64,000 nt of DNA from positions 2,638,501 to 2,702,500 of the forward strand of contig CP126192.1 of the NCBI GenBank assembly GCA_030272155.1, given 5' to 3'. Below are positions 1 to 64,000 of the stretch, one piece after another. The notes under the pieces are model-generated. The model was given only the letters and a program-made list of their open reading frames with translations, had not been told where the DNA came from and searched no databases. How positions within the stretch are numbered: the stretch's first letter is position 1; the number at the start of each line of letters is the position of its first letter. The stretch is from Tetradesmus obliquus. Lineage: Eukaryota; Chlorophyta; Chlorophyceae; Sphaeropleales; Scenedesmaceae. The position numbers were made by a program, and so were the translations under genes.

Positions 1-3000
1 CCCCGCCTCCTGGGCCTCTGCTGCTGCCTGCTGCTGCTGCTGCTGCACCTGGCAGGCCTGCTGCTACTGCCTCCTGGTGCTCTGCGCTGCTGTCATGCCA
101 TGTAACTGAGACCTTGGTGCCTGCGTGCACCTCAGGCTTGCTCTGCGCCCTGGCTGCTGCGCCAGTGGCCTCCGTGTCAATGGCTGCAGCAGCGGCACGA
201 GACAAAGACATACAGACAACAGCATCCATCAGCACAAATGGCTGGCAAGTGGCTTGCCAGTGTAAGCGCGGCACATAGCAGACAAGTGCCAGCTGATGCT
301 ACGGGTGCAGCGGCAACCCTGTAGTGCAACATGATGTGTGCGCAATGCATAGCGATGGTGTCAGCTCGACGCTATGGGGTTGCACACCACTACAACCACT
401 CTCAGGCGACACCAGCGCACACTGTACAACTGTGCTCGCATCACTGCCACGTGCAATGCCGCGGCCCTTGCTCACTCTGCACGCGCTGCCGGATGGCGAT
501 CTCGTTGTGCACCCAGCCGTTGTAGCTCAGGAAGTCGGGCGGGGTCAGGCCCATGCAGGCGGCCAGCTGCGCAGTGAGCGGCGCCATGGCTGCATCAAAC
601 GCATCATGCATGGCGCGCGCCCTCTGCGGACCAAAAAAGGAAGACAAGCAAAGGAAGGATGATGGCGTAAATGCTGAAAAGGAGCAGTGGTGAGAGGCGC
701 AACGGCTGCAGGGTCGACTCCAGCATGCGGACCCTCTGTGGACAACAGACCAGAAAGTGGTGCAGCAGACTCGGGAGTAAGTGTGGCAAAAGACGCAGCA
801 GTGTGACAGCCTGATAGGCAGCAGCGGCTACCCAAGCCTGAGGCATGTTGAATGTGCCAGCCGTAACATCGCAACAAGGGGCGGAGGCCAGAGGGATCCA
901 GTGAGACATACACTACTGCTGCCAAGATGCATCCGGCATTTCCTGCTGCTATTCAAGCTACCCAGCGCCTGCATGGGGCTATAACTGCCGGGCATGGCAA
1001 GAACAAAACAGTATCCATCACTTATTGATCTGCACAGGTTGCATGCATATGTACATATGCCTGGCCGCGCACCTTCTGGCGCTCTTTCCTGTCCTCCATG
1101 TTGCCAGTGATCGTGCCGTCTTCGTCCAGCACCATATCAATCTCGCTGCCGCAGATGTCGCAGGTCAGCTGCTTGCTGCGGCTGCCGGGCGGCGGCATGA
1201 GCTTGAACACGTCCATGCTGTCGAATGTCCTGCCGCAGTTCACGGTGGGGCATTTGTACTTTTGCACCGCGTTGTTGCCACGCATCTGCTTCTGCAGGAT
1301 GAAAGGGTGAACAAAGAGAGGAGAAAGAGTCAGGGGACAAGCGGTTGCTTGGCAAGCAGCTGATGCACGCACCGCCATGTCCAGCAACGCACTAACTTTT
1401 GAAGGGACCGTCCAGATGCACAGCAGTCAGGGCACTCATGCAGCTGTTACCAGCCAGAGTACAGCCAGACGCTGCATGTGTCCTGCAAGCAGCGCCGCAG
1501 TCTACACACACCATGCAGCACTCGCTGGCAGCAGCAGGGTGCAGCGCACAGTCCAAGCACCAACCAGCAGCTTGATGCTGCATGTGCCCTGCAAGCAGGG
1601 CTGAGGCCTGCACAGCCCACACAGCCCTGTCTGGTGCACCACATGGGTACAAAGAAGTGCAGCGCACAGGCAACTGCGTGCAACTGTCTGTGAGCAGCCC
1701 CACGCGCCTGCCAGTTCTTCTTCATCATGGCCAGCCGCCAGCGCACGCTGTCCAGCATGCGTGGGTAGTCCAGCGCGCAGTAGCTGATGATGCGCCCCGC
1801 CACGATGCCCTCGTCTTCTTCCTCAGCATCTGCAGCCAATTGGAGTTGAACCAGGATTTCGAGCATGTTTTAAATCACCCATGCCTAGAGCATGGTGCAA
1901 CCAAGACAGACAATAACAGACCCCGCTTTGGGAGGATTCACAGCACTTCATGCCCACCTGCAACGTTTGTGCCTTCCTGCCCCGGCGCCGGCCGCAGCCC
2001 CGCTTGCACCATGAGCTCGCGCTCTCGCTTGCGTGCGCGCTTGCCCTCCTTCTTGTGCTCTCGCTGCACCAGCTGCTCCTGCAGGACCACATGACAATAT
2101 GCAGGGCCAGCATACAATATCATGGTCAGCGTGACAGCGGCAAAGATGCACCAAGCCCGCTGGTGCTGCACCAGCTGCTCCTGCAGAAACAGGACCGGCA
2201 AACAAGCAGGGCAAGCATGCAAAAACATGGTCAGCGTGAGAGCAGCAAAGATGCAACCAAGTCCGCTGATGCCGCACCAGCTGCTCCTGCAAGCAACAGC
2301 ATGCAGGCAGGCAATCAGCACGTAATCAGCATACAACAACATGGTCAGCAGAAGAGCGGCTCAAAAGTTACCTCGGCACATTGATACAAACTGCCATGCT
2401 CTCAAGCCCTTGTTTAACCCAAACGCTACCAAATCCACATTGGAGGCACGAGTATCACAGCAATGCTGGCTTGCTTGTTCGCATCATCGACGGAAGCAGG
2501 CTTCATGCTGTGGCATGCCCCATCCTGCAAGCACCCCTGGCATGCCACTACCTCCCAGCCCTGGCTGCTGTTGCTGCTGCTTGGTGCCCCTTGGCAACCC
2601 AACACCCAACCTGCTCACATGGCACGCAGCAAGCTGCTGCTGCTGTGGCTTTGCCGCTGCTGCCGCATCAGCTGCTGTGGTGTTGCCAGCCAGCGCACCT
2701 GCTCAAAGTAGCGCATGGCCTTGCGCACCATCTTGGGCGGCAGGTTGAGGTCGCGTGCCAGCACATCTTCCTCCACCCACTGCTTCTCAGCCAGTGCAGT
2801 CAGCAGCACAATGGCCAGCCCGCTGGTGTCTTGCTGCAGAGACAGAGATGTACAGAAAGCAGGCGGGAAGTGCATGTGTGTAGGTGGGGTGGGGTGGGGT
2901 GGGGGGGGGGGGGGGGGGGAGCAGGACAGCACAGAAGGAAGAGACGGCCATTGGGTCTGAGCACTGCTGTCAACGGCACCTCATGTCCGCTGTTGCATCC

Positions 3001-3321
3001 TCCTCCGACAACAAACAAGGCCCGCTGCAGCAAACGGCCGCAGCTGCCAGCATGGAGTGTATGTAGCTGCAGCACAGCTGGCACCAGCTGTTCCTGCAAG
3101 CTTACCAAGCTAATTACCTGTGCTTTGCGCTTGGCCTCCCGCGCCAGCTGGCTGGCCTTTTTCTCCTCAAACATGGCCATCTCAGCTTCAGCAGGGTTCT
3201 CCGGCTTTTTAGGCTCTGCTGCATCCACCCACCAAGCAGGAGGGCACTGGCCACTGTAGAACATGTGGCCTAGCATAATAACTAGCTTCTTGTAGGCCGC
3301 TGGCACTGTGATGGCACTCAT
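1..3321 (-). CDS. Transcription initiation factor TFIIE subunit alpha, 3' end beyond window
   Basis: Large subunit of general factor TFIIE, which recruits and stimulates TFIIH in the RNA polymerase II pre-initiation complex. Exons on the minus strand, all in phase: 3321-3118, 2833-2699, 2078-1958, 1829-1708, 1291-1073, 623-476 and 183 to beyond base 1; about 377 residues are visible. Exons 1-3 give the N-terminal winged helix (AYKKLVIMLGHMFYSG, then EEDVLARDLNLPPKMVRKAM, then EQLVQREHKKE). Exon 4 holds the conserved SYCALDYPRMLDSVRWRL stretch. Exon 5 holds the C4 zinc ribbon (KYKCPTVNC and CDICGSEIDM). Its first pair is CX4C, where human and plant proteins have CX2C. Exon 6 matches the helix after the ribbon, and exon 7 the acidic Ala-rich tail. 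Intron 4 only works as a GC-AG intron (CAG/GCGCGT). Introns 2 and 4 contain internal duplications. Start chosen at 3321, which gives MSAITVPAAYKKLV. It is divergent from the next gene over 467 bp. Identification is very secure. Confidence 0.95.
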
Positions 3322-3788
3322 GGCGCTGCTGCTGCTCTTGCAAGGCCCCTGAAGCCACTCCTGCAAGCCACGTGCTGCTGCAAGATGGGTTTGACACCCG
3401 CGGTCTCTCAACGCTTGTGCAGCCTCAAGGTAGCATGCTGTTCAATAGCGCTGCTGGTGCAGGACAGCAGCAGATCTGCCTGCAGCACCAGCTTACGCCA
3501 TGCAGGTGCTTGTTCGTGCACACCAAGACCAGGATGAGTGAATTGGTAGGGAGCAACAGCCTTGGGTTCACGCAACCTCGTGTCCCAGCTATGAATCATC
3601 AAGTGCAATGACAGCAATAAATGCTGCGCCGGAGCCTGCGGGAAGGAACAGAAACATGCTGATGTACAGGGTCTGGGCAATACCACCAAAATGACATGTC
3701 CCTTCCCTTTTCACAGGCCAGCACCGGGTCGATCCCATTTGGTAGGATCACAGAGTGCGTACATATCAATGAGAATGCGTGCAAAGCT
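3322..3788. promoter_or_regulatory. Divergent intergenic region between TFIIE alpha and BRAP2
   Basis: The 467 bp separate two start codons pointing away from each other, so both promoters must lie here or in unrecognised 5' exons. I see no convincing TATA box. An in-frame ATG at 3696 upstream of the chosen BRAP2 start could extend that protein by 31 residues. Confidence 0.5.
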
Positions 3789-6338
3789 ATGTTTCACATC
3801 GTGATCGAGCCTATCAAGCGCCAAATGAGCGAGTTACTGCCTTCCGAGGACGACAATGATTACACAGAGGTCTTTCGAGAGTCTTTGGATACAGAATGTG
3901 TGGAGTTCTCTGTTGGCAACCCCCGGGTAGAGCACATAACTGGCATAGTGCACCTGTACAAGCGCAACAGCACACCGTACGGCTCTGCTGCTGTGGCTCA
4001 GGCTGCCAGTACAACGCCACAAAGCAGTGCCCAGGTGCGTGCGTGCCTGGCTGGCAGCCAGCGAAGGCAGTAGCTGCTGAGGTGGTAGTGTTGTGCTGCT
4101 GCATGGACATTGGACCACTGGGTACTTGTGCAGCAACACTAGCATGCATGCCTGTATGCACTGCTCCATTCCAGCTACAACCCCTCTGCTGCATCCAGCA
4201 ATTGTTGCAGCAACAGCCCTGCGATTGCCTCTCTTTAGCCAGCCTCTGTCTCGCACAGGCCGCTGCTGCTGCCGACAGCTTTGATGGCAGCACCACAGTG
4301 TGCTGCCTGGCCATCCCAGCAGACATGTCTGTGGCGCACTTCTGCTCATTCATTGGTGCCTACTTGAGCGAGGTTAGGGCCATCCAGGTGAGCAGATTTA
4401 AAGATACATCCCTCCCAACTCCCTCCCCGCGCCTGAACCCTAGGTACTCAGCACTTATCCGTCTACCAAGCCATTACACAAAGCAGACTGCATGCCTGCC
4501 GCAAAGCTGCGAACATCCTAGTAGTGCAAGCCTGCTGCTGCTGCTTTCCTGCAACCACAAGTATATTGTTATGTATACCTCCGCAGGTGCTGCGCCGCGA
4601 GGGCGTGCAGCCCAGCGTGTGCATGGTGCTGCTGAGCTTTGCGGGGCAGCAGCAGGCGGACAGCTTCCACGCGGACTTCCACGGGCAGCCCTTCTCAAGC
4701 CTGGAGCCAGACATACTGTGCAGGTGCGTGCTGCGCATTAGCTGCATTGCTGCCCGCTGCTGCTGCTGCTGCTCCAATGATTGTTGCTGGAGCCAGACAT
4801 CCTTTGCAGGTGCGCGGCTGCAACCAGCTGGCATGTATGACAGCTGAGCCAGCTGTATATAGTGACAGCAACGCATTAACACTTGCGGTGTGTGCGTATG
4901 TGGTGTGTCAGCCTGAGCAGCTGCATTGTCGCACGTCTGCGGCACTACTGCGTGTTGTCTGTGTATCCTTGCAGCCACCGTGCATGTCGGCCTGTTTCAT
5001 CATCCTGCATCCTGCCGGCGTGTGTGTATGCTTGCAGGCTGGTGTTTGTGCGCAGCGTGGAGGTGCTGTCAGCCAGGGGCAGGCCCACCCTCACTCTGCC
5101 AGCAGCAGCAAACAACGCAGCAAACACCGCAGCCAGCAGCACAGCAGCAGCAACGTCCTCAGCTGCAGCGACCGCTGCTGGAGCATCAGCAGCAGCAGCA
5201 GGCAGCAGTGCAGCTAGTGCCAAGGTGGCAGCGGCAGCTGGTGCCGCTGACGCAGGTGGCAAGGCAGGCAATGGCAGCAGCAGCAGCAAGGCCAGTCAAT
5301 CGCCTAAGCATAGTGAAAGGGACAAACCAGCAGAGGTCAAGGCAGCAGCGGCAGCAACAGATGTTGCAGCAGCAGAAGCCAACAGCAGCAGCAGTGCTTC
5401 CGAGAATGCTGCAACAAGCAGCAGCAGCAGCACCGCAGCAGGCAAAGGCAGCAGTGGTGAAATTTCAGCAGCACCTGAAGCACCAGCAGCGCCAGGCACA
5501 GACGGGCAGACCTACGCATCTGTTGCATCCGGCGGCGCAGCAGCGCTCAGCCCACCTTCCGGCCCTGTAGCCCCTGCTGCTGCTGCTGCGGGTGGCAGTG
5601 GTGCTGCTGTTGCTGTCGCGTCGTCTGCCGCGCCGTGTGTGCTGTGGCTGGAGGCCCCCCAGGGCACCACTGAGCTGCCCACCTGCCCGGTGTGCCTGGA
5701 GCGGCTGGACGAGCACATCAGCGGCATCGTGACCACGGTAGGGGGATAGCTCTATCAGGTTCAAGTATGCTTGAGCTCATATCAGCTGCCATGTGCTGGC
5801 TGGGCCAGCTTATTGCCTGGAGGCACCAGCCCCTGCTGGACAAGCACAGGAGCTGTGAAAACTCACGATCAGTTTGCTTTGACGTGCGGCAGCCAACTTC
5901 ACAGAAGAGTGGTGAGAGGTAAAGCTCTGGTGCTTACATTACACTGATTACACTGATTGCAATGAACAGCGCCTAGCTGGCCGCCCTGCTGTGTGCAGGT
6001 GTGCAACCACCGCTTCCACGGGGAGTGCCTCAAGCGCTGGGGCGACACCTCCTGCCCCGTGTGCCGCTACTGCATGTACAGCGCCAGCACCAGCACCAGC
6101 CGCTGCAGCACCTGCGGCACCAACGCCAACCTGTGGATCTGCCTCATCTGCGGCCACGTGGGCTGCGGCAGGTGTGCGGCTTTCGCTTCAAGATGCCACG
6201 CTTGCAGTAGTGGCCGCCATTCGTGTTTCTGCTCGCTGCCGTTGCGCCAGACAGCAGGTCTACTGCACATGCAAGTGATGGGATGCAGGTGCTAGTGTCG
6301 ATTGCATGCACTGTCTGGAGGTTATATAACTGCTGCTG

Positions 6339-6373
<35 letters not shown>

Positions 6374-8047
6374 TACAAGCAGGGCCACGCCAGCGACCAC
6401 TGGAAGCAGTCGGCGCACTGCTACGCGCTGGAGCTGGAGACGCAGCGCGTGTGGGACTACGCAGGTGCGCGGCTGCATGCAGCAGCAGCAGCAGCAGCAG
6501 CAGCAGCGTTTGTCAAGCTGTGTGGGATCCTCCTGAGTGGCAGCAGCAGCAGCAGCAGCAGCACTCGCTGAAAGGGAACCATACAGTGGCCATGGCTATG
6601 CTGGGGCACCCCTGACCTCATGTCCCGCTGCTGCTGCTGCTGCTGCCGGCAGGTGACGGCTACGTGCACCGGCTCATCCAGTCAAAGACTGACGGCAAGC
6701 TGGTGGAAGTACCTTCACCAGCCCCTGCATGCAGCCACAGCAGCCCTGGACACCACAGCCACCACCAGCAGCAGCACAGCAGGCACCGCCACAGCAGTGC
6801 GGCACGCGCCATGGATCGCGCCGGCAGCGGGTGCTCCGGCGCAGCAGCAGGCAGCGGCAGCGGCGGCGGCGCTGAGCAGGGTAGCGGCTGCGGCAGCAGC
6901 AGCTGCCCGGTGTGTGTGGATGAGCAGGCGCAGATGAAGGAGGCGCTGGTCAGCAGCAAGCTGGATGCTATAACGCTAGAATACAATTACCTGCTGACGA
7001 CGCAGCTGGACAGCCAGCGGCAGTACTTTGAGGGCTTGCTGAGTCAGCAGGAGGCGGCTGCGCGGCAGCAGCTGGCATCGGTGCAGCAGAAAGCGGAGGC
7101 TGAGGCGGTGCAGCGTGCGGCGGCGCTGGCGACGGCCAAGGAGGCAGAGCGGCGGCGGCAGCAGATGGAGCGCAAGCTGGTGCGATGAGCATCCCATTCA
7201 CCTGCGATGTGGTTGCTGCGATGAGTCAGCTGGGTACTCAGCTAGCGGAGCCTGGCAGTGACAGCGCACTTAGACAGCTCTGCATGCTAAGCGATTGTGT
7301 TGCTGCTTGCGGGGTGCAGTACAATCCACACTGCTGCCTTACATGCCTACTGCTGCCAGCCAGCGCCCCGCTCAGCCTCTCCGCTGCGCTTCCTGCAACC
7401 TGTTGCGTTGTGCAGAGCGAGCTGTCGTCTGCTGCCGCCAAAGCTCGTCACTGCTACCATGCTCTAGCTACAGCTTGTATTTCCCGTATCCTTTCCGCTG
7501 TGCTTTGTGCAACAAACCTGTTGCTGCGATCGCAGAGCGAGCTGTCGTCGGCTGCCGCCAAGGCCGCAGAGGAGCGGGAGTTCCTGCGCAGCCTGAACGA
7601 GACGCTGCTGGCCAACCAGAAGGAGTTTGGCGCCAAGCTCACCGCAGCGCAGGCGGCAGCAGCGGACAAGGACGCGCAGCTGCAGGACCTGCAGGAGCAG
7701 GTGCGGCAGCGCTGGCGTGGTCAGGCGGTGTTGAGTTTTTTGGTGCAGCGTTGGAGAGGCGCATGGCATTGTTGCAGTTGCCACAGGAATAATGGTGTGA
7801 CACTTCTTAATAAGGAGAATAGCTGGGATTGTACCTCACGGCAACCAATACTGCTGCTGAAGATGTTGTGTTGCATGGCCGTCGCCACTGCCCTTTGCCG
7901 TTGCAGGTGCGCGACCTCATGGTGTTCATCGAGGCGCAGAAGACGATCCAGTCGGCGGGCGGCGAGCTTCAGGATGCCACGCTGCTGCCGATGCCCGCAA
8001 AGGAGGCCAGCAGCAGCAGTGGGCGGCGGCGCAGCAGCAGAAAGTAG
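3789..8047 (+). CDS. BRAP2-type RING and UBP zinc-finger E3 ubiquitin ligase
   Basis: Homologue of animal BRAP/IMP and plant BRIZ proteins, cytoplasmic ubiquitin ligases. Nine exons in phase: 3789-4034, 4259-4387, 4587-4723, 5038-5737, 5999-6171, 6373-6464, 6653-7179, 7536-7700, 7907-8047; 769 residues. The N-terminal BRAP2 (RRM-like) domain starts at SVGNPRVEHITGIVHLYK and runs through LVFVRSVEVL. A linker of about 150 Ala/Ser-rich residues follows. The C3H2C3 RING spans exons 4-5 (CPVCLERLDEHISG, CNHRFHGECLKRW, CPVC). The ZnF-UBP spans exons 5-7 (CSTCGTNANLWICLICGHVG, then CGRYKQGH, then RVWDYAGDGYVHRL). A coiled coil follows (LDAITLEYNYLLTTQLDSQR) and a basic Ser/Arg tail ends the protein. 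Start 3789 (MFHIVIEP) resembles plant starts; 3696 is the alternative. Introns 5 and 6 carry CTG runs before the acceptor. Intron 7 holds a decoy copy of the exon 8 acceptor. Confidence 0.93.
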
Positions 8048-9173
8048 CTTTTGATTCTTGCAGTTGCAGTTGCGCCCTCCAAGCAGCAAGGGCAAGAGCT
8101 GCAGCTTCAGCGGCAAGGATTTATGTCTTGGGCAACAACACCGCCAGCCACAAAAAACACTGGCTGGGTGAAGGTGACGTTGGGAGGTGGTGTGCGAGGC
8201 TGGCAGGGGCTTGCAGTGCTCCTGCTGCACCATCACCTGCTGCAGTTCGCCGTGCAGATATGTACAAGAGCATAGGAGTGCTGCCGCTTACGAGGGCGGC
8301 GCACCCTGGACAATCAGTGTGTTGATTGTGTACACGGTGCCAGTTTGGTGGCGTCCTGTGCAGGTGCATAGCTGCACTGCATGTACAGGCTGCTGAAAGG
8401 CACAGCCTGGTCGTGTTCGATGTTGTATTGTACGCCCGTGACTGGGGCCTCAACAGCAGCTTGGCATTGTCCTTGACATGGGCACACTGTGGGCACACTC
8501 TTGGCAAGATTGCAGCAGCTCTTTGCCAGCTGGCAGCTGCAGCTGCTGAACAAGCAGTTGCCTCTGGGGACTTGGCAGATGCTAGCCAGAGTTTTGGGGG
8601 CTGACTCTGGCACGGGGACTACAGGCTGCTGTACAACGCCAACATTACACAGTGTACATTGTTCTGCATGCCAGTGCTGTTTGGCACTGGGTTTACACCC
8701 AGGCGAGTGCAATCAGGGCGATTGCCACTGGCAAGCCTGGCATGCGTATCATACGCGGCGTACTGCCAGTGGCAGTGCCTGCACAGGCATACCTACATCA
8801 TGTAGTGACGCGTGCGCATGTGCGCGCTGTAACCAACGAACCCATGGGTACCAATTTGGTTGAGCACACAGCACATGCTCCCATCGTCCGGGCCCATTGT
8901 CAAGCCGATGAGCCGCTGTGAGCTGCAGCCCACCGGGGCAACCTCAAATTCAACCAGGCTACCAAAAACAGGCCAATGCTGCCGTGGCTAACATGCCATC
9001 ATAGCATGTTACATGATGTAGTACACAACCATCATGGCCAGGATGATTATCAACAGCAATCTCCAAGCACCTGCTCGTGGCGTAACCTTGAGGCAAGCAG
9101 ATCCTACTAGGATCCTACTAGGATCCTACTAGGACTTTTAGTAAAAGTGCCACGTGAAAACAATTGTGCCACG
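8048..9173. other. Convergent intergenic region, 3' ends of BRAP2 and TRF4-like genes
   Basis: Tail-to-tail spacer of 1.1 kb with no ORF that resembles a protein. TGTAA, the usual chlorophyte polyadenylation signal, occurs on the plus strand near 8829, and on the minus strand as ttaca near 9009, about 165 nt past the TRF4-like stop. A 12-bp unit containing GGATCCTACTA is repeated three times at about 9100-9136. Confidence 0.5.
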
Positions 9174-12100
9174 TCAGCGCCGTTGCCAGCGCTCACGCTT
9201 GCGCGACCCACCCATGCCGCCGCTGCCTGCTGCTGCCCCATTACCCCTCTCTGCACCACTGCTCCACTGCCACTGGCCGCCGCCCGCAGCCGCACTGCCC
9301 CCTGCGTACTGCTGTGGCTGCCAAGCTAAATCAGCCTCCCAGCCCCCTCCTGCTGCTGCTGCTGGAGGTGCATCATCAGCAGCAGTGCCTGGTCTTTGCA
9401 TTGCCTCCTGGCAATCCAGCAGCAGCTCAAGCAGCCCCCATTGACTGCCTCTGTTGCTGCCGCCGCTGCGCTGCTGCCGTATGCTCGCCTTGTAAGTCGG
9501 CGATCGGTTGCTTGCATCAAGGTAATCGTCATCATCACTATACTCATCACCGTCCTCGCCCCAGCGTCTTCTCACCCGTACCTGCTGCTGCTGCTGCTGA
9601 GGCTGCTGCTGCTGCTGCTGCTGCGCCTGTTCCAGCGCCTGCTGCAGCCTGCCATGCAGCTTGCCAAACAGCTCCTCCACGTCAGCGTAGCGGTGCGAGC
9701 CGCCAGCAACCTCGCGCCCTGCAAACCGCAGGAAGTCCATAGTTGAGCAGACAGCAGCATGGCCACATGCAGTGCTGCTGGCATTGTATTTTTTGGCACA
9801 GCTCGCTGGCGTCTGCTGTGCGACCCACATCATGGAACGCAACCTGCTTGCAGCGTCCAGGTTGTGATGTCATCAATGACACACGTCAACAGCACCTTTA
9901 GAACGCCCCTGCCCAACCGCGTACCATGTTGATTACACGCACTGCACCCAGCCCTCACCCGTGAGGGGGTCCTCCAGCGACAGGATGCCCTTGCGGCCAA
10001 AGTCCCCGCCCAGGCTGGCCTTGCTGACAAAGCCGCCGCGCTTGACCGCCACCGCCTGGCGCGCCCAGTCAAAGTCAACGCCGTAGCGCTGCAGGAAGGA
10101 CAGCAGCATGGACCCCAGGTGGTCCACCTGGCCGCCTGCACCTGACATGGCCTGCGGCACGGCATTTGAAACAAGTTTAGGTTTTTTGAAAACAGATAGA
10201 GTGATGTGAGGCCTCACCAAAGTCATCATGTGCCCCGCAAACCATTGCACAGATAGGGCCTGCCTGTGATGCAACAGGCACAAAGCCAACAAGCACAGAC
10301 TGATGTGCGGCTGTGTTGCAGCTGCAGCGACTGCATCTGTCAAGGCAGCCCTGCCCTGGCATGCCCTGACCATATGGCGCGCCAGCACCATGTTGACTAG
10401 AAGAAGGTCATCACAAGCACTTGTTACAACTGTTATGTAGCTTACTGTATGCTCACACGCTCACCATGAGGTGTGCCAGCACCATGTTGACCAGGCTCCA
10501 GCTGCCCAGGCCGCCCATGTACACCTCAGACAGGCCACGCTGCTTCAGCACGCACTTGAGCAGCAGCGTCAGCGGCCGCACCGCGGTGAAGTCTTGCTGC
10601 TGCAAATACAGATACAGGGAGCAGGCAGTGCGCACAAGAGCATGACAGTAGCGCAGAGGTGACAAGGTGAGCATAGCAACGTGTCAGTTAGCTGGTAGGG
10701 AAAGCTTTTACGCACTGCGGCTGAGCAGCACTGCTGCAGGGCTGCTGCGCGGCAAACCCACATCACCATAGTATTGCCTTGCTGGCATACACCACAGCAC
10801 AGCACAGCAACAAAGCAAGCCACAGCCAGTACCAGCTGCGGTGAGCGCTGCAGTCCTGCAACCCTGCCAAATATCTCTGCTACCAACACCATCCCAAGCG
10901 GCAACATGGCAAGCACACTGCGGCTCGGATCACAGAATGGCAGGCGAGCTGCTACCAACACAAAGCGATGCAGCTGCTACACCGGTTGACCCGTCACTCA
11001 AAGGACTGAAGGAAGCGTGCTGCCTTGATGCCCCCGTCATCATTCAGCGACACAGCTTGAAAGCTTTAGCCTGCCCTCCAGCTGCAGCTTCAGCACCAGC
11101 TGGCACGCACCAGCAAACAACGCAACAAGCAAACCACAACATGTACCAGCTGCGCTGGCGTTGCGCTGCAGTAAACATTGTCTGCTGCCTAGGCCATTTG
11201 GCTACCAACACCATACAAAAGCAAGAACAATACTGGGCAAGTCAACTCACGAAGGACTGCAGGAAGTGTGCCGCCTTGATGCCCCCGTCATCATTCAGCG
11301 ACACGTCCAGCTCCAGCCCGCCCTGCAGCTGCAGCTTCAGCACAGGCACGCGCGCACGCGCGATCAACCTGCTGCTGGCCACGCCCAGCTCATGCTTGGC
11401 AGGGCCCCAGCGGCAGCTGCGCTCCAGCCGGCGCAGGCACGCCACCACCAGGCGCTTGCTGGCATCGTCAAAGCCGCCCGTGACTGGCTCGGGCGCAGCC
11501 AGGCCTGCAAAGGAATGTCGCGGTGGGTTCCAGGTGCCAAAGCAGCAGGCAGCCAGGGCTTTTAAGATGAGACAGATGCGGGGACACCGGGTGCTGAGAC
11601 ATGATGTGACTGCACATGACCTGCTGCCTTGCTGGCTGCTGAGCTGCTACCCCTGAATCATATGCTGCATAGCTGATGCAGCAGGGCAGCAACAAGGGCA
11701 CCTGGTTGCATGTCAATCACAGCGGCCTGCAGCCAACCCCTTACCTGTCAGCACCACGTCCAGGTCTGAGCTGTGCAGCGACAGCCCTGCGGCCCCGCTG
11801 CCAAACAGCGCCACCTGCATCGCCCGCGCATGCTCAGGCAGCGACTGCGCTGCCGCGCGGGTGAACGCTGCCAGGCAGGCATCCCTGTGCTGCTGCTCCT
11901 GTGCATCAGGCACCACTCGCTCTACAAAGGCTGCTATGTGGTCCTGCAAGCTATCTAGCCAGGCTGCAGCAGCAGGGTTGGGGTTGTTTGAGGAGGGTAG
12001 CTGCTTGCCAGCAGCACGTTGCTGGTGCGGCTGCTGCTGCTGCGGCTGCTGCTGGTGCCGCTGTGGCGGAGGCGGCTGCTGTCGCTGCAGCTGCTGCTGG

Positions 12101-12474
12101 TGCTGCCGAGCCAGCTGCTGTTGCTGCTGCTGAAGTAGCTGCCGCTGTGCCTGCTGTAGTAAGCCGTCGGCGCGCATGCGCTTTGTTGGCCGCTGAGTAG
12201 ACGCTGAGCTGCGCTGTACGTATTGGGGTGGTTGTTGCTGCTGGCTGTAGCCGTTCTGCAGTCGCGGTTGCTGTGGGTAGACAGGCTGCTGCAGGCTGGC
12301 CCCGCTGAACTGCTGTTGCCGCTGGCCAGGCATGGCCTGCTGCAGCTGCTGCTGCACCTGAGGTGCATACTGGTACGGTTGCTGGTTATACTGCTGGCTG
12401 TATTGCTGGCCCTGGTAGTATCCCTGCTGCTGGCCACACTGCTGCTGCTGCCAAGGTTGCTGATAACCTGCCAT
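9174..12474 (-). CDS. TRF4/PAPD5-type non-canonical poly(A) polymerase with Gln-rich N-terminus
   Basis: Nucleotidyltransferase of the TRF4/5 (PAPD5/7) class. In other organisms these add short A tails to nuclear RNAs for exosome decay, as part of TRAMP. Exons: 12474-11745, 11504-11251, 10599-10465, 10151-9959, 9718-9174; 618 residues, all in phase. Residues 1 to about 200 are Gln/Tyr-rich, a prion-like composition. The catalytic core follows: ALFGSGAAGLSLHSSDLDVV (GS and DxD) at the end of exon 1, and the third acidic residue in LELDVSLNDD of exon 2. Exon 3 carries the PAP-associated signature LKQRGLSEVYMGGLGSWSL. Exon 4 has GSMLLSFLQRYGVDFDW and LSLEDPLTG. Exon 5 has VAGGSHRYADVEELF, then a Gln run, an acidic patch and a Gly/Arg-rich basic tail. 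Intron 2 contains a diverged tandem copy of the exon 2 3' end. It is divergent from MED7, consistent with co-expression of RNA polymerase II and RNA-processing factors. Confidence 0.92.
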
Positions 12475-13230
12475 GGTGTGCTTGCAGGCAAGTGCCTGAC
12501 TAGCCTATTTACGGCGCAACTTAAATGCTATTATGAACCTGTATCGATTAGTAGCCACATGCTGTCAGCCCTTTAGAGGGTGATGTCCAAACTTATATTG
12601 CTGCTGGCCAGGTCAGCGACTGAGCAGAAACTGCGAACAGGCAGTTGTACTAACAAACAACTAAAAATGTGGTTTTGCCGATGCACGATTCAAAGACACG
12701 TGCGTCTGTCCTTTAGCTGCCGGGTGACAAACGAAGTGGCAGCCGAGGTCATCAGCTGGCTTATAGAATAAGCTGCCCAATGCTTACAGCACTTACAGTA
12801 AAGCTTCTAAGAGTTTGATCCGAAGCAGGTGAATTAGCCAGAACGAGCAGTGCAGGGTTTGGGGCAGAGGATGACAGAAGGTGTCATCTGACAACTGCTG
12901 GGGCCCCTGATTCTTATGCGCTCGTATGCGTTGCAGGACACGGCGATCCTTGTCTGCCATCTTCAGCCTGAGAAGTTTAACATCAGGGTCTGAGCAATTC
13001 GCGTTCCTGCACTAATTACCTGTCAACAGCAGTTGCTGGCCAGCTTTAACAGACTGCTGCTGCAGTTTCGCGGTTCTGCATAAAGCCTTGACACAAAGCA
13101 AGCAACGGTTCCCCATACAATATCTGAGGGGCACACATCAAGCACTCTTCAGCGTGAAACAGTCCTCAGCCCATAGCAACACCACCAGTGCTGATCACTC
13201 CCACAGCTGCTGCTGCAGCCGCAGCGCAGC
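12475..13230. promoter_or_regulatory. Divergent intergenic region between TRF4-like and MED7
   Basis: The 756 bp hold both transcription starts of a head-to-head pair. No gene-like ORF is present and I recognise no promoter element. Confidence 0.45.
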
Positions 13231-14796
13231 ATGGCAGCAGAGCCAGCAGGCGCTGCTGGTCCTAAGGAGGATGCCTTTGACCAGTTCCCTGCCCCGCCCA
13301 ACTTCTACAAGCTGTATGAAGCAGGCCCGGGCGCAGGGCCAGCGCCGCCAGCGCCTGTGCAGGGCGTCATCCATGCACTCGGGGAGGCGTTTGACCCGGT
13401 GGGTGCCAGCCTGCTGCAGCAAGTCCCAGAGCTGTACACGAGTCTTGCAGGCAGCTGATCATCAGAAGGTTGTTGCTGATGACAGTAATGAAGCAGCTAG
13501 CAGCGAGCTTGCAACCGTGCGGCAGCTGCACTGCCTTGATGGGCTGGATTGCACCTGACTCTGTGTTTGATGCATGATGCCTGCTCCTGTGTTGCCTTGC
13601 AACAACCGTGCATCAGCAACCAGCAATTAAGCGGGCACATGCGTCCTTTTGTTCGTGGTTTAGTTCATCAGCTATGCAGCATCTCAGCACCCACTGTTGT
13701 GACTACCTGCCTCTGTTACCTGGCTGCTGTACTCCCAACAGGACGAGCAATATGTCGCTCCACTGCCTGTCAGCCGCATGTACCAGATTCAGCAGGATGG
13801 CTCAGTAGGTGAGCGGCAGCGCACCACATACCATCCAGCCTTGCCATATCTTGATTGGTTTGGGCAATGTGCAGCACTGAAGCACTACACCAAGCTGCAG
13901 CTACCCTATTGTGCCTTGAACACCCAGCAGCAGTGTGTATGTATGCACTGCTGCTCACCCCTCTTCAACACTACCGCCGCCGCCGCCGCCGCAGCAGCAG
14001 CAGCAGCAGCAGCGGCATGGTCAGATACTTTCCTTGAATTCCTGCACGCACAGCAGACATCATTGCGTGCCTTGCCTGCACCTCTCAATCCATCCATCCT
14101 TCCATCCATGCTCACCCGACATCACCCCTGCTGCTCCTGCCCCTACCCCCAACCACAGACATCAGGGCCGAGCTGCTGCGGCTGAACCGCGGGCTGCTGT
14201 TCATGTTCCTGGAGCTGCTGCAGGTGCTGGTTGACCAGCCCAGCCAGTACAGCGGCAGCCTCAGCGAGATCCTGGGCGTGCTGTTCAACATGGCGCACCT
14301 GCTCAACATGGCGCGGCCCCTGCAGGTGCGGACGCTGTTACCGGCATGTGTGGTAGCTTGCAGTGGTATATGGTGTAGACATAGAGATAACATACGTATT
14401 CAGCATGGTGTGGCTGACGGCGTGATTGCTGCGGTGAATTTGGTGTTGTGATGGTGCTGATGGGAGCAGGGGGTGGTGCGGTGAGTGGTTTGTGTGGCGG
14501 TGTAGGCGATGCACTGTTGGAAGCTTGCTGTATCTGACTTTGACATTGCTGGCCACTGCTGCCCCCTGCAGGCGCGCGAGACGTTGAAGCATGCGCTGCG
14601 CACGCAGATAGCAGAGAAGCAGGCTGCACTGGCAGCGCTGCGCAGTCAGTCTGCCAAGGTGCGGCAGGAGCTGCTGGCTGTCACGCAGCAGCTGGCAGCA
14701 GTGGGCGGTGATGCAGCAGAGTCGGCGCAGCGGCCGGCGGCACAGCAGCAGCAGCAGCAGCAGCAGCAGCCAGCAGCAGCTATGAATGAAGGGTGA
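13231..14796 (+). CDS. MED7: Mediator complex subunit MED7
   Basis: Middle-module subunit of Mediator, which pairs with MED21 and links activators to RNA polymerase II. Exon 1 begins at 13231 with PAPPNFYKLYEAG and VQGVIHALGEAFDP, matching the PPPPFYKLY and IQGTYVCFG stretches of MED7, and ends near VPELYT (about 13440). Later exons: 13742-13808 (VAPLPVSRMYQIQQDGSV), 14159-14325 (DIRAELLRLNRGLLFMFLEL, DQPSQYSGSLSEI, FNMAHLLNMARPLQ) and 14572-14796 (ARETLKHALRTQIAEKQ, then a poly-Gln/Ala tail). About 220 residues. Exon 2 starts in phase 0, but no good phase-0 donor is visible after VPELY. The true junction may use a weak GT, a GC donor, or an extra micro-exon, so that boundary is uncertain. 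A TGTAA lies near 15113. Family identification is strong because the central helices align without gaps to the plant protein. Confidence 0.87.
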
Positions 14797-16688
14797 CTGC
14801 CGCTGGCCATGAGCAGGAGCGGCTTTGAGCGGTGCTGGAAGCAATAGCAGTAGCAGTCTGATGGACGCGTTGCTCTTAGTCTGGTGCACACTGGCCGTTA
14901 TGTGTGCGTGCTGCCAGGAGTACTTGAGTAGAAACATGATACATACTGGTGTGCGGGTGCAAGTCGCTGGTGACCTGTCACCTGGTTACCTGTGACCAGA
15001 ACGTGGCAGCAGAGCACGCACAGTGTTGCATCTACAAGACAAGATAGGCGCATGTGCTGCGGCGTGTTTACCCTCTAGAGGGATGAGAAGTGCACAGCAG
15101 GACGCTTCAAATGTAACCTTGCACCTGATCGTGCAGAAGGATGCAGTCTCAGTCCTTCCAGTCTCAAGTGTCCCTGCCTTTCAAACTGTGCTGAAGGACA
15201 CTGGCATGCCTATGCATGCATTTCAAAGTGCAGTCTGGTGCTGGACACCATAATATCCATGCAAGTAAGCAACTGCGCAAAAGGGTGTCGGCACACACAC
15301 CCATGCATGCATGAAGAACTTTGCCATTGACTCTGTACAATTGTCTAATTGTGTAACACAAAAGGCGAAGGTGCTAGGACCCACAAGTAGCTACAAAGGC
15401 GACAGCTTTCTTCAAAGAGCCCTCCTGCCTTCTCAAGCAGTACAACACAGCGGATGTCTAGTGCTGTGAAAGCAGATACGAAGTGACGCGCTGCGCCTTG
15501 CTCAAGACTGGCAATAGCGACCTCATAGAACCCACGAAGTAACGACCTTAGCACCCAGGGCGACTCAGTGCGCACAACCAGGTGGAAACTCAGCAACGCT
15601 GTACAACCCCGCACAAACGTTCAGCAGAAGTGCTAGGACCCACAAGTAACCGTAAGCACTTGTGGGTGTCCTCTCTTTCTCCAGCAGCAAAGGCGGCATC
15701 TTCAAGAACTTTCTTGCCGTCTCATGCAGTACTACTGCATAGTATGCAGCCCTAGGGTATGTTTTTCAAAACATGTTTGCCGTGCAACACGAGCTATGAC
15801 AGCACTGAACCCAAGCAGTGACTAGCTCATAAAACCATGCAACTTGGTGCGTATATCAATCAAGGATGGATCCACAACGCTGTATTGTGTAGCACACAAA
15901 CACAGCCAGCTGCTTCATGTGTTGACTAGGTGTAGTAACGCTGTTCAGTGTAAAACACAAGTCAAGATCATTGTTCAGTGTAAAACACAAGTCAAGATTA
16001 ACACATGCTGAGAAGGTGTCTCTTGTAGTATGGCACCCAGGGGCTGTTGCCAACCAGGTTGAAGCTAGGAAGGCTGCATAGCGTAGCACAAAAGACCAGA
16101 CCGTACTCAGAAAGCGGCTGAGGGCTTTGAGCAGCTGTGGATTGCATATGATAGTGCAGCTACTGACTGCTTCATGGGTAGTTGGGCTGCAGACTGGGAG
16201 ACCGGCCCTCCACTACGGCACAACCATGAACAGCAGCGCTGCCATGACAGTGCAGCACGTGCTCCTGAACTTTTACATGGCAAACGCGAGCTGCTTGCAT
16301 GCCTGCGCTATTTCCTTAGCAGTCAACGCTCCGTGAAACAGAATGCTGTGTAGTGTAGTGCAGTTGGCGATCTCGTGCGGTGCACAGTTGCAGCACAACC
16401 AGATCCTGCAAGTTGTGCGCATTTCCTCTTCACCACACATCATATGCATCACACACAAACTGGCAAAACTAGTGGCTGCGGAACAAATGCGCCCTTTGCA
16501 AGTCCAGCAATCGCATCAGCAACAGCAACCAAAGTGAACTAGCAACAGGCAAAAATGCGTACTAGCAACACAGCCATAAGTACGTACTAGCAACACAGGG
16601 ACGCCATTTGAAAAGCGTGCACTAGCAACACAGTGCAAAGTGCTGCCAGGCACTACAGTGCTGTATCCTTAATGCGCGCCGCGTGCCG
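14797..16688. other. Gene-poor stretch with diverged tandem repeats
   Basis: About 1.9 kb between MED7 and the protease gene. Phrases recur: GTGCTAGGACCCACAAGTA near 15372 and 15630, TGTTCAGTGTAAAACACAAG twice at about 15940-15995, and ACTAGCAACACAG four times at about 16540-16640. A minus-strand ORF at 15345-15614 (89 codons) has no recognisable motif. It looks like decayed repetitive DNA. Confidence 0.45.
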
Positions 16689-16816
16689 TCAACCCAAGTG
16701 TGTGCTGTATGCTCACAACCCAAGCGAGCGCTGCACGCTCACAACCCAAGTGTGTGCTGTATGCTCACAACCCAAGCGCGCGCTGCGTGCTCACAACCCA
16801 AGCGCACGCTGCGCAC
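16689..16816. repeat. 26-bp minisatellite, five units
   Basis: Five units of about 26 bp sharing the core CACAACCCAAGYGYGYGCTG, each differing at a few bases. It lies 25 bp past the stop codon of the protease gene, so inside its predicted 3' UTR. Confidence 0.8.
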
Positions 16817-16840
16817 TGACTATCCACATACCGGCCACGC

Positions 16841-19800
16841 TCACATTGCAGCATTTGGCAGCACCATCATGCGCTTAGCCCAGAGGTCAGACAGTGGCTT
16901 CTCAGCCATAATGGGGCTCCAGTAGTTGTCACATGTGTTGCTGCATGTGACTGCTGCAGTCGTCACATGGCTGACTGCGATGCAGCACTGGTCAGGCGCA
17001 TACAGCGCACAGGATCCACTGTTGCCCTGGAGAGACGTCAGTGGCATGTGCACCTTGTTGGGACCCTTACCAAGGGTGCCTCCTGGGAACCTTGCTGGCC
17101 CGATGTGTGACAGCTCGCACCTGATGTCACAGGTCTTGCAGTCTTTGCCAATGTAGCTCCAGTTTTCGATGTCAGCGGATGTTGCAGGCTGCACGAAAAC
17201 AGCAGGACAAACTGACCATGCTCAATTTGCTCAACGCTTAGATCTTCGAGCAGTGCCAGAAGCTTTCTAGAGCTCAGCAATGTGTCATGTACAGGTGATA
17301 TGCTAAAACATGTTGCGTCAACTAGCCGCATTTGAATTTGCTAGCAAGTGAGTTCACGTGCTAGAGTGCCAAACAGGAGAAGCTAGGCTGCACACACGCT
17401 CCATCTGCATTTGCAGCAGCTTACATCATAGTTGTCCAGGTAGTTATACTGGTAGTAGGAAGGCAGCGCCTTTGGCTGCGCTAGGAAGATGATGGCCTGA
17501 TCGTAGTTCTGCGCAGGGTTCACAGCCAGGTCGCGGTTGTGCCAGCTGACCCCGTTGGCCTCTAGCGTCATGCCTGGGCGTGCATCACAGCGCTTCTCAT
17601 CAGACACCCCTGGTGCACCACAAAAGTACGAGTCAGCAGCAGTGCCAGCCACCGTCGTGCTACTCGGCAAGCAGCTTACTGAGCAGGATCAGAACGGCAT
17701 TGCAAAAATGGTTCACCAAAGCAGTCATTGATCATTGTCATTGTGTCACACTGTTGTGTGTGAAAATGGTTGCTCTTTAAGGTGCAGTCACACAACGCGT
17801 TTATACAGGAGGGCATATGCAAAGCAACAAACAACCTGAAGCACACGTGACAGCCAGGGGCTAAGAGCAAGCTTGTACTGCCTGTATGGGATGCACCATG
17901 CACAACAGCACACTCAGAACTGCGGATACATCTGGGGTTCCAACTCGTCGTTGGATGGAGCATAAATGTATTGTATGCACTGCAGGTAACACTGCACTTA
18001 GAACCTCAAAGGTCCACATCCAGTGTAAGCATTGAAGCATGCTGTTTAAGGTCACCCTGGCGAGGTTCAACTGCACACAGTCACACATTGCTGCTCACCA
18101 TCGGTATTGTCGTAGTTGTAACACACCTGTGTAACAGCAGCAGATCAAGGACACAGGTGTTGAGTGCATTTGCACACAGATCTGAAACGTGGCGCATATC
18201 ATCTTGCACACTGTGTCCTGCAAGTGTCTGCTTTTGCAAGCATGTTGTTTTTTGTGTTCTGTAGTGAGTGGCTCATAAAATGGTGTGCCGCACATCACAA
18301 GGCAGGACACTCTGTTTCCACTCTGAGCGGCAAATGTGGCAGCGGCATAACAGGCATAACCACTGCGCAGCCGCCAGATGTTACCGACATCATTCTGAGT
18401 TGTGTTGGGTTACCATCCACTGTGTTGCTCCTGTGCGTCTGTCAGTCGGGTTCACCATGTTTTGTCCGTTGGGGCACGCAATGTGTGTTAGGGTATGAGA
18501 GTTCCACTGTTTGTGTGCACTGCACATACTCACCAAGACTTTCACGACAGTATAGGGCAGAGCTTTGACGTTGCAGGGGTCAACTGTCCGATCATAGCCA
18601 CCTGGCGCCTTCTCGAGATCTTCCAACCTGCCCCTCCTGTGGTCACGACAGCGTAACATGGCACAGCATAATGCCACAGGGAATGCATTCAGGTGCATTT
18701 GTGGTGTGAACGCCTGCAATGTGTCAGCATGCTTGCGTGGTGTCTCTGCCATCCAAGCAGCCACGAGTGGCTGCAGCCCATGGCAACACTATCCTGGCCA
18801 TGACAAGCGTTTTGTGTACCATTGAGCGGAGGCGTTGAATGAATGAGATGCAGTTGGCACTGCCAGCAGCAGCGGCGACAGTGGAGTCCAGCACCCAGGC
18901 AAAGCAGAGTGACAGCTATACAGCCGCGTCGCGCTGTTGCTTTCTAAAACGAAGGCAGGCAAAAAGCTGAAGCCACCTTGTTTGACAGAGGCGCAGCTCA
19001 AAGGCTCATCTGCCCTGCAGCCCACAATCACACCCCTATAAACAGCTTTCCTCAACCACATGTGTATCAAGTAACATCTCATTGATACTCACACAGTTAA
19101 CTCATTGATACTCACACAGTTATGTCTTGCTCTTTTTACACCGTTCATGCTGATGGCCTTAAGCCCCACATCCCCACATTTCTAGCACTCACTGAAGTCC
19201 TTTCAAGTATGTTACTTGTCTCTTCAAGATAAGCACTTACCTGCGATCTCGCAGTCCCACGATCCGCATTTCAAACCTGTGAACAGCTCTCCTCAAGCAC
19301 TGTTGTCAAAGTGAACTTCAGTCAAAGTCCCACGAGTCACATATGCACTGCTTGCACATTGCACGCTTCCTTATGGCCCACCTGTAGTCCCAGGGGTCTA
19401 TGCAGTGCGCTGCCATCAGCACCAATCCATTGCTGAGCGTGTTGCCACTGCAGGAGCCGGTGTAGCTGCACGTAGCTTTCCCACAAGGGCTGTTGACAGT
19501 GCAGGCACCAGGTGCAGCATTTGCCGGAGGCCAGTTGAAGGTTGTGAAGACAAGCACCTTGCCCTGCCCATCTGCCTTTGGAGTGCCGGCTGCAGCAGCT
19601 TTGCGCTGCATGGCATCGTCCGTGCAGAGGTTCGCAGGGTTTGCGGCGCTGCGGCCGGCTGGGACGTCTGCATTTGGCGGCAGCTGCAGGGTGCCGGCTG
19701 AGATGTCCGTGGGGATCCAATCCCGCTCTACAGCAGCAGCAGCAGCTGCCGTCGCGCTGCGGCGCAGAGCAGGGAGCTCCTCAAAGGACAGTGGTTTGGG

Positions 19801-20560
19801 CACGGGAATCTTGCACTTGCCGGCGCCAGCGCAGCAGTACTCTGCACGATGTGAGTTGAGCAGCAGGGTGCACACGGCGTGAGGTTGTCGACTGGTTTGA
19901 AGCCTGCTTGTTGTGTAGGTGCTTCTTGTGTGTGGGATGATGCAGCTACAGTCAATGGGCATACGGATCATTTTGTTGTCATTATTTAGTCGTGTGCAAC
20001 CAGCCAACTTTGAATGAACCAACTTCACAGCTGCCATGCTTGCTTTTGTGCTGCTCCCAGATTGGCAGCAACTTATGTTCGTTACAACAACCTGGCAGTC
20101 GCTACAACAAGACGCAACTGCTGCGCTTGGGTACATCAAAGCTGCTGCAGCACACTCAGCAACCACATGATGATGGCATACACACACCAAAAGCTGTCGC
20201 ATGCAGCACAGCCTGCGCTGCCAGGAAGCGACTTGCTCCTGCAGCAGTTGATGTGCCTCTGGAATAAGTGCCGTCACAATCACCTGTGGGTGGCGGTGGT
20301 GGCGTCTCACAGGTCACAGCGCAGACACCCTGCACAGCAAGCAGACAATGTGGAAAGATAAGAGATCCCCTTACCATTACTATTATTACTATCATGCATA
20401 ATCACTCATGAAAGTAATGTATCGTCATATTCATTATCAACTTCAACAAGGTGCGGCTCAGCACCTCACCATGGTGTACCAGTATCCTTTCCAGTTTTTG
20501 GGGCCGGCACTGTTGGTGCCAGCACTGCTGGCAGCAGCCTTGGGGAACACAAAGGGCTGT

Positions 20561-20616
<56 letters not shown>

Positions 20617-21880
20617 AAGCAGCAGCACAAGCAGCAGCAAAAGCAGGTGTTTAATGAAAGCTGCCTGCGTAGCAATCACTAGTACAGCAGCTTGACACTG
20701 TGTGGACGCACGTGGTGGTGTACAATGGTGCATGCTACCCATATAACGTAGAAAAGCACCACATTCCTTGTGTACATAGGGCGCGGCAGCGTCAAAATGC
20801 CCTGGTCTCAGTATCACCACAGCTAGTCTTCTGGAGAGGCAAAAATAACTATGTCACTGAAATTATACCAACCTGTAACATGTTAGTAACATGTCACAAC
20901 TCACCTTCCTGGGGCAGCACACCAGGCCGTCCTTGCAGTACCGGTTGTACTTCCAGAGCGTCCTGGGGGTGGCTTGCCAGAGGTAGCAGGGAGCCTGTTG
21001 GGCACGCCATGCAAGCAACACCAAACCAAGACACAGCATTAGATTGATGCAGTAGGCTCAAGCCTGAGCCTGCTGGCCCGGTGCGGACTATAAGCAAACT
21101 ATCAGGGCGGCTGATGGACAACATCAAAGGCACGGGCAAGCCAGCCCCGAGCGTCACACCATGCCAATATAGTCAACACTGCACATCTATCGTATGTGTG
21201 ACACCAGTTGGGCCACAGTAGTATCGGCATTCGCCCCTCGCCCCGCGTTTGTAGCAGAAGCAGAAGGAAACACTACTTCGAAGCACACCACAAGCGCTGC
21301 GGCATTATGTTGCACATAACACAGCTCAGGCATTGAGTTCTTGTGCTCACAGCATAAGAAGTCATTCCTGACTGCAATGAATGTGCTCTTACCCCCACAT
21401 TGCCTCCTGGCCAGTAGTAGACGAAATTCTTGGGGTCAGCAACAGCAGCCGTCTCCGCCTGGGCCAGGCCGCGGCCAAGGCCAACTGCAACATCAGCAGG
21501 AGCAGCAGCAGCAGCAGCCCGGGTTGGGCACACGAGTGTGTTCAGCTTGAGCAAGATCATCAGCACTGCGCTACATTCCGGCAGCGGCAGCAGCAGCAGC
21601 AGAGGCAACAATAGGAGCACGTACAGTGGCAGTACCTCATTCAAGTCAGCATGAGCAGCAGCAATAGGCAGCAGCAGCAGCAGTAGCAGCAGCATGCACA
21701 GGCTGCTGAACGCTTTGCACATAGAATGCCTTGCTAGGAAAAGGGCTTGGTGCCCATATTGGTGTTCTGAAGTGAAAGTGCTGTTGATGGCTGCTCACCA
21801 CCATTGACATCTTCAGCAGCCAAAGCACAGGCGAGAGTGAACAGCAGTGCGCACAGCATGTGCATGACGTTGTCAGCCAT
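16841..21880 (-). CDS. Secreted cysteine-rich trypsin-like (PA clan) serine protease
   Basis: Eleven exons joined in phase: 21880-21799, 21484-21393, 20994-20905, 20556-20470, 20329-20284, 19841-19382, 19276-19241, 18636-18534, 18126-18099, 17609-17425, 17188-16841; 518 residues. The N-terminus is a signal peptide (hydrophobic MLCALLFTLACALA). A Cys-rich part follows (YCKDGLVCC, VCAVTCE, YCCAGAGKCK). The catalytic triad is readable: NGLVLMAAHCID (His, about 279), NYDQAIIFLAQP (Asp, about 378) and LQGNSGSCALY (Ser, about 460). The family usually has GDSGG, so the Ser motif is divergent. A secretory or wall role follows from the signal peptide and is inference. Intron 3 has an 18-copy CTG run before its acceptor. 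An alternative in-frame start at 21722, reading through intron 1, also begins with a signal-like peptide. The exons are short and the family distant, so individual small exons (7 and 9) are less certain. Confidence 0.74.
20561..20614. repeat. (CAG)18 microsatellite; CTG in the sense of the protease intron
   Basis: Eighteen uninterrupted AGC triplets, immediately upstream (minus-strand sense) of the acceptor of exon 4 of the protease gene. In that sense it reads (CTG)18 followed by CTACAG and could serve as the polypyrimidine tract. Confidence 0.9.
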
Positions 21881-22781
21881 CCTGCCGTACTTCAACTGGT
21901 GCCAGAACTTCACGTGATCCTGCAGCAGCGCATGACCACACGCTTCAGTAAAGCAGCAGGAGGAGCAGCAAGTGAAGGACAACAGCAGGTGCACCCCCTG
22001 CAGGGAGGCTCCCAGCTGGGTGTTACACTGGGAGGGGTGTGGGGTACCGTCACCCCCGTGCAAAGGGGCCTTATGTTGCCAGTTTGACGTACACAGACTC
22101 TATAGCAGTTACAATTTACGTAAGACGCGTTTACGAACGCTGCTGGTGGCGCAATTAGGGCGCACACGGTTTCGCACTAGTGTCACCGCACCGGGCGACC
22201 AGTCAGACTGGCAGGCAGCAGCTCACAATGGCTCATCGTCCACAGAACCGGTCTATTACTTTGCTGTTGCTTTACGGCAGCAAACGCTATGGATGGCGCA
22301 GCGTAGGCAGGTGCGACACGACTGAAGGCACCGACATGCCGCAAACTGCGGTAAGCAGCGTAGTGACGATGAGCAAGTTGTCGAAGCTGCTACAACTATT
22401 TAGCGCTGCTTCCTGACGATGCATACAACCAGATCATGGGACAGCAGTGGTTTGAGGCGGATGTTGCTGATCTGTTGCAACCCTGCCATTGCTTGCTGTC
22501 CGAGGCTCATGATACGCACAAAGTTTACAACTGGCTACTACTGGTGGGCTCACGTTCAATCAGACGCTTTGCCGTTGAACTGGTCGAGTCTCGAAACATG
22601 CAGGGGACCCTTTTTTGGGCTGATCACTGGCTCTTTGTGTGTCTGTGAGGTGTCATATGAGCTTGATTTACTAGATCAAAAGTTTCGTGCAAATCTTTTT
22701 GTCAGTGTCATCACTCGTGCACGTCGATAACATGTCAGAAGCGAACGTCAGCAAGGGGGCCCCGGGTGTACATGTACAACA
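21881..22781. promoter_or_regulatory. Upstream region of the protease gene
   Basis: This 0.9 kb lies 5' of the protease start and left of the inverted-repeat element. Only short ORFs without family resemblance are present (22419-22730 on plus is the longest). The promoter is presumably here. Confidence 0.35.
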
Positions 22782-23311
22782 TGTTGACTCCCCTTAACTC
22801 CTGTCACACCCCTTGGGGCGGAGGAAAATTGGCGGAAGTTTAGTGATTCTGCTTGCACAGCTGTGTTGTACGTGGCCTGAAAGGGCCAAAGCAACATAGT
22901 GTAATTTTAGCTTTTTTAACTTCTGCTACCTCCCAACTTCCACAAATTTCGGCTGTCCCACTGAATTTTCACTGCTAACTTCCCATAGAGAGTCTCTTCT
23001 CTGGGAGTCAAGGAAAGTTAGGGCAGCAGCTAACTCTCGTAAATCCCAGGCTGTCACTCATGCCTCCCTGCACGTGCCTTGCCACTAGATCCCACTAGCC
23101 CAACTTCCCAGTTTTTCGCTTTGCCCAAAATTTAACCCCCAAACTCCACTGCTTCACCAGCTTTTTCTGAAAAATTGAGATTTTAGTGGATGTTACCATA
23201 CACGCAGCCTTGTGACGCTTCTTAATACATTTCTGCCGATTCAAAAGTACTAACTTCCACCATTTACCCTTCTGCCCCAAGGGGTGTGACAGGAGTTAAG
23301 GGGAGTCAACA
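22782..23311. mobile_element. Non-autonomous DNA transposon (MITE-like) with 38-bp perfect TIRs
   Basis: Bases 22782-22819 and 23274-23311 are perfect inverted copies, beginning TGTTGACTCCCCTTAACTCC. Similarity continues imperfectly inward for about 30 bp (GGCGGAAGTTTAGT on the left against GGTGGAAGTTAGTA on the right). The 530-bp body is AT-richer than its surroundings and encodes nothing recognisable; the 61-codon minus ORF at 23095-23280 is Lys-rich filler. No clear target-site duplication abuts the repeats. Outside them a second, broken inverted similarity (GACGTNAGGGGG-like) suggests the true ends may lie slightly further out. No transposase is present, so the superfamily is unassigned. 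Confidence 0.8.
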
Positions 23312-24239
23312 CCCCCTTACGTCAGCGATAGTCACAAACCGGTCCCACCACCACAACCGCAGATGAGGCGCTTAACGACACCATATCAGTAGCGCCTACT
23401 ATGACAAAAAGGCGACCCGAGTGATTATGCAGAGTGGGTCGGGGTGAAAGGGCAGTCATGCTGTTAAGTTGTGCATGACAGCACGTATGTGCATGCCCAT
23501 ACGCATGGGCATGCAAACATCATGATGACTTACACCAGCCGTGATTGCGTAGGGAGGCATTGTTCATGCAAAATCATTTTTTAGCGACTCAAACTGTATG
23601 GCAAGTATCCAGCTGCTGCTCTAGAGATCTCAGCAACCGCATGTGACTTGTGCAGGGTTACACCTGCACTGCAACTGCAAGACATCTCATTATGCTTGTC
23701 AATCATGCATGTAAAGATGTATACAACGTGTAAAACGCATTCAACCGTGCAATCTGCCGAAAAGTCTATATGTGTCAGCAGAGTCACCCAGCGTAACCAG
23801 CAGCTGGATTACAGCGGCAGTGGGCTGTGACACTGGTCAAACGCAGAGATATCTGTGGTCGACTGTGGTGAGCAGTGAGTAAATTCACTAATCCGCCCCA
23901 CTACGTACACTGCGATCAGGCGTCGTGTCATTACATGATTGTATGTAAGCACTTGTCCATCTTAAGTTACATATAATGGTAAGGCGTACCTCATCCAGCT
24001 GAGACCGGTCAATCTCCATGATGCTGCACACTGTCAAATTGACATCGTCACCTTTGTGTGCAATGCTACTATAAGCACAGCTGACACCACCATGTGTTTG
24101 AGCTCCATGTCTGTAGAGGTGATGAACAGCTGGTTCAAGTTACGCCTGAGCCGTATGAATTGCCAGGTACCAAACTGGTGCTCATTGTTGTTTGCCAAAG
24201 CAGTCCCCAGTGATGTAGTGTCACAACAGCGTGCCGCAC
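23312..24239. other. Intergenic region, 3' of the TraB-domain gene
   Basis: No gene recognised. Minus-strand TGTAA signals (ttaca) occur near 23931 and 23966, about 300 nt beyond the TraB-domain stop, fitting its polyadenylation. Confidence 0.4.
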
Positions 24240-27047
24240 TCAGTGTGGCAGCAAGCTGCTGATGGCCTCCGGCTGCGTCACCGCCAGCCACGCCGCATAC
24301 AGCCCCGCCCCTACCGCCACCTCCACCAGCACCCGCCTGCCAAGCGCAGCAGCAGCCTCTGCCTTGCTCTTCTTCCTGTTCTTGCCTCCCACCAGGTCAG
24401 CAAAGCGCAGGCTGCTCTGGTCGTGTTTCAGGGCATACACCAGGCCTCTCAGGTGGCCCTTGCCCACCACGCCCACGACAGCGCGGCTGCCGTTGACCGC
24501 CTTTGACCGCTTCATTGACCAGGCCAGGTACAGGTCGCGCTCTGCGGCAGCACAGAACATGCATAGCACGGCAGGGAGGCAAGTCAGCCGCAAGTTACAT
24601 ACGCTAAAAGACCTTCAAGGTCGGAGTGACTCCGAATGCCTGCCAGCGGCCGGTGCAAGAAAGTGTGGATATGCTGGACTGTGGCCGCTACGTTGTCAGG
24701 TTACTGTGTGATATTCCGACAGTGTGACATGTACACCTGTGCTGAGACAGCTCACTGCGTTCCAAGGCGCATGCAGCACCCTCACAAACCCTAAAGCATC
24801 TGCTTAGACAGGCACCCGCATGCCGCACAAAGCTTACCTGCGATGAGGGGCGCGATGAGCTCCGGGTAGCTGCTGCTGAGCTGGTCAAAGAACTGGCTGA
24901 TGGTGTCGTCAGACCTGAAGCGCTCCACATCCTCAGCAGTCAGCTCCTGCAGCAACGAGTACGCAGTATGTTGTGTTGTGTTATGGCAAGATGTGTGTAC
25001 CTGCAATCCTTAACAGCAGCAGCAGCAGCAGCAGCAGCGGGAGTGGACGCCAAGCCACCCGACATCAGCATGTGGCACAAGCGCTGACGTGCAATGCACG
25101 CACTCCATCAGCTGCATGCCAGCAGCCTACTCCATGAGCAAACGCCTGGCACAATGCAGTGTTACACTGCAGCGATCGACCCAAGCACACGCCACATCAT
25201 ACCATCGTCAAAATATGTAGCCGCGACCGCTCCTTGGACACAGCACAAGTCAACTACGCTAACACAGTCAGCTAAAAGCAACCTGTGCACACCACGCCAG
25301 GCCAGCTGGCGCCACCTTAGGTTTGAACCCGCACCTCTGCCTTTGGCGCGAGGCTAGCCAGCAGCAGGTCACCCAGCAGCCGCAGCCGCCGCTGCCATGG
25401 CAGTGCATTCCAAGCCCGCTCTAATGTAATCTCAATGGGCCTGTCCCCGAGCACCAGTGAGGCGCCAGCAGCATCAGCAGCGCGCGCAGCGGCGCGGAAC
25501 TCCGCGCCAGGCAGCACCCCCAGCTGGTCTGCAGGTGCAGGCAGGCACGTGTGTGGCAAGATGTGCAGCAGGGTGCGGCAGGTGGTTTTGAGGCGGATGT
25601 TCGCGCATGGGAAAGAGCAGCTGGTGGAAGTGGGCGCATGCAGCAGCTGCTCTGAAGCTAGGTAAGCAAAGCAGCTGATGCGGGATGCGAGCGCCAACCT
25701 GCAAGTTCAACACTGAATGCCGGTTGTTGGTTGCGTTTGGGTACATGCGCACAAGCTGTTTCTGCATGTACTATTGACACAGGGCACGCACCTGCTGCCT
25801 TGCGAGCCCCGCCTGCAATCAGCAGCCGCAGCAGCAGCCCGCTCTGCCCTCCCAGCTGCGCTGAGCGAGTCACCGCCCCCACAAAACTGCTGCCACTGAG
25901 AGACATGGGGTTGGAGGCACGCTGCAGCTGCCACTGCGACAACTTGCTGCTGCTGCTGCTGCTGCTGCTGTCATTGCTACTGCTGGGTTGTAGGGCCGTA
26001 GCTGCCGCAGCTTGCAGGTCTTCCTCCGAAGAGTTGACTGCACTGTCACTTGACGCTGCTGCTGCAAGTCCTAGCTGTACCTGGGCCTGCTGCTCTTGCT
26101 GCTGCTGCTGCCACCGCTCCACTTGCAACTGCTCCAGCTGCTGCTGCTGCTCCGGCAGCTGCAGCACGCCCACTCTACTCTTGCACAGCTCCACCACCAC
26201 ACACTGCGGCTGCACTGCCTCCACCACCCTGGACACCTCTGCTGCTGATGCTTGGGACACGTGGGCTGTGCCCAGCATGAAAACTAGCTCGGGCTCTCTG
26301 TATCCATCCACACGCCGCTCCCTGTAGCTGGCTGGGCGGCGGTACACCACCAGGTTGCCTGCAGGACAATTGCACAGCAACGGCATGGGCAAAGCATGGT
26401 GGCGCAGTGTCTGCAGTGCGGTTATGTTGCCCTGACAGTCACAGGATTAGTGCCAGTGCCGACCATGTTGGAGTTGGCTGTGGATCAGCTGGGAGATAAT
26501 CAACAATTTAGCGTTGTGTGTGCCACCCAGCTGACAGTTGCATGTGCTGAGATCTGATACTTGCAGGCATTGCACCCATGAGGTTGCACCAGCTGAACAG
26601 TCTCCTCTCAGGCAAAGGCCGTACACCACACACTGCTGCTGACTGCCTTGCCATAGTCACAGGTAGAAGGATACAGAGGGTAGCTGGTTGCTTCAGCATC
26701 ACAGCTGCACATCATGTCGCAAATTGGCGCATGCAGACCTGCCACGCACCTTGCTCCACCAAGTCCATCAGCTGAGGGTATTGCTGGCTGACAACATCTA
26801 CTGTCTCATCCAGGATTGCAGCTTTGTAGTCGTAACCCTGAGGCGGTAAAGGGACATCAAGCACCTGCTGCTGCTGCTGCTGCTGCTGCTGCGTGGCAGC
26901 ACCAGCCAGCATGCAGTGCCGCTGCCGCTGTGTGGTGCAGAAGAGGGCGCGCACATGAGGACTATAGCAGAGACTGAGGTGATGGCTGCTGCTTATAAAG
27001 TTGAACTGGGATTGTGAAGGTTTGAGACGGGTTGATTGCACCAGCAT
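24240..27047 (-). CDS. TraB/PrgY-domain protein, probably organellar
   Basis: Five exons in phase: 27047-26750, 26358-25792, 25528-25335, 24946-24838, 24541-24240; 489 residues. Exon 2 opens the TraB domain with ELVFMLGTAHVSQASAAEV and CVVVELCKSRVGVL. A Gln/Ser-rich insertion of about 120 residues (part of it poly-Ser) then interrupts the domain. Exon 3 gives GASLVLGDRPIEITLERAW, exon 4 LTAEDVERFRSDD, and exon 5 ERDLYLAWSM and AVVGVVGKGHLRGLVYAL, the conserved C-terminal His-containing motif. A hydrophobic helix (LVEVAVGAGLYAAWLAV) lies near the C-terminus. The first 45 residues are rich in Ser, Arg, Gln and His and poor in acid, like a transit peptide. Plant and animal relatives (TRABD) sit on mitochondria or plastids, and the family resembles GumN/Tiki metalloproteases; the biochemical role is unsettled. 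It is head to head with eIF2B epsilon. Confidence 0.9.
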
Positions 27048-27456
27048 GGTTGGCGTGGGGACAGCAAGTGAGAGGGTGGCAAAGTGAGTAAGCAGCAGAA
27101 GGCTTCAAGTCCAGCGTTTACAGCAAGGCATGAAACACATTGACGAGCAAATACTGCGTTGATTAAAAGCTAGGCGTGGCGTCTACGCGCTATCACCAGA
27201 GTGACATTCGGTGCGTATTGCCATGACAGTGGTTTGGCTGTCTGTGTGAGGACCATCTTACCTTACCAATCGCTGATTTCAACTACTGAAAACTTTGGTG
27301 TGCCGACGCACATCTAGTTTTCGTCTGTACGTGCGCTGTTCAGTTGCAGTCCTGAACGAGGTATCAGCCTGACTCGGTGCGAACGCTGATCAACATCTTG
27401 GAAGCTTCATCTGCAAGCGTAGTTGCTGGTTAGGTGGTTGGCAGGCTGCCAGCAAG
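27048..27456. promoter_or_regulatory. Divergent promoter region, TraB-domain gene and eIF2B epsilon
   Basis: The two ATG codons are 410 bp apart and face away from each other. No TATA box is evident. The spacing fits a shared bidirectional promoter. Confidence 0.5.
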
Positions 27457-30147
27457 ATGGCGCCGAAATCTAAAGGAGGGGGTGCTGAGGAGAAAGCCAA
27501 GGAAGTGCTTACAGCAGTGCTGCTTGCTGATAGCTTTACACAGGTGCGTGGGTGCAGCATCTGTAAAGCATATATTGTGGTTTGGTTAGCATGCTGCGGA
27601 CGCTGGGAGCGATCTGACACTAGTAGCAGCGCATACGCTGCTGCCGTCAGCATGAGTAGTAGTAGTAGCAGCAGCAGCGGCAGCAGCAGCCTTGCACATT
27701 TGGCACTTCACACGTGACTTTCCATCAGTAGTGCTGCAAAACTATCCATACTCTGGTAGTAGCGCAGCAGCAGCAGCATCTGAGCAAAGGTGCAGCACTT
27801 TTTGCTGAGCATCCATCAAAGCACAACAGGCTCATCACCTGCACAGCTTCATCAGCAGCACCTGCCATCACCACACCACGGAATTGTTTGCATCTGTCCT
27901 GCAGCGCTTCCGGCCCATCACAGTGGAGAAGCCCAAGGTGCTGCTGCCGCTGGTGAATGTGCCGCTGCTGGAGTACACGCTGGAATGGCTGGCACTGAAC
28001 AAAGTGGAGGAGGTGTGTGGCGGCCTCTGCAGTGTACCCTAGCGTCTGTGCAGTGCAGAGGCGCGTCTTGTGTCTCTGCATGCTTTATGCCGCACACGAA
28101 TCAAAATTTGTGTGAGGCTGACAGCAGCATGGCAGCAGCTCGTAAAAGAAAGAACACAGTACGCAGCTGCCTGTGGGCGGCATCCACATGCAGCTGCTGT
28201 GGGACAGTCAGCAAGCAGCTGTAGTAGGTAGACGCGAGGCATGCGACTGCTGGCTACAACACAACGCTGGCAGCAGGGCACATCCCTTGTATGCCTTTAG
28301 TGGTGTTGAATGGCAACCGCAGTGACAGCAGCAGCAAGAGCGCAATAGCAATAGCGCTCGCAGCAATTTCTCAGACACAAGGACAGTGAAGACACACTGC
28401 AGTCATGGCAGCAAGAGATAGATGGTAGCCACGCCTACACAAGCAATGGCGCAACCGTCAGCAATTGCAGAAGCAATTGGCTCATGCTGGTTGAACTGTT
28501 GCCTGGGGCAGCCGCCGGCATGGCAGCTGTGCTGCAGGTGGCAGCGTGCACAGTAGTATTTGTGCAACTGCACAAAACGTTGCATCTGATGTGCTACTAG
28601 CTGCCGCTGTCCTGCATTTTAAATCGCAGTGCATCCACCATGTAGCAGCGGCAATCGTAACAGCGTCCCCGGCAGTTGCAACAGCAGCAGCCTGTGCACG
28701 TCTGGCAAGTGTAGCAGGTTACGGGTATCCTTGCACACTGCGCACCGACTCAATCAGCTGACCTCCCGCCACCTGTACCACTGCTGCTGCTGCTGCTGGG
28801 TTAGATCCTGGTGTTCTGCTGCGCGCACGCGGACCAGATAAAGGCGCACCTGGCTGACAGCAAGTGGCTGAAGCAGCGCAGCCCGCGCGTGAGCACCGTG
28901 GTGTCCACCAACTGCCTCAGCCTGGGCGAGGCCATGCGCAGCCTGGACCAGAAGGACATCATCAAGGGCACGTTCATCCTGGTCTCAGGTGCGGCTGTAA
29001 CATGCGTGGCTAGTTGAGCAGCCGCATGACCTGGCAGGTGCCGCTGTGATTGGGGCCGTGCATAGTCGGGCGTGCTTTCGCTTGAATCATGCTTGTGCGC
29101 CCGCTTGATTTGTACGTACCTTGGCTTGCTCCTGCTGCTGCCGTTTGCTGCCAGGCGACATTGTGACTCACATTGACCTGGGCCCTGCTTTACTTGTAGC
29201 AGAACATGACTTGCTGCTGCTGCTGCCTGTCGCTGCAGGCGACACTGTGTCCAACATGGACCTGGGTCCTGCGCTGGCTGCCCACAAGGAGCGCGCCGAC
29301 AGGGACAAGGACGCCATCATGACCATGGTGGGCGGCTGGCTAGTGATAGTATTGTTTTTTTCATCATATCATCATTGTGTATATTTTGTAATAACTCATA
29401 TCAAGACCATGGTGTGGCGGCTGGCTGGCATGACAGCACGCAGGTTGCCACCACCCAGCAGGTTGCAAGTCTCTTGGCTCTTTGGCTCTTTCACCAGGGG
29501 CAGCTTACTTTGAGAGACAGAGCGAGCACATGGATGTAGGCGCAGTGTTGCCACTGCAGGGAACGCCAGGGCCACCACAGCAAGGTGTGCTTGGATGCTG
29601 ATGCATATGTCTGCTCTGCCATGCACTGCTGCACCGCACCAGGTCATGAAGCCCACACACGAGCTGCACCAGTCACACACTCAATCTGCAATCGCCACTC
29701 CAGCACTGCGTGCTAACCCCGTCGCCTGCCTTGTACTGCACTGCCTTGTACTGCTGCCCCACAACAGGTCATGAAGCCCACACACGAGCCGCACCAGCGG
29801 CTGCGCCTGGGTGACACCAGCCTCCTAGTGGCCCTGGACAGCAGCAGCCAGCGGCTGCTTAAATACCAGGAGCTAGACAGCCCAGCAGCAGCAGCAGCAG
29901 CAGCAGCAGGTGGCCAGCGCGACAGCAGCAGCGCGCACCATGGGGGGCACCACCATCACCACCACCACCATGGACGGCGGGGGCGCAGCAGCCAGGTCTG
30001 GAAGCTGGATGCGAGCCTGTGGAGCGAGCGGGACTGTGTGCAGGTGTGTGGCGGGATAGTGGTGGGTGCGTGCAGTGAGGGGTTTGTGGTGCCGCCAGAT
30101 TGCGGCCGGGTCAGCAGGGATCCTTGTGCACTGCTGGTGTGGAGGGT

Positions 30148-30188
<41 letters not shown>

Positions 30189-32070
30189 TGCATCAGCTGC
30201 AACAGGCCTGTGGCATGGCCAGCAGTGCTGCAAGTAGCCTTTGTTGGGACAGCTGCTTGCCTGACCTGCACAGCAGATGCAAGGCGGCGTCATGCCGCAC
30301 CCTGAACACACCCCTCTGCTGTAATAATATTTCATGAGCATTCTGCGCTTCTGCTTGCCGCACGGTACGCGACTCCCCCCGCAGGTGCGCACGGACCTGA
30401 TCGACACCAACATCTCCATCTGCTCGCCCGAGGTGCTGCTGATGTTCAGCGACAACTTCGACTACCAGAGCCTCAAGCGCGACTTTGTGGCGGGCACGCT
30501 TAGCGAGGAGGAGCTGGGCAAGAAGATCCACTGCCACATCCTGCAGGTGGGCGCGGTTCCATCTGTGTTTGTGTCCTGATGATGCGCCGTGGGGAGGGGG
30601 GTTGTCCCGCAGGTTGCAGGCGTTGGGGCTGCAGGACTAGGTGTGGTTGCCTACTGTTGCATCACCGCAAGGATGGTGCAGTGTGTGGCAAGTTCATGGC
30701 TGCTCAGCCAAGGTCAGGGCTTACAGAAAACTGCACTATTTAGCGCAAATTCTACCCTGCAAGCAAAGAACCTGCAGCAGCGGCGTCTCACACGTCTGCC
30801 GCTCCCATGTCCCTCCTTGCTGCTGCCTAGGGCAAGTCTATGCAGCGCACGTCCACAACCTGCGCAGCTACGACGCTTACCACAGGACACTGTTGCTTAC
30901 CTCTTCTGCCTCTTTACGCTGCTGTGACGCCGCACCTCTCTCCGTGTGTTGCCGCAGGGCGAGTATGCTGCGCGCGTGCACAACCTGCGCAGCTACGACG
31001 CGGTCAGCCGCGACCTGCTGGCGCGCTGGGCGTTTCCCTTTGTGCCCGACACCAACGTCTTCTACAAGGCGGGGCCCTGGGGGCCCAGCAGCTACCGCTA
31101 CGCGCGCGGCCACAAGTGCGTGCGCTGGTTGCTGATTGAGTGATGCCCGTGTTTGCTTGCACGCATGAGTTATAACAATGCGCAGAGTTATATCAGTGTT
31201 ATATCTACAGTGCGCCGCTGTTTGGATGGACAGCTGGGGCTGTTTGCACTCATGTGTCTATCTGTAACACGGCTAACCAGTCCCGGCTGACCTTGACAGT
31301 GCTGATTCGACTCAAACAGCACAGCTACCGCTATGTGGTGGCAAAAAGTACTTCGTCCTTTTGGTCTTTAGACGCTTTTGTTCTATCGAACAAAAGGTTC
31401 CAAGGAACAAAAGTTTTTTGCCCTTTAAATAGGTATAAGAGAAATCTAATTTTAGAATACGTAATTAAAAATATTTAAATAATTTTATATTCTATTTTTA
31501 TAGACTTTATAAAATAAAAAGTGCGAGTGTGGCGGAATTGTCCTATCGTGCTCAATATTTAGAAAAATAAAAAAGGGGCGTTGACAGCAGCGTTGACTCG
31601 GTAAAAATGTTTGTATCTACCGCTGCTTGCGCTGCGCAGGTACCTGGAGGCAGTGACCGGCTGCAGCCGCAGCGCGCAGCTGGGCCGGCTGCTGGCGGTT
31701 GGCGCTGGCGCCGCGATTGGCGACGGCTGCATTGTCAGCCAGAGCGTGCTGGGGCGCGGCGTCAGCATCGGCAAGAACTGCCGAATCACGGGCTGCTACC
31801 TGCAGGTGGGTGTGGCAAAGCGGGTGGAGCAGACAGGCAGGGCAGGCAGGCAGGCATGCCGGTGTGCTTGTAGGTTGATGCAGTAGTGTGTTTGGGCTGC
31901 GGCGTGCAGGTGCAGGGCAATGCGTGGGGCGAGCAGGCTGTGTCCTGCATGCCATGCATGGAAGTGCGCTCGTCTGTTTATGCATAGGCGTAGTGTAGTC
32001 CTGATCAATGAACTGTGTGCTGTATTGCTTTAACGGTTACTCACTGCTGTGCCGCTACCTCTTGTCTTGC

Positions 32071-32129
<59 letters not shown>

Positions 32130-34982
32130 GCAGGACGGCGTGGTCATCGGTGACAACGTCACTGCCAGCCACGCGCTGCTGTGTGAGGGGGTGGTGGTGG
32201 GCAGCGGCGCCACCATCTCACCCGGTGTGGTGCTGAGCTACGGCGTGGTGGTGGGCCCGAGGCACACCGTGCCTGCCTACGCCATTGTCAGCCTGTGCAA
32301 GCAAATCACGACAGAGGTGAGGCGGCGGCTGTGAGTGAGGCAACAGCAGTTGGTTGGCAGCAGGTGCAGCAGCGAGTGCAAGCAGGGGTGGTGTATAATG
32401 CATGTCACTGGGGTGGCTTGCGGCGCAACAGACAAGGTCCGCTGCTGCTGCGGCCTAGCACACCGGTGCTCGCAGCATCTTCTTCTTCTGGTGGTGGCCT
32501 TGCATTGCACTTTGCAAATGTCTTTGTTTGAAACCAATTGTAACAAGCATGCCTATGCTTACACCCTCAGCATTGTTGAGGCATGCATTAGCAGCGCATC
32601 CAAGCACCTCCGCGTGCGGCACTTTGCTGATCAAGCTGCAAGTTCCCTCAACAAACAGCCTTGTGTTTTGAGTTAGACCTGTGGCAGCAGGGCAACGCTT
32701 GACGCCGCCCTTGCTATGTGGTGCTGCATGCTGCTGCAGGTGTCGCTGTCGGACGATGAGCTGGAGTATGCGTCAGCAGGCAGGGTCAGCAGCAGCAGCG
32801 GGCGGCCGCCAGCGCGCCGCGCACGCAACTCGACCAGCGGCGGCGGGCGCCAGGTGCGCTGCAGCAGCGGCTATACACTGCACGTGTGCGGTGTCGAACC
32901 TTGCCTGTATGCAGAGTGCATGTCTGCTCTCAGCTGTGCGTGTGCTGCAGCAGCCTTGCTTTGCATAAACAGATCCACTGTAGTTTAACCCTGCTGCTGC
33001 TCTGTCCTTGCACAGTCGATACATTCTTCACCTGTGGTATGTACTGCTCTGTTTGCAGCCGCGGCGGTCGAACGCAGCGTCAGAGAGCGAGAGCAGCAGC
33101 AGCAGCAGTAGCAGCGACAGCGACAGCAGCAGCGAAGAGAGCAGCAGCAGCAGCAGCACCTTTGGCGACACGCTTGGGGTCAAGAGCATGGAGAAGCCTA
33201 GTGCCCTGGCAGTAAAAGCAGCACAGGTGCTGGCAGGCGGCGACAAGGACCAGAAAGCGCAGATAGCAGGCCAGGTTTCAGAGCTAGGGTTTGCGGTGCA
33301 TTTGGTTGGCGAGGGCGGTGCTGGCTACGAGTGGCCAATGACAGACGGCTACAGTGCTGAGCTGTACTCCATTGCGCCACCACCCATGACGTGAGTGTCA
33401 TTGCTGCTTTGCAGCATTGCTGCTGCTGCTGCTGCCGTTGCTGCTGCTGCTGCTGCCGTTGCTGCTGCTGCTACTGCTGCTATGAGGCTGGGACTGTGTA
33501 CTAGAAGCGTGTGGAGTTGCTGTTAATCACCCCTTCCCAGCGTAAGCTGTCGCTGAAGCCGCCACGCCATATGCTCAACTGCATCTCCTGCTGCTGCACA
33601 CGCCCTGCAACGCTGCTCCCCGCAGGCTGGCTGAGCATGTGTATGACTCGGATGCCGAGAATGACGCTGCTGGTGGCGCCAGCGATGACGCAGCGGGGCC
33701 TGGCACGGCGCGGGGCGCAGCAGATGAGCCGGGCGAGCGCAGCGGCGGCGCAGGCAGGGGCGGCGCAGCTCTGGACCCTGAGACAGTCTTCATGCAGGTG
33801 TGTGGCTGTTGTGATCAGAGGGCAGGGGGCAGAGCTGGAAACCACAGGGCAGGGGGGTACCAGCTCGCTGTGTTGTTGAGCTGGGATGTTGGTGCGTTGG
33901 CATGGGCCGCTCCGCTTGGCCATGGCGCAGCAGCTAGGGTTGTCGAGAACCTTGCTGTAGCTGCCGCTTGCTGTGCTAGTCTTACCAGTGCGGTGTACCT
34001 TCATGTTTGGATGCTTGCCTGCATTTAAACTTTGGCTAGCTCCTCCCAGCACACTGTCTTCATCGGGCCCTGCTGCCACTGCTGCTGCTGCGAGCAGGAA
34101 GTGGGCGAGACGTTCCTGCGCTGCGTGAAGGAGCGCTTTGCTGAGACCAACGCGGTCATCGAGCTCAACGGGCTCAAGATCGCGGAGGACCGCACCTTTG
34201 CGGACTGCGCGCGCTACATCTTCACAGCCATGCTGCAGGTGAGTCCGGCTGTGGATGGGTAGTGCAGCAGCGCTGGGCTACTTGCATACACTTGCATGCA
34301 CTTGCTGATGTGCTACATCTTCACAGCCGTTGTGCAGGTGGGTATGGCTGTGGATGGACCAAGCGCGGGTCAGCGCCCGCGGCCAAAGAAGGCTTAAACA
34401 TGAGCTGGAACGCAGCTCTGTGCAACATTCTGCACGCAGACACAGTGGTGCTCCCCTCGGCTTTGCCCTTTTCTCCTCTGCTGAGCACTTGACCAACATG
34501 TCTCTTCTGCTTGCTGCGTTTTTGCCTGCTGTACCTGCCGCAGCTGTGCCTGCCGTGCCCGGGCTGGGTGTTGCCCGAGTACGGCTGCCTCTTCCCGGCT
34601 GACGCTCCCGACAGCAGCAGCAAGGACGGCAAGCTGGCGCTGCTGAGCCGATTCAAGCAGCAGCTGGGCGAGTGGGGCAACCTGCTGCGCCGCTTCCTGC
34701 GCAGCGAGGACGACCAGGTGCGGTGCAGGGTTCAGCAACTGCAAGGCGCGTGCTGTTTGAACTGTTGTCCTGTTTGTTTGGCATGCTGGCTGTGTGAGGG
34801 TTGAAGGTGTTTGCCGTGTGCATGTGGCCGGCTGCTGTTTGATGCACCCAACCCACCACATGGTACTGGCGTCCCAGATTTCTTATGCTCCATCTGCTGC
34901 TCCATTTCTAGCCATGTGCGTACGCATTATGTGGCATTGTGCGTGTAATGTGTGACCTGCAAGCACGTTGTAACTCTTTGTG

Positions 34983-35015
<33 letters not shown>

Positions 35016-35468
35016 ATGCGCTCCCCGCAGGTGGAGCTGCTGCTCACGCTGGAGGAGTTCTGCGGCGCGGAGGGCGTCTTTGAGGCGGACAGCAGCGGCA
35101 CTGCCTTTGCGCCGCTGTTTGCCAACCTGCTGCAGCTGCTGTATGACGGGGAGGTGGTGGAAGAGGCGGCCATCACTAGCTGGGCGGCTGAGAAGGAGCA
35201 CGCGGATGAAGGGGAGAAGCTCTTCCTGCAAAAGGTACGCGCGGCAGCTGCTGGCTGTGGATTGTTTTGGTGCGAAGCAATATCTGGCTTGTGGCAGCCA
35301 AGCGCATGCTGAGCAAGCAGCGCTTTGTTTTGCTGTGAGGTTTGCTAACTCGTCACAATGATTGCTGCCTGCTGTGCTTTCGGTGGTGTGCTGCAGTCTG
35401 CCGCCTTCCTGGCGTGGCTCAAGGAGGCTGAGGAGGACGACAGTGATGAGGAGGACAGCGACGAATGA
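27457..35468 (+). CDS. Translation initiation factor eIF2B subunit epsilon (catalytic GEF subunit)
   Basis: Catalytic subunit of eIF2B, which exchanges GDP for GTP on eIF2. Sixteen exons, every junction in phase: 27457-27543, 27905-28012, 28805-28988, 29239-29327, 29768-30043, 30385-30546, 30958-31115, 31640-31805, 32134-32316, 32740-32853, 33059-33390, 33626-33797, 34098-34238, 34544-34717, 35031-35234, 35397-35468; 873 residues. Domains in order: nucleotidyltransferase-like (RFRPITVEKPKVLLPLVNVP to LLARWAFPFVPD); left-handed beta helix of hexapeptide repeats (residues about 355-470: AAIGDGCIVSQSVLGRGVSI, NCRITGCYLQDGVVIGDNV); acidic Ser-rich linker; C-terminal W2/HEAT domain (ETFLRCVKERFAETNAV) ending FLAWLKEAEEDDSDEED like the human protein. 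Exon 5 inserts poly-Ala and a His-8 run into the first domain. Introns carry junction duplications (several), an 18-copy CTG run (intron 8) and an AT-rich insert (intron 7). A TGTAA near 35533 suits the 3' end. Confidence 0.97.
31345..31576. other. AT-rich insert in eIF2B epsilon intron 7, probable plastid-derived DNA (NUPT)
   Basis: About 230 bp are dominated by A and T inside GC-rich nuclear sequence, with sharp edges. Features: a perfect hairpin CTTTTGTTC-tatc-GAACAAAAG at about 31376-31397, followed by a related GGAACAAAAG. A non-coding AT stretch comes next. Then GCGAGTGTGGCGGAATTG (near 31521) matches the 5' end of bacterial-type tRNA-Leu genes (acceptor strand plus D-stem) and breaks off after 18 nt. 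Short palindromes of this kind and such tRNA genes are typical of Chlorophyceae plastid genomes. Mitochondrial origin is the alternative. Confidence 0.65.
32073..32126. repeat. (CTG)18 microsatellite before the exon 9 acceptor of eIF2B epsilon
   Basis: Eighteen uninterrupted CTG triplets followed by CTCGCAG, the acceptor of exon 9. It lies in sense orientation where a polypyrimidine tract is expected. Confidence 0.92.
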
Positions 35469-36855
35469 GCAGCGCACAGCAGCAGCAGCGGCAGCTGCAG
35501 CGGCAGCGACAGCGGCAGCAGCACGGGATGTGCTGTAACACGCCAAGCAGCAGCTGCTGCGGCAATTTGAGGCAAGCTTGGTATGGCAGCGCTGCTGGCA
35601 ACACGATGATGATGAGGCCTGTGTCAATGGCTGGCGTCCTGCCCGGACGGCTGGGCACGCTGTTGGTTGTGCAGTGTGCGGGTAGCGCCAATGATGCTGC
35701 AACTGCCTTGATGTCGACTTCAGGCTTCAGCTCAGGAATTTGCCCTTTTGCAGCAGTGTCAGTGTTGGTAACTGGATCTCACTGAACTGGAGGTGACAGA
35801 CTGAGGATGTTACTGACAACACAGCACCAGGACTACCTCTGACTACAAAGGAGCAGAAGGCCGTCAGTGCCGTTGCCCCCCAGGCCATCGTGGCTACTGA
35901 GGGCGGCACTGACCAGGTTTTGTTTTGAATGCAGGTAATGCTGGAACAAGTAGGAGGAGCAGCAGCACCACAACATTGAAGTTGAAGTAGCCAAGCTGGT
36001 CTTGGGGGGCCCCTTCTTGCTATGTGAGTACGCATTATGTTGTATGCAATGATCAACCTGTACCCGGACGAATAGAATGAGGACGGAGACTGTGGCCTTC
36101 CGGCCAGCGTTATTTTTCGTGTTACACCGGCTCTTCCGACTCGAGCTGCTCTGAAGTCAATGAAGCTGTGACGGCAAGCAAGGGTTCGTTGCAATGTGAG
36201 ATGTGGTCCCCCTTTATACCTGAAGTTTCAGCGCGCGAGGCGCAGGCATTGGAGAGCGTCGTGGAGCAGTAACAGTCTATGTATACGTCAAATCAGGCCA
36301 AACATGCTGCCTCGTACAATATCAGGTATGTGCTTCAGCAAACGTGCAAATTACGACGTCCAGTTCTGCCTCTTCGCCAGGGTCAATGGCTTCTGGTGTT
36401 TTGGGTTGTCACAATATTGTGACCATTAATGGTTGCAACCCGCGGTGGGATTTGACTTTGCCAGACTTTGCAGGCAGGTGTTTCCCTACAGCACGTCACG
36501 AAAAGATACTTCCCAATGTAATCAAAGGTGATGAAGTGCCTCGTAGGGGCTGGGAGGGGTGGGTGGGTGGCCGGATGGCTTCATACCAGTGAACAACTGT
36601 GACAGTAGCTCAGCAAGTACTTGCACCCATGCGTGCACGCGAAATGGCGCGTGCCTTACACACAAGCAAAGAAACGATCGTCCGGGATACGGGTTCGAGA
36701 CTCCCTAATTTACCAATTTTATACTGAAAGGGTTCTTGTCGCAGGCTGCTCACTTGAAAGTGACTTGCGATGTCGTTTCCGCAAGCGGAATGGTGATGAG
36801 TTCAATATGTTCCTGCTGAAACGTTGTTTTTTGATGCTTTAGCCCTATACAAGCG
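35469..36855. other. Intergenic region between eIF2B epsilon and the MYND-finger gene
   Basis: This 1.4 kb holds the 3' UTR of the first gene and the promoter of the second. A perfect 16-bp palindrome, GTCACAATATTGTGAC, lies at 36408-36423, about 430 bp upstream of the MYND-gene start. No gene is recognised; the ORFs at 35465-35785 and 36196-36592 have no family features. Confidence 0.45.
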
Positions 36856-38700
36856 ATGGAGCTAGTACACTACAGAGAAGCCGGGTACGAAACTCCAGAT
36901 AATCCAAAAGGCTCCGTACACATTAAGTCACAAAATGCTACAAACCCCTATGAAGAGCCTCAGCCCTTCGTTAGAGGCGGAGTCGATAGGGACGGCTACA
37001 GGACAGGCTACAGCAGCATTGACAGGGACAACATCGTGCTGCAGCGCAAGCTCAAAGAGATACGGACCAGGAGCTCTTCATACGCTACAGAAAGCAGCAA
37101 TAAACTTCTTGACAGCTCTTTCAGCAATTCAGGGCAGTCATGGCAGTCGTTCATGCACCATACAGCGCACACAGCGTCCAGGGGCAAAAGCCCCCAGAAA
37201 GCCAGGGCACAGGAGATTGCAGCATGCAACTCAGTGATGGCCAAAAAGCTCGGCGAGCTGTATGCTGCCAGAAAAGACTCCTTTGTTGTGAAGAACCACC
37301 TGGGCAAGGGTGTAGATTGCAACAAGCGCTGGCAGCAGCGGACAGGCATTTACAGCAGCAGCTTCAGCAATGCAGGACTGCGCAGTAGCAGTGGCAGTGG
37401 CATCAGGCCATGTACAGCTCCAGCAGTAGGTAACCGCAGCTCAGGAGTAAGAAGCAGCAGCAGCAGGCCAACCTCGGCTGGTGGCAGCACAGGCGTGCCC
37501 AAAACCTTGGGGGTTGCCATGTGTGCAGGTGTGTGTGGTGATGTGGCATCAGCAAGCAACTGCTGCAAGCCCAGCCTGCCCAGCGCTACAGCTTGCAGTC
37601 ATACATGGCAAACCCTGCAGTCTCACTATTATCACATGCATAGTACTATGCAGCTTTAGGTGGGCACATGCAGCTGTTCAACAGTGGTAGTACTTGTCAG
37701 CTTGTCACATCACTGAGCACCCTGCTGCGTGCTGCTGCGCAGGCTGCGGCTGCCGCAGCTTCTTCAATGCAGACGGGGCGCAGCTGCAGCCCTGCCCAGG
37801 CTGCGGGCAGGCCTTCTACTGCAGTGTCGCATGCAGGGAGTTCGACTACCCCTCACACAAGGCAGAGTGCAGGTGCGCAAGGACAACCACATGACACATT
37901 GTTCAGCCCGGCCATAATACAGCAGCAGCACGCTTGCATGCATGTATTGGCTGTTTGTTTGCCTTCTGCCGCAATGTCAGTGCGTGCCAATACATTTGGA
38001 GGTTAACCCATGCAAGTTGCCGTTGTTTGCTCCGCCCTCTGCTGCTGATTCATCGGGCACCAACACAATCGGAGCTTGCCGTGCACTGTGCAGGTTCCGC
38101 AGCACTGGGCGCTGGCATGCAGCAGGCATCCGGCCCAGTGAGGACTGCTGGGTGATGAACCGCGCCATGACAGCAGCACGGCGGCTGCTGCAGCAGCAGC
38201 ACAAGCACCTCAGCAGCAGCACCTGCAGCAGACCAGGCACAGCACACGCGGCCAGCGCACAGCGGAATGAACCTGGAAAGAACTCGAGCAACAAAGTGAG
38301 GCGCTGCAGGTCTGCACAGCCTGGCAGCCGCAACCGTTTGTGTGCAGAAGGCTTCACAGGCCAACCCAGCGGTTGTTATCAGCAGGAGGAGGCGGAGCAT
38401 GACTGGCAGCGGCAGCTGCAGCAGCAGCTGGAGGCAGTGAGGCTGCAGGAGCAGCGGGAGGTGGCTGCGCAGCAGCAGGTGGAGCTACGGGCCAGCCAGG
38501 GGTTAGATGGGCCGCGGCCCTGCCTGTGCAGCAACGGGAAAGAGAAGCTGGCAGGGCGGGGCCCTGCCGCAGCAGTGCGGAAGACTGGCAGTAGCAGTGG
38601 CGGTGTGTGTGGCAGACTCAGCTGGAGTGCTGTTGGTAGAAGCAGCAGTGGCAGCGCGCAGCGCAGCAGCAAGGCGTGGAAGGGGGTGCATGAGGCATAG
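36856..38700 (+). CDS. MYND-type zinc-finger protein, possibly cilium-associated
   Basis: Three exons in phase: 36856-37528, 37743-37872, 38094-38700; 469 residues. Exon 2 is almost entirely a MYND finger: CGCRSFFNADG, CPGCGQAFYCSVACREFDYP, SHKAEC, with the expected Cys/His spacing. MYND fingers bind proline-containing peptides. The N-terminal part is Ser/Arg-rich and contains SIDRDNIVLQRKLKEIRTR, which loosely resembles the CFAP97/hemingway motif of ciliary proteins. The C-terminal part is basic, with a Gln/Glu-rich predicted coiled coil (QQQLEAVRLQEQREVAAQQQ). No SET domain accompanies the finger, so it is not an SMYD methyltransferase. The ciliary link rests only on that weak motif. Start 36856 is the first ATG of the long open frame. 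No clear regulatory signal is seen. Confidence 0.76.
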
Positions 38701-39730
38701 CTGATGGCTGCAGCGACGCTGTTCTGACAGGCGTCAGCTGTGGCGCACCGAACTTCAGCATTGAATGCTTGCCAGGGGTTGCTTGAGATGCGTTTGACCT
38801 GTTACAGGCTGGGCACCCTTCAACAGGTTTCAAAACCTGGGGCACCTATCCCAGGCGTATGTCGCGGCCTATGCGGCATGATGACACTGCTGTAGCCCCC
38901 GTTGTCTTCCATGCAGCACAAAGGCGGCAGGAGGGGCACAGGCTGTCACAGCCGGTGCACAATGCATGCAGTACTAGTGTGTGCGCAGATGCGTACAGGT
39001 CTGCTGCCGGCTAGCGGTCGGCGCGGTTGGCGGGGCTGTACAGGACATCAGGCAATTGGCATGGTTTGGTTGGCAGTGGTTTGCCCTTCATGGCACCCCT
39101 CCTGTAATGCGTTCGTCTGTTGGCTGGCTGAACACTGTTGTAAGCAGGCTGGCCACCAAGCTCCGCCTGGCATGATTAACATCATGTTACAATTGAGGCC
39201 ACGTAGCAACTTTGGCGTTGGCGTTGCTCCCCGCTGCAGCAGAACGGGCATACAGCAATGCTTCATTGTGCTTGCCAACACTGGGGTGACTCCAGGCATG
39301 CACATGTGTTTTGTACAAGATAGGCAGCTATCAACCGAAAACCCGCCGCATGCCTTGCTAGCAAGAGCGCTCTGCCACAAAGCTGCCACACGCAAACATG
39401 CAGCACCACGGCAGTCATGGTGAATGGGCTGCGGAGTGATTTCAGCGCACATGTGAAAACTGCAACAGCCCAGTGGATAATCCACCACTTTGAAAGATAA
39501 CACATGCTAGCCACACTGTTGAGAGACCACCGTGTGCAGCATGCCCCTGCTTTGCAGTTCCCTGCCTTCTGCTTCTGCTGTCCCTGTACATCGTCATCAT
39601 CTCCTGCAGCTCCTGAGCGTTGAAGCCTAGCCCTGTACGTTGCAGCCTGCTCCTGCAGCAGGTCTGCCTTGCTGGCCCATCCACACCACCAACCAGCTGC
39701 GCTGCATGCAGCGCTGGCCTCTCCCCTGCA
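38701..39730. other. Convergent intergenic region, MYND gene and NSE3
   Basis: One kilobase between two stop codons. A minus-strand TGTAA (ttaca at about 39185) could end NSE3. ORFs at 38902-39423 (plus) and 39048-39503 (minus) overlap each other antisense and show no family motif. Confidence 0.4.
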
Positions 39731-42700
39731 TCACTGCGCCTCCTCGCCGTCGTTGCCGTTGCCCAGCCACTGCGGCAGCAGCCAGAGACAGAAAACAATA
39801 ACGCAGCAGCGCACGTGTCAAGTGAACCACACCTTCCTGCAGCAAGAGAGCGCCGCCTCTGCCAAAACAACAACCCACAAACTCACCCACACCCCTGCAC
39901 AACGCATCCAAAGCAAGCGGATCTGGCTGATACACTGCATCTGACCATGTGTCGCAGCCTGAGCCCACCCTCCCCGCCCACCTGGTTTGATGAAGGCTTC
40001 GGCTGTGCCGCCAAACTCGCCAGCTGATACACTACAAAGCACAGCATGCCTGCATGCAGTACGCTATTGTCTGTCAACAGCATTCATGTGCAGCTGAGCG
40101 GCCCACCTGGTTGATGAGCGCCTTGGCTGTGCCGCCAAACTCGTCATGCGCGGCCTTCGCCAGCACATACACTACACAACACAGCATCCCTGCATGCACG
40201 ACGCTGATTGTCCGTCAACAGCATGCATGTGCAGCTGAGCGGCCCACCTGGTTGATGAGCGCCTTGGCTGTGGCGCCAAACTCGTCATGCGCCGCCTCCG
40301 CCAGCTCGTACACAGCCTGCTGCCCACCCGCGGCTGCAGCCACAGACTTCTTCGCCACGTACCTGCAGCGGGGCAGTGAGCACACAAGGGCGATTGCTAA
40401 TTTTGGCGCAAAGTCGCAGTCAGGTCAGAGCAGCTGCCCACAGCATCCACGTACCTGCGGCGGGGGCTAGGGGCAAGCAGAGCAGGGCGCAGCAGTTGCT
40501 GGCGATGAGGCTGATACAAAACCACACAGCAAGGAAATAATGCTGGAATTGAGTGTCATGCGTCGTGGCCAGTACACAGCTACCACACAGGGAAGGATAG
40601 GCTGCTGCATGCGCTGTGCCTGCTGCACCGCGCACGTGCAACGCTCCATGTGTGCCGGCATGCTTGCTGCAGGGGCTGGCAAGTTGCAGTTCACACAGGC
40701 GCTGCAGAGGTCGTGACAGCACGGTGCTGCAGCGCTCCATATGCGCCAGCCTGCTGCGCTGCATGAGCTGGCAGGCTAGACTGCAGCCGGGCGCTGCAGA
40801 GTCACAAAACACTGGGCCTAAAAGCCACACCTCACACACACCTGCAGCGCTCCATGTGTGCCAGCACGCCTGCCGCTCCCTCCTTGTTGCTGAAGACAGT
40901 GGCGGCATCGTCCCTGTCATAGCCCGGCTGTGGGTCCTTCTCAACGCCCAGCTGGCTCAGCTGCCGCCACAGGTCCTCTGCAGAGGCAGGGGCAGGATTG
41001 GCAGCAGCGAGTTGAATGTCAACACATTTGCCTCAAGCAGCCACAGACGCGGCAGACGCCGTGGCATGGCGGCTGAGGTCAGAGGGGGGAACAGCCAAGA
41101 GCTGGACGAGCCTCAAGCCTAGATGCTGCAGCATCTGAAGAACATTCAACAGAAGCAAGAGGGCAAGCAAGGCAATCATGGGGGTGCAAGTGCTTTGTCT
41201 GCCTATCGCTCTTGCCCCTGCTGCTGCTGCGCACCTGCCTCTATCTGCCCGTTTGGTGCCAGCTGCAGCAGCGCCACCACCACCGTCATCAGCCCACGCA
41301 TGGCGTCCTCGCCAGCATCGTGCACAAACCTGGGCAGGCAGCACCAGCAGCGCAACATGCACAACCTCAACCATGCAGCAGCGCAGCGCAACGCCCACAA
41401 CATCACGCCCGTGGCAGCGCACCAAAGCATGCACGAATTCACGCACGCAGCAGCGCAGCAAGACTTGCACAAACACATAAGTAGAGCAGCGCAGTGCAAC
41501 ACACACACACACAATCAACCACGCAGCAACACAGCGAGATATGCACAATCCTAACAACGAGCAGCGCAGCGCAACATGCAAAAGGCAACGAGCCAAGTCA
41601 TGACCCGGGCACATGGGTGTGAGGCTGCAGCGCAAACACTTGCAACAGACCGCTGCAGCACAAACACCTGCAACAGCAAGCTGCAATGCTGCAGCACACC
41701 TCGCAAGGCAGCGCAACACCTAACTGCCAACGCGATGTGCTGCACCCCTGGCCGGCGGCTTTACCTTCCCGCAGTTCAATGCAGCAGCGAGCGCTTACCT
41801 GACCAGCAGTGTTGGCGGCAGTAGCGAGCGCTTACCTGACCAGCAGTGTTGGCGGCAGTAGCGAGCGCTTACCTGACCAGCAGTGTTGGCGGCAGTAGCG
41901 AGCGCTTACCTGACCAGCAGTGTTGGCGGCAGTAGCGAGCGCTTACCTGACCAGCAGTGTTGGCGGCAGTAGCGAGCGCTTACCTGACCAGCAGTGTTGG
42001 CGGCAGTAGCGAGCGCAGCACATACGTCTGCGTGACAGACCCGCCGGCAGCTCCGCCGCCACTGCCGTCTGCGAACAGAAGGTGGCAGCGAATAGCAGCA
42101 GCCTCACAACAGTGAAGCTGGCACACAGTGTATGACACCTGCTGCTGCAGCTGAGCCAAAGCATGGCCAAAGCATGGCGAGATGGACGCCCTCTGCAGCT
42201 GCATTGCTGCATGCCTGTGCCGCTCCTCCCACAAGTGTGCATCAACTTGCATCAACCGCGCCAGGTGCTGCCCGCTTGCTGCAAACACCACCACAGACGC
42301 AGCTGCAGCTCCGCCCCTCCACGCAAGCCAGCTGACCTCCTGGTTTTGCTTCCACTCATGTGCTGGCGCGCTGCTTGACCGCCTGTGCGCTGCGTCTTTT
42401 GCAGTGCCTGCCAAACGCCAACCCACCTGCTGCTGCTCCAGCCGCTGCTGCTGCTGCCGTGCCGCGCGCAAGCGCGCTGGCTGCGTGCCGCTTCATCTCC
42501 CGCATCTCCAGGCCAAAGGCAGTGGCCAGCTTGGCAGCAGCCAGCGGCAGCACCACGCCCGGCAGCTTGTTGCCGCCACGGCCCACCCTGTGCGTGACGT
42601 CCTTCTGCAGGTAGCAAGCAGCAGTGCAACACACGTGCTTGAGATCTTTGTTGAGAGGTCATCAAGCAAATGCAGGCATCTCAAGCTGCGCTGCTGAAAC

Positions 42701-42969
42701 TCTAAACCAGCATCGCAGCCGTAAGCCGCCTCAGCTCAGGCACAAGTGACAACAGGCTTGCACACATGGGGGCGAATACACACAGGGAATGGTGTGGCAA
42801 AACTCAGACCTGTGTACTGCAGCGCAGCGCCGGCCGCACCTGGATGACGTCGTTCAGCTCCTGCCGCTTCACAGGCATGCCCGGCTTCTCGTAGTTCTTG
42901 AACAGCATCCACCGCACCACGCGCGCCACTGCGCTGTCGATGGCCTGGCAAACACAGCAGCAGCATCAG

Positions 42970-43016
<47 letters not shown>

Positions 43017-43960
43017 CTGAGCATAGGATGAAGGCCACAGCAGCTGAAGCACGTGCAGCACGTGCCGATTATGACCTCTGGTGCTACTGCTAGGTGCAGC
43101 ATACGTGTCTGTACAATGACAGACATCCAAAACCCTGCTGCTGCCTGTCCCTGCTTCGTGGACAGGCCTGCTGCTGCCTGTGCTGTCTGTACAATGACAG
43201 ACATCCAAAACCCTGCTGCTGACTGTGCCAGCGCTGCTCACATTACGCGTGAAGCCCAGCGCATCGCCCTTGGCCTCTGCCTCGTCTGCCTCCTTCTTGT
43301 AGCGCTCAATCTGCAAGCAGAGAAACAAAAAGTGTACACTCAATAAGCTAGTATCAAGCATAAGCACGCAATCATGTGCATAGTAGTGCTCATGAGCCAG
43401 CGTGCCCCAGGTCAAGAATGCCGACCTTGTGGCAGGCTGCAAGCTGCATGAAGCATGCACTGGACTGCTTGCGCCCTAAGCAACTGCTGCGTTGAGACAA
43501 GCGTGCGGTTTGTACGCACCGCTTCTTGTAAGCTATCCATGTCCTGCTGGCTGATAGCGACCTGCTGCTGCTGCAGCGGCACGAAGCCTGCACCAGCAGC
43601 ACCTCCTGGTGTTTGGTCATATGCTGCTGCTGCCGCTGCCGCGCCTGTTGCCGCTCCTGCATCTGGATCAGCTGTGTTGCTTCGTCGCCGTTTGCCTGCA
43701 CACATTGGATGTAGGTGTGTCACTATCACAGATGTGGCGCTGCTCTGCATGCTGTGTCCATGCTGTGTGTGCTGCAGCAGCAATGGCGCTATGCACGCAG
43801 TTCAACGCATGCCAAGGTGCACAGACACGAGAGCTGGGGTGTCAAACTCACCTCTGCCTGATTGCGTGCTCTCTAGCTGAGTCTCCTGTACAGTGTCTTC
43901 CTCATCTGCTCCAGGGTCAGCAGACCTCCTTCTTGAAACCCTGGTCGATCGAGCGCTCAT
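39731..43960 (-). CDS. SMC5/6 complex subunit NSE3 (MAGE-domain protein)
   Basis: NSE3 pairs with the NSE1 RING ligase and bridges NSE4 in the SMC5/6 genome-stability complex. Ten exons, all in phase: 43960-43852, 43695-43520, 43310-43242, 42944-42840, 42604-42427, 42068-41984, 41329-41235, 40977-40842, 40362-40248, 39769-39731; 368 residues. Exon 1 (36 codons plus one base) opens with MSARSTRVSRRRSADP. The MAGE domain starts in exon 4 (IDSAVARVVRWMLFKNYEKP, MPVKRQELNDVIQ). Next come LAAAKLATAFGLEMREMKRH, then VTQTYVLRSLLPPTLLV, GLMTVVVALLQLAPNGQIEA, DLWRQLSQLGVEKDP, and RYVAKKSV with AVYELAEAAHDEFGATAKAL, matching both winged helices. The end WLGNGNDGEEAQ is predicted from one in-phase exon. 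A poly-Ala stretch interrupts the first winged helix. Its introns hold the richest splice-junction duplications of the window. Confidence 0.88.
39976..40303. repeat. Three diverged copies of the NSE3 exon 9 3' end with donor site
   Basis: The real exon 9 end (about 40248-40303) is followed downstream in minus sense by copies at about 40107-40163 and 39980-40023. Each keeps the CAG/GTGGGC donor and the ALINQ-like coding; the flanks between the first two copies are also alike, giving a unit of about 141 bp. Confidence 0.85.
41793..42014. repeat. Six tandem 37-bp repeats carrying the exon 6 donor of NSE3
   Basis: Units begin at 41793, 41830, 41867, 41904, 41941 and 41978 and are essentially identical. 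Each contains, in minus sense, the coding end of exon 6 (CCAACACTGCTGGTCAG) followed by GTAAGC. The donor at 41984/41983 is the one that keeps the reading frame to exon 7. Confidence 0.95.
42961..43229. repeat. CAG run and 77-bp direct duplication in NSE3 intron 3
   Basis: AGC/CAG triplets at about 42979-43017 (CTG in gene sense) are followed by a direct repeat: TGTCTGTACAATGACAGACA begins near 43107 and again near 43184, with the following about 25 bp nearly identical. Confidence 0.8.
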
Positions 43961-44039
43961 AGGGCCAGAACACGTTGTAACTTATATGGATACAGCAGCG
44001 ATCAGGATGTGTTGGGCAGGCGCACGAAGCCACACAACT

Positions 44040-44416
44040 TACCCTAATCACTCAAACCTTTTGCTGAATGATAATTTAGCGTAGCTCTTCATTCGCGAAT
44101 ACCAATGGGTGAAGTAATGTTTCGCTGCTGCTGCTCGCGAAAAGTTTGTGTAACAGTGTCACGTTCGATTACTCTCTCAGCAAAGCCCTTTGGCAGCTGC
44201 GAGTCACTGCAACAAATATTTGCCTCTTCTATGGCTTTTAAAGGCAGCTGTACTGCCTGTACGCGAAAAGCACTAACACCTCGCGAAACCTTCGAGTAAC
44301 CAGGAAATCCAGCCACCAACTCCTCGCGAAACCATAGGAAACACCGTAAATAGTCACCCAAAATCAGGGGCTCTCGCGAAACGTTCGCGCATGAATCACT
44401 TCGAGTGATTAGGGTA
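44040..44416. mobile_element. Short inverted-repeat element (MITE-like) with CGCGAA subterminal motifs
   Basis: TACCCTAATCACTC at 44040-44053 is inverted perfectly at 44403-44416. The 377-bp interior has at least six CGCGAA motifs (about 44092, 44135, 44263, 44281, 44324, 44374), the kind of subterminal repeat seen in several DNA transposon families. No coding content. It lies 80 bp upstream of the NSE3 start. No obvious target-site duplication is seen. Confidence 0.65.
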
Positions 44417-45411
44417 GGCTCGAACCCAGAACAGCCTCAGGTACAGGGTGACAACGGTAAACTCGCACAGAATGAAATATGTAAGCAACATATACCATTG
44501 CAGGCACGTGAAGCAAACTGCCGATCAGCCCTAGCATCACAGGTTGTCATGACAGTGACTGATTTGAATTTGAGTGCGGGTGACAGTGCCTGCCGTCGAG
44601 GCATTAGAGACTGACATGTATCCATGATGTGCCAGCTTGCGACGCTGCTATAGTATGCAACACCACCAGCCCTACGATCTCTGCCTCTGCTAGGACATCC
44701 AAGCGGCCTGAACCGTTCTTGGACAACCGTGCTGCTGCTCTCCCAATGCAACAGCCCTAGTGCATGCAGCGTGCCATTGATGGCTGCCAGCAGATCGTTG
44801 TCGCTTGGAACCTCTGTGGTCTCTGCACGCTTGGCAGCTGCCAGATGCAAGGCTTGCAGCACCTGACCAGGTCATCCACGGCAGCGCTGTGGCAATGCTG
44901 GGACGTTCGCCAGTAATAGCTTTAAACACGCTTCATGTTTCAGTATGCGCTATTGCACAGGTTCAGTGATATGTTGGTGCTGACAGTGTTCATGGCCGCT
45001 GTTGCAGCTGTACAGCCTTGCAGTACACAGAGGCATGACAGACGTACGACAGGCCGTTGCTTGCATTTTGCTGAGCTAAAATTATAGAATGTTGTGGGTT
45101 TATGTGGGTAGCTCCGTTCGTTTACAACATGTCGCCAGAGTGGTAATGAAACCCACCGACGCCGAGCGTTTCGGGATGACGTGCTGCCTCGCAACTACCC
45201 AACGCCCACATCTCAAGAGACATCAGCTGGCTTCTTTTACAGTGCGAGATCAAGTTCGATTTGCTTTGCAACTGTAGAGAACGCCTCCGAACCCGTCAAG
45301 TACGACAGCAGCAGCAAGCCTGGGATCCTTGTGTGGCATCCACTGTTGTTGGCTGGCTGTGCTCTAGCAGCTCCTGCGAGCCTTTAATTGGTTCAAGTGT
45401 TCTGCACAACA
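44417..45411. promoter_or_regulatory. Intergenic region upstream of the HHE gene
   Basis: About 1 kb. The longest ORF, minus 44437-44862 (141 codons), has no recognisable motif or flanking exons and I do not call it a gene. Promoter elements of the HHE gene are expected here, but none is clear. Confidence 0.35.
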
Positions 45412-47461
45412 ATGGGCGGAGATGTCATCACCCATGCAGTGCAGGGCCTGATCAGCGCTGTGACCCCAGGTGGGCATCATGCCCAGCGCTGTGCACTGTG
45501 CCTGCGCACTGCTGCACTGTGCAGTTGAGAATGACAAGCCAAGCTGCTGCATTAAGTGATGGGATTAAAGTAGGTTACAGAAGCTGCACTACCATATCTG
45601 GAAGGGCCTTTGACACACATCTGGCTGAAGTTCCCGCCTTGCATTCTTGCATGCACGTGCGCTGTACAGCGTGCATTCAATACTGCACTGCAGCACTGGA
45701 CGATTGTGCGCGCCTGCTGCCGCAGCAGCTGGCATGTCCAAACACTATAACCTTCAGCATGCAAACCAGTATTTGCACAAGACTGTGAGGTCGCGGCAGA
45801 TGTTATGCACTGTTTACTGGAATAGTTGTACGCATTTCTACATTGGAACGTCCCACATGGCTGGCATCAGAGCACTGCCACCTTGGCAGGTGCTTCGCTT
45901 TGGTTCTGATTTCCATTTTGCGCACCACTTCTGCTGCTGCTGCTGCCTGCAGTGAGCATCAGCAGCCTGAGCAAGGACATCGTGCTGCTCATCAGGGAGG
46001 ACCACGACCGCGTGCGCAGCCTGTACGAGCAGGTGCGGGACGAGTGCAGATGCGCCGCTGGTCTTTGCGCACCTGCACACTGCTCCCTGCGGGCAGGGCT
46101 GCTGATTGGAGTTTGCCAGCTACCACCAGTCGTTGTGAACCGCTGGCGGAATTTTCCATGGCATGGCTGGTGAATTCTTCCCCTATTCTTCCCCTGCGCA
46201 GCCAACCAGCATCCCTTAGGCATGGTGCTGACGAGGTAGCTGCGATTGTTGCAGGTGCCTTCCCACCCTACTATGGGTCACATCATGCTGCACTCACCGG
46301 CTGCTGCTGCTGCTGCTGCTGCCTGCCTGCAGTACAAGATGCCGGGCACCACCGCCATGCAGAAGCGACAGCTGGCCTGGAACATCATCCGCGAGGTGTC
46401 CCTGCACAGCGCCAAGGAGGAGGAGGTGCGCAGGAGCGGGAGGTTAAAGCTGCCACCAGCAGTGCAGCAGCAGGCTGGCACATCACAGCAATCAAACACT
46501 TGGGATAACTGCCACTGGCAGTTGTAGTCCAAGTTACACCCTGAAGATGGTGGGATTGCTTGCCTCACAGCTGCATGTCAAAGCTGCTGCCAACACCGTT
46601 GCCTGTCATTAGTTGTGGGAGACAAATGACATGGTTTGAGCTAGGTGGCTGCTTCCCGCACTCACCCGCTGGTCGCGCTGCCTCTCCCCCTCCCTCGCCT
46701 GCCCCAGGTGGTGTACCCTGCGCTGCGTGACGTGCTGGGCGACCTCACCCCCGACCACCTGCTGGCGGAGCACCAGGGTGCGCAGCAGCAGCAGCGTGGC
46801 ATGCGGTGCTCGTGATGCGAGGTGGTTGTGTTGGTTGCACCATGCCTGCTAGTAGCGCAGCAGTGTGTGTATCAAGCTCGCAGTGCCTCCAAAGGATTGG
46901 GGCAAGCACGCCCGCCCATGCGCATCACGCATGGCCGCCGTCACATTCAGCCGCACCAAGCTACTTGCTCTTCAACATGAGTAGACAGCTCAAGCAAGCC
47001 TGAGGGTGCAGACCAGATGAGCGCCTCAGGTTGATACAGCTCCATGCATTACTCAAGCAACACCTCTTGTTCAGTGTGGTCAGCATAACCACTCTGTACT
47101 TGTTGTCTGTGCAGAGCTGAAGGAGCTGCTGTCGCTGCTGGACAGCTCTGATGTGAGCGACCCAAACTTTGATGGGAGGCTGCAGGACATCATGGAGGTG
47201 AGCCTGCCCACCCTTCACCGCCCCCCCCCCCCCCCCCCCCTTACCCCCTACCTCGCTTACCCTGGTCTCCCACCCCCTACCTTTACCCCTCCAAAGAAGC
47301 AGCACAGGGTAACACTTGCGCAACACACAGCTGTGATGCAAACTGCAAGTGCTCATCTTCTGAATCCACAGTGAGCTGAGGGCTCAGCGTGGCTGGGAGC
47401 TAGATATGCTGTTGCAGGAGCTTGTGCCTCGCACCAACTTGTGGGGCCCCTTGCTGCCTGC

Positions 47462-47505
<44 letters not shown>

Positions 47506-48056
47506 TGCTGCTGCACCACATGCACGAGGAGGAGGACGACCTGCTGCCCCGCTTTGCTGCTGCGGAGGGTGTCAGCAGCGACTACCTCATGCAGCTGGGG
47601 CGGCTGTGGGAGACGTCCAAGCTGCACCTGCCATCCAGGTGCGCAGACAACTGGCAACAGCAAGCAGTGAATTAGTAAGAACAGCATGTGAGCAAATTAG
47701 TAAGAGCTGTGATGCACCACCCAAGGGAGCGAGGGTACCCGCCAAATGTAGTGCACAGACTGAGCAGTATGCGCAGGCATGTGTTTGTAGACAGCAATGA
47801 ACCTTTCGTACGTCCCTACTGCTGCTGCTGCCGTAGCAATCAACCTGCAATATGCTTCAACCTGCCTTGCATCAACTTGCAAGCGTACTAGGCCTGATGC
47901 CAGCCACTTGGCTGTCTTTGTGCTGCCTTGCGCCGGCGCAGGCCGCACCCCTGGGCGCCCAACAAGCCGCCGCTGAACATTGTGGCCAACGCTGCTGCCA
48001 TGCCGCTGGACTTCCTGAGGGACCTGGTGCGCTTCGAGGGCGCGCCGCCACTGTGA
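45412..48056 (+). CDS. Hemerythrin-type HHE cation-binding domain protein
   Basis: Seven exons in phase: 45412-45469, 45953-46032, 46333-46425, 46708-46777, 47115-47197, 47505-47638, 47942-48056; 210 residues. The four-helix HHE domain is visible with its metal ligands: LIREDHDRVRSLYEQ, IIREVSLHSAKEEEVVYPAL, LLAEHQELKELLSLLD and LLHHMHEEEDDLLPRF. Such domains bind a di-iron centre, and in algae and plants they are linked to oxygen or iron sensing, but the role here is open. The short first exon (MGGDVITHAVQGL) has no transit-peptide character. The C-terminus PLDFLRDLVRFEGAPPL is shared almost exactly with the partial gene at the right edge. Intron 5 contains a 20-C run 23 nt after the donor, and intron 6 ends in twelve CTG triplets before the CCAG acceptor. 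Confidence 0.88.
47221..47240. repeat. Poly-C run (20) in HHE intron 5
   Basis: Twenty uninterrupted C bases, 23 nt after the exon 5 donor. A matching 19-G run lies at 2901-2919 in TFIIE alpha intron 1, which also reads as C in gene sense. Confidence 0.9.
47465..47500. repeat. (CTG)12 before the exon 6 acceptor of the HHE gene
   Basis: Twelve CTG triplets directly followed by CCAG, the acceptor of exon 6. Confidence 0.92.
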
Positions 48057-48868
48057 AGGCTGGCAGCAGCAGCAGCAGCATGCCGAGCAGTAGCAGCAGC
48101 AGCAGCAGCAACAGAAGTAGCAGCATGAGCTGGCGCCAGCAGCTCAGCGTTCGGCATCATAGCTAGCAGCCGCTGGCTGAGCTTGCAGCGGCTTCAGTCT
48201 TGTTTGGCATACAATTGCATGTTTGCATAGAACCCTGTTGATTGGCGTTGTTTTGGAGCAAAATTCACTACTACTTTTTGTGTGCGCACACTGGAAGGTG
48301 GTGCGCACTGCCCACCAAACCATGGACAGATATAGTGCTAGGCCGCCAGCTGTTGGTCAGTGCAGCAGATGGCCACAGTCTGTACAGACGTCAGCAAGAT
48401 TATAAGTATGTACTTTAACTGCTTTGCGGCCCTGCTGTGTCGCTGTTGTGTCTCCTGTGTCTGCGTGTCGCGCCACTGCTGCAGCCTAGCAACTGCCAGC
48501 TGGCAGTGACGGTTACACGGGGCAGCACAGTGAAATCGACACAGCTACTTGAACCGACTTAGCACCGTCGTAGTCGCTGATATTCAGTCTATTTTCGGCC
48601 TCCGTAGTCGTCACAGAGCGTGCTGGTTGCCACTGGACAAAGCCCGCTGTTTCTTCTGCAACACCTTCTGCCGAGCAGCAACGGCCTATCGACCAATTGA
48701 AGCACTCAATAAGTTGATGGAAGCAAAGCAGAAACGTTTAGCTAGGCAAATACTGAGGCAGCAGCTGCAGCAGTGCTGAGCAACAGCATTAGGCAACAGC
48801 AGCAGCAACAGCAGCAAGTAGCAACATCAGGTCACCTCTCGGCTAGGTATGCAGCTGCATAACATGCC
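48057..48868. other. Intergenic region, HHE gene to glycosyltransferase-like gene
   Basis: About 0.8 kb between two plus-strand genes. It begins with the CAG-rich 3' UTR of the HHE gene. An ORF at 48549-48779 (76 codons, basic, ends in a Gln-rich stretch) shows no family motif and may be 5' UTR of the next gene. Confidence 0.4.
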
Positions 48869-50539
48869 ATGGGTGCTTACAAGGTAGCTGGTGCTCCCAG
48901 GAGCCACTGGCAAATCTGCGGCCTGGCAGCAGGCTTCCTGCTGGTCACTTCATTGCACTTCTTCCTCAAGCAGCAGCAACAGCAAATGAGTCAATCAGCA
49001 GCCGTCATCCGTGCAGCAGATGGCTTGCCAGTGCGGCCGCTGCGGCTGGCAATACTCAACCAGGTCAACATACACCTGCATGTGGTGGCTGGGGCCATGC
49101 ATGTGCTGCGGCCTCTCACCTCGGCAGCAGTGACTGTGTTCCTCCCTGCAGCAGTGCTAGAGGGCAACCTCTATGGTTTCATGGACAAGGGGTGGATAGG
49201 CAGCATGGAAGGCTTCATTTGGCGGGATGTGAAGCAGTTTGACCAGGAAGAGAAGTTTGACTTGGTGTGGTTCATCAGCCCAGAGTGGGACGCCAAGTAC
49301 ATCAGCAGTGTCGCAAAACAGATGGATCCCAAAATGGCTCTCTACTATGTACACAACGGCCACATGCCTGATGAAGACTTTGATGTATTGAAAAGGCTCA
49401 GTCCTGAGCTGCCGCTGCTCACCATGGCGCCCCATGTGGCACAGTATGTGGCCAGTCGCTTGCAGGAAAACAGCAGCAGCACAGCAGCAGCAGCAGCAGC
49501 ACCAGCAGCCCATGAAGCTGAGTGGGTGCTGCCCATCTTTCCCTACCAGCCTGCAGTGCCCTGCACGCAGCAGCAAACAGAGGTGAGCAGGCGTCATAAT
49601 GTTTTCCTACTAGCCGGCACTGGTGTTGAGTCGACTATGCTCATATGCGTCTGTGTGCAAACCTTCTTCGGCGGCACATGCAGGCACATTGCCCACCCAG
49701 CATGTAACCTATGAGAGTGTTCCGTTGTTGGACTGACTTGCTGAAACTCACAAAGCCACTGTTTCTGCTGCTTTGAACTCTGTGCCTGCTCTATGCTGTC
49801 ATGCCAAACAGGGTAGCGAAGGCTGCCTCTCCGGGTTCAGCATAGCAGGCAGCACGGACAGCTCGCTGCGCAACTACACGCGCATGTGGGAGCAGATACG
49901 CAGCTATAAGCAGCAGCAGGGCGCAGCTGCGCTGGCAAACTTCAAGCTCAACATCCTGGGCCAGATCATGGACAACTTCACGGTGCCAGGTCAGCGATTG
50001 TGCAGCATCTAGCCTACTGTCCCAACCGCTGTCGTGCGGGCCGGGGTTCGTGCTGCATCTAATATCACATGTTATGTGCGCGTTTTTTGCTGGCAATGCA
50101 GCACTGCGCTCCCTGTTGGCAGCTGTGCGCTGAGCGACCAGGAGTACTTGCGCCTGTACATGCTGCCTGCAGCTGACCTGAGGTCTTATGTGCAGCTGCA
50201 CAAGAGCCCCTCAGACCCTGTCTTCTACGAAGTGAACTACCACTGCTACGGCATAGTGCCTGCGCTGTCAAACCCTGCCTACTACACCAGCAAGCTGACG
50301 TCAGCAGTCATAACGTCACTGATGACAGGTGTGAGCGGCAAGCTATCTGTCAAGTGTTGATGAGCTTGCTTTGCTGACTGCAGCTTTAGATGGCATAGCA
50401 TAGGCTGCCGTGTATAACAAGGTTGGCGGATTGTTGATATGCTGGCAGGCGAGCGGAGCCTGCGCACCAGTGAACGGCGCAGCAACACAGCCCTTGTCAC
50501 ATAAAGCAGCATCAGCTGCATGGTGCTCAAGTCGGTGCT

Positions 50540-50576
<37 letters not shown>

Positions 50577-50858
50577 TTGCTCCTGCCAGGTGTCCCTGTC
50601 ATTGCCGATGCTGCCTTCCTGTCAGCGTACAGCATGATGGAGCCGGCTGCAGTGTTTGAGCAGCAGCAAGGCGAGAGCGAGCTAGACGCAATGTTCAGGG
50701 CAGCCGCGCAGCCAGCGGAGCAGGTGCTGCGCACGCGTGCCGCGGTTCAGCAGCTGCGGCGCAAGATGAATGCGCGCGCGAGCAGCTTGATTCTGCGCTG
50801 GCTGCTGGATAAGGGGCTTGTGCCGGATGCGGCCAGCGATATAGCCAAGATACTGTAG
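48869..50858 (+). CDS. Type II membrane protein, probable Golgi GT-B-like glycosyltransferase
   Basis: Exon 1 is 48869-49582, exon 2 begins at 49812 and ends at 49989 or 49999, exon 3 is about 50102-50328, exon 4 is 50590-50858; about 460 residues. A short basic N-terminus precedes one hydrophobic segment (CGLAAGFLLVTSLHFFL, residues about 17-33), then a Gln stem: the architecture of Golgi transferases. The rest resembles a GT-B fold: KFDLVWFISPEWDAKYISS, MALYYVHNGHMPDE, FKLNILGQIMDNFTVPG, and a C-terminal PVFYEVNYHCYGIVPAL, then SKLTSAVITSLMTGVPVIAD, where a nucleotide-sugar site usually lies. I cannot name the CAZy family. The exon 2/3 junction is a problem: the good donor at 49990 is in phase 1, while the acceptor at 50101 needs phase 2; only a weak donor (GTGCAG at 50000) fits. 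A TGTAA near 50915 suits the 3' end. Confidence 0.6.
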
Positions 50859-52058
50859 CTCGGCTGCACTCTAGTAAAGTGTGCATTCAGGCGTGCACTC
50901 AGGATATGCGTGGTTTTGTAACGATGCGGAACTCCATGTCTTGCAACGGCCAAGGCCATGGATGCACAAGGATTTGGATGCATCAGGATTTCAGGTTGCG
51001 TTGAACATAGCCGCTGGACGCCTGGGTGGCTTGCTAGTGATGTTTGTATGACATACAAGGGTTACAGCCATGGTCACTAACATCAGCTAGTAGCTGATCA
51101 GATACGTTCACGAGCCAACCAGATGCTACGCCACAGACACGTTGTGACGATACAGCAGCTGCGCATGCAACCAATGATATGTTGTGACGTTGCAGCAACT
51201 GTGCATGCAAACCACGAAACTCAACGATGGCTTGACGCCTGCACAAAGCTCTGTCAGCACAGAGTGGATGCTTCAACATGTACAACAGGACAGAACAAGG
51301 CATGGCCCAGGGGATTCATTAATGATATCAGCGGTTGGCAGCTGTGTACAAATCAGAACACGCCCTTGTTATTATCAACTGGAACACTTGTGGAAGATGT
51401 TGAAGATGATGAGGATAATGGCAAACCCGTTTCTAAGACACATTAACATGATGGGCACACTCTGACAACCACCGATGGTGAGCAAGTAATCGCAGAAACC
51501 ATAGATGTTGGGCATTGCCAAAAGCAAAGCGCAAGTTGCAAAACATGGCACCGCCAAGCCCAGTACAGATCACAGTTGCTGCAACAGCCACTGCCACACA
51601 AGTGCAGGCTGCACGCACCCACTGCACAGATGCAAAGTTTAATTGTACACAGCACTGCGTGCATGCACAGCAACACCCACAGCCCACCAACCCATCTGCA
51701 TGCCAAATCTGATGCACACATTCACTGTCAGATGGCGCTGCAAGCACCATATGCAGTGTGGGGCTCCAGCTACAACAGCCAGCTATGTCTGACATCCAGG
51801 ACGTACATGGTTGCATGCAACCCACATGCGCAGCCGGCTGTGGTACACAGTGATCTGGGGACCTTTTTTGCTGCCTAGAATCAGACTTAGCGGTGCACTC
51901 TGCCAGCCATATTGCAATGATCACCCATCCTTGATGGCAAGGCGACTTACTGGTAACAGGCCACAGCGCTGGAGGTACCTAGCCCTGGCACGCCGCGCAG
52001 CGAAGGTGGCAGACCTTATCACCAACCATGCATGCTGCGGTGCATCTCTGGTCAGGCG
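50859..52058. other. Convergent intergenic region
   Basis: About 1.2 kb between two stop codons facing each other. A plus-strand TGTAA at about 50915 and a minus-strand one (ttaca at about 51062) fit 3' ends. The ORFs in both strands here show no family motif. Confidence 0.4.
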
Positions 52059-53225
52059 CTACTCTTCCTTGGGTTGTGTCAGCACATGCAGCAGGATGCC
52101 ACCTGCCGCCCCTGCAGCGCTGTAGCCCAGGTAGTGCAGCGCGGAGGCGCTGGCAGCGCCGCGCAGCAGAGCAGCGCTAGCTGCTAACCCTGACACAGCA
52201 CCAGCCTGCAGAGGCATCAGCACACAGCAGCGGCTTGCACTAGTGTGCAGGTGATGCGCACAGCAGCGGCTTGCACTAGTGTGCAGGTGATGCGCACAGC
52301 AGCGGCTTGCACTAGTGTGCAGGTGATGCGCACCAGACTGAGCGGTATACCTGCGAAGTTGCAGATCTGTCCAGCTTGTAGCATGCATCACCACATGCTG
52401 GTGCTAGCTGTGCTGCTGTGCCGTGCTTACTTGGCGTTGAAGCCCCACAAGCTATGCACTCTGCACTCAGCTCTCACTATACAGAATTGTGCTGCACATT
52501 GAGCGGCTTATCGCTGGCAACATCAGTACCTGTGCAAACAGGTCTGTCCTGTTCTGGCCCTTGTTGTAGTGCAGCCTGTACGCGCGGTCCTCCAGCCCAT
52601 CCTGGTCGAGCTTGCTCACACGCACCGCACCCGCAATAGCTGGCATGATTTTGCAGCAGCAGCAGCATGATCCAGCTGAAGGTAAGGTGCTTTTGTTTGA
52701 TGCAACGAAGCGCATGCGCATGGCAGACGTGTGCGCCGCCGCGTCCTTGGCCGGCCTTGGCTGCAAGCACGGTTTGCCTGTGCTTAGTTCTGTTGTGCCT
52801 TGCAAGCGGATGCAAAGCACTGATGCCTTGTGCGATAACACATGGGCACTGCAGGTTTGCAGGCACATGGTTGGCTTTGTGGTGCTGGTGCTGTTGTTGC
52901 CACTGCTGGTGGTGAAGCTGTTGCTGCTGCTGTTGCTGCTGCCGGTCATCTGCGCGCAAGCCAGCACGCCTCGAGTGCCACCCATGCTACTGACGGACTT
53001 ACCTACGATGACGAAAGCACCCAGGGTGGTAGCACCTGCTGTCCTGGTCAGCGAGAGTGGTTCCACAGGCTGCTTCAGCCAGAGTGCTGTGTAGGCTGCC
53101 CGTGCTGGCGCCACGACGCCCACACCAAGAATAGAGCCGAGCTGAAAGCCCTTTTCCAGGATGTGTTTGTACAGATGGAGCCCTGGCGATTGTGTTGCAT
53201 CGAAATCCTCGCTGCCAGTAGCCAT
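52059..53225 (-). CDS. Small Ala/Gly-rich membrane protein of unknown function
   Basis: Three exons in phase: 53225-53003, 52639-52530, 52205-52059; 159 residues. The sequence alternates hydrophobic helices (FQLGSILGVGVVAPA, LGAFVIVGAIAGAV, a long Ala/Gly helix near the C-terminus) with a charged conserved-looking stretch, SKLDQDGLEDRAYRLHYNKG. The Gly zipper-like helices recall uncharacterised eukaryotic small membrane proteins such as the DUF1757 family; this assignment is tentative. No signal or transit peptide is obvious, and it ends in QPKEE. The predicted start MATGSEDFDA follows an upstream in-frame TTG. Intron 2 contains a triple 36-bp repeat close to the acceptor of exon 3. Confidence 0.66.
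52223..52330. repeat. Three tandem 36-bp repeats in an intron
   Basis: Units start at 52223, 52259 and 52295 and share CAGCGGCTTGCACTAGTGTG. They lie 18 bp from the exon 3 acceptor of the small membrane protein gene, inside its intron 2. Confidence 0.92.
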
Positions 53226-55058
53226 GTTCAATTCGGACGTAGTAAGCGGCAGTATAGCAAAAAAACTCTGCCTAGAAACTGTTCGCGACCGGTAATCATG
53301 TCAGCCCGTATCAGCAGCACAGTTACGGTACTGGTGACTGGTTAGGGTTTCGAGGCACATGTGCTGTTGCAGCCCCGCCCGACATGATTCCGCAGAAGTA
53401 GCAAGGTTTAGGTGAGACTTTCGTTATCAGTATCACGCACGAGCCTGTCAGGCGGCGTAGCTGGTTACCTCCAGTTGGGGCGGGGCAAAAGGCTTGCCTG
53501 GTCACGAACACACCAGGCAACGGTTGTCCATTGAGGCTGGCTTTTGTGTTTGTGCAATTGAAAATCAAATGCACGCTCAAGAGAACTTTAAATTGCCATT
53601 TAATTAATGGACGCTTACAGGTGGCGCAGAGCTTGTACAGAGGCAGCCACTGTCAGTGGCAGCAGCCATGGCTGCAAAAGCCCATTCGCACTGGCTTTTG
53701 CGCACAGCCATCGACACTTTGACACAACCCAGGTGTGATCCTGGTTCAGAAGAAAGGGACCTTGATTGTTACAGCTGAATTGAGTTCCTGTGGTACTCAA
53801 TTCCATTTTGACAACCACCGAGGCAACGCAGTGACCAGCAAACATATTGCTGCCGGGCAGGAGTGCAGAGGACCTGGAACATGGAAAGTGATCGCCATCA
53901 AGCTTGTCAGCAACCTACGAGTGTCAAAGAAGCTTGCAGCTAAGCCATATACAATCTCAAGATGTCTAACGACTACAAATCACAATCTGGACCAGGTGAC
54001 TCAAGGGTCAAAACTAAGCAACAACTGCTGTGGCGACAGCAGCATCCTCTGAGGCTCAGAAGAGGAATGCTATCTGGCACACGATGCTAAACGAAAGGCA
54101 AAGACAACAGCAAACACTTGGCCAAGTGGATCGTGTGCTTCTGGAAAAAGATGAAACATTGGGCACCTGATTGAGCTGAACTACATGTAGATGTGTACAC
54201 ATCATGCAGCACCCAGACAGCATCAAAACATCACAATCTCTACGGCTCATACTGGCGCCATCGCATGGTCTTGTGCACGCAGTGGGGGTTTCCACACATG
54301 CACAGGGCATATTCATGAACGCAGGTGTGACAGACTGAAAAACACTTTGCAGTGACGAGTACAGTCCGGCTGCAGACCTTCTGCAATGCAGCTGCAGATG
54401 CAAAGCATTGCAACATTGAAACATTTGGCACGCATGACACCTTTAATTTCGCTTGGCTGAACACCAGCGAACACATCAAGTGCAGGCGTTGTCATGGTGG
54501 AATAGCACAGACCACAGAACGCTATGCACTGCAGGCAGTGCTGCACCAAATCCTGTTGGCAAGGGTGCTGAATGGCACACAGCAGCAGACACTGCTGCAC
54601 AAACTAGTTTTCTCTACCATGCTGATCCTGACCCTGCTCTCTCTCAAAAATGAAATATGTAAGCAGCGATCAATGCAAGTGAGGCTGCTGGCATGGCTAG
54701 CACAGTGCCTCTTGGGCACAATGCTTTCGACAATAGCTATGACTCCGCAGCAGTACGCTTCACAGGAGATCACAGAACAGGACAGCGCAGTATGCATGCG
54801 CTAACAGGCTTGTGACACAGGTTGTGTTCCTAGCACTACTGTCTGTGCAGCGGCATCAGGGCTCTGGACATATGATCACAAGGCCAGTCCGTAAAACTCT
54901 TCTACTGCAAAACACACTGATGGTGTGTTGAAAATACAGCATTACTACCTACGCCCTGTATGGGCTGCACACCACTCGTTCTGCCAGCGCACGGCTGCTG
55001 CTGCCGGCAGCAGCTGCGAGCGCTTTGCGGCTGCCTTCAGAAGGCAAGGTGAAGCCCT
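53226..55058. other. Intergenic region, promoter of the membrane protein gene and 3' end of expansin A
   Basis: This 1.8 kb is AT-richer than the genes. ORFs at 53735-54052 and 54352-54804 (150 codons, plus) have no family motif, no plausible partner exons and no Ala/Ser bias of local coding sequence. I do not call them genes. Confidence 0.35.
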
Positions 55059-56621
55059 TCAGATGCGGTGCACGCCCAGGCCCTTGTTGCAGTCCACCTC
55101 CCGGAACTTGAGGCCAATGACGCCCCAGTTCTCAGACGCCAGCTGGGAGTGAGGACACGCAGTACAGTAGGCAGGCAGCAGCGACACGCAGCACAAGGTA
55201 AGGATGGATGACTGGGCTGTTGACAGCAACACAGAGGTATGAACAGCTGACAGGTCCCTGTGTGCAGGCAACGCTTTCAGCAACAGCGGTTTGACTGAGA
55301 GCCATTTGGGAACCCAAACCAGCACGCAGCCTTACCTCCTGGAAAGCCTTCCTGCCTAGGTCCAGGTGGCGCATGTCGCCGCAGCACCAGCGCTTGTTGC
55401 TGTAGAAATTTTGGTGCACGCATGGGCACCTGCAATATTGGTAATTGACACAAATAGCAGCAGGAGGAAGTCAGGTGCCTGACGCTGAAAGCAAGCTGCT
55501 GGCAACAATAGCTCTGCATGATCAGGGCTGCACGCAGTGCTGCAGGAAGTACTGAAAAATAAACATGCATGTGCAGAACCAGCAGAGTCTGCATACACAA
55601 TCTGCGACTCACGCGTCAGTGATCTTGACGACCACGCTCTTGCCCTCATCGTAGCACATGCCCTTGCGAGAGATCTTCTGCCCGTAGCCGTCGCTGAAGT
55701 CCTGGTCCACACAGGCCACCTCAACACACTTCCTGCAAGCAAATACAGAGGAAGCAGGAGATGCAGAGAAGCTTGAGCAAATGACATAAATGTATGCCTG
55801 GTCCTAATAGCAGATGAGGTGGGAAAGAATCCGTGCTCATCTGCAAAGTCCTGCAAGCCGCTGCGCCCAGCAGCGTGCTGCAATGCCAAGCAAGAAGTGC
55901 AATTGCCTGCAGCACTGCTTAGCAGGTAAGCACTACCAGCCCAAAGCACCGTTGCAAGGTGAAAATGTCACGTGCTTGCATGCAAGGAAGGTCCTGTAAG
56001 ACGTCTTCCATGCAGATGCTTCTGCTTGATCTTAGGCAATTGCCGGCAGCTGCCATGCAATTCCTGCAAGACGCATGCTGTGCATCAGCTGTTCACTTCT
56101 CAGCAGCACTCACCCGCAGCTGCCACTGAAGCCCTCCATGGTGTCTGGCCAGGCTGCGTACCACTCTGGGATGTTATTGAAGTATTGGCAGGCACCCCTG
56201 CACAGGCGCAACACATACAGGCAGCTTTATCGGTGAGCAATGCAAAGCTGTCGTTTTTGCAGGAACAGCAACTAGCACAATGTTCTGCTTTAGGGTCAAC
56301 TTTACATGGTTACAGCTGCAGCATGTTGCAGGCATCGCAGCACAGGCAGCAACATTGATGATACCAGGGGCATGCGAGCCACAGCAACTGCTGCCAGCAT
56401 GCAGTGTGTGGCAAACATGCGTGCAGAACCTTTTGCTGCATAGATGGCCCTCCAGCCGCTGCAGCACTGCAGAACAGCTTCAACACTCACTGGCCATTGT
56501 CATCATAGAACGTGGCCCTGCCGTACTTGAAGTCATCAGCGTGAACCAGCTTGGAGCAGGCCAGCACTGCCACAACCAGCAGCAGTGCTGGGTGGAGGAC
56601 AGGCAGAGCAGTTACGGTCAT
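55059..56621 (-). CDS. Expansin-like secreted protein A (double-psi beta-barrel domain only)
   Basis: Five exons in phase: 56621-56491, 56197-56114, 55732-55613, 55429-55336, 55142-55059; 170 residues. The signal peptide is PALLLVVAVLACSKLVHA. The mature protein begins DDFKYGRATFYDDNGQG, the expansin/RlpA opening. Conserved features follow: NNIPEWYAAWPD, a Cys-rich core (SCGKCVEVACVDQDFSDGYG), ACPCVHQNFY, then RWCCGDMRHLDLGRKAFQE with the HLDLG equivalent of the HFD motif, and ENWGVIGLKFREVDC. The second (carbohydrate-binding) domain of plant expansins is absent: the protein ends after VDCNKGLGVHRI. Expansins loosen cellulose or wall polymers without hydrolysis; an extracellular wall role is inferred. 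Close paralogue of the gene at 59971, from which it differs by lacking one intron and the tail. Confidence 0.86.
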
Positions 56622-59600
56622 GTTGGCTGGGATGAAGGGAATTGCTGACAGCTTGGGGGAACGAGCTCAGATTCCAGGAGAAGGGGTCCTTGTGGGTTGT
56701 CCAACGTGGCTGTTGCAGCTGCTGCAGGAGTGCCTGCAGGACAGTAAGTGGCAGTGTCAACAATCTGGCAGAACTCCAAAAAGCGACTGCAGACAAGCTG
56801 TTAATAGCAGTGGTATGACATTTTTTAAACAAATTCGTAGTTCATATAACAAATTTGTTGGAAAGGCGTTCTGCGCTGCTGTGTGGAGCGGGCGGTACTT
56901 TGCCAGGCCTGCCCTGACACGCTGCTCGTGCAGTGCCCTGGCACGGCCATGGATGTGATCTGCCGTAATCCAAATCTGGTTGAAATTGTGATGACACTGC
57001 ATGCTCCACAACAAGCTTGCTGCTCTCTGTAGGCTGCAAGTCGTCCAGTCGGGCGTGCATGCGCTGCCGCTTCAATTGCTGACGAGTCAACAGATTATTT
57101 GATAAGCTCCCTTGGAAGCCGACAACTAACCTAGAACGCCTTACAGCGAGCAGGATGGAAGAAAGCCCTGACAGGATGTCTGGATGTCAGACTGATTGTC
57201 TTTTGCGAGATGCTTTTGTCCGTGGCAGCCTAGGTTGGTCTAAACAGCAGGCAACCGTGATCATGAAGTAGTCTAATGCTTTCTGCCCCTTGAATCGACC
57301 AAGTAAAGCTTATATAGGGCAGGTTGTCATTGGTGGTCGTCATTTTTTCAAACCGAACGTCAAACCACCATGTTAGCCTGGCAACCCCAGCTGCTAACAG
57401 TGTAATAGTGCAAATATTTCGCAAAGGCTTGACAAACACAATCGAACGTGTCACTTGAAGTCGCTGGCAGGGGCTACTTGCAGCAGTGACTCATACACCT
57501 GCTGCTGCTGCCGCCGCTGCTGCTGCTGCTGCTGCTGCTGTGTCATGCTGCTACTGCTGCAGTGCTGTTGCTGCTGCTGTCGCCTTGCGCATTGTGAAAG
57601 AGCTGCAAGCCACACAGTTGGTACGCCACAACAGTTGTTTGCAACGTAGCCATTGGGGAAGAGGCGCACATGGCTTGAGCCACATGTGCTACATGTTCTC
57701 CGACTTGCAAAGACTCGGTTGTAAGCTGGGCATGTTTGCAGCTTTTGGCCATGAAGCCAATTGCTCTTGTGGAGTTGTGATCACACCAATCAGGGTATAT
57801 CACCTGATGTGTCCTGAATATGCTGCCTTCAGCTGTGCCGTGCTGCACCTTTTACTGCATGACGTTTGTCCTGCAGCACGGCAGTCGCACACCATGCTGC
57901 TGTCAGTCACTGACACACCGGTTGCCTGCAGTTCAAACCAATCGTGTTCGTGAGCTCACTGACATAACATGCCAGCAAATGGCAGTACCGAAGCACTTGC
58001 AGGAGCGGCAGTCAACCAAGAGATGCAACCCCCGCAACAAAACAACCTGCACCTGCAATATGATACGTCTGGCCTGCGCTATTCTTGAGCATCGGGTGGT
58101 TCAGTCTGCTTCATGCCTGGCCAGCGGCTAGCATGTTGGCGCACAAAGTGCTGTGGCTGCCACCTGTGTGACTCAGCATCCGTTGCCACGCCTATGGCGG
58201 GAGTGGCATTCTCGCCTGACGATGGTGACGGTGTCAGCAATGTGCATGCACAGCTGCTTTGTTTCTGTGTTTGCACCACCCGATGGGGTTGTTCGGCTTG
58301 CAACGCTTTGTGGATACTTGACATGGGCAATCTGCTGCAGCAGGTTACAACAAATACCAGCAGTAGCGTTGACATACTACAATGGCTGTGTTATGCCAGG
58401 CAGCTGCGGTCAGCGCTCGAGCAGGCTGACATCAGTAAAGCCTTTGGTGCGAACAGCCAGCATGGCCAGCATTCATGTTGGAAGAACTGCAGCGAGCTTG
58501 CAGGAAGTAGCATACAGCTCCCTGTGCGCACAGCATGTTCTGTCACATGCACGGTGGTGTCTGGCAGAGGCGGGTGAGCGAGGCACACACGCTGCGTGCT
58601 GTGCGCTGAAGCACGACTGCAACACTTACCACGCCAGGCCGCGGACACATCTGCTGCTGGCGTGTGGGTGAACGTATCAACAGCAAGCCATGTGCAGGAT
58701 CCTGCAGGATGCGCTGTCAGGTGGCGTATGCAGCCTCTGTGGCAGCCCATGCGCAGCACTATACTTCTGCCGGGATGCAGTGGCACATGCGGCTGCAGGT
58801 GGCGCCTTCCAGTGAGCAAATCATATGACAGGTGGTTCACTGTGCAGGTGCACTGTACAGTACGCATGTGTCATCACTACAGTGCAGCCATGCACAAACG
58901 TGCATATGTCGTCACCTCTTCGTCTGCAAGCAGCCTCACACGCAGATTCCTGGTGCTTGAAGTTACAATGTATAGTTATCCCAGCACAGGAGCACTCAGT
59001 CTTCACAACACGTTGCATGGCTTCCATGCTCTACCTGACTGGCTGGTAGGAGCAATACAAACAACTTGAAAGTTGTGTGGCGACAAGCGAAGAACAGGCA
59101 TGTACTCCACTGCTGAGACAGATCTATGGTTGAACACACTGCAGCTGCTGCTCATGCTGAGCATGAGCAGTGCACACGCCTGTTCAACTTACGTAAATAT
59201 TCGCAATCAAGCCTTACATTCAAATATTTTTTTCCAGGAAATTTCGCATCAGTTGCTGCGAAGTGTTGGTTGTTTCAAGTAAAGTGTTATAACCAGGTTG
59301 TAGTCGGGTTTGAATGTGCAACGCCTAGTAACATCGCCACAGCCAGCCTATAAAAAGGCAGCACAGCTCACTGATGTTCAGCTATACTCTGATTCATCTG
59401 CCTTCTGCTAGCGGTTTTTTTAGTTCGCCACGATAGCACTGCATCCACGAGACAACGTTCACGACGACAACACAGAAACACATCCTTGTCTTCCGCCTTC
59501 ATTTTCTTGTCAAGAACCAAGGTGGGTAGCTGGGATTGTGCTTCGCCGCAAACGCTCGTGAGCGGGAAAGCACACGGTCAGAAGCAGCACATGCACGTCT

Positions 59601-59970
59601 CGGCCAGCGGCATAGGCTGATGACGGCGCTCTTGCGACGTTTCGGTTTGGTTTTCAAGGCTGGGCATGGGCACGAAGCAACCGCAGCACGAGCAGAGCTA
59701 TGCCAGTGTGGAATCAGGCTGCAGGAAGCATGCTGCTGGCAACGCTACACACATCAGATGCAGGCACTGCTTGCATGCTGCAGCTTCATGATGCTGTGCA
59801 CGTTTCAACATGTGATACTCTCCAGCTACTAAGAGCTATCGCTATTGCTGCTGCATCTCGGATTTTGGCTGTCCTGCAGGACCCTCTACTGTTCCTGCTC
59901 AAGCTCTCCCCACGCACCGCCCTTCAAGTAGACCCCTCCTGCAGTGTACCTGAAACCCTGCCAAATCAAG
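56622..59970. promoter_or_regulatory. Divergent region between the two expansin-like genes
   Basis: This 3.35 kb holds both promoters. A CCTATAAAAAGG sequence (TATAAAAA at 59349-59356) lies about 615 bp upstream of the plus-strand start and is the best TATA candidate in the window; the transcript would then have a long or spliced leader. ORFs within (57486-57953, 58113-58671, 58391-58867) overlap in several frames and show no family motif. Confidence 0.4.
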
Positions 59971-62070
59971 ATGCCTACATCACTGCGACCTTTCTACACC
60001 TTGGCGGCACTTCTCAGTGCAGTGCTGCTGTTCAGCTCCTTCAGCAACATATCTGCAGACGACTACACCTACGGCAGGGCCACTTTCTACGATGACAACC
60101 AGCAGTGAGTCACTTGCAGCTCATGTACTCGTCAGCCCCAAAAGGCCGGTATTGCTCACTGTTTAGTGCTCTGCCAACACTTGTGGTGCCTGCAAGGAGT
60201 ACAGCATGTGTCAGCCAATGTCAATCGTTCACATGCCAGATACCAGCTGCTTGCGACAAGCAGTCGCTCAGCAGCAACACCCAATATGTCAAACACCAGG
60301 GCCTGGCATGACAAGTCATCTGGTGGCCTATAATATCCTTGGTTCTGCCTTGTGCAGGGGTTCCTGCAAGTTCTACAACAACATCCCAGAGTGGTATGGT
60401 GCCTGGCCAGACTCTCAGGCTGGCTTCCCCAACTGCGGGTGAGTTGGACTGGTGTTCGCTTGTAAGATGAGCATGTATGCTTGCAGGACGCCATATCGCC
60501 ACTCTGCATGGGTCGTGTTGCTTGCAGCATAACTGTCCTGCAATCCGTGTGACGCACAACACCACCTGTGGTAACAACATTCTATGTGTTTTGCCTCTTG
60601 CAGGAGCTGCTGGGAAGTGAGCTGCGTAGACAGCGACTTCTCAGATGGCTACGGGGCGACCATGCAACGGTCCAGTGCCTGCTATGACACCAGCAAGTCA
60701 GTTGTCATCAAGATTGTGGACAGGTGAGGAGTCATGTCATCCAGTTCTTGTTGTGAGCGTCTGCAGACCAATGTCCTGCAAGCAGGACATGCATGCAACC
60801 AACAACACCATCCCATGTTGTGGACTGACATTTCAAGGCTACATTCTAGTGCTCAACCTCCAGTTGTTTAAATCCACGCTCTGCTTGGCTTCTGCTGCAG
60901 CAGCACAGAGCCTGTGCTGCCTTGCACTTGTGTCTACAGCTGTCAATGAACTTTCTGCCTTGTCCATGTTTTTGTTGAACCTTGCAGTTGCCCGTGTGTG
61001 CACCAGAACTTCTACAGCAACCAAAGGTGCGCGAGTAAACAATTACAATTCTGTTGAATTAGGTTTTGAGTCAACCCTGGTTGAGGTACTGCATCAAAAC
61101 CATCTGTGTTCCTTGTTATTATGCTTAGTTACGAGCCACTGCTTCTTATGTGCATGTGAAACTCGGTTGGTTTCTATCTTGTGGTTGCCCACGCTGACTT
61201 GTGTCTGCTGCTGTTGCTGCTGTTGCGTCCTGCAGGTGGTGCTGCGGTGACATGCAGCACCTGGACATTGGCAGGAGGACCTTCCAGGAGGTATGGCGGA
61301 CAGCTGCTAAGCTGTTGTTGCTGCCTGCTGCACTTCACTGCCTCGCACGTGTTCTTTCCAGCCTGTCTTCCATGCAGCATTTTGTGAGTGACATTGGTCA
61401 TGCTGCAGGGCGGAGGAATGTTTGTGCAAGACAGCAATGAGCCGGTAGAAGACAGCACGGCCACTTCTGCTGGCCGCTGCATATATGATGCTTGAATGTC
61501 AGCCATGTGTTCTCGAAAATTTCACTTTCATTATCAACCCTGGTCATTCCTTTTCCTCCTGCATTACTTTGTGATTGCAGCTGGCTGATGAGAAGTGGGG
61601 CGTGATTGGCCTCAGGTGGAAGCCTGCATCTTGCGACCAGCTTGGCCCCAGGGGTGGCGGCTCATCTCAGGTGCGTGATAGCAGCAAAGCCAGCAGCACA
61701 TCTAGCATGATGCTTGCACTGTGCTTACACTGCTGCCTCAGGACCTTGAATCCACTTTGCCTGAACGTCTGTGGTGTGCCAGACCAGCTCAAGGGTGTTA
61801 CTGTTAGAGAGTAGCCACGCTGTTCTGAAAATAGTGCAGCTTGCAACACGTCTGTGTGTCAATTCTGTTGTACTGTATTTGCAGGGTGCCCCTGCCACAG
61901 CGCCCCCCAACAACCAAGGCAGTCCTGACAATGGCAGCGGTGGCTCCTCAAGCGACAGTGGCAACAACGGCGGCAACAACGGCGGCAACAACGGAGGCTG
62001 GTCAGGCTGGAACAAGCCCAGGCAAAGGTCGTTTGGCGACTGGTTCGCACGGTGGGGACCCCATCGATAG
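59971..62070 (+). CDS. Expansin-like secreted protein B with Gly/Asn-rich tail
   Basis: Seven exons in phase: 59971-60104, 60358-60438, 60604-60723, 60988-61026, 61236-61290, 61581-61670, 61885-62070; 234 residues. The signal peptide (LAALLSAVLLFSSFSNISA) is followed by DDYTYGRATFYDDNQQG. Then come NNIPEWYGAWPDSQ, CGSCWEVSCVDSDFSDGYG, SCPCVHQNFYSNQR, WCCGDMQHLDIGRRTFQE and DEKWGVIGLRWKPASC. Introns 1, 2, 3 and the last shared one match gene A in position and phase; the intron after SNQR is extra. Exon 7 adds a linker-like tail of Gly, Ser and Asn with NNGG repeats, ending in a basic, Trp-containing stretch (WSGWNKPRQRSFGDWF) that could bind wall polysaccharide. That role is inference. The gene lies head to head with gene A. 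Confidence 0.87.
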
Positions 62071-63916
62071 TGTTCAGCTGCATGCTACTGCCCTGCAGGC
62101 TGCATACATCCAGCGTATGCAGCAAGTTCACTGGTTGTGTTGCCTACAGCCCACACTTTTGTTGCCGCAGCGACACAACTCTGTGTGCATGCCAGGCATA
62201 TCGTGGTTGTCTCATGCAGCTGATGTACAGCTGCTGTCCCGCAGCTGCTGCCTAAACCTCTGTGCCTTCAGGGACACCAGCGGCAAATTTTCACATGGCG
62301 CCTGCTGCTGTTCCTGCCTGCAGTGGGTGGATGGGCCAGGGATGGTAGAGCTTGGCTGATGGGCTTGTCAGACCTCTGCAGGGTGTACTCGGCTGCTTGT
62401 CAGAAACCCAATCCGTGCTATTGGTGGTGGGCACGTGTGCTACCTTGGTTATTTTGTCAGATCCACAGTGCCTCCTTTGCAATAGGATGGCTTGCTACCT
62501 GCATGAAGAACGTGATCAGATGCAATGTTAAGTGCTGCATGGACCTGGTTGTGGTCCTTTGTTTTGTCATGCCATCAACTGGGATACCTTGAGCGTGACC
62601 TGGTTTGCTGCGAGCACAACTGCTTGCTTGTGATGACGTGTAGAGTGCTTGCTCTGCTTGCGCTGAGCGCTGGCCATTGACTATGCGTGATTCCATGGGA
62701 ACTCTTCTGGACACATGACAACGCACAGCTGCCTTGATTTGGCAGCCACAGATTTTGTCACAAAGGGATGGTGCCTATCATCTCTTGATTGCATCGTGAT
62801 TTTATCATCATGCTGCTGATGATGAATGTTTTGTATGCACACTTCTTATGTAGCACAACGCTTCCTGAAGTGTAGGTGATGGTCAATTGGGCATCCTCTA
62901 GTAAAATGATCCTGTAATATATTGTGTAGATTCGTATGCTGCTGGGCTGTAGATGTATGCTTCTAGGACTCTGTGATTGTATCATCTCACAGCTGCACAT
63001 GCAGGCCATATGCATATGTGATGTGTTGTTAAGTGTTTTATGTGGAACCTCAATGGGATCCCTATGACACAGGAAGTTCCATGGCTGCAGATCACATGTT
63101 TGATTGCTACCAAGACTTGTACAGCTTGCTCACACAACTTTTGTGTGACCTTTATAGGTTTTGTAACATGAGATACTAGTTACATGTGGGTCATGGCACC
63201 ATTTCAGACGGTAGCAGCCACAAACACAGTGAAACCGGGGTCCTCAACCAGTAATGATGCAATACGATGTTACCAGAGTGTGCCACTTCTGGTCCGGAAA
63301 AGACAGAGTGCCGCTTATGAAGGCACTAACATCTGTAACGGGCCTTTGCTGTGCCTAGAGCAGACAATGATATGTTCTCTGCTGCAGCGTTCAACTAGTG
63401 CGCACAACAGCAAGTCACACATTGCACGACTCGGGACTTGGGCCTTGCATCAGGCGCGCAACCGACTGGAAATCAAAGAGTAACAGCAAATCTCACACTC
63501 TCCGACGTGCAAGCAAGGCTCGAAACAGTGCTCCCAAACACAGGCAGGAGTTCTGAGCAGCTGTGGCAGCTTGCCCATGTAGGGCTGCAAAGGTCCAAAC
63601 ACTCGTAAACATTGAATGTAAGAAGCAGTATCCAACTGCGGGCCTCATCCAAGCCCCGCCCCCAATCCAACAACCCCTGTGCATCATGTGCATGACGGCA
63701 AGCCTCAGCGCGATATGTGCTGTGAGCGCCACGGAGTGTTCTGCGCATCCTGTGCCTCCAAAGCTTCAGGAGACTACAGACAATACATGATGCATGCGCA
63801 TGCAATTACGGACACCTGCTCGCTGCAGCAGGGCACGAGCCCATGCGCGCTGCATAATTCCGTGCAATTGCTGGCGCGACTACTGTTGTTGTTGCTGCTG
63901 CTGCTGCTGCCGGCAT
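62071..63916. other. Intergenic region between expansin B and the second HHE gene
   Basis: About 1.8 kb between convergent genes. A TGTAA at about 62912 could serve expansin B. The part from 62750 to 63200 is AT-rich. No ORF resembles a protein family. The last 40 bp (CAG-type repeats, minus sense) resemble the 3' UTR of the first HHE gene. Confidence 0.4.
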
Positions 63917-64000
63917 TCACAGCGGCGGCGCCCCCTCGAAGCGCACCAGGTCCCTCAGGAAGTCCAGCGGCACACACGCGCTGTTGGTAATGATGTTCAG
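63917..64000 (-). CDS. Second HHE hemerythrin-type protein, last exon only
   Basis: The minus strand from 64000 encodes LNIITNSACVPLDFLRDLVR and on to FEGAPPL and a stop at 63919-63917. The first HHE gene ends in LNIVANAAAMPLDFLRDLVR and the same FEGAPPL. The similarity continues past the stop into a GGCAGCAGCAG-rich 3' UTR. This is therefore the C-terminal end of a paralogue whose remainder lies beyond the right edge. The 28 codons are open. The metal-binding helices are not in view, so intactness cannot be judged. Confidence 0.8.
   Translation of the reverse strand: MNIITNSACVPLDFLRDLVRFEGAPPL

Follow-up and report, generated by a model that had tools for sequence, protein, structure and literature searches.

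The window is a stretch of 64,000 nucleotides of the Tetradesmus obliquus genome (contig CP126192.1, positions 2,638,501 to 2,702,500), in which five genes carry, inside an intron, copies of the edge of the adjoining exon together with its splice site. Splice junctions were predicted from DNA alone by a gene finder trained here (at least 60 nt per exon plus a coding score); joined gene models matched Pfam better, and single-exon open reading frames gave few Pfam matches. On the reverse strand, the gene that we take to be TFIIE-alpha-like has an acceptor array (2063..2360) of ~105-bp units, each comprising the acceptor and the first 16 nt of exon 1958-2078, with copies near 2165-2191 and 2271-2291 (acceptor lag 102) and a decayed piece at 2327-2360. 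Since its model matched no Pfam family and nothing convincing among PDB sequences, the name rests on an earlier reading of the sequence. In BRAP2 (forward strand; model backed by Pfam BRAP2, zf-UBP and RING), the donor edge 4704-4728 recurs at 4790-4814 (lag 86) and the acceptor edge 7532-7564 at 7412-7444 (lag 120, 94% identity). The gene for a TRF4-like poly(A) polymerase (reverse strand; Pfam PAP_assoc and MTPAP-like central) has a donor edge at 10460-10494 with a copy at 10366-10400 (lag 94), and at a second donor (11001..11368) ~115 nt of exon 11251-11504 are copied to intronic 11001-11121 (lags 251/247).

Four edges are copied in the eIF2B-epsilon gene (forward strand; model backed by Pfam): the acceptor edge of exon 29239-29327, with a weak copy at ~29155-29188 (29155..29272, lag 84); the acceptor region 29736-29797, copied at 29611-29672 (lag 125, 89%), where exon 29768-30043 had been overlooked by the gene finder and was entered by hand; the acceptor edge 30964-31001, copied at 30839-30876 (lag 125, 92%); and the donor edge 34213-34258, copied at 34312-34357 (lag 99, 87%). 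In NSE3 (reverse strand; model backed by Pfam MAGE), the donor edge of exon 40842-40977 recurs at 40727-40750 (lag 115) and again at 40633-40670 (lag 206), all within 40633..40876. At 41781..42016 of the same gene, a 37-bp unit with its donor is present in 6.4 copies at 99%; this edge array, the most uniform and the one with the shortest unit in the window, has at least one match in the whole genome. A further NSE3 duplication (43106..43232, reverse strand, lag 78) lies 10 nt inside the intron from a donor and contains no exon sequence; it is a counter-example to strict junction anchoring.

Frequency of exon-edge copies

All five genes carry such copies, as the preliminary description had reported: at an alignment score of at least 28 they were detected at 11 of the 68 junctions, and the same 11 queries scored 13-22 against reversed introns. 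We sampled 314 kb of the genome (the window and further blocks, including C1 and C5) with 484 predicted junctions, aligning each exon edge to its own adjoining intron and taking a score of at least 30 as a match. The edge was copied inside the adjacent intron at 97 of the 484 junctions, compared with 0 for reversed introns, 2 for reverse complements and 0 for random other introns; the earlier impression that such copies are too frequent to be chance was well founded, and the pattern is far wider than the five genes. Donors (52/239) and acceptors (45/245) were about equally affected, and of the 177 introns tested at both ends, 56, or about one in three, hold a copy. By block, copies were found at 8 of 115 junctions in the window, 75 of 319 in C1 and 14 of 50 in C5, the lower rate in the window being a point against our main reading; in a separate, untouched 40-kb block they were found at 4 of 37 junctions (0 and 0 in the controls).

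Probes taken from the exon edge (0-60 nt) matched in 47 of 257 cases, against 6 of 257 for probes lying 80-140 nt away from the edge. The copies cover the edge only (median 33% of the exon), and the other exon end was reached in 6 of 147 copies, so that whole-exon tandem duplication, with both splice sites and in frame, is not what was found. Local direct repeats (score of at least 18) numbered 46, 376 and 58 in three blocks, against 0-6 when the same sequence was compared with itself 5-15 kb off. A genome-wide habit of short tandem duplication, one of the options raised earlier, is supported by these data, but the duplications are concentrated at splice junctions; the excess at junctions, whose absence had been named as refuting the preliminary description, is present in the DNA.

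Unit length, intron length and position

The copies are spaced in steps of ~120 bp: the median lag is 119.5 for first and 240 for second copies, with a weaker class at ~360, and among 128 lags two fall at 165-195 and none below 80. The spacing of 37-310 bp given in the preliminary description roughly holds, although its quantisation at ~120 and ~240 had been overlooked. The unit measures 119.9 +- 19.0 bp (83 first copies, lag 70-185), and within it the lengths of the exon part and of the rest are anti-correlated (r = -0.45). Introns with 0, 1, 2, 3 and at least 4 copies have median lengths of 282, 356, 470, 621 and 777 nt, a gain of 110 +- 19 nt per copy. The arrays consist of head-to-tail units, each with an exon edge and a splice site, as in a splice-site-bearing tandem repeat. 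When multi-copy junctions were compared with exon queries of up to 150 nt, 16 of 33 had at least two copies whose starting points in the exon agreed to within 1 nt, as expected of tandem units; at the other 17 the exon-side end was not common to the copies, which counts against tandem growth, as does, for our main reading, a slight over-representation of lags that are multiples of 3 (53/36/31).

Fresh duplications with a lag of at least 70 were found at 22 loci, 16 of which touch predicted exons; the remaining six are intron-only (three in introns with edge arrays, two short-unit minisatellites), and the 98 kb of intergenic DNA had none. An interior duplication (lag 80-160) is present in 30 introns; exon queries revealed an edge array as well in 27 of them, and a 28th is the eIF2B-epsilon case with the overlooked exon; three introns first classed as edge by repeat only showed no edge under a stricter test. 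Unanchored duplications of similar size do occur (C1 158783-159484, the NSE3 duplication in the window, and a ~81-bp array in C9), and lags in the 80-160 bins are found among intergenic repeats too (5 of 35), which counts against junction anchoring.

Divergence of the copies and origin of the arrays

The exon is constrained and the copies are free, as follows from a three-way comparison of real exon, near copy and far copy: the odd one out was the real exon in 8, the near copy in 55 and the far copy in 60 cases at codon positions 1/2 (n 1986), against 46, 44 and 58 at position 3 (n 973). Third positions differ ~3 times more between exon and copy, copy-copy pairs also show a third-position excess (1.97), and the non-synonymous/synonymous ratio of exon versus copy is 0.24, below the ~0.5 expected for a pair of one coding and one free sequence. 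A coding function of the copies was considered and rejected, the third-position excess being mostly explained by silent change in the real exon in the three-way comparison; the ratio of 0.24 is nevertheless still lower than we would expect, and it counts, with the copy-copy excess, against our main reading.

The intron part of the unit decays faster than its core. In 41 first copies with z <2, the core is 7.4% diverged at codon positions 1/2, and the 15 nt beyond the splice signal are 32.5% identical (27.3% in controls). A little-diverged core beside an intron part near background is what concerted evolution predicts, provided that each unit started out as a complete tandem copy.

We consider it probable, at roughly 0.6, that introns of this genome lengthen at their ends: units of ~120 bp that span a splice junction are duplicated in tandem, after which the exon-derived core is renewed time and again and the intron part decays. 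A segment of ~120 bp (~48 nt of exon edge and ~72 nt of intron) would be duplicated over the junction; the exon-proximal splice site presumably stays in use, and the new exon-derived piece would become intronic and be spliced out. Because splicing removes the added piece, such duplications would be tolerated at no cost to the protein, and the copies may be neutral in the RNA. Repeated events would produce arrays with lags of ~120, 240 and beyond, in which the intron gains ~110 nt with every copy. Inside an array the core is young and exon-like, and the intron part has often decayed almost past recognition. The core most likely stays similar by recombining with the real exon, through unequal exchange or gene conversion; the exon could serve as a permanent recombination anchor because selection keeps its sequence constant. 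The size of 120 bp might come from replication slippage or duplication of the Okazaki-flap type, which is a guess. Mosaic conversion tracts were not seen, mismatches being unclustered in 50 ungapped cores (combined p 0.48), in which the shortness of the cores limits power. Hypermutable intron parts as the sole cause are not favoured, because fresh arrays retain their intron parts too.

It is unlikely that plain neutral tandem duplication acts everywhere, with neither refreshing nor a preference for junctions, and that the bias is one of survivorship: pairs spanning an exon diverge on one side only, interior pairs diverge on both sides, and duplications within exons are lethal. The free evolution of the copies and the near-equality of donors and acceptors agree with this, and introns of ~300 nt with units of 120 bp would by geometry make a large share of tolerated duplications span a junction anyway. 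The fresh duplications, in which decay is minor, nevertheless touch exons at most loci and are absent from the intergenic DNA, and the intron parts are much too diverged for cores at 7% divergence.

Alternatively, copying may be directed at the splice junction, the exon edge being inserted by template switching or an RNA-linked process next to an unrelated spacer, with later expansion by core-core exchange. The abrupt end of the homology points in this direction: it stops 3-12 nt beyond the junction in 75 of 147 copies (30 at +5/+6), identity at donors is 0.89 at position +4 and 0.56 at +5, at acceptors it drops to 0.48 at -7, and 62 of 114 units have no clear intron homology. Yet for z up to 3 the true partner outscored the median of same-type nearby edges in most units, both acceptor (25/28) and donor (34/41; together 59 of 69, where chance would give 34-35), steady unit length and shared exon-side ends (16/33) are features of tandem arrays, and no element is common to the spacers, which makes directed copying distinctly improbable in our view. 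A mobile element as spacer was rejected: matches between spacers of different junctions involve 9 junction pairs, the only one of at least 30 nt joins two edges of the same repeated region, and among the distant matches listed (25 of 35) one spacer recurs at three further places, with 80-86% identity over 36-50 nt; inserts related across the genome, as introners or mobile elements would leave, were not found.

The preliminary description had also suggested functional decoy splice sites for regulated alternative splicing or nonsense-mediated decay (NMD). Its remark that GT or AG is kept holds for most copies (60/72 at donors, 39/48 at acceptors), and 30 of the 72 donor copies equal or exceed the real donor in score; but GT and AG are kept no better than the neighbouring exon bases, and the mean donor score of the copies is 4.03 against 5.18 expected under free mutation. 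The reading frame is usually lost, as had been described (of 47 alignment gaps, 45 have lengths not divisible by 3), and the copies are the odd one out far oftener than the exon at codon positions 1/2. Copies that mutate freely, lose their frame and carry donors slightly weaker than free mutation predicts lend no DNA-level support to decoys, and selection keeping site and frame, the mark of a functional alternative splice site, was not found in the sequence; we regard such a function as very unlikely.

Least credible of all is the birth of introns through tandem genomic duplication of an exon piece containing AGGT, for which the arrays had been proposed as raw material, since the copies contain intron signal bases, and the junction therefore predates the duplication, the lags track the ~120-bp unit and not intron length, and donor-edge copies lie mostly near the donor (median relative position 0.26), away from the acceptor. 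The register expected of it (the end of the exon repeated where the intron ends, or the start of the downstream exon where the intron begins) was present, at scores of at least 24, in 6-10 of 307 introns (0-1 in permuted controls); at scores of at least 32 the two forms occurred in 6/307 and 8/307, respectively (controls 0 and 1), and at scores of at least 20 in 10 and 13 (controls 4 and 6). This is at most a small minority, and we suspect that some of these cases are mis-segmented arrays.

Relation to known systems

In concerted evolution, unequal exchange and conversion keep the parts of a tandem repeat similar; in the arrays described here one member is a coding exon under selection, and similarity is retained mainly in the exon-derived core. 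Tandem exon duplication, as in mutually exclusive exons, repeats exon sequence within a gene, whereas the copies here comprise the edge only, have lost the frame and bear one splice site. A minisatellite repeating a splice donor in a human interferon-induced transcript (Turri 1995) is reported to consist likewise of tandem units each with an exon-end donor, much as the 37-bp array of NSE3 does, but it is one locus with short units, whereas the present arrays are of a ~120-bp class, involve about one fifth of the sampled junctions and affect donors and acceptors alike.

Intron lengthening is usually ascribed to transposons and small insertions; here it is readable unit by unit. As each copy records the exon edge at the time of copying, the arrays could serve as a molecular clock and as a natural assay of decoy splice sites, gene conversion and duplication size, and it becomes testable whether splice junctions attract duplication and how the spliceosome handles several near-identical competing sites. 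Tentatively, and with some doubt, we suggest that ~120-bp units with an exon edge are added repeatedly at either intron end in a junction-driven or junction-targeted manner, with the selected exon as the lasting template that renews the copies, and that this growth could account for the long introns of this algal group. Edge duplication is a candidate cause of the mean intron length of 462 bp in T. obliquus, compared with 230-302 bp in three other Sphaeropleales according to the available text of PMC5966456.

A literature search (top-ranked matches, covering few subscription papers) found no description of a comparable genome-wide pattern, and the accessible part of PMC3488318 contains nothing on one. 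Introners, as presented in the available portion of PMC9860276, also alter intron content genome-wide, including in algae, but they are related mobile elements that create introns, whereas here no element is common to the spacers and each array copies its own exon. A close parallel is the model of intron gain by tandem genomic duplication (Rogers 1989), with cases in vertebrate ATP2A1 and potato RdRp (PMC4974935, in the part available, which also mentions a single 83-bp duplication within an existing intron) and with near intron pairs of Drosophila (PMC2891723, likewise in part). That model and the present arrays both involve short intragenic tandem duplications whose added sequence is hidden from the protein by splicing; in that model a new intron is made, whereas in T. 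obliquus an existing intron lengthens and the duplicated unit spans its junction.

Exon-edge copies at splice junctions

The assembly sampled comprises 104.66 Mb in 17 contigs, and the main analysis covered 314 kb: the window (contig C2, 2638501-2702500) and 250 kb from two further contigs (C1, 200 kb; C5, 50 kb). A 40-kb block of a third further contig (C9) was added later as an untouched test block. The genome looks like that of a green alga and is similar to Tetradesmus obliquus in base composition and intron length (PMC5966456). Genes were predicted from the DNA sequence alone by a purpose-written small gene finder, which learnt CAG/GTGAG as the donor and TTGCAG/G as the acceptor signal. 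Pfam domains were found in the predicted models of BRAP2, the TRF4-like polymerase, eIF2B-epsilon, NSE3 (MAGE), MED7, and expansin-like and hemerythrin-like proteins. Two similar expansin-like genes lie in opposite orientation at 55059-56621 (-) and 59971-62348 (+) of the window (Pfam search made with the first). Four CTG triplet arrays (6330-6369, 32068-32128 and 34985-35014 (+); 42955-43016 (-)) each stand shortly before an acceptor in transcript orientation, placed as if serving as the pyrimidine-rich tract.

Junctions were counted if the exon had at least 60 nt and a good coding score and the intron at most 1500 nt (n=484). The intron carried a copy of its own exon edge at 97 of these (52 of 239 donors, 45 of 245 acceptors), the controls yielding 0 with reversed introns, 2 with reverse complements and 0 with random other introns. 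By block, copies were present at 8/115 junctions in the window, 75/319 in C1 and 14/50 in C5; the C9 test block had them at 4/37 (controls 0 and 0). The preliminary description had reported such copies in TFIIE-alpha-like, BRAP2, TRF4-like, eIF2B-epsilon and NSE3, and this was borne out at 11 of the 68 junctions of these genes (a count that includes the hand-added eIF2B-epsilon exon 29768-30043, missed by the gene finder, and, only here, a 37-bp donor array in NSE3 whose exon is outside the well-scored set). An eIF2B-epsilon intron also contains a sharply AT-rich stretch (31340-31590; the window has about 56% GC), which could be an insert of organelle DNA.

In introns of at least 260 nt (score 32), exon-edge probes matched in 78/310 cases, versus 31/310 for intron-interior probes searched against the remainder of their own intron. 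Edge probes matched in 47/257 cases and probes taken 80-140 nt into the exon in 6/257; against the intron beyond the exon's far side, edge probes matched in 14/416. Duplicates covered a fraction of 0.160 of exons, 0.118 of introns and 0.033 of intergenic DNA.

Unit size and location of the duplications

Of the 128 distances from exon edge to copy (lags; eight of them from C9), 68 gather near 120 (median 119.5, interquartile range 108-128) and 38 near 240, with 2/128 at 165-195 and none under 80; in a broader list, 3/176 exon-intron repeats had a lag below 80, and the 37-bp NSE3 array is a further exception. Among 83 first copies the steady quantity is unit length (119.9 ± 19.0): the exon part (48 ± 17) and the remainder of the unit are anti-correlated in length. 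At 16 of the 33 multi-copy junctions, two or more copies share their starting exon base to within 1 nt; at the other 17 they do not. Intron-side homology typically runs out shortly after the splice signal, between +3 and +12 in 75/147 (30 of them at +5/+6).

Median intron length, for introns with both junctions tested, was 282 nt with no copy (n=121), 356 with one (n=27), 470 with two (n=18), 621 with three (n=8) and 777 with at least four (n=3), a slope of 110 ± 19 nt per copy; medians in C9 were 616 with copies (n=3) versus 473 without (n=7).

The 22 loci of fresh duplication with a lag of at least 70 comprised 16 touching a predicted exon, 6 confined to introns and none in intergenic DNA. 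The intron-only loci were two minisatellites (units of 19 and 33 bp) inside an implausible 5-kb predicted intron, three that share their intron with an edge array, and one at window 43106-43232, lying 10 nt intronward of a donor. An interior duplication of lag 80-160 was found in 30 introns, 27 of which also had an edge array (exon query). The other three were the eIF2B-epsilon intron affected by the missed exon, where an edge copy was found once the exon was added, the implausible intron with the minisatellites, and C1 158783-159484, in which a search for an edge copy found none. An ~81-bp array at C9 39197-39367 has no exon inside and is a further counter-example to junction anchoring. Intergenic repeats rarely had a lag of 80-160 (5/35). 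The junction excess is independent of the counts of shared exon-side ends and interior duplications.

Further repeats in the window include a 141-bp unit (2.1 copies) at the final coding part of NSE3 (40017-40313 (-)), where the gene model takes both copies as exons, so that AAHDEFG(A/G)TAKALINQ is encoded twice; it is either an edge array or a genuinely repeated exon. A duplication of 106-bp lag (75%) in a putative TFIIE-alpha intron (1462-1634 (-)) repeats the acceptor-like GCTTGCAGG, its source exon being perhaps very small, and a 36-bp unit (3.1 copies, zero mismatches) lies at 52223-52333, where a small putative gene has a predicted intron.

Evolution of the copies and age of their parts

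Exon and copy differed by 4.9, 5.6 and 15.0% at codon positions 1, 2 and 3. In three-way comparisons (two copies per edge), the odd one at positions 1 and 2 was the exon in 8 cases, the near copy in 55 and the far copy in 60, and at position 3 in 46, 44 and 58 cases, respectively; these counts show selection acting on the exon, with the copies free. Change per copy was about 3-6%, the nearest copy was closer to the exon at 21 of 33 junctions (farthest 9, ties 3), and 45/47 alignment gaps were not multiples of three. The GT and AG of copies were retained at the same rate as nearby exon bases. Copied donors had a mean score of 4.03 (real donors, 6.26; expected under free mutation at 5.5%, 5.18), a possible sign that decoys are weakly selected against.

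Of 114 units, 35 had clearly homologous intron parts (z >3) and 62 had intron parts without clear homology (z <2). Because the true partner exceeded the median of nearby same-type edges even in units with z up to 3 (25/28 acceptor, 34/41 donor), we read those with weak homology as tandem units of old origin, decayed in their intron part. Some arrays may also include fragments of a dispersed repeat, since a donor-array spacer (C1 184980-185949, within L020) matches three other sample sites at 80-86% over 36-50 nt.

By our estimate, equal age and free evolution would leave intron parts more than 80% identical at a divergence of 7.4% in the core, the exon-derived part of the unit. In units with this divergence the intron part beside the signal was 32.5% identical (control 27.3%); the corresponding figure for clearly tandem units, whose cores had diverged by 3.2%, was 62.2% (control 30.3%). 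It follows either that the unit predates its core or that the core was copied by itself. The latter fits a live alternative, direct capture of exon edges into the intron. Our preferred reading is that the tandem units are old and their cores refreshed, because the similarity of intron parts is above control, unit length is steady and exon-side ends are shared in half of the cases; the cores would have been refreshed by recombination with the selection-constrained exon while the intron parts decayed. Two observations count against such recombination: mosaic tracts were sought in the cores and not seen, and the ratio of non-synonymous to synonymous differences between exon and copy is low (0.24).

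Comparison with known systems

Tandem duplication is a standing model for intron origin (PMC4974935, PMC2891723), and introners are mobile (PMC9860276). Junction-anchored units of a single size genome-wide were not found described in the portions of the literature searched. A human interferon-induced transcript reportedly contains a minisatellite bearing a splice donor. In the literature consulted, none of the three (intron-gain tandem duplication, this donor minisatellite, introners) is described as genome-wide units of one size anchored at splice junctions.
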